This document shows positions 1-64,000 of a stretch of DNA of 64,000 nt, one piece after another; the first letter of the stretch is position 1; each line of letters begins with the position of its first letter. Position numbers and translations under genes: made by a program. This DNA is from Zygaena filipendulae. Lineage: Eukaryota > Arthropoda > Insecta > Lepidoptera > Zygaenidae. The notes under the pieces are model-generated. The model made no database searches and had not been told where the DNA came from. It worked only from the letters and a program-made list of their open reading frames with translations. Where the stretch lies: positions 5,292,501-5,356,500 of the forward strand of contig OU015669.1 of NCBI GenBank assembly GCA_907165275.2, in the 5' to 3' direction.

Positions 1-605
1 ACTATCTTATGTTTTAACATCCTTCGTTGTAATGCATGTCAATGAGGAAGCAGAGAGATAGAGAGTAGATAACTATGTAGATCTATCTTCCTATAGATAC
101 TGAGCTGTTTCTCTGGGCGAATTCAAAGCTACTATAATGGTTGTGTGTACTAACAATAAGTTTAGAATTTGATAATCTATGCTATATTATCGCACAAGGT
201 TAGCCTGCAAGGATAATATTGCTGTTTAATGTTTATATAAATAAATCTTCGCTAAGCCAGTGTGAATATGTACCTACACAGTTATTATAGCCGGCTACTT
301 GCATATGGGTTAAAAGAAACAGTCGCAAAGTAGTCTTTATATTTTATTAAACTTGTTTTCTCCGACGGACGTGGATGTTACCAATTAGAAATCTTGGAAT
401 AGCACACAGTGCAGACGGACAGCCGTGGCGATTTATCTAGCGGTAGATGTTTGATTTACTCACAGATAGGATATCTATGTATTTAAGCGTAGGTACCTAT
501 ACTGTTACCTATATCATATATATGTATTTGTTGCATTGCATATTAGTTGTGTGTATTTGTTGTATTTTGTAACATTTTTATTATTTCTTCCTAAAGAGAC
601 GTCAA
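1..605. other. Non-coding, nothing recognised
   Basis: AT-rich sequence with no open frame of interest and no clear repeat termini. No splice-bounded exon was recognised on either strand. Confidence 0.5.
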
Positions 606-737
606 TAAAAAAAATCTCTAATACCTATGAAACTTTTAAAGTCAGTATCGGCTTCGATGGCTCTTTTTATTTTAATTATTAATTTCCGAAGTCTCAAAAT
701 TCACGGGGGTGAAACCACGGAGTATCAGCTAGGAATT
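606..737 (+). repeat. Degenerate Helitron-like 3' end
   Basis: The segment ends in a recognisable but mutated Helitron terminus: a GGGTGAAACCACGG stem-loop followed by CAGCTAG. The 5' end is not identifiable, so the left boundary is approximate. Confidence 0.45.
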
Positions 738-779
738 GTGTTATAACAAAGGTTCACAGCAAAACAATATTATGTTTTA

Positions 780-973
780 TCCTTACTAATAATGCGAAAG
801 TGAGTTTGTTTGTTTGTTACGCTTTCACGCCCTAACGGTTTGACTGATCATCATGAAATTTTGCATACACATTGTCAAGGGTATAGAAAAGGACAAAGGG
901 TAGATACTTATTATCCCAAAATTCTCGCGGGATCTCAAAAATTAATAAGGGTAAAACAGCGGAGAACAGCTAG
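780..973 (+). mobile_element. Short non-autonomous Helitron
   Basis: A complete 194-bp copy. It begins TCCTTACTAAT directly after an A and ends CAGCTAG directly before a T, so the insertion is A^T as expected for Helitrons. The core holds the motif shared by many copies here (ACGCTTTCACG, then CATGAAATTTTGCATACAC). The terminal hairpin is decayed (GGGTAAAACAGCGG). Confidence 0.75.
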
Positions 974-1167
974 TACATACTAAATATTAATCGCCAACAA
1001 TTTTGTCTTGGATCAGTGAAATGAATACTCAAAATATCTAGATCAATGTGCTCAAAGCTTAATTTGAATAGTAATTTTACTTGAATAAACTTAAAATCTA
1101 GTCCTAATGTGAAGTGAAATCTAAACTTGATTACACTTTCACAAATTCGAGATAAAATGGGCTGGTT

Positions 1168-1453
1168 GACTAAATTTTAGTTTTTAGTCCATCGTGCCAT
1201 CTAATAAAAAATATTGGACACCTATTTTTCTTTTTTTTTAATAATCAAAAAATTACTCGTGACGTCATTATCTGGTACAGTTTATAATTAATTTTTATAA
1301 TAATAGTTTGTTATACTGTTTATTATTAAAGACGTCACAAGCCCCCACTAAACTTGAATGCGCTTTATCTATAGACGTATATTTTCATTAATTAGAAAAA
1401 GTAAAATATACGTCTATAATTTTATTATTTTGTAACGTAACTGACTAATTAGA
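1168..1453. mobile_element. MITE-like element, long copy
   Basis: Starts GACTAAATTTTAG and ends CTGACTAATTAG. The first roughly 75 bases and the last roughly 15 match a much shorter copy at 63851-63938, so the two appear to be a full-length and an internally deleted version of one family. The interior carries a TATACGTCTATA-type inverted motif near 1375-1420. No transposase is present. Confidence 0.5.
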
Positions 1454-1807
1454 TTTTTTTTCATAAACCGGCAACATGCCGTGCCGTTGGTGCAAATCAC
1501 GATAACTACTTAGGTACTTTTACATATTGGATTAAATTCACAAGTATATATGTATAAAGGATTAACCTCCATTGTCAGTTGAGATAAACTATTGTGCTAT
1601 CGCCATAACATCGATCAAAGAGTATTGTGACGCAATACAATGTTATGATTTATCTAAAGAATTAAGCCCAGGATATTATGCCTTTGTTCATTGTATATAC
1701 CTATTTATTATGAGTGACATATCGTCGCACGGAAGTCAAAATAATATGCAACTTTTCAGAAGAGCTAAAAAAACATGATTAATTTTGCATCAAAGATTTA
1801 TACAATA

Positions 1808-1998
1808 CTAGCTGTCCCCCGCGGTTTCATCGGCGGTAATTTCGGAGTTCCCGCGGGAATTCCAAGATAAACTATATGTAAAAACTTTCCTCTGTCTATT
1901 AAAAAAACCGCATCAAAATCCGTTGCGCGGTTTTAAAGATCTAAGCATACATAGGGACAGACAGCGGGAAGCGACTTTGTTTTATACTATGTAGTGAT
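1808..1998 (-). mobile_element. Short Helitron-like element, variant subfamily
   Basis: Read on the plus strand it starts CTAGCTGTCCCCCGCGG, the reverse complement of a Helitron 3' end, and contains GGAGTTCCCGCGGGAATTCC. The distal half (CATCAAAATCCGTTGCGCGG, then ACAGACAGCGGGAAGCG) differs from the common subfamily. The 5' boundary is approximate. Confidence 0.6.
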
Positions 1999-2150
1999 AC
2001 GAATTGTTAAAATATGTATAATTCATGTTGGCACATTTAATTCTAAAACAAAATTAATTGCTTGCCTATCGAAAGATATAGGTACGGAACCTATTTCGTT
2101 CAATATTTGACAATATTTGTATATTGTATACTAACCATAGCATACTTTTA

Positions 2151-2235
2151 TAGATAGAGTGATTTATGAGGAAGGTTTAGGTAAGTAGTAAGTGCCTATA
2201 TAATTTGTCAAAGTTTTCTGTAAATTGGTTGAAAT
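2151..2235 (+). repeat. Unclassified dispersed repeat (pair with 60580-60650)
   Basis: The stretch from ATAGATAGAGTGATTTATG through TATAATTTGTCAAAG and AATTGGTT is repeated at about 60580-60650. In both places a Helitron-like copy follows directly, so this may be part of a longer composite repeat. Confidence 0.5.
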
Positions 2236-2243
2236 ATTATTAA

Positions 2244-2454
2244 TCTATACATATAAAATGCTTTGTCCTGAATGACTAATGGATCAACGCACAGCCTAAA
2301 CCGCTGATCGTAAAGACCTAAAACTTGGAGGGTGTGTTCTTTGTATTTGTAAATTCAGCCCCTAAGGGGATGAAAAGGGGTTGTTAAACTTTATATGGAA
2401 CAATTCCGCGGGAACTTCCAAATTATCGCGCGTGAAACCGCGCGGGACCGCTAG
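2244..2454 (+). mobile_element. Short Helitron, CCCCTAAGGGG subfamily
   Basis: Begins TCTATACATATAAAATG after an A and ends CCGCTAG before a T (A^T insertion). It carries the CGCGCGTGAAACCGCGCG terminal stem-loop and an internal CCCCTAAGGGG palindrome. The copy at about 50818-51036 belongs to the same subfamily. Confidence 0.75.
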
Positions 2455-2835
2455 TATTATAATATAACGATAACAAAACAAATTGTTGGAAGCAAATATA
2501 TTGAAAGAGAAGATAGACAATACGCTTGGTCGCTAAGCTTACCTCTTGAACCACGCAGTGGTCAAATGATCTTATGCTAACAAAATACCGTTGGCTAGCA
2601 GAAACTATTGTCTATAGATACCACTAGACGGAAAGCGATGTGATTGACTATTTGAAATGTACTTTGTGGTGACTGTTATTTGATTTTGTCGCAACGATGT
2701 GATTGGTTTTATTTTGATCATTCCCTCCGCAAAAATTGCTTGACGTGGATTTCATAGTAAAAGTTTGTTATATAAGTTATAATGGCTTTGGTTGGAAGTG
2801 TCGGAAAAAGGACATTAAATTTTGCAAACCAACTA

Positions 2836-2933
2836 CTGTTAGTGGTACAGAGAACGACATAGGGTACTTATTGCTCCAGAATTCCCGCGGGAATTTCAAA
2901 GTTATTGCGGAAGAAACTGCGGGAAGCATTTAG
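2836..2933 (+). repeat. Degenerate Helitron 3' fragment
   Basis: Keeps the ACAGAGAACGACATAGGGTAC and GAATTCCCGCGGGAATT parts of the common subfamily plus a decayed hairpin (GCGGAAGAAACTGCGGG). The CTAG terminus is lost. Confidence 0.5.
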
Positions 2934-3924
2934 TTATTAATATATTTATTCCAGAAAAATACCTCCAAGGGAATTCCGAAAACCACGTGCGCGTACAGCT
3001 ATAGGCACTCATAAAATTGGGCACCGAGGTCGTTCACCTTGACTCTAAGGAAGGTTGCTTTATGATAATTCGATTGTGAGTGACGGCGTCCTATCGGTGC
3101 ACGGTATCGATGGCGCGATCGCGACGTCAATAACATTGAGATTATTATTGTGAAGTGCCTCTGTTGATGCTCTCCTTACTTGATACCTATTGAAAGTACC
3201 TACTTTCTCGATCGCCTGAAACTTTTCATTTGCCATTTTCTTTGAAACTATAAATAAAATAACGGGGTTGTTTGATAAATTTATGCAAATCATAAATATG
3301 ATTTTAGTTCATTTAAACACACAAGTATTGGCGTTTATTCGCTTTCGCGCGATGATCTCGTTTAGCTTTTTTACTAAACTCGTGCGGCTACGTAATAAGT
3401 CGATCGGTCGAGTTAGTAACAAGGCGACGCGGTACGTTGCGGTGAAGTTGGCTTCTTGAGCAACACACGCACGTGGTTCTCTCGAGGGAATCAGTTACTA
3501 GCTCAGGCCTCAGGGTACGGCACGGCTTCCAATCTGCATTACCATCAAAATCAAGAAAAGATGTATCTCCCTTCTTCCGGGCGTTATGCACTATTAACTA
3601 TTTAGTATCTTTCAATGACTAAGTATTTTCAACAAGATTTTAAAGTTTCAACTAAGAAAACTTGATTGATCATATTGTATGTTTTTTTAAGGGATTTAAA
3701 CAATATCACTTGACACTATTTTGATAAGTAGATAGATATTATTCTCTTACGAAGCCACACATGTGATAGAAAAAGCAAACGATCGTTACATACGCGTACT
3801 ACTTACATAATAAATAATTATTTACTTTATGTGGAGATAAATCACCTTGAGTACCTACCTTTAGTGTTTGGACTCTATATTCATCAATTTAGTTTTGATA
3901 ATCTCTCAAAAACGATGCAACTGT

Positions 3925-4010
3925 CGTAAAGACCCGGATTTGATTCCCGATGGAGACAGACCTATTGTCCACGGTCCACTTATTAATCTGGGTGCATATA
4001 CAGTGCGTAT
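3925..4010 (+). repeat. Possible tRNA-derived SINE remnant
   Basis: Contains GTAAAGACCCGGATTTGATTCCC, which resembles a tRNA B box and its surroundings in a decayed SINE. No A box or tail is evident, so this is tentative. Confidence 0.3.
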
Positions 4011-4149
4011 ATATATTTCTATACTGTAATATTATATCCTAAGCTTGTGTCATGTATGATTAACATATTTTATGTGTTGGGATTGCTTAGTACGTATCTA
4101 ATTTTGACGTGACATACAGACTGCAGATGTATTGGCAGTTGTCACTCAC

Positions 4150-4633
4150 CTATGTGTCCCGTATGCTGAAAGTTCGTTGGTGCACTAATCATTGATCTGT
4201 CTATTCTCCGCCGAGTGCGCTGCGCCTGCGCTGCCGGCTGGTAGCAGCACGCGAACCACTGGAGCCAGATCATGTCACTGCCCGTACTGGCCATTATATT
4301 TATTTAGCAATAAGTCACAGTCCACTTCACACACACTCACTAGTCGAGTCTTCAGACGCGTCTGAACGCCGCCGCACACGACGATTCCAAAATGAACAAA
4401 ACTAGCCGATTGCAAAGCAAAATTCAAATTTAGAAGAAAAATTTGTGTTGCCAACCAAATCGGTATTCGATTTGAGTGACTATTTTGAGACTCGCTTTCA
4501 ACAATATGTTTTATTGCTTCCCAGAATCGACACTGCGATAACCGATGCACGAGTGTGTTTAAATAACACGGCTCGCTTTCGCCGTTGATCCCTCTCGTCT
4601 TGATAACGATGATGACATGGTTCCACTGATTAG
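4150..4633 (-). CDS. CDC42 small effector (SPEC/CDC42SE) homologue, exon with start codon
   Basis: CDC42 small effector proteins are short membrane-associated adaptors that bind GTP-loaded Cdc42 through a CRIB motif and influence cortical actin. On the minus strand the coding part runs 4294 to 4150 (48 codons plus one base). It starts [17 protein letters not shown], followed by a basic R-rich stretch and the CRIB core [14 protein letters not shown]. The IWLQWFxCC start with a cysteine pair, the RRRIDRSMI segment and the GHIG end all fit insect SPEC proteins as I know them. An in-frame TAA precedes the ATG. The exon ends at a consensus donor (G|GTGAGT, phase 1) and is preceded at 4633 by a strong acceptor (pyrimidine tract, CCAG), so about 340 bp is 5' UTR and transcription must start further right. 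The short C-terminal exon was not found; it should lie to the left, perhaps outside the window. A 91-residue open frame in another frame across the UTR is not taken as real. Confidence 0.8.
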
Positions 4634-4875
4634 CTGGAAAAGAAAGAAAACAACTTAAAATAATAAGATACTTTAAATAGATATGTATTGTATGTTAAGT
4701 CTACACATTTTTTTAATGCTAAGCAAACAGTTAATTAACTAAACGAGGTGATAAGCGATTTGCAATGGTGCATCGGACACGACTTGGATAAATCCAATAT
4801 TATTATAAAGTGGTTAAATTTTTAAATTAATAGTATAATAAAAATAATTAATTGTTCCAAGAAATTTCGTTTCGT

Positions 4876-5024
4876 TTCGGAGATCCCGCGGGATTTCCCT
4901 ATGTGTTATTTGATGTATAAGCTGTACTATATTACTGTAAAGTTTCATTAGAATCCATTTAGTGGTTTTTGCGTGAAAGAGTAAAAAACATCAATTGAAC
5001 CTTCGCGTTTATTAGTAAGGACGT
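4876..5024 (-). repeat. Headless Helitron-like copy
   Basis: Retains GGAGATCCCGCGGGATTTCC and the distal TTTTTGCGTGAAAGAGTAA to CGCGTTTATTAGTAAGGA end. The CTAG/hairpin terminus is missing. Confidence 0.55.
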
Positions 5025-6660
5025 CACTATGTTATATAGGTAATTAATTATTAAAGTTTGCCATGGTACAGCATGGCATGGTATTTTATAAAAAACTAAA
5101 ATATGATAATGTGATATGGTGGGGTGGTTCTACGTGGCGGGATGTGACATGATATGTTTTTACCTATCTTTGTTATTGTTTGGTACCTATATTCACTTAT
5201 TGTAAGTAGTTTGGTAGTCGTCGCTTGCGTAATGTTTAAAAAATTGTATGTAGAATTAGTATAAAGCTGTGTACTGCCCATAGCAAATACGAAGTACATT
5301 TTTACCCTTAGAGCATTTAAGACTGCTTTTAGTTTGTACCCGAGTATATATTGTATCAGACAGTGAGACCAAACTAAGAATACCCGCGTGGGATACCGTA
5401 TGTAGCTTGCTATTAGTAAAAAAATAGTTAAAATAGGTTTTGTAACTGTTCCAGAGATTACCATCTACTTCCAAACGTTATATAATATTACTTAAATTTA
5501 TATAGTTTCCCGGTCGATATTTCATCCGCGTTTCACCATTTTCCTGTAGGTACCTAAGGATTGTAATTCAAAAAATTGAAAATGCAGCAGAAGCAGGACG
5601 AACTGTGTGGTAACTGTCATGCATAGTCAATCTGTCACGGTGCTCTGTTTTATAAATCAGCTGTTGAATTTGGGATTTACGGTTTTGAATTTTCAATGTA
5701 GTAGGTCGTTACCGTTACGGTCGTTTTCAATAATAAGAAATAAATATTATTTATCTTACTACCTACATTTATTACTAACTTGTTTGCTATTAGCTGCAAA
5801 TTTCATTGAAGAAGTTATAGAAAGGAATTATTCCGTTATAATTATTGAAGACGCCTTCAAAGAAGCTAAGGACCTATCAAAACTGGCTAGTATGAAGATG
5901 AGATGGTAATTTTGATTCAAGATCTCTGTGTAACGTTCCTATATCCGGCGACAAGCACATTAAGTTAGGTGCCTACTTTAAACTATAAAATAATCAAACA
6001 GTTTTATAACGCGGACTAAAAGACGTGAACTGACACGCAACCTCTTATCCTTATCAATGACATATCTCTACTGTCAGCTGTCGATGGAAGATCCGATAAG
6101 TAGCTGACACACAGCTGATAAGCCTGGTACAGGCGGCCCCGAAGTAACAAAAGACTTTTTACTTATGTCTATTATCAAGCTACTTTTGCCATCGTAGGTA
6201 TTACTCATATCGACACTAAAAATCTGTTGACAACTTGAAATTTGTGATTACTAAGCAATTTTCAGTGCTGACTGTACAAGCTCGACTGCGGATGGCAACA
6301 CAATAATAATTATGTAAAAATTTGGTAAATAAGTAGTAGAAGCGATGCAAAATCGTTACATAATAGTGTACACTTTGTAGTTCTAGTTGTTTGGTAAATG
6401 TATCCGGTGATTACGTAAAGTTTAATCATATTATTTAATCCAAAATGAAAACTGAAGCGGCACTTATATGAACAAGCTGTGCTCTGCTCGTGTTGGTACA
6501 TGCATACTTTTACATCGGTATTTTTTATGTGCTTAAGTTATTAAATAAGGATGTTTTGTCTGTTAGTAACAAGAAACTTGTGCTGACCACAGCGTTTTAG
6601 AATGCTACTTGTCATGTACGTGACGTAACTCGTAAGTAAGTTTATCGCAGTGCATTATTT
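5025..6660. other. Non-coding, nothing recognised
   Basis: AT-rich DNA. The open frames here (up to 122 codons) show no compositional or motif support and no consistent splice sites. Confidence 0.45.
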
Positions 6661-6664
6661 CCAA

Positions 6665-6864
6665 CTAGCTGTTTCCGCGGTTTAACCCGCGTTAGTTTCG
6701 GAGGTCCCACGGGAATTACGGGATAAAAAGTACGCTATGTGTTATTATGATGTATAAACTATATTATCGTAAAGTTTCATTTAAATCCATTCAGAAAGTT
6801 TTTGCGTGAAAGAGTAACAAACATACATACATACAAACTTTCGCATTTATAATATTAGTAGGGA
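6665..6864 (-). mobile_element. Short Helitron
   Basis: Starts CTAGCTGTTTCCGCGG on the plus strand and runs through CGGGATAAAAAGTACGCTATG to TTTATAATATTAGTAGGGA. It has a short CATACATACATA run near its 5' end (reverse-strand view). Confidence 0.7.
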
Positions 6865-6973
6865 ATAAGGGTACTACCGGGACACTAACTTTAAAAGAGG
6901 TTTTAAAGTAGGTATTTAAATATATTACTGAGCTATAGCTACCAGTTATTACAGACCCTGAATCTCAGTCTTA

Positions 6974-7450
6974 AGGTCCATTTATATTTTATATCTACAT
7001 ACCTACATTGAGCGTGTCCGACACGTTTTCAAGGCAGACAAAATAATTTTCTCCAATACAGTGCGTATTAACGGATTCACATCAGCTATCGTAACACGGC
7101 CGCGCAGACGCGGACAGACACGGACCGTACCCGGCCGGTATTCGCGGAAAGAATATTTTGTCTGCGCGGTTCATGTCTGTATGTGTCTGTGGCTACATGC
7201 CGAGTCGGCAACGTGCACGTCTTTTGTAAATAAACGAGTCGGTCGGCGTCTGTCACGGAACGTTGCTGGCACGCTCATATCTAAATGAACGGCGTCTGTC
7301 GGTGTCTGCTTCGGAACGTGTCGAGCACGCTCAATGTCTGTGATTTATAATATTTATGGTCAATGTTTGCCTATGAGCCATAATGTCAGTAGTAGGTGCA
7401 GGTCAGTGGCAGGTAGGTAAATATAACAGTCTGTAGATATAAACGGACCT
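6974..7450. mobile_element. MITE with TTA target duplication (Harbinger-like)
   Basis: Outer ends match as an inverted repeat, AGGTCCATTTATAT on the left and the complement of ATATAAACGGACCT on the right, flanked by TTA on both sides (6971-6973, 7451-7453). A second, inner inverted repeat (CATTGAGCGTG near 7008 and CACGCTCAATG near 7326-7336) suggests nested or subterminal repeats. The GC-rich centre produces a spurious 75-codon frame. A TTA duplication suggests PIF/Harbinger; no transposase is seen. Confidence 0.6.
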
Positions 7451-7959
7451 TTAGTCTTATCTTACGGGAAAACTAAGCAAGGAGAGATAAAAAAATCGTC
7501 GTTAACAAGCGATTTACAGATGACGCCGAGTTGAGCGTTAATGAACCGAAACATTCGAGTGAAAGTATCTCCAATCGACTGTCTCGCTGTTTAAAGCTGT
7601 CGTCAAATGGTTGGACACCGTTCGTCGAACTAATGCATACCAAAATAGCATTTATATCTTTATTAATTAAGATGTAAAATCGTATTTTAAGCTTTCTATA
7701 ACAATAAAAGACACTTCAGTCGTAAGCATATTCGTATCTCATTCGTATTTCGTAGGTAAGGTCGACAAAAGCGAAAGTCCAACGTTTAGTGGTCGTTCAT
7801 ACAAGTAATTATGTACTTATTGACAGAAACAATGTGTTTGCATATATACATACGTTATGACTGTTATTTCTCGTTGTTCGTCGTCGACTGTTACGCTATC
7901 TTCAGTCTTCTGTTTTATTAATGTTCAAAATTGATTATTTACTAGCCAACATGCTGTGA

Positions 7960-8182
7960 TCTATACATACTTACATACATACAACTAATATACAAATCTC
8001 GTGTCACAGCGCAGTGTTTGTTATCGAACTCCTTCGAAGAGCCTTGACCGATTTTTATGGAATTTGTGTAGTATATTTGGTAGGTCTGAGAATAAATAGG
8101 TCGTAGGCTTTTTTTGACAAAATTTCACTTTCCTGCGGGAATTCCGTAACTCACGCGCGTGGAACCGCGGGGTACAGCCTTC
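7960..8182 (+). mobile_element. Helitron-like copy, CTCGTGTCAC subfamily
   Basis: Begins TCTATACATAC after an A, carries CTCGTGTCACAG and a GTAGGTCTGAGAATA block, and ends in a GCGTGGAACCGCGGGG stem-loop and ACAGCCT, where the final CTAG has mutated. It pairs with the reverse copy at 9205-9405. Confidence 0.65.
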
Positions 8183-8451
8183 AAAATAGTCGAAGTCTCC
8201 CGGGAGTTTGGTCTAAGTGTCAAAAACAAAATAATCATCATTAAATTGGTACAAAATAATGAGTAATGAACTTAAAATAGGTACGGAGGTACCTATGCCA
8301 ATGAAAACTGGCAACAAGGACATTTTATGCAACTCTAAAATCCATGCTAAAATGTAACAATAATTTCAAACCAATGAAGGTTTTCATCATAAATTGAATG
8401 TCATACAAACCGAAATCGATTCTACGAAACGAATCTATTAACTATTTCATC

Positions 8452-8478
8452 CTCAGATGAAATAAAAACTCGTCTGAG
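8452..8478. repeat. 27-bp palindromic micro-element
   Basis: Starts CTCAGATGAAATAAAAACT and ends CGTCTGAG, so its ends are inverted repeats (one mismatch). It shares the CTCAGAYGAAATAAAAACT core with 39911-39939, 41728-41764 and 27649-27666. No clear target-site duplication is visible. Confidence 0.6.
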
Positions 8479-9204
8479 CTTAAAGCAGTTGTTTTTTTTA
8501 CAGAATAAAGACACTTTCTATTTCTGAAAATTTCCTTTTTTTACTATTAAATACTAGGTAAGTACTTACTGCTTGACTGAGGTTAAAAGTAACGTTGAAA
8601 TTGAAAAATTGAAATTTCTATCCTATCAAGCGACGGGTGCTCCTCGTATCGTACCTATCCATATCTCGCACCATGAGGTGAAAATTTTAATACACTTTAG
8701 TGATTCTACCGTAGCTCGTAGGTCTCCAAATTCAAGGTTAAAAAATCTAAATAGATTTTCGCGCTATTAAAAATAGGTACTCCTGTCCAAGAAGTAGATA
8801 AGATGCAAGTGATTCCCCTTTTTATTAGATGATTTATATGAAATTTTCAACAGAAACTCTCGGTTATTTTTTAAACTTCTGTCTAGAGTCTAGAGATATT
8901 TTCTTACCGACGATAGAATAAAATGCTAGACGCGACATTTTGTAATTTATTTGAACAGGTAGATAGATGAGATGGTAGATAAGTAGGTAGGTACTTAGAT
9001 TAGGTACGTTTACAAGTGAGTACCTACTCATTATCACGGTCAAGCAAAACGAGTGTAGTCAGTATCAACGACATAAATATTTGAACTAGGTAAAGTTAGT
9101 GGAGAATGAATGAGTGAGTGAGTACTAAGGTGAGTATAGGCATAGGTACACTAGAGCATTTCATCGAGCGTTTCTATGCAATGTAATATAGTAGAATATA
9201 TGTA

Positions 9205-9405
9205 CTAGCTGTGCCCCGCGGTGTCACCCGCGTGAGTTTCGGAGTTCCCGCGGGAATTCCGGGATGAAAAATAGATAATAGCCGATTCTCAGACCTACTG
9301 AATATGCATAAAAAAATTCATGAGAATCGGTCAAGCCGTTTCGGAGGAGTATGGGAACCATGGGAACGAACATTGTGACACGAGAATTTTATATATTAAG
9401 ATAGA
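9205..9405 (-). mobile_element. Short Helitron, CTCGTGTCAC subfamily
   Basis: Plus-strand reading starts CTAGCTGTGCCCCGCGG and ends TTAAGATAGA. The internal AGAATCGGTCAAGCCG and GTGACACGAGAATTTTATA blocks define the same subfamily as 7960-8182 and the copies near 23.9-24.2 kb. Confidence 0.7.
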
Positions 9406-9799
9406 GACGACGCGCATCATACCGTTGCATTGCAACAAAAACGTTGAATATCGAGCTCTCTGTTCGTTTCGTGGGCACCTGAATTTGGCCGTCTGAATGT
9501 TTTATTACAAGTAAATGCTATAATTATAGTCTTGGCCTTTGTTTACATGTGCTTTTTTGTTGTTTTCAACTTGCTTCAAACACAATTACAACGTTTGCAA
9601 CTGTTGTCTCCGCTATTGGGACACAAATTCTGAATCCCAACTTTAAAATAACTTTTTGATCATCATCATAGTGTAGGTATTAGGTACATAATTATGTATA
9701 TTTTTACAATTAAAAAAGGAAGACTCACTTTGTGTTTTCAAATATGTATTTTTTTTTAAATGTAGGTAACTAAGCCTCTAAGCCTGTTATAATATTTAA

Positions 9800-10145
9800 T
9801 CTATATCTTTACTTACAATAAAACTGTATATGTATAGAGGTCAATTCTGTACATTGAATATAATATATTCAAAATTAATATTGGAGGATGAATGGTGATC
9901 GATACTGATGCCAAAAATGCAATCGGTTATTTTTTTTGTATGTCTGTCTGTCTGTATGTCTGTATGTGCACGCATGGGTCAAAAACTACTGAAAGGATTT
10001 TAACCAAACTTGGTACGATTGTAGTCCAAACTCCTGGGCAGGTTATAGGCTATATAACATAACGCTTAACACATAGGAGCTGAGCAGTGACGATAAATTT
10101 GAAGCAAGTCGGATGAAAATGGGCTTTCGAGCTCAGCACAGCTAG
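9800..10145 (+). mobile_element. Helitron, 346-bp subfamily
   Basis: Begins TCTATATC after an A and ends CAGCACAGCTAG before a T. Markers are GGAGGATGAATGGTGATCG, a (GTCT)n/(GTAT)n run at about 9935-9965, and CTGGGCAGGTTATAGGCTAT. A reverse-oriented sister copy lies at 14829-15145. The subterminal stem is CGAGCTC rather than CGCGG. Confidence 0.7.
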
Positions 10146-10620
10146 TACTAGTCTATATTTATTCTGCAGTAGTCTCATATACGTACACCCTACCTACGTT
10201 AACCTACTTGACGAAAATTTTAAAAAAACAAAATTTTTGAATAGAAAATATTATAATAACTAATATTAGATATCTACAATGATAATAATAATAAAATGTA
10301 TTTGCGACCGACTGTTCTCAATTTGTTTACGTAAGTAGGTACGTAAGTGTTCGGTGCATTGAACTCCACCACATTTAGTGAAATAAAAAGAGTTTTGAAG
10401 CCTAAAAACGGCTACGTGGAGTGGAACACCTGCCATCTGACTCACTGACTGACGACAGTTGGCCAACACGGAGTTTTCTGAGAAATTCAATAGCTTTTGA
10501 AGCGAGAAGCGAACTGCAAAATTTAAGATATTATAACCGACATCGAAAAAGGTTGTATGTATTTAGTATGATTCGTTCGTTTAAATTGGTGTGAATTTTT
10601 TTGATCCTTTTTTTTGTTTT
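10146..10620. other. Non-coding, nothing recognised
   Basis: Short unsupported frames only; the sequence leads into the pentamer array. Confidence 0.4.
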
Positions 10621-10624
10621 GGGA

Positions 10625-11189
10625 TTATTTTATTTTATTTTATTTTATTTTATTTTATTTTATTTTATTTTATTTTATTTTATTTTATTTTATTTTATTT
10701 TATTTTATTTTATTTTATTTTATTTTATTTTATTTTATTTTATTTTATTTTATTTTATTTTATTTTATTTTATTTTATTTTATTTTATTTTATTTTATTT
10801 TATTTTATTTTATTTTATTTTATTTTATTTTATTTTATTTTATTTTATTTTATTTTATTTTATTTTATTTTATTTTATTTTATTTTATTTTATTTTATTT
10901 TATTTTATTTTATTTTATTTTATTTTATTTTATTTTATTTTATTTTATTTTATTTTATTTTATTTTATTTTATTTTATTTTATTTTATTTTATTTTATTT
11001 TATTTTATTTTATTTTATTTTATTTTATTTTATTTTATTTTATTTTATTTTATTTTATTTTATTTTATTTTATTTTATTTTATTTTATTTTATTTTATTT
11101 TATTTTATTTTATTTTATTTTATTTTATTTTATTTTATTTTATTTTATTTTATTTTATTTTATTTTATTTTATTTTATTTTATTTTATT
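10625..11189 (+). repeat. (TTTTA)n microsatellite, about 113 units
   Basis: A 565-bp run of an exact TTTTA pentamer with no interruption visible. The FILFY-type open frames across it in all three forward frames are artefacts of the repeat. The perfect homogeneity suggests recent expansion or an assembly estimate of array length. Confidence 0.97.
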
Positions 11190-14100
11190 CATAAAAGGTG
11201 TGTTAATTAGGTAATGTTAATCCGTAATAGGTAGATATATGTATATTGATGCCAATTTTTTATTCAAATCCGTTAAACACGTATAATTACGGTAATACCT
11301 AATTTTGACGTTTCTACGATAGTACCTATAGGTAGGTATATATTTTTATTATTATTAGGGTTTAAGTAAGTTATACTTTTAGATTATTTTCGTATTTTCT
11401 GTTCATTTTCCACATTTCAAATAAGTATTATAAAATAAAAAAAGGCAACACGGATGTAACATTGAGATAATAAAATAAAAACTGCTTCCTTGAATCTTTA
11501 TCGAGTCATTACGAAAATAATAATCGTTGCACATACCTACCTACTTAAGTGTTTAAAAAAATGAAATTTTCAACACTGAACACGCACGAAATAAATTCAA
11601 CCTTGGCTGCTGCCGCCTCGTTTGTTGTCGCATTTGTAAAATAGAATATTTAATTTGCTTATTGGCTATACATGTGAATACAATGATGGTTTACTTTTCC
11701 GTAGCTAGCTATCCCATGTCATTTCACAACCCAACGCCATCTTCGTTATTCAATCCAATTGCAAACGACTGAATCAATGTGGAGGAAACACGAACCAAAG
11801 AAAATAGATACCTAGTGTTTTTATTCCTGAATAGGTACCAAAAGAATATTGATCATAAACTACCTATACTATTTTCTGGTAGATATCTACATATAGGTGT
11901 ATTTATGTATCCACGAGACATTTTTATGGTGAAATAAACTGTATCTTTAGCCTTTTAGCCTAGTTTTAGTCTTTTAGGATATAATATTTATTGTGATTTG
12001 CAATATTAGATAAGTGCCTACATTTAAAATAATTGTTTATGATTTCATGATTATTATTATTTATTTTAGTTTATCTGGCAGCACCCAAAAATTAATAATA
12101 AGTATATAGATCACATATAATTGAATTGTATGTGACCTATAATTGAATTATAGAACGAAAACTTATTGAAAGATAATAATAATTAAATCTTCGAAGTGAG
12201 TAAAATATAAATTTTCTAATAATTTTTTTTTATTGCTTTAAAAAGAAAATTTATATTTCATTTTGATTATAAACTACTTTTCACTACTGGAGTTGTGCAA
12301 ACGTTGGAATCTTGCTGAGGTTCACAATAGGTTCGACTAAATTCGAGTGAATTACCTATTAAAATTCAGCGATCTAATGATCTTTAATCGATACATTTGT
12401 TACTTAACATTATTTTTGCCTCATGACCATTGAGTAGCGGGAAAATAAAGTCAGTAGAAAAACCCTTAAACAATATTTGAACTTTATTACGATTGGAATA
12501 AGATTGAACGACTGTATAAAGTCATTACATATTTCTGATGCCGAATGTATGCTTCTCAAACCGGTCTTTATTAGAGTCTACAAAACCTCATTTTTATATG
12601 GTTTCCTGTTTTAGACTGTACCTACGCGCTACGGTATGTTTGAGTAGGTACCTACGAATGGAAGAATTAAAACAAAACTGCCTCAAAGGTATGGATTTGA
12701 CAGGGAACTTTCTGTGCAAATAGTTACATTCATTATTTATTTTAATGTTTGTATTTGAATGAGAAGTTCAAAATCGAGTAGGTACTATAATTATATTGAC
12801 ATACTTTAGTGCATAGAAGTGCGGATTTGGTATGATATAGGTATATTGAGCATAACTGTGTTTGCGTAAAATAAGTTGGATTTTATTTCTTCGGCCCATT
12901 AATTCACAAAAAATTCAAAAGTTCCTCTTTGGACATGGATAAAGTAGAAAACAATGCCTTTATTGTTATAAAATCCTGCAAAGTGAGATATCTCAGTCAG
13001 ATAGAAAAAGTTAAACTTTGCGCAATCCCATGAAAATAATTATCTTTAACTAAAAACAATACATAGGTGCAAAGCGCTTACTCGAATTAAAATCTAAAGA
13101 CTGCAGAAGTAGTATAGGTCATTTAAATTTGACCTACATATTTTCTACTTACGTTGCAGGTAGGTACACTACGTACCTATATTTTTTTTAAAGAAAATTA
13201 TGCAAGTGGGCGTAATATTATATGAATAGAAATCTTCAAATAATAGCTTTTAGAATTTTTGTCTATCTGGCTGTGTGTATGTAGGTGCATGAAATGTGTT
13301 GAACGGAGTAATAGCTGCATTTTTGAGAGTAGGTATTTTTTTAGTTTTAACATAAAACAATGAACAATGAAATAAGCTTAAGTCATCGCAATCGGTTCAC
13401 GGTAACAAGAGTTATGACAAACGTAAAGCGTAAACAGTGACATCTGAGTACCTACTTCTAAACTACGCGAGCAAAGCCTAGTGCAACAGCTAAGTAGGTA
13501 CTTTTATTCATACATTACAAAACAGCCGCCGCGCCGGCCGACAAAAGTTGTATACCTATTATTGTCAGACAAGTAAGTACTTTTTTTTGGTACTCAGAAT
13601 ACGGAATAATAAACGCTAAGTTATAAGTTATAACAAAGAATGTATCGACCGCGGAGAATCGCTATTTCATATTGCGTCATTTTATGTTACGGATGAGGTC
13701 AGCGAAGAAAGATATAGTCCAAAGTAGGTGTATAATGTTTAAAAATATGAACGATCATCATACGTGCTGCATGAGCAAGTCTGAGGTACTTCTTTTTCTT
13801 CTTCTTTAATAATGGCGTCTATAATTATAATTTGCCAATGACAATGTTTCTTAATATACATATAAATAAATAATAAAAATCTCTTCATCTAGGTACTTCT
13901 TCAATTATGGCGAAACGCCAATGACAATGTTAGATTGTTCCCCGAGTTAAAACATGGCTCTCTTGAAAGCCAGTTTCCTGCTCAGGGTCCAAAATAGATG
14001 CTGAAAAGTGACTGAAATAACGAAGACAACGTGACACACGTGTCATCAGGGGTACAGAGAAGGACATACACTTTTGGCAGTAAGTATTAGGTCCAAACTA

Positions 14101-14654
14101 ACTACCAACAAGACACATCCTGTCAATCTCCTTTCGAAGATTGTTTTTTTAGACAATGCTCAAAACATACAACTTATAGACTTAATATCAAGGACTCCGA
14201 GACGGTCACTTGTTGTAGACAGATTATTATTAAAGTCAATGTCAAAAGTTCAAAGTTGGTCCTAAGGCACTTTTTGACGTCATTGAAATTGTGGAAACAG
14301 TGAGACAGGTCCCTACCTACGAGAACATTAGTAAGTAGGTACATTATACCTACTGTACCTCTATCCAGGCACGGTAGGTTCCCACATTTCTTACGCCACA
14401 TTTGTTCTGACTGTAACGAATTGTTCCGAGCGGCGACCTACCCAGTTCGCGGCGCTCGCGTTCCCACGACCTAACCTACGCATGCATTGCTTTTTGTCTT
14501 GTGTCAATGCATTACCCGTACAATTTTGTAAATTAAAGCGGGTATTTTTAATGTGATCAACAGCGTCTGCATTGTGCTCGGTTGGCACGGGCTACGGGGT
14601 ATAGGCTTGTTTTGAGCTAAAGTTTTGAACATTTTGTCATATATGTATATTATT
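11190..14654. other. Non-coding, no gene recognised
   Basis: AT-rich, with many GTAGGTA/TACCTAC motifs. None of the open frames (largest about 75 codons) has domain, codon or splice support. Confidence 0.4.
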
Positions 14655-14826
14655 CTATAGCTGTGCCCCGCGGTTTCACCCGCGGTAATTTCAGAGTTCC
14701 CGCGGAAATTCCGCGATAAAAAGTACCCTATGTCCTTCTCTGTACCCCTGACAACGTGCATGTAAAATTTCATCCAAATCCGTTCAACCGTTTTTGCGTG
14801 ATTGAGTAAACGTATGCGAGGATAAG
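14655..14826 (-). mobile_element. Short Helitron, abutting a second one
   Basis: Plus-strand reading starts CTATAGCTGTGCCCCGCGG (mutated CTAG) and proceeds through GGGATAAAAAGTACCC-like sequence to TTTTTGCGTGATTGAGTAA. It is followed at once by another subfamily at 14829. Confidence 0.65.
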
Positions 14827-14828
14827 AG

Positions 14829-15145
14829 CTCGAAAGCGCATTTTCATCCGACTTGTTTCAAATTTATCGTTATTGCTCAGCTCCTATGTGTCTTAGCGTT
14901 ATGTTATATAACCTATAACCTGCCCAGGAGTATGGACTACAATCGTCCCAAGTTTGGTTAAAATCCCTTCAGTAGTTTTTGACCCATGCGTGCATACAGA
15001 CAGACAGACAGACAGACAAAAAATTTACTGATTGCATTTTTGGCATCAGTATCGATCACCATTCATCCTCCAATATTAATTTAGAATATATATTCAATGT
15101 AGAGAATTGACCTCTCTACAGTTTTATTTTAAGTATAGATATAGA
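14829..15145 (-). mobile_element. Helitron, 346-bp subfamily, 3' end truncated
   Basis: Reverse-complement sister of 9800-10145: it shares CGAAAGCGCATTTTCATCC, GCCCAGGAGT and the (CAGA)n run at about 14995-15020, and ends GATATAGA before a T. The CTAG end is missing where it meets the preceding copy. Confidence 0.65.
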
Positions 15146-16136
15146 TTAGATATATCACATATATATAATTATCAACTTGTTGTAAGTAAAATACGCAGCA
15201 AAGCAAAGGTAAATGAGATCGACAAAAAGCAGTCATTTCGCAATTTATTGGCGCAAAATTAAAATCTATACGTCAATAGCCTATTAACGGTTTTAGATGA
15301 TTTCGTTTTGGTGTGTTTTCTCGATGATAAATTTTAGGCACTTAAACCGGAGCTAATCTAGTTTCTGTCTCTTTCTCAGTTTGTTTAAAAGTACAAATTC
15401 AATAGACTTTAAATTTACGTTTTTAAATTTACCTTAAAATTATGCTACTTTTTAACCGTCTTCAAACTATGTTCAAACCCTTCCAATCTGATTCTCTCCG
15501 CACTTCAAAAGATATATAGCGTTTTTTACCACATCTTATTTTAGCGACTGTAATAAAGAATTTTAATCATAAATTTCTAAAGTGAAATTTGTGCAAGTCA
15601 GCTTACGGAATGATTCCAACACGAGTCATAGCACCACGCCATCGCGGCATCGGCATCGTCAAGTCCAGACTGCACGCTCTATTTAATCAGTCTCACTACT
15701 TAGTCAATGTTATGTACAACGAACGCGTTGTTGAGTCGCTCCAAGCACACATGGATGTAAACAAGAGATAGCGCACACGACGCGCTGCGTGCAGGGTTGT
15801 GCAATTAAAAAAGTGTTTTTGTCTGGGCTTAAGTAACCACTTGGCTAACGGCTAGAATGTCCTATACTGACTTCTTCATCACCCGAATCGTTCCTTTCTT
15901 CGTTCGTTCGTTCGTTTTTGCCGCACCAAATTTATTATACCATTCTGTACAAAAAACTTTGTAACTTGTGTTGGTGAATAAATATTACTTTTATTTATTT
16001 ATATAATATCTATAATCTATATGATTCAAAATTCAATTCAAATAAATGTGGAATTTGGTAGCTCCATACGGCATACACGCTTCGAATCTGTTTTGAGAAG
16101 CGACTCGGAGTTATAATTTTGAATAATCTTTTCTTA
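15146..16136. other. Non-coding, nothing recognised
   Basis: A 60-codon frame at 15589-15771 has no supporting features. A (TTCG)n run lies at about 15898-15917. Confidence 0.4.
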
Positions 16137-16859
16137 CGGTGCGTACAGATTACGTAACAAATCATTTTATATCACATTGTACAACAATAATAATGTGGAT
16201 ACTGAATGTTATATAACATATGTTATGTAACTTAGTCACGATAGTCTTTTTTGTTTTTCCTTTGTTATTTTAAAGTCGCTGTCGCAGCTAGTGAAAGGCT
16301 GAAACGTCCTCTCAGCGAAGAATTTGTAGATAGCATATATAACGTGTTAATGAATTAAATGAAAACCTGATACACCCCATTTAAAACAATAAACAATAAT
16401 ATGATTAAAATATATTTTATGTCGGAAAAAGTTATTGTATATTAGTTTGGAGGTGACCTATCTACCAAATTCCAAGCCCTACGCCCACGCCTATCGGTTC
16501 GAATTTTTTGCTGCGGGCGGCGTACGCGCCAAATATTGTATTATAAATAATTTAGACATGGGCTAGTAAAAATAAAAAAAATATCAACTATAAAAAAAAA
16601 AAGTGCGATCGATTCGCTAGTTGATTCTGAGCAAACTATTTTCTAGTTTTCATTTAATTCATTAACACGTTGTATAGCACTGAAGAACGTGAAACTACAA
16701 TGGTTATATAACATTGTTATATTGCATTATTATTCTAATTAGTACTTTACTTATTCTAATGTGTACAGTCTTGATTTATGTTGCAACTTGCAATGTTGTA
16801 AAACAATGTTATATAGTGTGGACGTGTGATATAACATGTTACTTAGTCTGTACGCACCC
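16137..16859. mobile_element. 723-bp fold-back MITE, TTA target duplication
   Basis: Left end GGTGCGTACAGATTACGTAAC and the complement of the right end (GGTGCGTACAGACTAAGTAAC) match, and TTA flanks both sides (16134-16136, 16860-16862). The inverted repeat continues inward for roughly 200 bp: ACGTGTTAATGAATTAAATG near 16340 recurs inverted near 16645-16670. There is no open frame, so it is non-autonomous. A TTA duplication fits PIF/Harbinger. Confidence 0.75.
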
Positions 16860-16862
16860 TTA

Positions 16863-18144
16863 GTTAACAACGTAAGTGCCTACATCTTCAAGTTTTTGCC
16901 CCCAGAGTTCATTTTTAACCAAAAAGAAAAATTAAGTTAAGTACAAAAATTAGTTAGTACGTTCTAAAATGTGGCCCGTATACGTGTGGCAAGTGGCAAC
17001 CATGGCGTACGTTAACCTTTCTTATGTTCGTACATACCTACTGACTCATTTTAATTATCACAATCGTATAAAATACATCCACGCTTAAGACTATAACTTG
17101 AACGTTTTCATTTTTTATTCGAATTGTTAACTTGCCAATATAAATAGTCCACTTCTATTAAATGTACTTAAACAATTTTTTAATTTTTTTATTGCAAATT
17201 GCATTCGCCCATTTATTATCTGTGATAAAATATGTAAAAATATCACAAGTATGTAATTTCTTAGTAGGTTCTTTTTCCACGAGTATATTGTAAATTAAAA
17301 TTAAAATATACTTTATTACCCCAAAAGAGATAATAAAACTAAGACAAATAACAAGAAATATGCAATAGTTACCTTATACAAAGGTTTTTATTTAAAAAAC
17401 CACGTCATAACACTTGAATATAAAATTATTGTATATCATCATACTACTGTGATAATAACCATCTACTTACGTAATAAGTACCTACTCATCACTGTCAGAT
17501 ATTCTTTTGAGGCTATTATCGTATCGATTTCATTTTGTTAGATAAATTGACGTGTTAAAAACCATAGAGGTACTGGAAATTGATGATTGATATTCTTTAT
17601 TTCCATTTCTTTAATAAAACAAAAAAATTGTGTAACAAACTTCTTCTTAATACATTGCATTTTGATACTAAATACATGGTGTTTTATTGTAACCAGAGAG
17701 AAGGTAATCACTACGTCTCCAGAATCATTTACAAAATTCAGTTTTTCTTTATTTTTTAAAGATGTCACTCGTACCACTATAGTTTTTAACCCGTCAATTA
17801 GATACAGCTTTATTATTGTTATTGACGTTACATAAATGTACATAATATCTTAAGAAGCAAGAAACCCTTCCGGTTTGACACGGCTTAAGTTGCCATATCC
17901 GTCAGTCAACTTCGAGAAAAATCCCCGCCACGTCAGGTCAGTTGTTCTACTTCAGGTCGAAGTCCGTTATGATTATAGGAAGTATCCTATAATTATCTAT
18001 ACTATAGTAAAAGAGTAGTAATACATAGTTGTAAATACTAGGTAATAGTAAGATATTTTTTAAATTAATCTAGCTTGACAAATGACAATTCAATATATAC
18101 AGATTCATAAACATTTACTATCTCTCCACTATCTTATTATAGAA
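16863..18144. other. Non-coding, nothing recognised
   Basis: AT-rich. Overlapping frames on both strands at 17538-17843 are low-complexity and unsupported. Confidence 0.4.
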
Positions 18145-18699
18145 CTAGCTGGTGCTCGCGGTCGAAAACCCGCGTGAATTTTCGACCCTTGCAATAACAG
18201 CAATCACGTTAGATTTTCTCACTCTTTTAAAACGAAGTGGTTATTTATACTCTTTGGTCTCAAAGAGAATAATAATCACTACATCTGTCTCTCCAAGGCC
18301 AAAAACGGTCACTTCACAAAAAATCAATTCAAAAGAAAAAAATGCATATCTCTAAAAAGGTTTTATTATGTTCGTTATGCAACATTATATCGAAGCTTTC
18401 GACCATTTCATTGCGTTGAAGTTTTTAAATGATGATAACTTTTTTGCCCTACGTCCTATCTTGATGAAACAAAGCCTATATGTTGCTCCAGACTAAGCTT
18501 ATTCCACTACTGAAAACTGCATGACAATTCGTTCAGTAGATGCGGAGATTATCGCGAACAGACATACAGACAGACAGAAAAGAATTTTAAAAACTTGTTT
18601 TTGGGCTTGGTTACTCTTCTTTTATCATCCCTCTCAATTTTAGGTAAAAATATTCAATGTACAGAATCGCGTATTCTACTCTTTTTATTATAGTATAGA
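18145..18699 (-). mobile_element. Long Helitron-like element, about 555 bp
   Basis: Plus-strand reading starts CTAGCTGGTGCTCGCGG with a decayed stem and ends TTATAGTATAGA before a T. The interior shows CAGACATACAGACAGACAG and TTTTAGGTAAAAATATTCAATG, shared in part with the divergent copy at about 47745-48170. Confidence 0.55.
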
Positions 18700-18852
18700 T
18701 GACGAAATTGATACGTTGGGTTCTTAATTCATAAGCTACTTAAAGTAACGAATATATCATAGGGCACATTTTTCAATCCTCAATTAACGGTTAACCAAGT
18801 TTTGTACCGATTAAAAAACAACTTCGATCGCCGAAATAAAATCGTTATAGTA

Positions 18853-18885
18853 CTCAGAAGAATAACTAAAGCATATTCTTCTGAG
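18853..18885. repeat. 33-bp palindromic micro-element
   Basis: Starts CTCAGAAGAAT and ends ATTCTTCTGAG. It is the same length as the insert at 50125-50157 and matches it at about 28 of 33 positions. Flanking octamers TTATAGTA and ATAAAGTA agree at 6 of 8 positions, compatible with a decayed duplication. Confidence 0.6.
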
Positions 18886-18954
18886 ATAAAGTATAAGTAG
18901 GTATACCTAAAGTCAAATGTTAACGTAAGCGAATCTCTTTTTTTCTCTATTAAG

Positions 18955-19086
18955 CAAGTGGTGTTTGCCTGTAATTGGGTAAATACTTTAACATGTTAAG
19001 TACTTGTTGTATGAATTTTTACCTATTGTATAGTATTGTACCTGCTGGCAAACCTAATAAATAAAAATAAAATAAAATAAATACAT
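18955..19086 (+). repeat. Likely retroelement 3' tail
   Basis: Unique sequence running into TAATAAATAAAAATAAAATAAAATAAAT, a tail-like AT pentamer run of the kind left by truncated non-LTR retroelements. The family is not identified. Confidence 0.35.
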
Positions 19087-21104
19087 ATTCTGTAGTTAGG
19101 TTAAAAGATCGGGCCAAAATTTAACACTGCATATTGTAACGTCACCTCCCGCTATTGTTATAATCCTTTGTATTCCCAAGCTAACACCCATTCTCCCTAG
19201 GTCCTTAACAGATCATTTCCTGCATCCATTAGAGTGACGATCCGTCAACAACGTGGCTTTGTGCCCACTGCATTTCCGTCATATATCTCTGTGTTAAAAT
19301 TTTAAATTTATAATCTTGCGACACAATAGGATTGACAGAGAAAATAGAAAGAAATCTTTGATTCTAATGGTGGCACATTATTGAGTTTTTAGATTTTAAT
19401 AAAAAATTAAATAAATAAACGAATGATGATTCCTAAAACTATTTGATTATTATGTAGGTACTTAGATGTAGGTTACTAAATAGATGGATAGTTCTGACTC
19501 ATAAAGCACCATTAATTTAATAAAATGTATTAGTAAATTAAGCTGCTCTACCTTTTTTGGTAAAGTCGATTAAACCTCTTAATCATACAGTAACAAAGAT
19601 AAAATTATTATAATTATGGAATAATCAAAAATAAAATAGTTAACGAAAAATAACTGTACCATTATACTAAACATAGACAAAAACCAGCAAGTCAAGGCAG
19701 ATAACACTAAGCTGTACGTATGCCTACATAAATTTCGCCAGCACTGAGTCAGAAATAGAGTATAGGTAATAGAGGCGCATAAGGAAACCGTTCGCTCACC
19801 TACTGATGTCCTAAATATTGTAATACCAACTTGCGCTAATCTATTTTCATTCATTCGGCCCCATCTCCCTGCCAGCGCGTGTACAGTCGACAAAAAAAAA
19901 GATCGGTATATACATATAGCCGGTCACCATAACACTTCTAGATTTAAAAAAATTAACATTGAGTTTGTGTTTGTATAGCCAGGAATGTAGAGCAAAATGC
20001 CTGAGTAGAAAAATGTAACGTCCAACGTATTGATGGTTACGTACGTATAAATCACTGAACCTGATTCTAAAAGAGTAGAACAGCAACGAAAATAATATAG
20101 TGATCTTTTAATAATTACGAAAATTATTGTAAGAATTTGGTAATAATTATGTTTTGTCCTAATTGTTATGTTATGTAAGATAATATTAGCAACAAACAGT
20201 AATTGGTACTTTTTTAATATGTCGCGATGTCGCTTAGTTGTGATATCCACTTAATATAGGCTTAAAGCACAGATAATATTATAAAGTAACGGGTAATTTC
20301 TACCATCCCATCCCATTCTGTTTTCTATCTCTTAAGCGAATGAGATTAGTCGCGAGGTAAAGCTATAACGATCAGGGTTATTCTTCTAAGCGAAACCTAA
20401 CCACCGATAGACATTTATCATCTGTATAGAGTTCCCAACTTAGCCCCTTCCATGGCCCATCTCATTCTATGGTCTCTGTTAGGTTCGCACATCGGGATCA
20501 TCTATGGAATTCTTCTCCTATGTAATGTATAGACTCCTATGTAAAGACATAGACAGATGATGATCAGGATTACACATTATTGTCAGGTACAATATAGTAG
20601 TTAACACATAGGTATGCTGTCTGTACAATGTACATATACAACTCACATAATTTACACATGTCGAAACTTCAGCTACTTCTTACTGAATTTAGGACTGCCA
20701 AGCGCTCACCATTCCAGTATTTGCGATGTAAAACGCTCGTTTCTTTATCAGGAAATTAAGAATTAAGTAAATCTAGGTTCTATACGAAAACAAGCTGATA
20801 TAGCTGATTAACTAAAATATCAGGTTGATTTAAGTAAAAGGTCACCCAATAAGTTTTTTTTTTTAAATTTATTTAAAGACAATACATCATATTTCCTGAA
20901 TGCTACTTTCTGCCAAACTGCAAAAACAGTTTATCGGCAGGCACATTCTCGCTTATTACTATTTAAATACTTTAGGACAAACAGACACATACTATAAAGG
21001 CACCAAACTGTAACTACCATGGTTACAAGGTCGGATTGTCCTGACATTTTGACACATACTATTGTTGCAACTTATTAGAAGTTACATGAACTTTGTAATG
21101 TAAC
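19087..21104. other. Non-coding, no gene recognised
   Basis: Overlapping reverse-strand frames at 19579-20250 are AT-driven and lack any recognisable domain. Confidence 0.35.
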
Positions 21105-21575
21105 CTCAGACCAAATAAAAACTAAAGACGGAACGTCTCGAACAACGAAGTGAAGCCGGTTGCGTATGCATGTGTTGATTAGGAAAGTGTATGGATTTGC
21201 AAGGTTTACTTAGATTTTATGGTATCTTTTTCTTGTAAGTGTGTGCGTGTTTCTGTGTACGTGCTCGGCGATGGCGTCTTTTTCCTGGTTTCACTTGTTT
21301 GTTCTATGCGTTCCGTCTTTAGTTTTTATTTGGTCTGAGATTATGATTTATGAGTTTTTAGTTAGCCTTATTGAGTACGTACCTACCTACACCTACAATA
21401 AATCTGATCTCCATTTTACACTTTTACATCACAATATAAACAATGACCCATCAGAGCTCTATATTAAGTTTCGCCGAGAAATGCGCACCGTATTTTATGG
21501 ACATAATCGCATCCAGTTCACGAGGAGCGCGATATAGCGGGAGGGTACAGAAATAGCGCGGGCTAATACCCACGC

Positions 21576-21589
21576 GTTGTCATGGCAAC
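21576..21589. promoter_or_regulatory. X-box-like (RFX) palindrome
   Basis: GTTGTCATGGCAAC is a near-perfect imperfect palindrome matching the RFX X-box pattern GTTNCCATGGNAAC at all but one fixed position. It sits in a locally GC-rich patch (about 21535-21605) inside AT-rich DNA. No transcript start or ciliary gene can be tied to it here. Confidence 0.3.
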
Positions 21590-22142
21590 CACCTCCCGCC
21601 TTCTGTGGCCTAAGCACTAACTAATAAATGTTTATAGCGGTATACCTACGTGATACTCAAAACGTATATTAGTCTACTCGGATACTGCCAGTAATTTCAG
21701 CCACGTGGTTAGCAGCATTTCTTTAAGAACTCTTTGTTGTATAGGCACCGAAAAAGTATTTTAGTTAACTGCATAATATTATTTATTTATGTTTTTAAAA
21801 ACTAAAAAGTCTACATAACCATATCAATTGGTTCGTTAATCTAACCTGTACTTAATAAAATTAATTAGTCGGCAAATAGTTTATTTATGTAAATAATATT
21901 CAAATCTTATCGGTTTCCTTCTTCCTTTTTGTCTTTTATTTAATATTCAGTGCCAGCTGTGTATTGTAGATCTTTGTCTGTAAAACTATTATTGGCAGAT
22001 CATTGGCTCCTACGCTTCCTTATTCGCCGCGTTAATGCGTCTGCCGTCTAATGATCGTTGTGAAATAAACAATAGTCTAATGGCTGACCAACGACCTCGT
22101 TTTTCTACAAGCTATACTTACATATTTAATTACACATGTTTA

Positions 22143-22324
22143 GGCCTTTTGCACCTTATAGGTAAGAAAATTTCTTGTGTCTTATGAGAAATGTCTTTTA
22201 AGACATTCAGTCCCTTTGATTGTGACCATACATATTACAAGAAATGTTGGATAAGACACTCGCATAGTATTTTTGTCGGATGCATGTAAGACACAAGAAA
22301 ATTTCTTATAATGTGCAAAAGGCC
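22143..22324. mobile_element. 182-bp MITE, TA target duplication
   Basis: Begins GGCCTTTTGCACCTTATA and ends TATAATGTGCAAAAGGCC. The inverted repeat extends about 40 bp inward (AAGAAAATTTCTTGTGTCTTA and its complement). TA flanks both ends (22141-22142, 22325-22326), as for Tc1/mariner-type MITEs. Confidence 0.8.
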
Positions 22325-22783
22325 TAGAGTTTTCAATGATTCCTAGTCTGTTTGGGTGAAAAGTTTACAAATAAAAAAACAGGTATGTACCTACGTATAT
22401 ATTTCTTTGGGTGCCGGTCGTGCCGGGCAGAAGAAGTGTCTGTTGTTGGTTCAATGATGTTTAAGTAATGCTTATAATGTCATATACTTTTTGTTGTTGA
22501 AATGCTACCGAAATATAAAAAAAATATTATCTAGAGTGCTCTCACTTTTCCTTTCTTTATCTACTTCTCATAAATGACATAAGAAAACATTCATTACTTT
22601 TAAAATTTATTAACGGGTTACCAATCGCCGGAAAAAATCAAGGAACTTTAGTAAAAAATCCATTTAGAATTCAATACATTCGGTGATTAAGGTCCGTAAT
22701 CCGTATTTACAAAACATTTTCAAAATATTCTGTCTTGAGAGTGTATCAAGTTTGAGTAAAGTTTATAAATATACGTATCTGGA

Positions 22784-22870
22784 CTAGCTGTCCCGCATGG
22801 TTTCATCCGCGATAATTTCGGAGTTCCCGCGGAATTCTTCCATTTAAACTTTGCCCCCCTTTTTCACCCC
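22784..22870 (-). mobile_element. Truncated Helitron end
   Basis: Starts CTAGCTGTCCCGCATGG, includes GGAGTTCCCGCGG and a C-rich AACTTTGCCCCCC block, and stops where the GC-rich repeat at 22878 begins. Confidence 0.6.
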
Positions 22871-22877
22871 CTTACCC

Positions 22878-22967
22878 CTTGGCCACAGTCTCGGCGGCGG
22901 CGGTGGCGGCGGCGGCAGCGGCAAAAACAAATGGTAGACAACATAAGAAGTAGGCCACAGCTCGCGC
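22878..22967. repeat. Single arm of a GC-rich fold-back element
   Basis: GGCCACAGTCTCGGCGG, then a GGCGGCGGC tract, then GGCAAAAACAAATGG and AGTAGGCCACAGCTCGC. It matches each arm of the inverted repeat at 62529-62697, but here only one arm is present. Confidence 0.65.
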
Positions 22968-23824
22968 AAAAAAACTAGGTGTAAGTAGTTGTTTTACTTC
23001 TAATGGTTTTTGAGTAATCTTTGATAGACGCTATTACCCCATAGACGCAGAAGATCTTTAATGTGTTAGGCTATGCATATTACTTAAAATCTGTTATTTT
23101 TTTTTCTTTTTATCACCTTTTGCAAAATCGCCAGATTTGAGTGCCTTCAAAGATCTTTGAAATATCAAATAACTGCACGTTACTGAATTGACGCTTATAA
23201 AGGGGACTGACATTTCCGTTTTCAGTCTTTGTCTGGTCCGACCTAAAGGAAACTTCATATCATCGTAGCTTGGGGCGGGAGTTTGGACGGCTTTTCTTCG
23301 ATATTTACGTATAATTTGGCTTAAAAATTTATACCGATTGGTGGCGGTTAAATATAGGTTACAGTGCCTACATTACAAAATATCAACCGATTTGTTAACA
23401 TATTATAATATTATGCATAAGTACTAATTAATACACCTAATCAGCAAGTACATGTAGGTACTCACAAGTATTTCACTGTGCGTTAGTTCTGTACGCTATA
23501 ACTGTCAACATAGCAAAGAGGTAATAAGCACTAATTGCAAATAGGTACCTATACAATATAAATTTTAAAATAAAATCATAAATTACGCAATACCGAGGAT
23601 ATGCTTATTTAAATAAAACATTCGTTTATTTCAAGTCTGTTTCGTTCTGCGAATTTTGATTTCAAATCTAAAAAAATATCTACAGAAAATAATGCTGAGC
23701 GTTCCAATTTGATGCAGCACAATAAGAACTATTATTTCATCAAGTCTACGGCTAATCTTCGCAGGATTCTGCTATGTGAAGTATGATTTATAAAAACTAT
23801 CCTATCTTTTAAGTTGGACCATAT

Positions 23825-24173
23825 TATAAATGGTTATAAAATTTTATCAAAATCCGTTCCGTAGTTTCGGGAGCCCATCGCGGACAAACATCGTGACACG
23901 TGATTTATATAATATACTAGATGTCCCCCGCGATTTCATCCGCGGTAGTTTCGGAGTTCCCGCGGTAATTCTGGGAAAAAAGTGTTACGGTGATAAGCTG
24001 TTCCCCGAATTAATTCCGGAGTTCCCGCGGGAATTCCGGGATAAAAACTATCCTACCTTTTAAGTTGGACCATATTATAAATGGTTGCAAAACTTTACTA
24101 AAATCCGTTCAATAGTTTCGGAGTCCATCGCGGACAAACAACGTGACACGTGATTTATATATATTAGATTAAA
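23825..24173 (-). mobile_element. Tandem pair of Helitron-like copies
   Basis: Two units share CTTTTAAGTTGGACCATA, ATAAATGGTT and ATCGCGGACAAACA, ending in CGTGACACGTGATTTATAT. The first keeps only its distal part; the second starts CTAGATGTCCCCCGCG at 23917 and contains an internal repeated GGAGTTCCCGCGG. The 77-codon frame through it is spurious. Confidence 0.6.
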
Positions 24174-24540
24174 ATAAGATTAACCAAAGTGCGCGCAAAG
24201 ACAAATGCTGATACGTTACGGTTTCACGACTCACATAATAAGTTTCGTAACTAACACTTTTTGCTTAAAAACACGTAAAGTTAGGCACGTGTAGAGACAC
24301 AATCGTGGCCGGAATATTATTTTCTTTAGACAAACATGTTGACAACTTCATATAATGGATTTAAAGTTGACAATCACTTGTGTACAAGGATGTCGTTTAT
24401 AATAAACAATTGTTTCGAGATTGCTTGACAGTATTTTTTAAGACAGCTAGCACTGATAAAAAATTCTTGATTTATTTTATAATAGTGGACTTTATTTCAA
24501 TGAAGCTTAAGTAGCTTACATACTTTAGATTTATTTAAAA

Positions 24541-24825
24541 CTAGCTGTTCCCCGCGGTTTCACTCGCGTAACTTTCGAAATTTTCGCAGGAACTATATTT
24601 TTTTTTTTAAATAAAAGCAGCCTAAGTTACTCCTTATAACATCAGATATCTGCCAGTGAAAGTCCCGTTAAAAGTCCGGTTTGACCGTTTCAGAGATTTG
24701 CCGGCAAAAACAGACAGTAAAAAAAAAAAAATATGCATTTAGTGAAAAGCTGTTAATTTGGAATAACAAACAGACACTTAAAATACATTATTTATACATA
24801 TGTATGTGTAGACTGTAGATATAAA
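24541..24825 (-). mobile_element. Helitron-like, GCCTAAGTTACTCC subfamily
   Basis: Starts CTAGCTGTTCCCCGCGG and carries GCAGCCTAAGTTACTCC, then TGCATTTAGTGAAAAGC and AACAAACAGACACTT. The same subfamily occurs at 38995-39293 and 59828-60134. Confidence 0.65.
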
Positions 24826-25810
24826 TAATATTTAGAATTTGTTAGGATACTACGTTTATATTAAACACCTATTTATTATAAGTATTTAAAAGCTCCACTA
24901 TGGTTTGAACTTTAATAAATTAAAGTACCTACCTACCTAGGTACCTCGTGGGAGAGACGTGTACCGACGTATACCTACGTGACGAAAGGAGTGAGTGTGC
25001 TCGCACTGTAGCACAGTAGTAAACTATACATCCGTATTACCGTTTTCTAATTTGCAACAACTATTACATTTTGTTTGTAGCATAGATCATATAATCACTA
25101 CGGTTTGCAGTGTCTACAGTCTACACCTACCGTTCGACGGGATTAGTCACCGGCGGCGTGACTACACTTATTGTTAGCGAAAATGTGTTAATGACAAGTT
25201 CATATTTACAGACAGATTTAAATATTATTACTCATACATGGACGCAGATAAGCAATAACATGTTAACCCACAATATTAAGTTATTGATTCAGAACGCTTT
25301 GTTGAGAGTTATAGAACGTTTTTTAATGATGTGTTTATCTTATTACATTGTTTAAATACCAAAAAAATGTTAAACATAAAAAAAATGTTGAAACAAAAAA
25401 AACGCTACGATTTTAAAACACGATTTACTCAAAATTTCTCTAATGTGGGTTAACACACTATTGCTTATCTATGTCCACATATCTATCTATTGCAGCTGTT
25501 AACATAAGTATGTTTACAGCTACCCTTGGGCCGGCAGTCTTAACATACTTAAGTTTAGCAAAAAAAAATCGCTTGCAATAGGTAGTATCGAGATTATCGA
25601 AAAAAGCAAGTCTCTACTATGAATGTTATCAACAGTTCTTCTGCGTATTAGTTAAATGAATAGAAATCGTTCGTTCGTGACAGGTGTGTTCGATACCATA
25701 GCGAAAAAAATCGATATTTAAACTGTAGAGACTTCGAAAAATTGATAGATATGTTTTATCATTAAGAAGTTATCAACCGTATGTATGTCGAGACCAGACT
25801 GCATCTCCTG

Positions 25811-26034
25811 GGTCCTTATTCGCCATCACCATAACACGTCGCGTTAAGATCGCCACAAAATTTTTTTTTCCCTCAAGCTCAAAGAAGCTACAAAAAAAAA
25901 CTTCAACGTTTCTTGTAGCATACAGAATACCTAATATTAATTTTAATATTTTGGCATTCGGAGCGTTTGGGATTGTGTTTTTTGGGACGCGCGTTACAGG
26001 CAAGGAATGTTGTTGGTCATAGAGAATAAGGGCC
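25811..26034 (-). mobile_element. MITE of the CCCTTATTC family, 224 bp
   Basis: Inverted ends GGTCCTTATTCGCCATCACC and GGTCATAGAGAATAAGGGCC. The interior (ATTCCTTGCCTGTAACGCG, GTCCC, TACAAGAAACGTTGAAG on the minus strand) matches the plus-strand copies at 61338-61555 and 63388-63598. A 125-codon minus frame across it is not supported as a gene. Confidence 0.65.
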
Positions 26035-26159
26035 CAGACGAAGAACTCCCGAAGAGTCTTAAACATATCGAGCCGTTCGGCGATTACCCGTGGGTAAGTT
26101 ATAGATATTAGTTTTATTATTACGCCTCTCGAAACTATAAATTCAATCAAATTTCAAAT

Positions 26160-27640
26160 AACTACTTTTATTACTAAATATACTTCAAAATCACATAACA
26201 CTTAGATACTCCCGTTTATGGCCCTGTAGAATTTTATATGCTCTAACACTGGAAACCGTATCTGCAATAATCTGCATCCACTGGAAATCGTCTTTAAAAA
26301 GCTAACAACAGTACGTCTCAAATTAGTGTCTCAAATTATATAAACAACGCCCACATAAGCGAAGACTAGATGTTTCTTATATATACCAGTACAAACAAAC
26401 CAACAAGATCAATAGTAAAACTCCCCCTGTTTTACTATAGTGAGAAGGGTGTTAAGTGTCAGTTATGATAAGGTACTACCCTACTATAACTACACCACGC
26501 TTCTGTAAATATTGCTAAGTTAGAGCAAGGGACTTAGAACCCGGGAAAATTACTAGATTATCGCAAGAGCACAAGTAAATAAATAATTTTTAAAGGATGA
26601 TTAAAGTGACAATAATAAAAAATAGTATTTTGTTGAATACTATAATATTTATAATTTTTGTTTCATCTTACCTATACTTCACAGCAAAGAAGCAACCTTG
26701 TTAAAAGAGAAAGCGGATGAGCTATATTTAAATAAAATATATGAATAAATAAACGAATCTAACGATAAGCCTACATTTAGATTTTAATAATGATTGAATT
26801 TAGAAACGTATAAAACTCTCACTCGAACATGTAGTGTGACCAAAGCTTGGTGTATAAAATCGAACACGTAAGTTTACTACTTAGTGACCGTGTAAGATAA
26901 GAATGAAGGATAGGTCGCAAGAGTAACGGAATTGCGGCTTCTTAGGTCAAAGCTCTAAGTTAATTCAAAGTTGTATGAAAGCCAATTAAGTGAAACAAAA
27001 ATTAATATACAATACAAAATCAATTACCTACGATATTAGGAAATTATCCCATTAACCGTAAAACTTAAAGCTAAAAATCGATAGTTCAAAGTAACTTACG
27101 TGTATAATTCAATGATCCTCGTGCTTTGAACGTTTGCACGCGTAGTAGGTATCTCACGAAACATCAACGAAATCCAAATTATGCACCGGTTTTTAGTCCA
27201 ACACTAACTGTACTCTTATATTGGAATTCAAAGGTGGATTTTATAAATTGTTTTTAAATTAATACAATCAGAATATTGTTGATGAATGCGCGCGACGCGA
27301 CTACGTTCGGTCTTAACTCGTGAGTGACTAACTTTATTTTATGACTAAGAAATGCGCCGGTCCACTTGCCAGCTGTTTGTAAACTAACTGACATGTTGTA
27401 ACCGCAATCGGTTATCATAAAAATGTCGACCTTATTGCAAACGACGAACAGTTAAATATCCGATGCGCAAGGGTGTTCATATGCCGTTACACACATGTGA
27501 ACATGTTACCGAGTTACCATCCCCATCATATACGCCACGGCACAGATTACTAAATAGTTGCCACGGTCATTTTTCTTTGGTTTTTAGAGAAAAGGCGAAA
27601 GGGACATTACGGTCTCTGCTTGCTTTACCGATAATAATGT
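26160..27640. other. Non-coding, nothing certain
   Basis: No coding exon was recognised. On the minus strand ATTATACAC|GTAAGT near 27095 resembles a splice donor and might mark a non-coding 5' exon of the gene at 4.15-4.63 kb; nothing else supports this. Confidence 0.3.
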
Positions 27641-27648
27641 GTGGTGCT

Positions 27649-27666
27649 CTCAGACGAAATAAAAAC
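27649..27666. repeat. 18-bp micro-insert with 9-bp direct repeats
   Basis: CTCAGACGAAATAAAAAC sits between two exact copies of TGTGGTGCT (27640-27648 and 27667-27675). The insert equals one arm of the palindromic micro-elements at 8452, 39911 and 41728. Confidence 0.7.
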
Positions 27667-27710
27667 TGTGGTGCTATAACTGGTGCCACGTAGTTAGTTT
27701 TATAATTGTA

Positions 27711-28012
27711 CTAGCTGTGCCCCACGGTTTCACCCGCGTGAATTGGAATTCCCGCAGGAAGTCCAAAGTAGCTTATTTACTGCTTAACATAAAAGTCCCT
27801 TCAAAATCAGTCCAACCGTTTTGGAGATTCACCCGCATGAGTTTCGGAATTGCCGCAGGAACTCTAATAATGATTAAAGTAGCTTAAGTTACTCCTTATA
27901 ACATCTGCTAATTGCCTGTGAAAGTCCCATCAAAATGGCGGTTCCCTCCGTTAATTTCGGAGTTCTGCGGGAATTCCGGGATAAAAAAGTACCCTATGTC
28001 CGTCTCACCCCT
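27711..28012 (-). mobile_element. Composite of three Helitron-like fragments
   Basis: Starts CTAGCTGTGCCCCACGG. The CGTTTTGGAGATTCACCCGC junction and a second GGAGTTCTGCGGGAATTCC show that pieces of at least two subfamilies were joined. Confidence 0.6.
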
Positions 28013-28017
28013 GGGCC

Positions 28018-29060
28018 CTGACCGACTTCAAACCGATCAGTTGCTAGGTACTTGGTAGCACATACGTAAGTAATTTGTAACTTTTTAGTGCAGTGCATTT
28101 TTGTATGTTTTGAAGTCAGTTTTAATTTATTGTTAAAATTTTATCTATTTTTCGCTTTTAAGTGGGTTGGTTTATAATTTATAAAGTGACAATTTATATA
28201 CCCAAATCTCACCCAAAAAAGTTTCCATGATTCCATCATCAGATCCTGACTTCTTTACACAAGGATCAAGTTGAAAGTATACCTTATCAAACAAAATCAG
28301 AATTTTCCAAATCGGGCTAGCCGTCTTCGAGTAGATAATCGCGTAACAAAGATATAAAAACCGACTTCCAAAAACACAAAAATAAAAAACTAAAAATAAC
28401 AAAATACCGATTTAATCTAAAAGACAAAAACACACGTAATTGGTTTGTGCTACCACTGATCGGTTTGAATTCGGTGACAAGCCCACTGGTGTCTGCCCAC
28501 TTGGGTTGTTCTGCTCACAAAGAGCTGGTGGCGGGAGTCGACTTAGCCCATGTACCCCCTCCATATTTGGCTTAACCTTTTTGAAGAGTTCCCTCGATTA
28601 CTCCAAAAAAAAAAAAAAAAAGATCCCATCATCAAGTCTCGACTTCGTGATGAGGGAATCAATTTGAGAGTATCCCCTTTCAAACAAAAAAAAAAAACAA
28701 TTTTCGAAATCGCTCTAATCGGAACCCGTGAAATACGTATTATTGTTGAGTAGTTCCGATGACCATCTGTGGTCTTCATCATCAGTTCAACTTCTTCAAA
28801 TTTTGCTTTCCAAAAGCAAATGAACGATTTACTATAAAAATACCCAAATCAATATAGGTGTGCCTATAATTTTTGAAGAGTTCCCTCGATTTCTCCAAGA
28901 TCCCATCATCAGATCCCGACTTGATGGCAATGGGACCTAATTGGGAGTATACCCATTCAAACAAAAAAATAATTTTTCAAATCGGTCCAACCGTCTTCGA
29001 GTAATCGGTGAACATACATAAAAAAAAAACATACATACAATCGAACATAGAACCTCCTCC
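28018..29060. repeat. Repeat cluster with three related units
   Basis: A block reading GATCCCATCATCA, then GAGTATACCC and TTCAAACAAAAAA, then AAATCGGTCCAACCG occurs at about 28225-28340, 28618-28745 and 28900-29000. An inverted pair (CTTCAAACCGATCAG near 28028 and CTGATCGGTTTGAA near 28456) brackets the first. A CCTCCTCCTTTTTGGAAGTC tail motif closes the cluster and recurs near 29100. The element class is not determined. Confidence 0.55.
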
Positions 29061-29857
29061 TTTTTGGAAGTCTGTTAAAAAAACATACAGTCGAATTGAA
29101 AAGCTCCTCCTTTTTGGAAGTCTTTTAAAAAATAGGTAAAAATTGGTAAAAGAATGTATTTTACTTTGTAGCTTCTTTATCGAAAAATCTTTCAAAAGCC
29201 CGTTCCCATTCCAGGCTGTGTGTTTACAATCTTCGACCACACTGCCACATCAGATGACATCATAAAAAAAAAAAACTAAATTCTTTGCTGGTGGACCCGC
29301 AGGAAACGACTAGATATAGAGCCTTATTATATTTCTATTTACGAAGCTCTCTTGTATTTAGGACAGATAACGGCGGTTAAAGGTGATATAAAGGTGGTTT
29401 ATACAAGACACATCTCCTATTTTCATCAAAATCTGTTCAGCCGTTGCCGTTTTGTGATAACGTTCAAACCGCATGTTCGTCTATTACCAGGCTGTAACTC
29501 ATGAACCGTGATAATTAGACAGTTGTCACAGATAATGCAATTGATGTATTTCTGATGCCACTATAACAACAAATACTAAAAACCAGAATAAAATTAATAT
29601 TATACTACAAACGTGATTTTTTTTGCTTTTTTTATAGAACTGGGTGAATGCAATAGTGGCACAAAACAAAACTTAAGGTAGGTACTTTGAGTGAAAACCA
29701 AATTTTTGTTCGCATTGCGTGCCACTATTACCAGCGCGCGAGCGCGAGGTCCGGAACTCTTCGTACGCAAGTCCGACTTGCACTTTGCCGATTTTTTTAT
29801 TATCTATATACATAAATTATATATATATATAAATTACAATAATCTATCCTATATTAA

Positions 29858-30043
29858 TCTATATAGTATGAACAGGTAAAGTTTATGAGTTTGTGAGGTT
29901 GTAAGGGGTAAACTCTGGATCTACAGAACCGATTTTGAAAATTATTTCACCATTAGAATGCTACATTATCCCTGAGTGATATTATAGGCTATATTGTAAC
30001 CCGGAAGTCCCACGGGAACTCTTAAACCGCGGGGAACAACTAG
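29858..30043 (+). mobile_element. Short Helitron
   Basis: Starts TCTATATAGTATG after an A, contains GGATCTACAGAACCGATTTTG, and ends AAACCGCGGGGAACAACTAG before a T. Confidence 0.7.
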
Positions 30044-30235
30044 TACTTAATAATAACGGTGATTACGTATAGGTAGGTATGGTATATGTAACGCTATTCA
30101 TATAGTGTTGTTTGCCTGACTCACCTCAGTGTACCAAGGCGTACATGTATGTATTTGCTCTGAACCGTCGCACATATATCGATAAACGCAAGGGTTACAA
30201 CTTACAACAGCCAGTGCGTTATCAAGGCGGCCAGC

Positions 30236-30290
30236 ATGCGCGCGCGTTTCAAGTTACTCGCAACCGTGCTATCGGCGATCTTACTGGCAG
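30236..30290 (+). CDS. Ig-like gene 1, exon 1 (signal peptide)
   Basis: Encodes MRARFKLLATVLSAILLA plus one base, a textbook signal peptide (basic start, hydrophobic core, small residues at the end). It ends CAG|GTGATA in phase 1. The matching acceptor is TTTTACAG at 31593, giving E-L-V-N at the start of module 1. Confidence 0.8.
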
Positions 30291-33200
30291 GTGATACTAG
30301 CAAATTATTTTCTTTTGTTCAATAACAGTAGTTTCTTTTCTAAACTCAAAATAAAATCAAGTGTTTTACCATAGCAGGTAACTTTCAAAAATATAATATG
30401 CAACGTGGTTTTTTCAACGTAACCAACCGAAATAATTGTTGTTCATTTGGCAAACAATGGTGTGCTTATTATTGGGTATATTTTTTCTCATTTTTATAAA
30501 TGAATAGTCAGTGTATGAATTTTTGAAACTATCTGGGTCATCTGCATGCCTATGCCGATGCCGTGACGTTAGTTTAGAAGTTATGTAATTAATTATTTTA
30601 TGTTTTACTTAATTTTTGTTCGGAGTTCCTGCGGGAATCCCGGATTAAAAGTACTCTATGTCCGTCTCTGTATCCCTGATAACTTGTAAAGGTATGCAAA
30701 ATTTAATGATAATCGGTCAAGCCGTTTACGCGTGTTTCGTGACCAAGGAAAATACGGATTCATTTTTATACATATAATACTAGGTATTTTCGGAGTTCCC
30801 GTTGAAATTTTAGGATAAAAAATACCTATGTTATTTTAAAAAATTCTTTCACTTATACGAAGCTATGGTCGTATAAGTGAAAGAATTTTTTTAAATCGGT
30901 TCAGCAGATCCAGACATTACCTACCCAACGTCACAAACTCGCTATTCACAAACTCACAATTTACAAACTTACTTATAATATTAGATTAGTATAGATATAT
31001 AGAATATCTGTGGTGCCTACTGCGTTATGTTTCAGCATGTGTATGTATTTGTTTGTTTATAGCTACTAAACTTAAGTTACAATTACGTGGTTTGTAAACA
31101 AGCGATCTCACTCGTCAATCAACATTCATCCAAGCGACACAAAATAGTCTGAAGCAATTTTTTTTTTTGTTTGCAACGTAGTATATTTACTCTGAGGTTT
31201 GCAGTTTGATTTGATGTTTTTTTCTATACTTACTTTAAGAAAATATTATTTTGAGCATATAGGTAGGTACATGGTTTTTTTTTTAACTTTCAAGTAGCTA
31301 TCATTTTAAAGTAAGCTTCAGCTGAATCACTTCATTCTGCCTGTATTTCATAAAAAATCCCTTCTGTAAATACAAAATTAGAGCAATAGTCTAAAAATAA
31401 AAGTCAAAAAATTCCGCATTTGTTATTTAAATTTCGTTTTTTAACCAGCTATACTAGATGGATAAAACTAAACGTTTTGTTAAAAAGCAAATGATGTCCC
31501 TAAAGTAGTTTACGTTTGTTGTCACACTATAACGAAATATATGTATAGGTAAAGGATGAATGAAATAAGTTTAGTTCAACGAATGTTTTACAGAACTCGT
31601 CAATGCTGGTGATAAGATATCGAAAAATGTCGGTGATTCTTTACCTATCAGTCTGAGAAATAGCAGCAGTATAGAAGACTGCTTTCTGACTGCTCCTAAT
31701 GGCGAAGTTATTAAATTTTTGCCCGAGAGTAACAATACAGACGCTAGATATCAATATGCACCATCGCCGCCGCTCAGGGTGTGCTCAGTGACCGTTCACA
31801 ACCTAACTGTCGACGACACTGGTGTTTGGAGGCTCACGTACACAATTGCGGGAGAAGATGACACGGAAGAAGTATACAACATAGTTGTTGGTCAAGGTTC
31901 GTTGTTTTGAGAGATATTATGAAGCAAGGGCCGATGATCAATTCTGCGCACGAATAACACAAAATCGCACCTCTTTCTTCTCACATAATAACCTTAAGCG
32001 TACATATATCGACGATTGAACCTAAGGATCCCCCTCATGGGTCTCCTTTATGTACACTATGCAGTATGCAGAAACGTCGAGATTTTGTATTTTACTTGAT
32101 CAAAATTGGTCTTCTATGCATCGAGTAAATAGAAAACGAAATTAGGATTTTTGTTATATGTGTATATGGTTATGTTTATTTTTAGTTTTGCAATCTATAG
32201 TAGGTATATTAGAATTGCATACTGGAAAAGATTATTTGTAGGGGATAGGTACATTTAAATTATTCCAAAAAGTTATACATTATTTTTAGTAACCTAGATT
32301 TATTTCATCTTTGCTTTGCTTATAACAGAAAGACAGACAAAGTTACTTTCGAATTTAAAATATTAAATAAATAAATAAGGATGTTCTGGATCGGTTCATC
32401 TAGATTTGTGCGAATTTTCGTTTAATACGCGGCAACAGCGAGTCAATTTATATTTCAGTCTTATAATACCTATGTATGTTTGTATATTGGTATTCTATGT
32501 GTTAATCCGAAATAATATTTTATCTGGAAACTACCATCCAAATATCGAAAATTTCACTATGGATGTACAGCGATTTCTACATAGATTTTTCGTATCTTTT
32601 TATTGGAATAGAAGAAAAAAAATGCTTATTGTATTAATCTCTTATTTTTTATTAATCTATTGACTGCTAATACTTCTTGCAGAAAATCCGACTTTGCAAG
32701 ATAATCAGACAAACCTGTTAAGTGAAATCAATCATAAAACCCGAACTGGCCTATATATTGACCTCGCACTGAGCAAAGCTGATTATGATGAGGAGTGCTT
32801 CTTATACACACCGATAAAAGTGGATACTAACAATAATACTGATGACAGTAACATTTCTTCCTTCGTCACTGAAGGCACTTACCATTACAATAGTTCTATT
32901 GATAGCTTGGACATTGAGGGCGTTAGAAAGCAGATGAGCAGTGACTATGTATCTTGTCGAGTGACTATAGGCCCTATGGAGGAAAAGTTGCTTGGAAGTT
33001 GGTCTTTATGTGGAACCCAGATAATGACCCACGTAAAAAGATGTCAACCAATCACTATTGCATGGAGAAGTAAGTAGAAATGATAAATAGGATATCTTTG
33101 TTAAACTAGAGCAAAATCTATGAAGCAAGCGTAATCTGATTATCAATATAATTATAAGTTCCACTGCGTAAAATAAATAAAAGCATAATATGATCGTTAA

Positions 33201-36200
33201 AATATGTAGCTTGTCTATTACAACTCTGGGTCGGACGCTTGTATTAGGGCCCCTAATATGAGTGCTTTGTTCAATTGTTTATTTTCAAACGCACGTTATT
33301 AAAAAGTTTATTATTTGAATGACTTCTCCTGGTTCCATTGCTGGAGCTCTCAAATTTATTCCAGGGTAATTTTCCAGGCTCTTCGATTCCAAGCAGCAAC
33401 TGGCAAACTACGACCCACCCTAAGTTGTACTACCCTGTCCATTTTGGGGGTGAGGTAAACCCCACCATCCGAGGAGAAGGTGATGTGGAGACATGTCATG
33501 TCATCACGCCCAATGGCGAAGACTTGGTCCTGACTTCCGACACCACCTATCCGAACATCTCCCTTGCAAGCTATAGTGACTCCTCGCTGTGTGGCGCACA
33601 TATAGGACCCCTTCACAGAAATCACCTTGGATACTGGACAGTGTATGGTAGATTTTCCAGTTGGTCTGGGTATAATGAAGTAATACAACCGTTTAATTTT
33701 TCTCTTTACGGTAAGTCTGTGAATTATAGTTTTCAATAGATGTTTCCTGAGGTATAGCCCGCATTAATGTCGCTTTTTTTTAGGATAAAAGTATCCTACC
33801 TACATGTTATTCAAGAACATAATATTAATTATTCTTTATCCCTCATCTACGTCCATTCAGCCATTTTTACGTCATTGAGTGACAAAAATTGAAATATCTA
33901 CACAGTTATTGCGATAATAAGTGCCCTACTAATTGCAGTACAGAAAATATTAAATTACTTATTCGAATTTATACTAATTTACGATATAAATTTATTTTTA
34001 TTCAAAAACACTACTTTCCCACTTCAAATTAATTTCCTTTTGCACCCTAAAGTTTTCTGTAAATCAGTCTCAGTGTTCAATAAATATTATAAAAAAATAA
34101 TAAAGTTTATCAATTTTACAGATGAAGAAAATCCGTACGAGCAAGCTTATAATGTCACTATTGAAGTAGAGCCCCAACCACGCGAGGTTCATATCGGAGA
34201 CACTATCATTTTGGATGTGACAAGTGCTGGTGAAGTTAACGACTGTTTATTCAGGACGCCAGAAGGACATTCTTATAGTTACAAAAACAGTCCCCAAATC
34301 ATAGATAACGTAAAACTGAGTGTTATTGAACAAACAAAGTCCATTTGTCGCATCTCTATTGGCCCAATAGATAAATACATGCAAGGCAAATGGCAAATCA
34401 CGGGGAAATTTGAGTCTCGCGGAGTCTTTACGGAGAGGAGACATACTTTCACTATCAGATTAGAAGGTTAGGATGTGTAACTATCTAAATATTTTCAATA
34501 ACTCCTATAGATGTTCTATTTCACGAATCCCGTTTGCCCATGATTGTGTTGAGATGTGCACATGCACATTGTTTTAGTGTGCGTAACTCTGGGAGCGCTC
34601 CAATTTCTATTGCAATGATGTTTACACACACAAATGCGCTCATCTGTACACGTCACTACTATAACAGGCCAGGGCAGAGCGGACTTCGAGAAATAGAACA
34701 ACTCTACTCGTAGTTTAAATTGTAATCGTAGTGACCACTACGCCATAACTTCAAAAAAGAATAATTCAACTGTTTGAGGCTTTATCCTTTTTAAAGATCC
34801 CGAAAATCCTTGGCAAGATGATACAAGAGAAATTGTGGACTTGAATCCACAACTGAGTAACGTGCAGTTTGGAGCTAGTACAAGAGCGAGCATTAGCACG
34901 TCTGTTTTGGACGGCAGCATTGACAGCTGTCATATAAGGACATCCAACGGACTACAGTACATCGTCAGAGATGGCTTGAATATCGACGGAGTTTCCATCA
35001 TGACCAACTCCGTATCGGAATGCTCTATAAGAATACAAGTGGACTCAGAAGACACGATTGGTGATTGGATGCTCATCACTAGAGAAACCAGATTCCGAGG
35101 AAACTCACTGGAAAGGAGACTAAACTTCACTATCTACGTCGAAGGTATTAATTTGATTTATCGATAAATAATTCAGAATTAACAGGAGCGTGTATCAAGT
35201 CACGTTCTGAGATAAGATCACTCCAACACTGATACGGATTAGGTTATTGGTAAATCTTTAGTAAAGCGACAATACGCGCTGTTTGATTATTGTCTATCGC
35301 TTTTTCAATGTATGGTTAATTGTATCCTGGTTTAGAATGGCTATGAGGTAGTATAGTTCAAAGTTTTTCAAGAATTTGAACACTGAAGAAGCGAGTTCGA
35401 ATATAATATGGTTATGTCTTATTGTTAAAAGTAGACGTAATCCAAATTTTTCATTGAAAGCTATACGGTTTGAAATTCACAAAGAATGTTAGCATTAACA
35501 GTCTTTAGTTACGAGTAAGTAGATGGACAATCAACTCGGTTTATGCCCGGTGCTTGGGTTACATCATTTAAACCTAAGCACCGGGTTTAAACCGTGTTGA
35601 TTTCCCATCCACAGTTACGAGTGCATTTTTCGAGTCATAATTGCAAAAATACTCCTTTATGACCTAACTTATGTATAAGGAAAGTTTGAAATATAGTTAA
35701 AATCTTTTTCAGAATTTGTAGACATTTTGCCAAGAAATGTAACCTTAGCGACTGGCGGCAATTTGCACTTCCGCCTGGAGAACGCTACAGAACTGCACGA
35801 TACTTGCAAACTGTTTGCACCGGATAATGTAGAAGCCTCGAAAGGTTATCTGGATACCGCCTTTGTTGATCAGTGCGCATACTTCGTGCCCAATGTTACA
35901 ACTGAAGACGAAGGAACATGGGAAATAAGATACGGAACTAAGATCGTATATCGTGGTCAGATTACACTTAGTGTGCTAGGTAATTATATCTTAATTTTAC
36001 AAATTACAAATCACCGCACATCAGTCAAGTTGCTCGTTAAATAGTAGGTACCTATTTAAAAAGAAAGTTAGGTATTTGTTTTGCAAAATTATTTTGCTCC
36101 GACAAAGTAAATAAAACAGAATACAAAGTAAATGTTGTTAGTAAATTATCTTGAATACTCACTCCAAATGATATAAAATGTACTGTCTATTGAAACATTA

Positions 36201-39200
36201 ATTAAATAACACGATATTATGAAATATCAATAATAATTAACTTTTTTATAAATTATAGACACATCGTGTTTAAGTAGGTAAACTAATCAAACACGGATTG
36301 CAAGTGACTATAGTATTATAATATTATCTGTGCAAGTGGTAACGCCTTGTGAATATTTGAATTAAATGACTTTCAAATATTTCATTTCAATTCAAATACA
36401 TATTATTATCTATCCCCGTATTTCAGACGTCAATACAGAACCAGTTTATTTAAATTGGACCAATGGAAGACCAGTTGACGAAGTGTTTGGACCAGAAGAT
36501 GCAGTTTACTGTATCGTTAGCGATCCTTCCAATCATACAGTGTATGACGGATTTGGCAAATGTCGTATAGTTCTAGAGAGAGCATCCAACGATCACAATG
36601 GTGTTTGGAGTATGATCGTTGGTTTACCTGGAAAAGTGATTACTCAGAAACATGATGTTTACGTTACTATCACAGATGACGGTATGTTGTTTGATATTGC
36701 TTTGTTATTCACAATGATCCTAAAGTTAATTTGACATCCACACTGAGTTAGGTACCGTTTCCATTAAAAAATAAACCAGCTGATTAAATACTGATGCAGT
36801 AGATTTAACAGAAACACTGGTGGTAAACCAGTTTGTTACAGTTATTATCGATTTCTTGCAGAATCTAAAGCCTTAGCAAACACCACTGTAGTTAAAAGTA
36901 ATGCTGGAGATATGATGGTTGCATTGTCCTGTTCCGTTTCAAGTGAACATCAGGTGCGGGCTTGTAAGTTCAGGGAGCCATCCGGGCGAGTGCTGCTCGC
37001 TACTGAAGGAGTAGGTCAAGATAGATACTACTTCCATGGAATGGGCACAAGGTAATCGGAACTGAGATTTACTGGTCCCTAGGACCCATAAACATCGGCA
37101 CTTGACTGACAAAAAAGGAAAACAGGAGGGCGTAATAAATAATGCTTCTCTAAAGAAAAATTTAGTTGAAAAAAGCCCTAGCTTGTCTTTACAATTGTAA
37201 TTACTATGATTTTAGATTGAAGCTTGTTTTTTCAATGACAGATATGAATCCGGCATCTACAGCCACGACTGCGGGCTTCGCATCGCCAACCCTACAGTCC
37301 AAGAACTTGGCTTATGGCGCTGTGCTATAGAAACTGTGGAGGAAACATACTACGGCTTCTTGACAGTTCTTTGCCCCTGGGCCATGCAGGACCCAGCAAT
37401 CGCTGCTCAAGTCATATCAGGTATCTACCAATATCTACCAACAGTATTTGTTCTTTTATGAATGATTAGAAATTAAAAAAAAAGTTGTTTATCCACCTAT
37501 TACCTAATATAATCTTAACTCCAACCCCAAACTCCAATAATTAATTGACTTACATATTTTTTAATAATTCGTTTCTAGAACCTAAGCTGATTGCTGAAAG
37601 AGAGCTGGTAACGAGCATGGAAGGTGAAAATGTAGATCTCTCCTGCTATGTCCAGTCAGCCATCCGCTACTGCTACTTCAGGTCTTCGAATGGCAGCATT
37701 TACAACGTAGGATCAGGTACTATTCACACTATTACTGATTGACCTAAATATTAAAAAATCATATTCTGTACGTCATAAGACACGTTGTAAATGTATTCTT
37801 TTGATGTGACACTTTTTTGACCACGAGGAAATAGCAATGTTTTGTGGCGGCGTTATCTTAACGTGATAGGTTATGGTCATTCATACCAGGGGTTACGAAA
37901 ACCGCGGCACCCTTGTTGTGCTTAAAATAATTAAAACACCTACTCTTAAAGTGGTTTGACTACTAAGGAAAACAAGAAAATACAATACAGTATATTATAA
38001 TAATAAATACAGCTTAACCTTTAATGCGAAGGCAGCTGATACTGTTTTTATGAATTTTTCATTATTTCTTTTAGGTTGAAGGAACTAGTGAAAAATTACT
38101 TAATTCCAATTTTTGTGAAAGTTTGAAAGTTAAGGAATGAGTTGGCACCGATGGCAGCCGCTCGAACTTCTTGGTCCTTGGATGTTATTTACTTAAAAAA
38201 CACTACCGCGCTTGTGATCAGACTTGGAGTACGTGGGCGCTGGCTTCGACGCCGGCGAGTGTGGCGGCAGGTTGCCCAGGGTGCAGGTGAACGACAGCGG
38301 CGTCTGGTCCTGCCATGTTGGCCTCACCAACCACTCTCTACAGGAACAACGCGCCAACTTCGTCGTCACTGTTGAAGGTAAGATCGAGTGATAGGTAGAG
38401 GTATATCTACGTATTTACAGAGAGAACTGTCCCCCCCCCCCCCCCGTTTCACCTACGGTAATTTCGGAGTTCCCGTGGGAATTTTGAGATAAAAAGTACC
38501 CTATGTCACTCAGGACTACCGAAGCTTCCTAGAAGTGAAAGAATTTTCAAAATCGGTGCAGTAGATCCAGAGATTGCCCCTACAACGTTTCAAACTCACA
38601 ATTCACAAACTTTACCTTATTTTAATATTAGTTTATATAATAATATTATGTAGTATGTAGCTTGTAGTCATTTTTCTTATTGTCTTATTGTAATGTGATG
38701 TGATGTAGTTTCCATAATAAAATAATATGTATCCACTCTTGTGGTAATTTTTCAGATGCGCTGAAAGTATCCCAGGCCAGGACAGCCAGCGGCAACCACC
38801 TGCGGATATCAGCGGTTGCGTATCAGAACCACTCGCTCGATTACTGCAGATTCGTGCGCATCGACGGCTTTGGTAATAACACACAAAATTGCAAAAACCC
38901 CACCCTAGCAAGAAACTTCTTTGCCCACCCCAGAAATAGTAGAAGTAGTTTTAAAGAATTACTGTTTAATTGCTTTTAATTTTAGTCTCTATAGCTGTGC
39001 CCCGCGATTTCACCCGCGTGAGTTTCGGGATTCCCGCAGGAATTATTATTTTCTAAAATGAAAGTAGCCTAAGTTACTCTTTATAATCTCGTATAAATCC
39101 CGTTAAAATCAGTCCAGCCGTTTCAGAGATTAGACAGATAAACCGATATACAGACAGATAGAGAAAAAAATTATAAATTGATTTTTTTATGTAAGTACCG

Positions 39201-41307
39201 TATACTTTCATATGCATGCATTTAGTGAAACTGTGAAAAGCTGTTAATTTAGAATCACAAACAGACACTTCAATTTTATTTATATGTATAGATATGGGGG
39301 GCAGGGGCGCAGTGGGCAATGACCAAAGAGATCATAATATTATGGTAAATGCAAATTAATGACTTAAATCACCATAAACACTAATGTGGTATGAGATTTA
39401 GGGTAGGTATAGCTTGTTTAAACTAAAATGACGCGCCCCTCCATCGAGTATACGCACACGCACAACCGTTAAAATATCGATACGACACATATAAATCTGG
39501 TCTGTCTATTCATCACAAGTGGGCTATACTGGCGCCGCACTCACACTATTAAAGAGATATTATCAATACATGCATGATCTCGCATATCTAAAACTGCTAA
39601 TTGAGTAGGTAGTGGGGCGCGTCATTTTAGTTTAGACAAGCTATAACTAAAATTGACTTTGTACCTATACAAAATAACATAGCGCATAGGTAAGCGTAGA
39701 CCCCAAGACCAAAGAAAGTGGTATAGTAGAAAATCGTACTTATAGTAAGGGACTATTCCCATCAACTAATGCAGTTTATGAAATTACTCTACTGCTCTAC
39801 TCTATTTAAATCGTATCGTGTAATTGATAATTTTTTCATCAAGTTCGTGCTTCGTTAAATTTCCTTTTAGTCAAAGGAATGTCTTGTAAATTTCTTTTTA
39901 TAATTTCAACCTCAGACGAAATAAAAACTATCGTCTGAGTGTGGGCTCATCATATTTTTATCAGCAGGGCAATTATGTAACTTTTGTTGCTATCATATTT
40001 AAGTTTCAATCAGAAAAATAGCGATTTTGTGATTAATTAATCATGTTTAGACAGCTTTAACTTTGACGTAGGTATATGTTTATTTTGGATTATTGCTAGA
40101 TGTTGTAGGTGCCAAAAGGTGCTTATAGTAATCGCAAAACCGCCATGTTTTTTATTGAAACCGAAAAAATATAGAAACATAGTTACATAAATTGTCCCTC
40201 AAATATCTGTTTGTCAAGTAAGATAATGCCCATTATACAGGAAATGTGTCTATATAAACCTACTTACAATTCAAAACTTATCGACAGGTTTCACTACGGA
40301 AAATATCCCGAACGACTATTTGGATGAAAGTGTTTTGAGTTCTGGCCGCTGCGCCATATTCGTCGAGGAGGCCGCGCTGTTGGACCACCACCCGTGGACG
40401 GTCGTTGCCAGGTTCAGCGGACACGCCACCGAGATATCCAGGGTCACCACACACACCATCCAAGTGGACACTGGCCCAACTACAGGAATAAGTACATATA
40501 TGTTTTATATCGCAAACGTACTTTAAAGTTTAAGGGTACAATATGTTACCGAGGATAATAATTATTATTATTAACCGTTAGTTTACAAAGTCGGCGTTTT
40601 GTATACTTAATGTCGAGGACAGAAGATGTCATTATATGTTGTATTTTTGCGAGTTGCGAGCATCAGGATGCTCGCAATTCGTCAGAAGGCGCTAGGTTAG
40701 GTCAAACGGTACCGACTGCCGATATGCGGGGATATAGCAAAGCATTTTCTGCCCTCAGCATTATAGGTACAAAACTAGCTGTTCCTCGCGATTTAATCCT
40801 CGGTAATAACGGAGTTCCCGCGGGATTTCCGGGACAAAATGACAAAATAGATTAGTGTAGATGAAAATACGAAATGTTCTTTTTTGAAAAATAAATACAA
40901 TGACTTTGCAGTTTCTGAACAAACGAGTATGATATCGATGGTTTTTTTTATTACCACTCTAGCTTTTCCCCGTGGTTTCACTCTTAAATAACGTAATTTA
41001 AAGGAATCATAATAACTGCTAAATAAATATTTTGTTTTGTTTAGTTATCATTTGCTTCGTACACAACAAGTCAGAGACGATTGAAATAGATGTTACCTAT
41101 ATTTTGTCTCCAGGGTACAATTTCTTTATGACATCGGTAACGCTGCTGGTGGCGGCGGTGCTGTTGCTGCTATGTGGTGGCTTCATGTTCCCTAAGAAGA
41201 ATCGCGAGTGGACTTACGCCCGCGCGTCCACCCTCAGCAACTCAATACGCAGCAGCATCTTGAGAAAATCTTTAGCGAACAAACCGAAAACGGCTATGGC
41301 CGCTTAA
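30236..41307 (+). CDS. Type I membrane protein with about ten divergent Ig-like modules
   Basis: Fifteen coding exons join into one frame of about 1,179 residues: 30236-30290, 31594-31896, 32683-33069, 33378-33710, 34122-34466, 34797-35144, 35713-35979, 36427-36681, 36862-37051, 37242-37420, 37579-37716, 38222-38377, 38756-38872, 40288-40491 and 41045-41307. All have GT/AG borders, and the phases match at every junction (all phase 1 except phase 2 between exons 9 and 10). The product has a signal peptide, modules each built as Cys-X-hydrophobic-P-X-G followed by a Cys-X-I/V-X-I strand and D/G-X-W, one transmembrane helix and a 38-residue tail. The last two-exon modules resemble, from memory, the N-terminal Ig domain of fasciclin III. 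Adhesion or recognition is an inference; no specific function is known. Possible polyadenylation signals lie at about 42320 and 42357. A shorter relative lies downstream at 47.2-53.0 kb. Confidence 0.8.
30625..30990 (-). mobile_element. Two Helitron-like copies without hairpin, in intron 1
   Basis: First copy 30625-30780 (GGAGTTCCTGCGGG to CATTTTTATACATATAATA). Second copy about 30783-30990, starting CTAGGTATTTTCGGAGTTCCC and ending ATAATATTAGATTAG. The second contains the long hairpin listed separately at 30838-30891. Confidence 0.6.
30838..30891. repeat. Perfect hairpin, 23-bp arms and 8-nt loop
   Basis: Left arm TTCTTTCACTTATACGA and right arm TCGTATAAGTGAAAGAA, each extended by A/T runs, surround the loop AGCTATGG. 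Sister Helitron copies (38430, 46173, 54735) have only a single AAGTGAAAGAATTTT-type stretch here, so the hairpin arose by an inverted duplication within this copy. Confidence 0.75.
31594..36681 (+). CDS. Ig-like gene 1, exons 2-8 (modules 1-7)
   Basis: Seven consecutive exons each encode one module with phase-1 borders (approximate residues 19-119, 120-248, 249-359, 360-474, 475-590, 591-679, 680-764). Diagnostic pieces are CFLTAPNGE and VDDTGVWRLTY (1), CRVTIGPMEEKLLGSW (2), CHVITPNGE and LGYWTVYG (3), CLFRTPEGH and CRISIGP (4), CHIRTSNG and GDWMLI (5), CKLFAPDN and EGTWEIRY (6), and NHTVYDGFGKC with NGVWSM (7). These modules keep only one central Cys pair. For exon 4 the acceptor must be at 33377 (TTTCCAG|GC), because using the upstream TTCCAG at 33364 places a stop at once. 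Confidence 0.75.
35517..35612. mobile_element. 96-bp palindromic MITE in an intron
   Basis: Arms of about 40 bp (GATGGACAATCAACTCGG and complement of CCGTGTTGATTTCCCATC; CCCGGTGCTT and AAGCACCGGG) surround the loop ACATCATTTA. An exact AGTTACGAGT flanks it at 35507-35516 and 35613-35622. Confidence 0.75.
36862..40491 (+). CDS. Ig-like gene 1, exons 9-14 (modules 8-10)
   Basis: Three modules are each split over two exons. Module 8 (36862-37051, 37242-37420) and module 9 (37579-37716, 38222-38377) gain an extra Cys pair: LSCSVSSEHQVRACKF with LGLWRCAIE, and LSCYVQSAIRYCYF with VGAGFDAGECGG and SGVWSCHVG. Module 10 (38756-38872, 40288-40491) returns to a single pair (DYCRFVR and SGRCAIFVE) with PWTVVARF in place of the G-X-W motif. 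The four-Cys layout is closer to a canonical V/C2-like Ig fold. Confidence 0.72.
37749..37890 (+). repeat. Partial MITE of the CCCTTATTC family
   Basis: Keeps the interior TATTCTGTACGTCATAAGACACGTTGTAAATGTA and the right half with GGTTATGGTCATTCATACC, but lacks the left terminus. It lies in intron 11 of Ig-like gene 1. Confidence 0.5.
38430..38640 (-). mobile_element. Helitron copy with a C-tract at its 3' hairpin
   Basis: The usual CTGTCCCCCGCGGTTTCACC terminus is replaced by ACTGT followed by a pure C run (about 38433-38446) and GTTTCACC. The rest (GTCACTCAGGACTACCG, AGATCCAGAGATTGCC, ACAATTCACAAACTTTACC) matches the copy at 46173-46411. Confidence 0.65.
38995..39293 (-). mobile_element. 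Helitron-like, GCCTAAGTTACTC subfamily
   Basis: Starts CTATAGCTGTGCCCCGCG (terminus mutated), contains GTAGCCTAAGTTACTC and GCATTTAGTGAAACTGTG, and ends TTTATATGTATAGATA. It lies in intron 13 of Ig-like gene 1. Confidence 0.6.
39410..39643. mobile_element. 234-bp MITE, TA target duplication
   Basis: Left end TAGCTTGTTTAAACTAAAAT GACGCGCCCC and the complement of the right end agree at 29 of 30 positions. TA flanks both sides (39408-39409, 39644-39645). No open frame is present. It lies in intron 13. Confidence 0.8.
39911..39939. repeat. 29-bp palindromic micro-element
   Basis: Starts CTCAGACGAAATAAAAACT and ends TCGTCTGAG. Flanking octamers do not match. It lies in intron 13 of Ig-like gene 1. 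Confidence 0.6.
40775..40850 (-). repeat. Truncated Helitron 3' end
   Basis: CTAGCTGTTCCTCGCGATTT followed by GGAGTTCCCGCGGG. Only the terminal 75 bp remain. It lies in intron 14, where a second short remnant occurs near 40960. Confidence 0.55.
41045..41307 (+). CDS. Ig-like gene 1, exon 15 (transmembrane and tail)
   Basis: Encodes a hydrophobic segment, MTSVTLLVAAVLLLLCGG, flanked by PKKNR on the inner side, then a Ser/Arg-rich tail ending KPKTAMAA and TAA. Two acceptors are in frame: GTTTAG at 41044 and TCTCCAG at 41113. The second would remove 23 juxtamembrane residues, giving about 1,156 residues. I cannot tell which is used. Confidence 0.7.
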
Positions 41308-41727
41308 TTTCTTATACAGGCTGTAAACAAACTATATATCTGCTTTCACGTGACTTATTTTGACGCGTGCATAGATTACGTCAAACCTTACAAAAAAGTT
41401 AACTGCCTAAATACAGATCCATAATACTTAGGTTTCTTTTAATAATTATAACAGTTCTTGTGACGTAAATCATTCGAACCGATTAGGCAAGTTAGTACTT
41501 GCAATTGATTTTTTTTTTTGTTTTTAGTATGTACATACATACTAGCACGGGAATGCACATCGTACTTAATTGTTATTGTTAAGTTTGACTATACAGTATA
41601 CATATAATATAAATTCCCATATCGTCGGGGATAGTGGAAATCCGCGTAACTAGCATTGGATAAACCCGCGTATGTGACAAATCCTTTAGGTCGAAAATGC
41701 AATGTAGCCAATTTATAATACCGCGAC

Positions 41728-41764
41728 CTCAGACGAAATAAAAAGTCTTTTTATTTCGTCTGAC
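41728..41764. repeat. 37-bp palindromic micro-element with 8-bp direct repeats
   Basis: Arms TCAGACGAAATAAAAAG and CTTTTTATTTCGTCTGA are exact inverted repeats. ACCGCGAC flanks both sides (41720-41727, 41765-41772). It probably sits in the 3' UTR of Ig-like gene 1. Confidence 0.75.
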
Positions 41765-42638
41765 ACCGCGACCATAGACCGCGACCGTACCGTACCGACT
41801 TAATAATAACATTAAAATATTAGATAGATTGTTAAAAACACACAGAACAGATAAATTATTATTACAAGATCTGTAAAAATAAAAAAAATACAAAGTTTTA
41901 ACATTCTCCTGTAAGTTGTAACCTTATCCGTAGTGCAGATACGCGCTCCCTACCTGTACCAGTAGATTCGTGGTTTTGCACTATCCCCGAAGATATTATA
42001 CCTATTGCATTATTATAGTCTCTGATATTACGCACCCTGACAGCTTGATTGGTTCAACGAGAAACTGTCACGAAATAATCACAATGCGATTTTTTCTGTG
42101 ACTCGCATAGGTATAGGTTTATATAAATTAAGGAGGTGGGATCATATGATTTCTTTTACAAACATTAGGAAAACAATATCGATAACATCAGAAGACTAAA
42201 ACAAAGTAATGTGTAATAATTTGTTAATATAGTGTTTAATGTTAACCTATTTCAAAAAGTTGAGTACCCTATCTAATAGGTATGTATTACAATTACTGTG
42301 ATCATAAGGTGCCTATTAAAAATAAATACAATTGTGTATTGTGAAGAAAGTTAATGAATAAAGTATTATATCTACTTACATATAAAAAAATGGATTTATT
42401 TTATTTTAATTGGAAGCTTATATTAAAAAAATATAATAAAAAACCGAAAGTATCAACTTAGGGAACATACCAACCCATACTACGGGATCCATTTTTTTTT
42501 TTTTGACCCCCTGCCCCCACCCCTCACCCCTAGTTGTCATAAATGTATTTTTTCTTGCAAACAGAAAGTTATAAAATATATCTGGCTCATATGACTCGAG
42601 ACTCAAATTTTGTCTTTAGAGTAGTTTCGGGAATTATG

Positions 42639-42823
42639 GCCGATTAACAGCCGCACTCAGAGTCGACTTTAATGATTAGGTTAGTTAAGTATAGATTTTT
42701 AAAACAAAACTGCCGCAGTTTTGTTTTAAAAACCATTGATATAAGTAGTAAATCAATGTTAAAAAGCTGTACTTAACAAAGTAATCATTAAAGTCGACTC
42801 TGAGTGCGGCGGTAAGTCGGTCA
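42639..42823. mobile_element. 185-bp MITE with long inverted ends
   Basis: GCCGCACTCAGAGTCGACTT plus TAATGATTA at 42650-42678 is an exact inverted match to 42782-42810, and weaker pairing extends about 11 bp outward. The centre has another palindrome (AAAACAAAACTGC and GCAGTTTTGTTTT). Confidence 0.75.
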
Positions 42824-43960
42824 ATATGGCCAGTACTATAAACTATTATCTCTGAAACAAATACAAGATCGGGTGTACCGTATTGGCCATATTGGCGCGC
42901 CCCTTCCCTTTACCTCTCTAGCTGATTCCGGCGTTGTGGCGAGTGCGCGCTTGTCCAGCGCATGCAATGATCGAAAATTACGTGATTTGATGTTATTTTT
43001 TTGTAAGTTACACTCATTCCAGTTCCTCAAATTGTCATTCATTCATTTTTAAATTGCTAGTGCTTACTCAGTTTTGTAAGTAAACTTTTAAACTATAGTG
43101 TGGTGACAGTTTATAAGCATATTATTCACTAGATTTTAGGTTAGACTTTTATTTGTCAAAATTTATATTGACAAATAAAATTTATTATGGTATTTTGAAA
43201 ACCCCCTCCCGCCCCCGAATGGGTCACGTGACACGTCGTAGTATATATGGGTTGTTCCCTATATCAGTTTACATCCAAAGTTTGAAAAAGATAAACTTAG
43301 AAATAAATGTTTGTCGTAATCGAAGACGAAATAATAATTTTAAATGAAAACTCGAAAGAAGACTACCTACTCCTACCAGATTACCGTGTATATAGTTGGT
43401 AGGTACTTATATGCAAAATAAAAATATAAAAAATACGAATATAAGTTATATATATTATATCGATGATTGTTATTTGTTTTCAATGTTCATCTGTTTAAAT
43501 AAAACCCGGCACCTCTGCAAATAGTAATGTTGTATCCAATGTTGTATCGTATAGGATGTAAATTTAAACGAGGGACATATAGAAAGGATCTATTCAGTAT
43601 TCGATTGATTTCAACGTTTTAAAACCATTCTTGGTGTAATTACCTGATAAAAAAATATTCATTAAAACTGGACGCGCTCACTTCATACTTGGATGCTTGG
43701 ATCAATCAACGCCGCTCTCCTTTGTATTGTCGATGACGCACCAACAAATGAAATTCAATGACCATTTACCGTGTAAAACCACGTTTTCTGTGTGGTCTAT
43801 TAGTGTTTTTTCGGTATATATTTGTTAGTTACACACTACACAGGTATATATCTGTAAGCTTGAACGAGAGCCAGAATATAGGTATAGGTATCCCTCGTTG
43901 AAACTTACACCCTGTATTTTTAATATGTATAACAAAACACATGGTATACTTAATAACACA
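42824..43960. other. Non-coding, nothing recognised
   Basis: Contains a locally GC-rich patch at about 42885-42970 and no supported exon. Confidence 0.4.
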
Positions 43961-44163
43961 TCCTATACTAATATTATAAACGCGAAAGTTTGTCAGAATG
44001 TATGGATGGATGGATGGATGTTTGTTACTCTTTCTCGCAAAAACTACTGAAGGGATTTAAATGAAATTTTACAATAATAGATTAACACATAGGGTACTTT
44101 TTATCCTGGAATTCCCGCGGGAACTCTGAAATTAACGAGGGTGAAACAGCGGGGCACAACTAG
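43961..44163 (+). mobile_element. Short Helitron, head-to-tail with the next
   Basis: Begins TCCTATACTAATATTATAAA after an A, has a (GGAT)n run at about 44003-44020, and ends GCGGGGCACAACTAG. The next base is the T that starts the following copy. Confidence 0.75.
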
Positions 44164-44820
44164 TCCTTACTAATATCATAAATACTAAAGTGAGTTTGTT
44201 TGTTTGTTACGCTTTCATGGCTAAACGACTCAACCGATCACCACGAAATTCATACACGTTGTCAGAGGTAAGTACCTACAGAGAAGGACATAGGCTACTC
44301 TTTATTTTATTTTATTTTTTTTTTTCTTTATTTAGGGCAACAAACAACTAATACAATTTATATAATAACAAGAAAATATGTGTACCTACAGCGAAGTAAG
44401 GCAATTATATGGCCAACCACGTTACCCACGTCTTAAAAACACGTTGTCAGAGGTAAGTACAGAGAAGGACATAGAAATGAAATGAAATGAAATGAAATGA
44501 AATGAAATGAAATGAAATGAAATGAAATGAAATGAAATGAAATGAAATGAAATGAAATGAAATGAAATGAAATGAAATGAAATGAAATGAAATGAAATGA
44601 AATGAAATGAAATGAAATGAAATGAAATGAAATGAAATGAAATGAAATGAAATGAAATGAAATGAAATGAAATGAAATGAAATGAAATGAAATGAAATGA
44701 AATGAAATGAAATGAAATGAAATGAAATGAAATGAAATTAAATTAAATGAAATGAAATGAAATAAACTCATATTAAACACATAGGCTACTCTTTATCCCG
44801 GAATTCCCACGGGAATTTCG
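44164..44820 (+). mobile_element. Helitron copy expanded by microsatellites
   Basis: Starts TCCTTACTAATATCATAAAT immediately after the CTAG of the preceding copy. Its body is interrupted: CACGTTGTCAGAGGTAAGTA and AGAGAAGGACATAG occur twice (about 44258-44294 and 44441-44474), separated by a TTTTA-rich insert, and the second is followed by the (GAAAT)n array. Normal Helitron sequence resumes with CATAGGCTACTCTTTATCCC and GAATTCCCACGGG. The hairpin end is absent. Confidence 0.65.
44474..44763 (+). repeat. (GAAAT)n microsatellite, about 58 units
   Basis: 290 bp of GAAAT with two variant TAAAT units near 44738-44748. Open frames (FHFIS repeats on the minus strand) are artefacts. Confidence 0.95.
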
Positions 44821-45453
44821 ATTTCGATGCCGTGACCAAGGGAAATAGGGATTGATTTTTATATGTATACGATACGATTTATCGTAATAGAACTTATACT
44901 TATTCCAAATCCCTTTGGTATTTGTAGTTCCATTCTATATACCTAGTCTTTTAAGCTACCTACGCTGAACGCGAATTCGCTCGTTAAAAAGACATACCTA
45001 TCTAATTCACTAGTAGGTACCTACTATAAAATTGATATTATGTAGGTATGTAGTACAAGTGCAGTAAATCTTTTTACTCTTTAGGTGTTGGTATAAAATG
45101 TATGTACACATACCACAGTCACACACGCGAATAGGCGCACGCCTGTCTGTTGGAGGGGTGAGCAATGAGCATAGATTGAGTTTCCTAGAATTTTGCAGAT
45201 TTAGACCAGTCACCAGACTGTTAGTACTTACATAGTAGGTACATAACATATAACTAAGCTGTATGTTAATATGTTTCTAGGACATGTCAATTGAAGCAAT
45301 TAATACGAGAACTTGAAGAGTTTTGCAGAGAGAGGTCTGCTATATCTATCAACATGCTAAATTGAGTTTTGAGTCATGTGTTAGGTACAACTAACAGAAT
45401 TAGGTAACCTTAACAATAATATCGAAATATTTTTTTACAAAATTATGGAAATA

Positions 45454-45608
45454 CTAGCTGTTCGCCACGGTTTCACCCGCGTTAATTTCGGAGATCCCGC
45501 GGGAGTCCTTCCAATGCAATCTTTTTCTTCAAAATTTCACGATGATCGGTTCAGCCATTAAAGCGTGAAAGCGTAACAAACTCATTTTGTCATTTATAAT
45601 AGGAAGGA
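45454..45608 (-). mobile_element. Short Helitron
   Basis: CTAGCTGTTCGCCACGGTTT to ATTTATAATAGGAAGGA before a T. The core is shorter than usual because the TACCCTATGT section is missing. Confidence 0.65.
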
Positions 45609-45776
45609 TTTAAAACTAGATACGGTATAGTTACGATACTGAAACTTGCTACGAAAATAGTGAAAAGTGATACCTGGGTACATTTTGTTTAAAAACAAAT
45701 GTTATCTTTCTTTGTAAGGCAGTAAGTGGGTTGTTTTGGACTATCGGTCTACTAATTATTATATAACTAGCTGTTC

Positions 45777-45958
45777 CCCGCGGTCTCACCTGCGGTAATT
45801 TCGGAGTTCCCGCGGAAATTCTGGGATGAAAGTACCCTATGTAATTTTCTGCACCCTTGACAACGTGTATGCAAAATTTCATGATAATCGGTTGAGCCGT
45901 TAAGGCATGAAAGCGTAACAAACAAACTCACTTTCGCATTTATATATAATAGTAAGGA
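45777..45958 (-). mobile_element. Short Helitron, complete
   Basis: CTAGCTGTTCCCCGCGG to TATAATAGTAAGGA before a T. It contains the full common core (AAAATTTCATGATAATCGG). Confidence 0.7.
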
Positions 45959-46172
45959 TAATACATGTTAAATAATAATACGTATTGTATTATCATTACA
46001 AAAACTTTTGTCTTCATAAATTTACATCTAATTTTCAGTTCACGCCTAATAATAAGTAATGCACTTGAATGGAAACAAATTACACGACACGTAGCTTTTA
46101 AACGCAGATGGTAGAGTCAATTTTAAATAAAAGCCAACTGTTAGTGCCATATTTTATTTTGGATATAATATA

Positions 46173-46411
46173 CTAGCTGTTCCCCGAGGTATCACCCACG
46201 GTAATTTCGGAGTTCCGGATAAAAAGTACCCTATGTCACTCAGGACTACCGTATAGCTTCCTATAAGTGAAATTTTTTTCAAAATCGGTTCAGTAGATCC
46301 AGAGATTACCCCATAGATACAAGCCTACAACGTCACAAACTCATAACTCACAATAATTCACAAACTCACAAACTTTACCTCTTTATAATATTAGTAGGTA
46401 GGTATAGATAA
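46173..46411 (-). mobile_element. Helitron-like, AGATCCAGAGATTACC subfamily
   Basis: CTAGCTGTTCCCCGAGG, then GTCACTCAGGACTACCG, then ACAACGTCACAAACTC and a TAATATTAGTAGG end. Confidence 0.65.
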
Positions 46412-46489
46412 GTGTCAGAAAATCTAGTGCTAAATTTGTGAGGTTCGTGGTAATAATGATCTTCGGCTAGCTCAAATAAAAGATATTTT

Positions 46490-46722
46490 TGTAAATACCT
46501 GACTACCTGACTGAAAACCAGCGCTGAGGGTTCCCATCCTCAGCATATGCTGAGTCAGCTGCCATTTGCAGCAGCAGAGACACACCGTGACCAAAACCAG
46601 CCAACCAATATCTTTTTTTAAGTTTAGTTTGTAATTAATTTGTTTGTGATTTTGTTATTAAGTTTGTAAAACTTGTGTGTGTCTGTTGCGCAATAAAAAT
46701 TATTCTATTCTATTCTATTCTA
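46490..46722 (+). repeat. 3' end of an unidentified non-LTR retroelement
   Basis: Unique sequence with TGTGTGTCTGTTGCGCAATAAAAAT followed by a (TATTC)n tail at 46701-46720. A pentamer tail after a polyadenylation-like signal is typical of CR1/L2-type 3' ends. Confidence 0.5.
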
Positions 46723-47235
46723 AATTAGAGCTTTTGTATTCTTTAAATCGTATCTAGTTCTCAAAAAGTAAAAAGTCAAATTTTTAAATATAAAAGGAAC
46801 AGATTAAAAATTAAATAATAAATATTAGAAATGAGGTGGGATATCATAACGAATGGCATACGGCCGTCTCGTTACAAATTGCTTATTTTTTTTTGATAAA
46901 TAACTATTTTAACAACCTATATTAAGAAAACAAAAAAGTAGTGTTTTATTTTTACATATAGATGTACAAGAATTAATTAAAAAGAATTATAGGTATTTCA
47001 ATAGTACCTTTGTTAACATCCTATTATTTGTTCTAAAAACTCATAATATTAGGCATGTGTATTGGTCTAAGTAATTACGTATATAAAAGAAAAATATTTT
47101 ACGTATTTACGTAGTAGGTGTCGTCACATTTATTTAGCTCTCTGAAAACTGCGACTGCAAATTTTACAGCAGTCAACGTTCAGTTTGTATGTCGCACCAT
47201 CCACCGTTTATCAGTACAAAGTTAACTCTTTCAAA

Positions 47236-50200
47236 ATGTACTCGTGTTTGTTCGTTATATTATCAATACATGCAATAATATCGAGTTGTGTGACAGTGAA
47301 TCGATATAGTGCTGTGACGGAGAGAATATTTAGTAAGTGCCCAAGTACCTACCCTTCTTTTTCGATTAAAAGAAATCATGCTCGATTGATCGCGTAAATC
47401 GAATCTGAAGTAACTTGTAATATCTAACGCAATGAGATTACCTACAATTTGTTTATGTTTAAATTCAGAATTTCCGTTGTTACCTACTTTATAAGCGGAA
47501 TATGTTTTGGGATTCGCTGTAAATACTTAAAACATAAATGGACACTAGGTATTTGTAAAATAGAAACAGATCCGGAACGGAACTTCCGAAACTTCATTAA
47601 ATTTCTTTTAAGGTTTATGGTTTTGATTAAACTTTAGCTAAATTACTTACCTACTTTTGATTTTAAGATTTTTAAATCACCCTTATAATACATTATCATA
47701 ATATAATCATATTATTGCTTTAATCATATTTAGTATTGCTTTAAAATATCGGGCGACTAAGCTTCGCCTGGCACATTTCAAGTTGTCGTGGGAATTAATA
47801 ACTTCCCGCGGGAAAAGTTGCTTTTATGGGGTGTGAAAGTGTAGGTAGTGTCATTAAATGCTCAAATCATTACATGATATTGCGTTAAAAATAGTGTGAA
47901 CACAGATTTATGCCGCGTATTTAAACGATAACTTTCCCGACATCCGATTTTGATAAAATTATGTTATTCTTGAGCTATCAATCTAGGTACCCGTTTGATC
48001 TGTATGAAAATACGTTCAGTAGTCAGAGATTACCACAACCACAGATAATAGACATTTTTAGGTAGGTATCTACCTACTCGTCTTTTACCGTCCTCTCTAA
48101 ATTTTAGGTAAGTAATCAATGTACCTACCTACAAACACCACAATTCTATTGTTTTTATATTTATATATTATTTTCTTTAAATACTCTAGATTTAAAATAT
48201 TATCTGAAGTTTTGTTGTCCTAAACAGATAAATGGAGGCGTGAATAAAAGAATGAAAGTTAGGTAAAATCTACAAATCAGTCTAACACATGCAATATTAT
48301 CGTTTTGATATTAGTATCAATGTCATTAACTTTCTGTCATAATTATTATATTGCTTCGATTAGAGCAAACGTTTCAACACAGTACATTCACATAGCAAAC
48401 AAAATACGACCGCAACCATAGAAAGGGCAAGTAAGTCACTTTGAGTAAGTTGACTATAGATATGAATATAAAATACATAGTCAAACTTACACATTTGACC
48501 TTCATGTGACAACATATAATTTTTTCGAATTTAGCAGTGGAAGTCACTAGCACCGCGGCATCGCCCTTGCTCAGTGATCTTTACTTTCCTACATATTGTT
48601 ATAAATATAAACAAAACTATAAATACCTACCTATATACCTACATACCTAATAACTGTTTTGTGGTTATCCACACCAACATATGGTTTTTTGTAAGAGTAT
48701 TCACCTTATTATTAGTAAGGTAGTCATGGACCTTTACCAATGATAAAAAGTAGTCTATGACACTCAGGAACACTGTGGCATTCTATTGGTAGGTAAAAGA
48801 ATTTTCAGAATCGGTTCAGTAGATCCAGAGATTACCCCCTACAAGGTCACAAACTCCCGAGCTCACAATTCACAAACTAACAAACTTTAGCTTATAATAT
48901 CTATGTATTAAGTAGGTACAGAAAAATAATATTTCTTTCAAATTGCAACTAATTTACCTACTTACTTACTAGCAATATGAAAATTATCCAAGTAACATTT
49001 TTTTTTATCTGACTTTGGTCTGGTTTTACATTGTTATCAGATAAAAAATATCTTGCAAATGTACACAAAAGGAAGTTTTTATTTGCTCTAAATAGTACAT
49101 GTATCTCAATTTATGTGATAAAATCCTGCTAAAGCTTATTGTAGGTACCTAGGTGATATTTTTTTAAGATAGTTTCGAGTTAAGAGTTCGGTGAAAATAT
49201 TCCAAAAAAAAGGAAACTACATACCTAATCCTACTAATATTATAAATGTGAAATTGTGGATGTTTGAATGTTTGGATGTTTGTTACTCAACACGCAAAAA
49301 CGGCTGAACGGATTTGGATGAAATTTGGCATGCATGTAGCCTTTGACATGGAAAAGAAAACATAGGCTACCTTTTATCCCGGAATTCCCGCGGGATCTCC
49401 GGGATTAACGCGGGTGAAACCGCGGGGCACAGCTAGCATAATATAAGTAGGTACTAGGTATGTTTGTACATGATGGTTAATTATTATATTAATACAGAAT
49501 TCGCTAGTAAAATTAGGTTTTCATTAACTAAGGAAAATCAAATATTAACCATAAATGAGGAAAATACGATATTATAGCCATAACTTCAAAAATGATAAAT
49601 CTATACTAACCTACATATTATATACTTTTGGTTCCGGCTAATCTCTGAAAGGGCTGAAACGATTTTAAAGGAACTTTGACTGGCAGATAGCTGGTGTTAT
49701 AACGAGTAACTTAGGTTATTTTAATTTTAGAAAAAATAGTTCCTGCGGGAATTCCGAAATTCACGCGGGTGAGACCGCGGGGCACAGCTAAAAAATTGGT
49801 AAGTAGGTATGGCATTTATATCTTTGTTTGCTTGTTTGCTGGTACCTACATCAGGAGAACGATCGCCCTATTTTATAATGATAGATATTACCAAAACAAA
49901 ACCAAACGTCACACGTTTAAACGTCAAATTTTAAATTAATATTTTATGCATATTTCGTATCGCGCTGATTATTTGAAAGATAATTAATTAATTATATATT
50001 ATTTTCTAAATAAGAGTTGAACCGTCATCTTTAAAAATAATCAGCGCGATACGAAATATGCTTAAAATATTAATTTAAAATTTGACGTTTAAACGTGTGA
50101 CGTTTGGTTTTGTTTTGGTAATATCTCAGAACAATGACAGTAGCATATTCTTCTGAGGGTAATATCTATCATTATAAAATAGCGCGATCGGCCTCCAGTT

Positions 50201-53047
50201 TACACGATAATCGTGAGTCGGGTCGCTCGCTTCCACTCGCTTCCCTGTTGTGGTTGAAGGGGGCGGGGCTAACAAGCACGTCGTACTCGTGAACGGGTGC
50301 TGGCAGCTGGTAACTGATCGTATCTTGTCTGCTATGGTAATCCTATTACTAATTATTATCTATTAATTACCTATTGGTCGGCTGAAGGACTGGCTTCCTT
50401 TGCTATCTAATAATTTAGAAATAATAATCGGAATAAATTCGGAATCTGGTTCATTAGATATAATTATGTATATGTAGATAATAAAGCCAAGACTAGTATA
50501 GTATCTATTATATTATCTGTGGCCAAGCCAACGATGAGAAATTATCTCTTTCTATACAACTGTGCGTGTGGTGGACTAAGTTCGACTTAAATATTTATAT
50601 CTAATTACTTTATACTAGTTACATAAGAGGTCCTATTCCAAAAGAGAAATAGAGGTAACAGATACCTACGAGTTACGATTTTTTAATTACGATCAGTATT
50701 CGGGCCAGGGTTATTGCCTTTAAGCCCAGAAGTTGGGCTGGTATGCCGATCACGAGATAAAAATTGGTCGATAAAGTGATGCCGCGGGCAAGAGCTAGCA
50801 CCTATTTAGTATTAATAAGAGCAGAAACTGACTGACTGATTGATCAACGCACAGCTGAAACCGCTGGCTAGACTCATGAAATTTTGTACATAATTATATA
50901 TTCCATAAGTGAAGTAAGAAATTTTTTTTTTTAATTTAACCCCTAAGGGGGTGAATATAGGAGTTGCAAACTTTGTATGGAACGATTCCGCGGGAACTTC
51001 GAAATTATCGCGGGTAAAACCGCGCAGGACAGCTAGTATTTTAATAAAAATTATGCACTTGCATCACTTCGAGCTGCATGTTACAACTCCAGTGATATCT
51101 AGCGAACTAGCCGACGCTATAATTGATTCTCGTTAAAACAAATGTAGATTTCTTGAGGTATATTATTACAGACGATGACATAGTTTATCAACAGTAATTT
51201 GAATATTTCTGTTCAATAGGCAAATCAAAAGTAGAATTAGGACCTATTCTAATAAATTGCGGATTGGGCGACATCGTCACCATATCGGCGCCAATAGTGC
51301 ACACCAAGCAGAAAATATATCATCTGACCAACCCGCGAGGCGACACCGTTAATCTGCCAATAAACTACACGCAAGTTGTCGTTAAAAAGAAGAAAAGAAA
51401 AGATGAAGACTACAATAACATCATAATCAAGTATGTGAAGAACGACCCACCGATAATAACACCGGAAAAACCTTACAGAGTGTTCAACGTTAACTATCCA
51501 AAGAACAGACTTTATTCAGGTGAAACCAACGTTTTTAAAGAGACCGAGGACGATATGGCCGTGAATGACTTCATGATTGGTCCACTGGGGGAGGAAGACC
51601 ACGGCAATTGGGGGCTGAATGTCTATTTCAAAGACATCGACGAACAATGGATAGAACTGTTTCAAGTTATAACCATTATTATATCGGGTGAGTGATATTT
51701 TAGAAACTAAGCTACCCACAACCTGTAACAGGCGTCTTAGGCAGCTGCCAAGGTATCCGCAGATCCGTAGCCAGGCGCGGATCCAGCACCTAAAAAAGTT
51801 GTGGGCACGTCCCGCACGGCCATCCGAAAATTAGTTTTGTTTGTATAATTATCACATCTTAACTACTAAACCGTAATGACACTTTTGCAGCTTGAAAGTA
51901 TATATCGCGTTCCAAATTACGCACGGTTCAAACAAAAGTGTACCTAATCTAACTGGCACGCCATTATGGTAGCGCTTGCAGAATACACTAATCGTAAGTT
52001 AGGAAAAAAAATGGAGACTTTACTACGCAAAGCAGCGACACTCTGGTCCCCCACCAACTTCGTGATTCACCATGCTCCGCCACAACGTACAAAATGTTTT
52101 TTGGGAGACAAAATTTTTAAATTATTTTCGGGCATTTATGACAGCTACTACACGGAGTACATATATCTAATATCCACATCCTCCAAGTCTCAATAAATCA
52201 AACCAGGAATACCTACTCTTGGTTTTATAATCCTTACCATGGACCAATTAAAGTTTAATTGGTCCATGATCCTAACTAATATTAGGTGAGTACTATAAAT
52301 ACGAATGTGAGTTTGTTTTTTACACATTTATACTAACCGGTAAAAATTAAACTTCTTGAATTTGACAGACCTAGGGTACCTTTCACCCAGAAAAAATATT
52401 GTTCCTGAGGGATAGAAAGTTGATAAATCTACATTAACGCGAGTTGACCCAAAAATAAGGTATTGGGGTGTTTTGTTTTAATTCCGAATAGCTCTGCATA
52501 TCAGGTACAGTCGTGTGATAAAGTTTTTACATATCAAACAATAAATTACTTAGTTTTGTTTACAGTCTGCGATTATTCATTATAATATTTAGTGCGTTTA
52601 ATCATAAATCGTCGTATTAAACCTAGCTGTCTACTGATAAAAACTAATGCCGTGTTAAGGTTGAACCTATTTCCATACCCATTACGTATTCTTAAAAAAT
52701 AAATCTAGTTGACTTTTAACATTTCGAAACTATTTTGTTTTCCGTTTTCAGAATTCGTACCAATTCATCCTAGAATGCCTAAAGTTAATATCGGAGACAC
52801 ATTGGAGCTCGGGTTCGCTTATCCTGTGAGGGATCTGCAATCTTGCGAGCTGATAGCACCGATGTCGACCTTCGACAGATTCTACGATAGAAGCCGCATC
52901 GACCTCGACAAGAAACTGAATAACTGCGAGTTCATCATCAGAAACATCACCATGCGGGATCAGGGAGTGTGGTCCATAGTAGGCGTGGGAAATATCGTTT
53001 ATAGAGCTGAAACGGTTTTGAGAGTGAACAGTTATAAAAAATCTTGA
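47236..53047 (+). CDS. Secreted two-module Ig-like protein, relative of gene 1
   Basis: Three exons join into 286 residues: 47236-47332, 51220-51687 and 52752-53047. All junctions are phase 1, the same convention as gene 1. Exon 1 gives a signal peptide starting MYSCLFVILSIHAIISSC. Exon 2 (residues about 33-188) encodes a module with LTNPRGD and FMIGPLGEEDHGNWGLNV; it has lost the usual central Cys pair and carries a Lys-rich insert VVVKKKKRKDED. Exon 3 (189-286) encodes CELIAPM and CEFIIRN with DQGVWSIV and ends YKKS and TGA. No transmembrane exon was found before the retrotransposon at 55 kb, so the product is probably secreted. A possible initiator TCAGT lies at 47180-47184. An AATAAA occurs at 53479. 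Function is unknown; the paralogy to gene 1 is inferred from module pattern, phase and adjacency. Confidence 0.7.
47745..48170 (-). repeat. Highly diverged Helitron-like element in intron
   Basis: Starts GGGCGACTAAGCTTCGCC in place of the usual terminus, contains AACTTCCCGCGGGAA, and ends CTAAATTTTAGGTAAGTAATCAATG, which resembles 18145-18699. Confidence 0.4.
48690..48905 (-). repeat. Headless Helitron-like copy in intron
   Basis: Retains GATAAAAAGTAGTCTATGACACTCAGGAACAC, AGATCCAGAGATTACC and CACAATTCACAAACT. Terminus not present. It matches 54735-54930. Confidence 0.5.
49229..49436 (+). mobile_element. Short Helitron, best-preserved copy
   Basis: 208 bp from TCCTACTAATATTATAAATG to GCGGGTGAAACCGCGGGGCA CAGCTAG. 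The CGCGG/CCGCG stem with a GTGAAA loop lies just before the terminal CTAG, as expected for Helitrons. The following base is C rather than T. Confidence 0.8.
49600..49790 (+). mobile_element. Helitron-like, AACTTAGGTTA subfamily
   Basis: Starts TCTATACTAACC after an A, contains GAGTAACTTAGGTTATTTT, and ends GAGACCGCGGGGCACAGCTA with the last G mutated. Confidence 0.65.
49860..50190. mobile_element. 331-bp fold-back MITE with about 125-bp arms
   Basis: CTATTTTATAATGATAGATATTACC on the left is the complement of the right end, and pairing continues through ACGTCACACGTTTAAACGTC and GCATATTTCGTATCGCGCTG to a spacer at about 49983-50029. The right arm is interrupted by a 33-bp micro-element at 50125-50157 that the left arm lacks. 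The element lies in intron 1 of Ig-like gene 2. Confidence 0.8.
50125..50157. repeat. 33-bp micro-element inserted in a MITE arm
   Basis: Starts CTCAGAACAATG and ends TATTCTTCTGAG. GGTAATAT flanks it on both sides (50117-50124, 50158-50165). The uninterrupted left arm at about 49882-49898 shows the empty site with one GGTAATAT equivalent. Confidence 0.8.
50818..51036 (+). mobile_element. Short Helitron, CCCCTAAGGGG subfamily
   Basis: Contains GATCAACGCACAGCTGAAACCG and ACCCCTAAGGGGGTG and ends CGCGCAGGACAGCTAG before a T. Sister of 2244-2454; the left boundary is approximate. Confidence 0.65.
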
Positions 53048-53289
53048 CCTCATCAAATATTTGGACATTTTATTTCTATTAGGTATATTAGCCACTAGCT
53101 GCATCCCGCGGTGAACGGTTGAGTAGTTAAGACTTAAGGTGTAACAAACTCACATTCAGATGAACTTAATATTATATATTAAGTATAGTAATTAAGTATC
53201 CCTGTTTGAATTACTTAATCCTATCCTAACCAATATTATAAATGCGAAAATGTAAGTTTGTTCGTTTGTTACGCTTCACACCTTTAACC

Positions 53290-53475
53290 ACTAAATCGAG
53301 GTCCTAAGCTAAGCAGACTGCAGAGCTGGAACTTTGGGCACCGGAAAACTCCTAGACACTGGGTAAACACAAATATTCAATCACAATAATATGTTTACCC
53401 TGGCACGGAAAACAACTCGTGGCATCTGGCATAAAAGTCGGGCTCGCTAACCACTACACCTGAACCTACGGTGCT
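53290..53475 (-). repeat. Probable tRNA-derived SINE
   Basis: On the minus strand the sequence starts GGTTCAGGTGTAGTGGTTAGC, which matches a tRNA A-box region. The remainder is unclear and the tail is not delimited. Confidence 0.45.
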
Positions 53476-53489
53476 GTCAATAAAATAAG

Positions 53490-54730
53490 ACTTTACTAGA
53501 TAGTATGTCGTGGTGTACCTTCAATAAGTTAAAACCACGATTACCTTCTATGCCGATAGGGAGAAGCATCGAAGTGATCAATAAAATTAAACAAGGCGAT
53601 CAATTAAACATCAAGTTTATTCAATAAGTTTTATTGTACGTAACTTTACATATAACAAAAGTTCAGTTGAAATTTTTACGTAGCCAGTTGTGCTGGGTGT
53701 CTCGCAGGTCTTGGGAGACAGCATCGAAATACAGATTACGATAACTATAGCCACGCGACGCGACACGTAGTGCCTAATCAGTACCTACCTAATCGAACAG
53801 ACAAAATCGAAAAGGTGACCGATTGTATAAATAGATTAAGCTCAATCCGATTATTGAATTGAGGCTTATATATAACTTTGTAATGATTAACTCGTATAAA
53901 GTATAGAGTTTGGTCTGTCCAAAGAATACATAAATTAAAGGCTAAATCGATGGTAACCGATCGAGCTCATAATCGATTGAACGGTTATTTATAAGTAGAA
54001 ACGTTAGTTTGCTTCGCCTTGTTATAAAACTCTTGTCCTAGAGCAGATCGATATCTCAGAGGTCAATGACGTGACGTGACTCTGGGGATGAATTACCTAC
54101 GTGCCGGAATAAAAATAAAGCAATTAATCTTTCAAATAATAATTTCAACGACTTCCTGGAAATGTTAAATAGAACGCGCATTTCGTAAGGAATTATTATT
54201 TTCGTTTTATTTGAATCTTTATATGCGACATTGTCTCCAAGTTCTGGGAACACATACTCGTGGTTTAGCTACATTACAAAGTGTTAGCTAGTACAAACAG
54301 TATTATATTATCTGCGGTGTTAGGTTAAACGAGGAACTTAATAAAGGAGGGTGTTCATTCTAATTTCGTCTCAAATATCTATAAAACATAGTATACTGTA
54401 ATGCATAAATACATTATTTATGAAAACTGAGCGCGCAAGAAACCAACGCCGGTGAACCATATCTAAAGGTCATTCACCCACATATTTAGGTTTTCTCAGT
54501 GTTTTGTTTTGTATATTTTTATAAGTTACATTTATGTCAACCAAAATTATCAATATCTTACGTGTAAACTAACATGGTGTAGGTATATACAAACCTTACA
54601 TGTAAAATATACATCTATATCTATACATTTAAATAAAATTAAAGTGTAGGTATGTTTGTAATTCAAAATTAACAGCTTTTTACTAAATGCATATAAAAGT
54701 ATACTTTACGGTACTTCCATGAAAATTATA
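53490..54730. other. Non-coding, nothing recognised
   Basis: No exon consistent with a continuation of Ig-like gene 2 (phase 1, Cys-P-G module or hydrophobic segment) was found. Confidence 0.45.
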
Positions 54731-54734
54731 AAAT

Positions 54735-54930
54735 AACTGGCTGTTCCACCGCGGTTTCACCTGCAGTAATTTCGTAGTTCCCGCGGGAATTCCAGAATAA
54801 GAAGTACACTATGACACTCAGGAACACTGTAGCATTCTATATTAGTAAAAGAATTTTTACGATTCAGTAGATCCAGAGATTATCACCTACAACCTCACAA
54901 ACTCACAAACTTTACCTCAATATTATGTAA
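54735..54930 (-). mobile_element. Helitron-like, AGATCCAGAGATTATC subfamily
   Basis: Starts CTGGCTGTTCCACCGCGG (mutated CTAG), contains CTATGACACTCAGGAACAC and ends ACTTTACCTCAATATTATG. Confidence 0.6.
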
Positions 54931-55030
54931 GAGAAGTAAGATAAGCTGCAAATATTTACAGGGTTGAAAGTATACACCGTTATAAACATGTTTATAAAAT
55001 TAAAAAAAATCTTTTTCAAACAAAATAAAT

Positions 55031-57133
55031 AAATTCTTAAGCACTGTTGGCATCGGGAAACAAAAACAGGATACTTGTGCGCTAAATGTGGATGTCGAAG
55101 CATTAAATCGTCACTTTTGCAATAGTTGTGATTTCGACGCTGCCACCAAAGCGAGTACCATCTCTCACTATTCAAACTCTCCACCTTGTTCACATGATTC
55201 TTTTTCTTTCTCTCCTGTATCGGAATATGATGTTAAGAGGAATATTGAATCTATTTGTTCTAATGCTGTTGGTAGCGACGACATTGGTAGGACTATGATC
55301 ATCCTGCTTCTTGACATCCTGCTCCCTGTTATCACTCATATTGTTAATCTTTCTCTAGCTTCTTCCTGTTTTCCTGATGCCTGGAAGCAGGCCACCGTGA
55401 TCCCTATACCTAAGATCAAGGATCCATCTTCATTTTCACACTATCGACCGATCTCTATTCTTCCCTTCCTGTCCAAAGTTCTTGAGCGCCTTGTTCACTA
55501 TCAACTCTCTACGTTTCTTTCTCAGAATAACCTTATGAATGAGTTCCAGTCCGGATTCCGCCCTGGGTATAGTACTGCTACTGCCCTTATAAAAGTTACT
55601 GATGACATTCGCCTGGGGATGGAAGAGCAGAAGGTAACTGTACTTACTCTTCTTGACTTCAGCAACGCATTCAACACAGTTGACGTTGACGTCCTGCTAT
55701 CCTTAATGGGAGCCCTCAATGTATCCTCTCCCGCCTTACTTTGGTTCCGTAGCTACCTGGATGGGCGCCAGCAGCGGGTCAAAATTGACGATAAATGTTC
55801 CAACCTGTGTAGTACTACTGCTGGCGTCCCTCAAGGCGGAGTCCTCTCTCCCCTGTTGTTCTCCATCTTCATCAATCCCATTACTTCCACTCTCTCCTCC
55901 AAATTTCATCTTTATGCGGATGATCTTCAGCTGTATATGCAGGAGACGATCAACAACATCGCGCACGCTGTAGATGCAATGAATGAGGATCTGCATAAGA
56001 TTGCATCGTGGTCGGCGGCTCATGGTCTTACAGTGAATCCAAAAAAGTCCCAAGCAATCATCATAGGTAGCCCCCGCCAAATTGCAGCTATTGATCGTTC
56101 TTCTATTCTTCCTATTACTTTTCAGGGTGTTCCTATACCTTATTGCGAGTTCGTTAAAAATCTTGGCGTATATTTTGATCGCACCTTCTCGTGGTCCCGC
56201 CAAATCGGTGAAGTAAGCAGGAAACTGTTTGCCTCATTGAGCTATTTAAGGCGGCTACGCAACTTTCTTCCCATCTCTACCAAAATTACCATTGCCCAAT
56301 CCTTACTTTTGCCCATCCTTGATTATGCCGACGTCTGTTACACCAACATCACTGTCGAACAGCTGGACAAACTCGAACGGTTGCAGAATGTGTGTATCCG
56401 CTTCATATATGGATTGCGTAAGTTTGACCATGTTTCTGAATACAGGGTTAGGCTTGGCTGGCTCCCGATCCGATTGAGGCGCAATGTGCATATCCTGCAT
56501 ACAGTATATAAGGTACTACATGATCCCATGGCCCCTACCTACCTTAAAGAACAATTTAAGTTCTGCTCCGACTGTAGTGGCCGTGCTCCTCGTTCCTCTA
56601 CTTTTAAACTGATTGCTGTCCCTTTCCATAAATCACGGTTTTTCGAAAAATCCTTCACTGTCGAAAGTATACGCCTGTGGAACTCCCTCCCCGACTCGCT
56701 CAGACAGAAAGAGTCATTGGGCTCTTTTAAAGCTGCACTTCAAAGGCACTATTTAACTCAATTATGATTAATGTATGTAGTGTAAAATATCATTTTATTT
56801 TTATTTTTATATGTGTTATTTTTATATTATATCACCTATTGCTACGTGTATGTATGTATGGCATATGTATGTATGTGTATAAAGTTGTATTATATTTAGG
56901 ATATCTAAGTATTAGCGTTGTATTATCCTTATATAGTATATAGCTAGGTATTACGTTGTGCACCCAGCACCCGCTTCTAGTTTGTATTTGCAGCTCTCTA
57001 TCACCTTAAGGTTGCCTTGAAAAGATTGCCTCTAGCAATAAGGCCGCCTTTTGCTCTGTATTTACTTTTTATGTGTCTTAGTTTTTATTTTCTCTTCTGG
57101 GGCAATAAAGCATATTTGATTTGATTTGATTTG
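55031..57133 (+). mobile_element. 5'-truncated CR1/L2-like non-LTR retrotransposon
   Basis: The body begins within the linker between endonuclease and reverse transcriptase and ends with a short (TTTGA)n run at about 57115-57133 after GGGGCAATAAAG. AAAATAAAT occurs at 55022-55030 and again at 57134-57142 and could be the target-site duplication, although it is low complexity. The endonuclease domain and 5' UTR are missing, as expected for aborted reverse transcription. Confidence 0.8.
55088..56767 (+). CDS. Reverse transcriptase, ORF2 fragment of the retrotransposon
   Basis: About 559 residues, open to the stop TGA; the frame is also open upstream to the element's 5' break near 55031, so no genuine start codon is expected and the first codon here is GTG. 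Reverse-transcriptase landmarks appear in order: IPIPKIKDPSSFSHYRPIS, NEFQSGFRPGYST, LLDFSNAFNTVD, TAGVPQGGVLSPLLF, the catalytic YADD at residues 276-279, LGVYFD, and a C-terminal region with LGWLPIRLRR and LWNSLPDSLR. These fit the CR1/L2/Rex1 side of the non-LTR elements. No frameshift or stop is seen, so the insertion may be recent. The protein would lack endonuclease and could not mobilise the element by itself. Confidence 0.88.
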   Translation: MDVEALNRHFCNSCDFDAATKASTISHYSNSPPCSHDSFSFSPVSEYDVKRNIESICSNAVGSDDIGRTMIILLLDILLPVITHIVNLSLASSCFPDAWKQATVIPIPKIKDPSSFSHYRPISILPFLSKVLERLVHYQLSTFLSQNNLMNEFQSGFRPGYSTATALIKVTDDIRLGMEEQKVTVLTLLDFSNAFNTVDVDVLLSLMGALNVSSPALLWFRSYLDGRQQRVKIDDKCSNLCSTTAGVPQGGVLSPLLFSIFINPITSTLSSKFHLYADDLQLYMQETINNIAHAVDAMNEDLHKIASWSAAHGLTVNPKKSQAIIIGSPRQIAAIDRSSILPITFQGVPIPYCEFVKNLGVYFDRTFSWSRQIGEVSRKLFASLSYLRRLRNFLPISTKITIAQSLLLPILDYADVCYTNITVEQLDKLERLQNVCIRFIYGLRKFDHVSEYRVRLGWLPIRLRRNVHILHTVYKVLHDPMAPTYLKEQFKFCSDCSGRAPRSSTFKLIAVPFHKSRFFEKSFTVESIRLWNSLPDSLRQKESLGSFKAALQRHYLTQL

Positions 57134-57361
57134 AAAATAAATCAATCAAAAAGAAAACAACCTGTGAAGGCGCTCGGCGCTCAATTGCTTTACACACACA
57201 TCACCGCGCGCCGGTATCCTGAGATCAATGACCTCGATCGAGCTGACCAGCCATCAGCATCACATCGCTCGCTGTGTGCGTGGCGCGTGCCTTGTATACT
57301 TAATAGTGAGCTCCATGTATTGTGTACCTCGTCAATGTAGTTGTTATATTTTTTCAATGAA

Positions 57362-57367
57362 TTTATT
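57362..57367 (-). terminator. Possible LEO1 polyadenylation signal
   Basis: TTTATT on the plus strand (AATAAA on the minus strand), about 290 bp past the LEO1 stop codon. Other weak candidates cannot be excluded. Confidence 0.35.
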
Positions 57368-57656
57368 ATCCTTATTTTCTGAAAAAACTGCTGAACTTAT
57401 ATTATTTTTTCGCTTATTCTATTTGTTATAACATATACTTTCAGCCCTGTAAATATTTGCAGTTAATTTTGCCACATCTCATATAATATTATTATAGATA
57501 AATATTATAAAAAACCTAAATCTAGTGTGCCACCGACAGCGGAGCAGGACTCCAGCTACCGGTGGTTAAGGTCACAGAGACAGGAACCTCCGTACACTTA
57601 TTATAATTATTAATATATTTTTATGGGTTTTTAATGTCCTAAATAAAACACTATAA

Positions 57657-60600
57657 TTATTCGCTGGGCGTGGGGCTGGGCGTGCGGCTGCGCTCGGAGC
57701 TGCGGCGCGGGCTGGCGGCGGGCGGCGCGTCGCTGCCGTCGCCCTCCGAGTCCGAGTCCTTGAGCGCCTTGGCGCGGTCCAGCCGCTTCGCGCGCCGCGT
57801 CTCCACGTCGGACGCGTCCGACTCCGACGAGTAGATCGCCGCGCCGGCGGAAGCTGCACGGGTCGCGGGAAAATGAAAAAAAGCAAAAAAAAAAAACTAA
57901 TATAGAGTTGGATGGGTCACATTTGAAACTTTAAATATATAGGGTTATGGGCATTCGATGTTCATGGTAGAGAACAACTTTTTACCCAAAGCTCAATTGG
58001 CTACAAAATCCCTACTAATTTTATAAATGCGAAAGTAACTCTTTGTGTCTGTCTTTTACGCTTTCACGCTTTAACGGCTCAACCAATTATCATGAAATTT
58101 TGCATACACGTTATCGACGTATAGGGTACGATATATAGGGTACTTTTTATCCCAGAATTCCTGAGGGATTTCCGAAATTGTTGCGGGTGAAACCGCGGGG
58201 AACAGCTAGTTCATTATAAACTTAAGTTTGAATCAGGTTCACTATGTGTCAGTCAAAAATTTTTGCGATTTCTAATCTAACTTTTGAAACGTTACGACAC
58301 TGCAAAATTATGGGAAAAATATTGTATTTACGCTACTTTGTTTCTCTTATCGATTCATTTTTATAATCCAGTTTTAAGGTGCCATCCGGTATAAAAAAAT
58401 TATAATACATATTATAGATATTTTCTAAAGCGTATAGCGCTAGTCTGACGGCTGTAACTATTAAACCTTATTATTATATTATATGTACAGTCGAAGATAG
58501 AACCTCCTCCTGTAGGTAATAATAATAAATCCATGCAGCCAGCCGCCTCCCAACAGTTAGGTTAGGTTAGCAGTCACGTACCCTTCTGCCCCTGCTTGTA
58601 CTTGTTCTTGATGGCGGCGAGCGACACGGCGCCGTCGTCGTCCGAGTCGTCGTGCCGCGCGCCCCGCCCGCCCGCGCCCGCCCCGCCGCCGCCCGCGCCG
58701 CCGCCGCCCGCGCCCGCGCGCCGCTTGGGCCGCGTCACGGTGCGCGTGCGCATCGCCGCGCGCAGCTCCATCTCCTCTTTCTGCGGGCGCGCGCACATCA
58801 TACAGACAGATAGCGGGGGCGTAATACTAGCTGTTCCGTTATCACGGATAGCACTGGCCCAGTACTCGCAGTGCCAATGACGAGAAACTCGTTCCGTTAT
58901 AACTTTCAGTATACTGCCGGAGTTATCGCAATAGGCAGTATGACGTCATAATCGCCATTTTTGTACTGTAAGCGCTTTTAGAGGTAGGTGCTCTCAGTGG
59001 TTTGATCACGTGATCAACCTCGGACCAATGAAGTCGGACAAGTCGGACAAGTGAAGAATAAAATTTGGAATGCACATTGTCAGGGCTACAGAGGACATGG
59101 GGTACTTTTTATCTCGGAATTCCCGCGGGAACTCCGAAATTACCGCGGGTGAAACCGCGGGGCTAGTAGTAGTAGTAGCTAGTATATTATAATATGTAGT
59201 CTGCTACAGCCTGTATGTAGTTTAAAGAGCCTTCGGACGGAAATAAAGTCACGTCTAGTTCCCGAACGCCATGTTACCTTGAGCTGGTACTTCCTGTCGG
59301 CGTCGGGGTCGGCGCCGACCTGCGACAGGATCTTGATGGCGCTGGTCTTAGTGGAGCGGTCGGCGAGCGACAGCGTCATCTTCCGGTGCGTGAACGAGTC
59401 GGTCGAGTGCGGCCGGAACGACAGCTTGGTGCGGAACACCGCCTGCCCCTGCAGCCCGGTGCCTTGCCGGACGAACAGGTGGTTGTGGTCACCCTGTATA
59501 AATATAATAAATACATATAATATAATGATATACTGCTTGCTAATAATATAATATTAATAATAAAATTTCAGAACACACAGATCAACTTGATCCCACACTA
59601 AGCTATAAGCTTGTGTCGTGGAAATCAAGCAAATAGTATAAAATAATAACTTCTTGCAAGCTAACAATAAATTTTCTTACATACTAGCTGTGCCCTGCGG
59701 TTTCACCCGCATGAGTTTTGGAATTCCTGCAGGAACTCCAAACTTCTCACCGTTTAAACCTTCCCTTCCCAGCCATTCTCGAGTTAGAGCGAAACAAACG
59801 AACAGCAACTCATTTTTATACATAATACTAGCTGTTCCTCGCAGTTTCACTCGCGTTAATGTCGGAGTTTTCGCGGAAGTTTCGGGATAAAAAGTAGCCT
59901 AAGTTACTTTTTATTACATTAACTATCTGCGAGCGAAACTCCCATCAAAATCAGTCCAGCCGTTTCAAAGATTAGTCGAAAGTCGAAACAAACAAACAGA
60001 CAGATAGACCGACAGAGAAATTTTTTAAAAATTGTTTTATTTTAAGTACCGTGTATATTTTCGTATGCATTTAATGAAAAGCTGTTAATTTGAAAATACA
60101 AACAGACACTTCAATTTTATTTATTTGTGTAGATAAATGTATAAATAGCTAAAAGGTTACCACAGACATGACGTGGAGACATAATTTTTTGCAAATGGCG
60201 CACATGATGTCTTGAATCACAGCCATAGAGCTGTCATACCCCGGGGTCCTACTGAGAAGCGTATGCGGTGAAACAGGCGTGACTCACATGCAAGGGCTGC
60301 TTGTACATGTCGAATATCTCGGAGCCGAGGTGCAGCGACATGCTGCCGTCCGACCACTTGACCATGCGCGCGTTGGACTCCCGCACCGCGTTGCCCTCCT
60401 TGTCGAACACCGTGCGCCAGCGCATCGTGTTCTCTACCTTCAGTTTCAACCTGAAAAGTGCGGGCACACCGCCAAAATATACAACATACATATTATAAAA
60501 CAAAGTCCTCCGTCGTGTCTGTCTGTCTGTTCGCGATAAACTCAAAAACTACTGAAACAGATTTTCATGCAGTTTTCACCAATAGATAGAGCGATTTATG

Positions 60601-63335
60601 AGGAAGGTTTAGGTATATAATTTGTCAAGGTTTTGTGGGAATTGGTTTTCAATCCTTACCAACATTATAAACGCGAAAATAAGTTTGTTTGTTTGTTACG
60701 CTTTCACGCCTTAACTGCTCAATGGATCATCATAAAATTTTGCGCACACGTTGTCAGGGATACAGAAAAGAACATAGAGTACTTATCCCGGAATTCCCGC
60801 GGAATCTTCGAAATTACCGCGGGTGAAACCGCGAGACACAGCTAATTTAATTATAGCTCATTGACTGACTTTATAAGATTTAATGGTGATCGTACACGAG
60901 CCCACTCCCGCTTTGAATGCCCCAAGCTTGTAACGCACCTGGCGCGCCCTTCCTCGTCCAAGGTCTCCTCCTCGTCGATCTCATCTTCGTAGGTGCTGGG
61001 GTCATAAGGGCGCGTCTCCACCGACAGGAAGTTGGGCAGCTTCACGAAGTGCAGCTCCTTGCCCAGCTCCGTCCATATCTTGGGCATGTCCACGTCGATT
61101 CGAGTCTCCGGAATCTCCACTTCTTCCTCCTCGTCGGGTTTGGTGCGCCCCTCCTGGAATGTACGGACGGACGGCGATTTTCTAAACAGTTTTTCGGCTT
61201 TTCGGAACAAAATCCGACGAGCATTCGGTGACAAGCTGCGTACTGTACGAATTATGTAATACACGCTATTTTATTTACGCTAACTGATGAGTTAGCTCAC
61301 AGTCTGAGACTGCGAGTTTTGATTGAACCCGACCTCAGGGCCCTTATTCACTATGACCAATAAAAATCCTTGCACATGGGTTTAAAAAACGCAATCTCAA
61401 ACACTCTGGATGCCCTAACATTAAATTGGATGAAATGGATGAAATTACTATTCTGTATGCCATAAATCATGTTGTAAATGTATTTGAAATGAAACTTCTT
61501 TGAGTAAGAGGGAAATAATTTTAGTGGAGCAATATCTTAAGGTTGAATACGGGCCTGTTCAAATGGTATGTAGATTCGACAAGCTGTAGCTGCACTGTGC
61601 AACGATAGACATTATTGACGCGTCATGCTACACATATACAGGTTTTTATGAAGGCAATAAAATATATACCTGTAATGATTGTAGGTTTTGGTTGAATAAA
61701 TAAATAAATTATTTGATGTGTCGATATAATTCCTTTACTATACGCAAAAAGCTCCAAGAAAGATATCATTGTATAGCATTACATTTTTTAATGTCAAATC
61801 TAGCTGACTATATGCGAAAGTACATAATATTAAATAAAAAGACTTATTGTCTATAGATGGGATTGCGTAATACTCTCATAAAATTGACCACCTTCTAGAA
61901 ACAGACGAAGTGCATGACTACACGGCCGACGCAGGGCTCCGAAAGATCCGCTCCTGCAAGCCTATGACCCAAATAAAACTATTGACAGCACTGCTCTTTG
62001 TGATAGCGAATATTAGAGATTATATTAAGAAGCGACACCTCACTCCCACCAATCTCATTCCTCCTCATACCCCGCGAAAATGACCTTGGTGAAGACTGAA
62101 GAAAGTTTGTCACATTGTAGAACTGACAGTTACTGTCAGTTCTCTGTCAACCTTACGCACAACACGTGTACGTGCAAGCCGGCCGTCTTTACTTGTGAGT
62201 AAGTATTTGAATCAGTTCATTTGTATGAAGTGTCACCGGGCATGGTAACGTGGCAGTACCTCGTCCCCGCTCGGACGCGCGTCGTCATCGCGCCGCTCGT
62301 CGTCGCTGCGACTGCGACTGCGGCTGCGGCTGCGACTGCGGCTGCGGGAGCGCGACCGCGACCGCGAGCGCGCCGCTCGCTTCTCGTTCTCTTCGTCGGT
62401 ACTGATGTCCGACGCGTCGCCGAAAAGTGCGTCCGCGGTCACTGAATATTGTACAATACAATGACAATTACAATGACGGATTGATGTTTATTTTCTTTAA
62501 CATGTTAGATGCCGCAAACGCTAAGGGCGGCGCCACAATCTCGGCGACGGCGCGCGGTGGCGGCGGCGGCAGCGGCAAAAACAAATGGTACACAACATAC
62601 CAAGTCGGCCACAACTATCTGCGGTGCGAGCTGTGGGCTACTTCGTATGTTGTCTACCATTTCTTTTGCCACCGCCGTCGCCGCCGAGACTGTGGCCAAC
62701 ACCCACCTAACACCTTGCCAAATAAGGTAGGCATGGTCAGAAGGGGTAGTAGTCTCAGATTCAAACGCTGTCAAAAGTTTTAATTCAAGATTTCAAGCAT
62801 TTATGTCGCAAAAATATTATATACCTACTTCGAACGCGTCCCTAGGACTTGATTCGCGTTCAATCCCAGCTGTTTCCGCCTCGAATATCCCAGTCAGGGG
62901 ACAAATCAGATATTTTATTCCTATACTGTAGTTAAGTTTCCCATTTGTCACCAGTTGGAGGCATCTCTTTGACTGGAGATGGTTATCATTGTTACAGAGA
63001 AATAACGATTAGAACTGCCTGCCAGCGAACCTTTTATAGATTAGGGGCCAGCTCAGACGAAGCTGAGGGGGCCAGACGATAATTGCTATTTACGTTGGTA
63101 AGATATAAACATAGAGTGCAAAAACTTTAAATAAAGGAAAGTTGTGATATTTCATTTTAAGAAAACCTGAACTAACCCGTGTCATTTTTCTCCTTGTCTT
63201 CATCATCGGAGTCGACCAGCTGTTTCGATTTCTTTGGCTTGCTGGAGGTATCCGAGCCGCTGTCGGCGCGACGCTTGGGGCGCGCGTCCACGTCGCTATC
63301 GGAATCCGAGAGCACGGCGCGTTTCTTTTTGTGTC
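57657..63335 (-). CDS. Leo1: LEO1, RNA polymerase II Paf1-complex subunit (5' partial)
   Basis: Leo1 is a subunit of the Paf1 complex, which travels with RNA polymerase II and supports elongation and histone modification. Seven exons (minus order): 63335-63177, 62441-62260, 61153-60939, 60450-60288, 59493-59278, 58780-58582, 57853-57657. They join with matching phases into 442 residues plus stop. Recognisable parts are an acidic SDSDSD N-terminal region, [14 protein letters not shown], an Arg-Ser repeat, [11 protein letters not shown], then the conserved Leo1 core: [84 protein letters not shown], and C-terminal [10 protein letters not shown] and IYSSESD. The first exon seen begins in phase 1, so at least one upstream exon lies past the right edge. 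The Drosophila orthologue is Atu. Confidence 0.95.
58009..58209 (+). mobile_element. Short Helitron in LEO1 intron
   Basis: TCCCTACTAATTTTATAAATG after an A to GCGGGTGAAACCGCGGGG AACAGCTAG before a T. Complete, with an intact stem-loop. It is opposite to the host gene in orientation. Confidence 0.78.
59050..59167 (+). repeat. 5'-truncated Helitron in LEO1 intron
   Basis: Keeps ACATTGTCAGGGCTACAG, GGGTACTTTTTATCTCGG and an intact GCGGGTGAAACCGCGGGG stem-loop, followed by GCTAG and a (TAG)n run. Confidence 0.6.
59694..59827 (-). mobile_element. Helitron-like copy in LEO1 intron
   Basis: CTAGCTGTGCCCTGCGG to ACTCATTTTTATACATAATA, directly abutting the next copy at 59828. Confidence 0.6.
59828..60134 (-). 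mobile_element. Helitron-like, GCCTAAGTTAC subfamily, in LEO1 intron
   Basis: CTAGCTGTTCCTCGCAG, AGTAGCCTAAGTTAC, GTATGCATTTAATGAAAAGC, ending TATTTGTGTAGATA. Third member of the subfamily after 24541 and 38995. Confidence 0.65.
60653..60845 (+). mobile_element. Short Helitron in LEO1 intron
   Basis: TCCTTACCAACATTATAAACG after an A to GCGGGTGAAACCGCGAGACA CAGCTAA (last base mutated). A dispersed repeat shared with 2151-2235 precedes it. Confidence 0.7.
61338..61555 (+). mobile_element. MITE of the CCCTTATTC family in LEO1 intron
   Basis: Left end GGGCCCTTATTCACTATGACC and right end GGTTGAATACGGGCC are approximate inverted repeats. The interior shares ATTCTGTATGCCATAAATCA and GTTGTAAATGTATTTGA with sister copies. 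Confidence 0.6.
62300..62372 (-). repeat. Arg-Ser hexamer repeat inside LEO1 exon
   Basis: A tandem CGCAGC/CGCAGT hexamer encodes about eleven consecutive Arg-Ser dipeptides after EENEKRAA. Such runs expand and contract by slippage. RS dipeptide tracts are typical of splicing and transcription factors; I do not recall one of this length in other Leo1 proteins. Confidence 0.8.
62529..62697. mobile_element. GC-rich fold-back element in LEO1 intron
   Basis: Left arm GCCACAATCTCGGCGACGG, GGTGGCGGCGG, AAATGGTACACAACATACC, and right arm with the complementary AACATACGAAG, AAATGGTAGACAACATA, GTCTCGGCGGCGACGG. The centre (ACTATCTGCGGTGCGAGCTG) is short. A solo arm lies at 22878-22967. Open frames on both strands here are artefacts. 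Confidence 0.7.
63052..63067. repeat. 16-bp palindromic micro-insert with 8-bp direct repeats
   Basis: CTCAGACGAAGCTGAG lies between two exact copies of GGGGCCAG (63044-63051 and 63068-63075). It shares CTCAGACGAA with the longer micro-elements. It sits in a LEO1 intron. Confidence 0.7.
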
Positions 63336-63387
63336 CTTTAGGAAGGTCACATAAATAGGGAGACAAAAGGCGGTATACCTCAATTCA

Positions 63388-63598
63388 GAGCTCTTATTCA
63401 CTATGACCCAACAACATTCCTTGCCCATAACGCGCGTCCCAAAAACGCATTTCTAAACGTTCTAGATGCCAAGATATTAGAAATTATTATTCTTTATGCC
63501 ATAAGAAACGTTGTAATAATAGATTTTACAACAAGTGCACAAAACCAACCATTTTTATCAGAGACTTTTAGCAGCCATGAGCCGAAGGCGAGGGCTTA
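63388..63598 (+). mobile_element. MITE of the CCCTTATTC family, right end eroded
   Basis: GAGCTCTTATTCACTATGACC, ACATTCCTTGCCCATAACGCG, GTCCCAAAAACGCATTTC and TATGCCATAAGAAACGTTG match the family. The right terminus is uncertain. It lies directly upstream of the first visible LEO1 exon. Confidence 0.55.
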
Positions 63599-63850
63599 TA
63601 GTAGTGTCGAGGATATAAAATAGTTTTGTGGACGAGTTATAAATTCTGCTTTTCACTTCGATTGCGAGGAAATAAAACAGTAGTAGGTATAAAATAACAT
63701 TTCTTTAATTAAAATTCAAAGTAAAATGAGTACAGTTTTTAATACTGAAGGAAAATGTTTTTCCCGGCATATTAACGGGTATTTATGTGTTAAAAACACA
63801 TAAGGCACATAAATTAAAGTAAATATTATAAAATAACAAATGGGCATGTA

Positions 63851-63938
63851 GACTAATTTTTATTTTTTAGTCCGTCTTGAAGATTATTAAAAAATATTGG
63901 ACACGTATTTTTTATTTTCTAACAGACGGACTAATTAG
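63851..63938. mobile_element. Internally deleted MITE-like copy, 88 bp
   Basis: GACTAATTTTTATTTTTTAG then TCCGTCTTG, TATTGGACACGTATTTT and ACAGACGGACTAATTAG. TAGTCCGTCTTG and ACAGACGGACTA are inverted repeats. It matches both ends of the longer copy at 1168-1453. Confidence 0.55.
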
Positions 63939-64000
63939 AATTTTGATTTTCAAGAGTAGTCCACATCCCCATTCTATCTATGAACTTCTTATTGTGTTTG

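Follow-up and report, generated by a model that had tools for sequence, protein, structure and literature searches.

Short palindromic inserts in the Zygaena filipendulae genome: probable excision footprints of P-superfamily DNA transposons

Excision footprints of P elements are already known from Drosophila. According to the accessible portion of one report (PMC7776569), the Drosophila P transposase makes its two strand cuts 17 bp apart, one at the element end and one within the element, which leaves 17-nt tails, and its integration produces 8-bp duplications of the target. The junctions described after P excision in flies, in the available part of a second report (PMC2895639), have a copy of the 8-bp duplication on each outer side and, between the two copies, as much as 17 nt from either end of the transposon, in some cases with filler separating the two ends. 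In Anopheles gambiae, several P subfamilies and their non-autonomous derivatives (P-MITEs), with 8-bp duplications, are found in a single genome, and the smallest units, of 205 bp, are mobile (PMC1562414, accessible portion; the word "footprint" is absent from its main text). Zebrafish Pdre2/THAP9 combines a THAP transposase with an 8-bp duplication and 13-bp terminal repeats that start CATACCTG, and the accessible portion of that study describes no scar population (PMC10983969). Natural excision scars with filler have also been read from rice genomes, where, in the part of the report that is available, they derive from other superfamilies and were recognised by comparing two genomes (PMC4423477). 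In the open-access literature, we found neither a natural, genome-wide population of P footprints nor a 20-nt stagger.

The window considered here is a stretch of 64,000 nucleotides of Z. filipendulae (G000:C20:5292501-5356500, from an assembly of 365.9 Mb in 56 contigs), which contains a series of short inserts, most of them palindromic (Table 1). We read such short palindromes as excision footprints of P-superfamily DNA transposons rather than as miniature mobile elements, with a probability of about 0.92.

Table 1. Inserts and related features of the window. The arms of the 8452 scar were assigned by eye from the ends of longer elements, and the duplication matches of the 18853, 8452 and 39911 scars were also scored by eye.
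Feature	Position	Strand	Structure
Scar, 27 bp	8452..8478	+	left arm about 20 nt (one mismatch), right arm 7-9 nt; duplication unrecognisable (4/8)
Scar, second end family, 33 bp	18853..18885	+	decayed duplication TTATAGTA / ATAAAGTA (6/8)
235-bp element	21105..21339	.	perfect 31-bp inverted repeats CTCAGACCAAATAAAAACTAAAGACGGAACG; clear duplication absent (4/8)
One-arm scar	27641..27675	+	GTGGTGCT, 19 nt of transposon end, GTGGTGCT
Scar, 29 bp	39911..39939	+	19 nt + 1 + 9 nt; duplication unrecognisable (1/8)
Scar, 37 bp	41720..41772	+	ACCGCGAC, left arm 20 nt, right arm 17 nt (last base changed), ACCGCGAC
Empty site of the 50125 scar	49854..49934	-	96% over 81 bp, gapless, single GGTAATAT
Scar, second end family, 33 bp	50117..50165	+	exact duplication GGTAATAT
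Shortest scar, 16 bp	63044..63075	+	GGGGCCAG, 10 nt + 1 + 5 nt, GGGGCCAG

An initial annotation of the window had listed seven short sequences as one family of inserts, four of them between exact direct repeats of 8–9 bp. All seven sequences were confirmed, and four of the seven indeed carry exact repeats, each of which is 8 bp long and none 9; the "9 bp" at 27649 arises from 8 bp plus a T that doubles as base 19 of the transposon end. The duplications differ from one another, in support of independent insertion sites as had been proposed. The single family does not extend to the 18853 and 50125 scars, whose ends are of a second family (CTCAGAAGAATA / CTCAGAACAAT) that is also present at L014:3244, L021:1033 and L023:8945. 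At L014:3244, the identical 33 bp of the 18853 scar recurs with different flanks and an exact 8-bp duplication. To the left of both the 8452 and 39911 scars lies ATTTCNNC, directly adjoining them and resembling part of the opposite arm. A stretch at 42656-42804 was tried as a further relative and left uncounted, because its CTCAGAG sits within a longer repeat (GCCGCACTCAGAG), of which L002 and L012 have similar copies with identical bases ahead of CTCAGAG.

The core CTCAGACGAAATAAAAAC, allowing up to three mismatches, matches the window seven times, compared with a mean of 0.12 in shuffled sequences, and two of the seven matches (21105 on the + strand and 21322 on the - strand) are the ends of the 235-bp element, which was absent from the initial list and whose ends resemble those of 13 longer elements described below. 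With at most one mismatch, six core matches are found versus 0.57 expected from the genome-wide density, but the window was chosen for its richness in the core. A combined test of the window (an exact 8-bp repeat, an insert of 10–48 bp and a CTCAGA-like end) found four cases, whereas 20 Markov-shuffled sequences yielded between zero and three each (nine in total), so that the direct repeats are no more than moderately significant from the window alone.

Searches of the whole genome with the core and with the palindrome, as the initial annotation had suggested, gave a much larger sample. The core occurs 3,270 times with at most one mismatch (1,621 + 1,649), against 0 for its reversed control, and palindromes of the form CTCAGACGAA-N(0-30)-TTCGTCTGAG, with at least 10 exact bases per end, are present at 764 places, again with a control of 0; palindromes with a spacer of 31–61 occupy 63 places. 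CTCAGACSAAATAAAAAC had no match in the viral contigs. We have read the flanks of 58 palindromes, a set that leaves out flanks shorter than 12 bp and arms inexact over 10 nt and includes no scar of the window. An exact 8-bp direct repeat flanks 49 of the 58, and 55 have one with at most one mismatch; the nine inexact cases comprise six with a single mismatch and one each with three, six and seven mismatches, leaving 3/58 without a duplication. Frequent copies lacking a duplication would have spoken against insertion, in the terms of the initial annotation, but duplications are the rule. Its attribution of the 8-bp duplication to a cut-and-paste transposase is likewise borne out. In addition to these counts, a scan of 304 kb (the window plus long loci, many of them picked for holding a match) for palindromic inserts of 16–60 bp between direct repeats of 5–11 bp returned 22 cases, in 16 of which the repeat is exactly 8 bp. 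Nine of these 16 have CTCAGACG ends, four have CTCAGAA ends, two have other ends (CATGGACC..., CATTGATA...) and one is unrelated.

Two empty sites were found, with the target present once in each. The 50125 scar and its empty site occupy opposite arms of an inverted duplication, and the empty counterpart of the scar at L029:3925 lies at L016:7712-7808 (100% over 97 bp). The initial annotation had also raised the possibility that the copies always lie at the same place inside a larger repeat. This applies to one 51-bp scar, found at L078 and L030 with flanks common to both and therefore copied inside a larger repeat, and further places of equal length, 51 and 73 bp (at least 7 of 73 bp, one sequence examined), may be copies of one scar; the other scars compared have no flanks in common over the scar length.

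Transposon-end pieces could in principle have been pasted into unrelated breaks during repair, and in many of the 19 longer forms examined (spacer 31–61) we did see, by eye, rearranged end pieces. Such filler capture would, however, not leave 49 of 58 palindromes with an exact 8-bp duplication, nor would both sides of the inserts start at the terminus of the transposon, and as a general explanation we regard it as hardly credible. The interior of the longest forms may still represent filler capture in a second stage of the repair that follows excision.

From where, then, do the ends derive? The larger transposon with the same ends that the initial annotation had proposed to look for was found in the form of 13 longer elements read at both ends, an autonomous copy not being among them. 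They are 726–1,942 bp long, are capped by scar-type ends and have exact 8-bp duplications in 13/13 cases; their terminal inverted repeats are about 54 bp long and about 94% alike in L013 and most others. Nine of the 13 contain, about 190 bp from one end, the relic frame MPN(C/F)VV(K/R)GCK.Q...KNK, and the DNA of this relic is similar to that of the first exon in P-type transposase genes of the same genome (MPGCVVKLCKNNTTKNKK), with 76% identity across 62 bp (E 2.8e-6, 16 short regions being searched). The relic frame is that of the first THAP exon, which points to the P superfamily rather than to hAT, the group for which the initial annotation had called an 8-bp duplication typical. A Pfam scan of the 69-aa THAP relic gave no match, the relic being too short.

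Matches to the Pfam family Tnp_P_element lie at 27 places here, and 14 control genomes have none. One P-type gene occurs in copies at C5, C7, C10 and C21, with open frames of 902–903 aa, and in the C5 copy exon 2 carries the rest of the THAP domain (37.2 bits against a cut-off of 23.9). Terminal inverted repeats of 45 bp, starting CTTAGATAAA / CTTAGATAAATGATTGG, bound the intact P-type element, and exact 8-bp duplications flank all three of its copies for which both ends were read (C5, C7 and C10). Its ends are related to those of the scars, the first ten bases agreeing with CTCAGACGAA at seven positions, and they also form six short palindromes of 23–49 bp. An autonomous copy with CTCAGACG ends was not seen among the loci read, and CTCAGACGAA is absent from the 1.25 kb upstream of the Pfam match at 16 P-type loci. 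That a P-type transposase acted on the end family of the scars is our reading of the THAP relic together with these related ends.

Duplications of 8 bp are not unique to P, and on that ground alone the scars could be footprints of another superfamily that makes them (hAT, Merlin or other). Against this stand the THAP exon relic inside the longer elements and the presence in this genome of an intact P-type element whose ends are related. Moreover, hAT footprints are small changes of the flanks and are not known to retain some 20 nt of transposon end, as the scars do. We therefore hold a non-P source to be quite improbable, and take the scars as footprints of P-superfamily elements in what follows.

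The scars themselves carry a record of how they were formed. We have analysed 68 of them (136 arms), selected for an exact 8-bp duplication and thus no evidence for the duplication itself. The arms end abruptly: 28 of the 136 at 19 nt, 17 at 20 nt, 4 at 21 nt and none longer. A single arm from the C1 census described below matches up to 22 nt, against a strict limit. Since the ends of full elements remain alike beyond 31 nt, this wall is a property of the scars, whose arms keep only the outermost 20 nt or so of a terminal repeat of about 54 bp. The junctions comprise 18 blunt joins, 22 with microhomology of 1–4 nt and 7 with one arm, as well as filler of 1–3 nt in 6 scars and of 4 or more nt in 15; microhomology of at least 5 nt was seen in 0 of 68 scars. 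In 15 cases, the longest match of the filler to the ends or flanks was compared with that of shuffled filler and gave p values of 0.034–1.0, not significant as a set. The initial annotation, which had offered templated repair as one origin, was right to count a repair product among the options.

Its other proposal, an extreme MITE, would require that units of 16–50 bp are mobile and are inserted by a transposase acting on their ends. The independent sites with exact 8-bp duplications fit such a view, as do the repeated identical inserts (a 35-bp form recurs four times among the 68 scars, and a 33-bp form is shared by 18853 and L014:3244), although recurrent forms are to be expected anyway if repair favours particular junctions. 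Mobile units, on the other hand, should not comprise 56 distinct insert sequences in 68 scars, hybrids of two truncated ends with a junction that differs at most sites, nor include one-arm forms, and their ends would be incomplete, as the arms are confined to about 20 nt of the terminal repeat. For Drosophila P to move, its ends must retain at least 138 and 216 bp, and the P-MITEs of Anopheles suggest that about 100 bp is needed per end (PMC1562414, accessible portion); by these requirements, units of 16–50 bp should not mobilise themselves. Ultra-short MITEs are therefore very unlikely in our view, and excision of larger elements is the better account.

According to the excision reading, an element inserts and duplicates 8 bp of its target, and a THAP-domain transposase would later excise it by cutting one strand at the element end and the other about 20 nt inside. 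Some 20 nt of transposon end would remain on each flank as a single-stranded tail, and the tails would be trimmed and joined by end joining with no microhomology, with 1–4 nt of it, or with filler. The expected product is the duplication, part of the left end, the reversed part of the right end and the duplication again, or one end alone between the duplications. The exact length and polarity of the staggered cut, like the end-joining route of repair, are what we infer.

The resemblance to the junctions of Drosophila melanogaster P, as far as the accessible accounts go, extends to truncated ends between duplications, to filler, blunt and microhomology joins and to a THAP transposase, and the Drosophila P end CATGATGAAATAACATA has GA(C/T)GAAATAA in common with the scar ends here. 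The differences are also clear. Arms are 17 nt there and, as inferred, about 20 nt here; since many arms are longer than 17 nt, a 17-nt stagger as in Drosophila does not account for them, and the limit fits about 20 nt. In spn-A flies, microhomology of 5 nt or more makes up 29% of junctions, 5–10 nt being frequent (PMC2895639, accessible portion), which is a class not seen among the 68 scars. In the available accounts, the Drosophila junctions were also induced in the laboratory, whereas the scars here are natural and genome-wide. As in the accessible description of Anopheles, several P subfamilies, non-autonomous derivatives and 8-bp duplications occur within one genome, but the scars are far from the mobile 205-bp units of that species. 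The THAP transposase and 8-bp duplication are shared with zebrafish Pdre2, which differs in its terminal repeats. The scars resemble the rice footprints in being natural, read from a genome and provided with filler, and differ, by the available portion of the rice report, in that flanking deletions are found there while duplications are mostly kept here, and in being recognised in one genome (PMC4423477).

To relate scars to surviving elements, we have taken a census of C1, in which all 35 exact 18-mer hits among the matches listed were read. Twelve are the ends of 7 full elements, and the other 23 represent arms from 22 scars, of which 15 have an exact 8-bp duplication and 21 one with at most one mismatch (best of about 60 offsets). 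Adding the 38 palindromes among the matches listed, 11 of which are shared with these 22, C1 holds 49 scars versus 7 elements with an exact 18-nt end, a rough ratio, because elements with worn ends are uncounted and one scar (L078) is a copy in a larger repeat. The clustering that would be expected from local hopping was sought in C1–C3, where five of six tests were not significant and one gave p 0.037.

Taken together, these data incline us, with some reserve, to the view that the P transposase of this lineage cuts with a 20-nt rather than a 17-nt stagger, that scars outnumber elements several-fold and that the reference sequence preserves thousands of breaks naturally repaired in the germline, from which the geometry of cleavage can be deduced. 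Tiny palindromes with duplications could be misannotated as a new class of mobile element, and are better read as fossil cut sites. The excess of scars on C1 suggests that P-element activity is underestimated when only surviving copies are counted, and a scar population of this size would allow the stagger of a transposase, its choice of target and the end-joining habits of the germline to be read from an assembly.

The 50125 scar (a 33-bp insert that, like the other short palindromic scars, is best read as a P-superfamily transposon excision footprint) lies in one arm of an inverted duplication and is absent from the other arm. Elsewhere in the assembly, at loci L078 (C1:6874678) and L030 (C2:8906603), a single scar seems to have been duplicated as part of a larger repeat, and seven palindromes of 73 bp and several of 51 bp, among the places listed, may be its copies. 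Immediately to the left of both window scars that lack a recognisable duplication, 8452 and 39911, stands ATTTCNNC (8444-8451 and 39903-39910), which resembles part of the opposite transposon arm.

Features in the window and at two other loci of the assembly
Position	Feature	Remark
10453-11214	long tandem array	10-bp unit
42656-42804	149-bp stretch	inverted repeats around CTCAGAGTCGACTTTAATGATTA, extending further outward
44394-44833	long tandem array	10-bp unit
49854-50206	inverted duplication	encloses the 164-bp palindromic stretch
49923-50086	164-bp palindromic stretch	GTTTAAAC on its flanks
55004-56767	open frame, 587 aa	resembles non-LTR retrotransposon reverse transcriptase (label by eye)
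L016:2573-2597	palindromic insert CATGGACC...	8-bp duplication, exact
L026:6668-6689	palindromic insert CATTGATA...	8-bp duplication, exact

The 149-bp stretch, similar copies of which are held by L002 and L012, does not belong to the scar family, since its inverted repeats extend beyond CTCAGAGTCGACTTTAATGATTA. Translation of the first tandem array in three frames gives a five-residue repeat.

The inserts at L016 and L026 are perhaps scars from additional P-like lineages. P-type transposase genes are numerous in the Z. filipendulae assembly (Pfam Tnp_P_element matches at 27 places, with varied scores and with long open frames in several), and these genes have perhaps been active recently.
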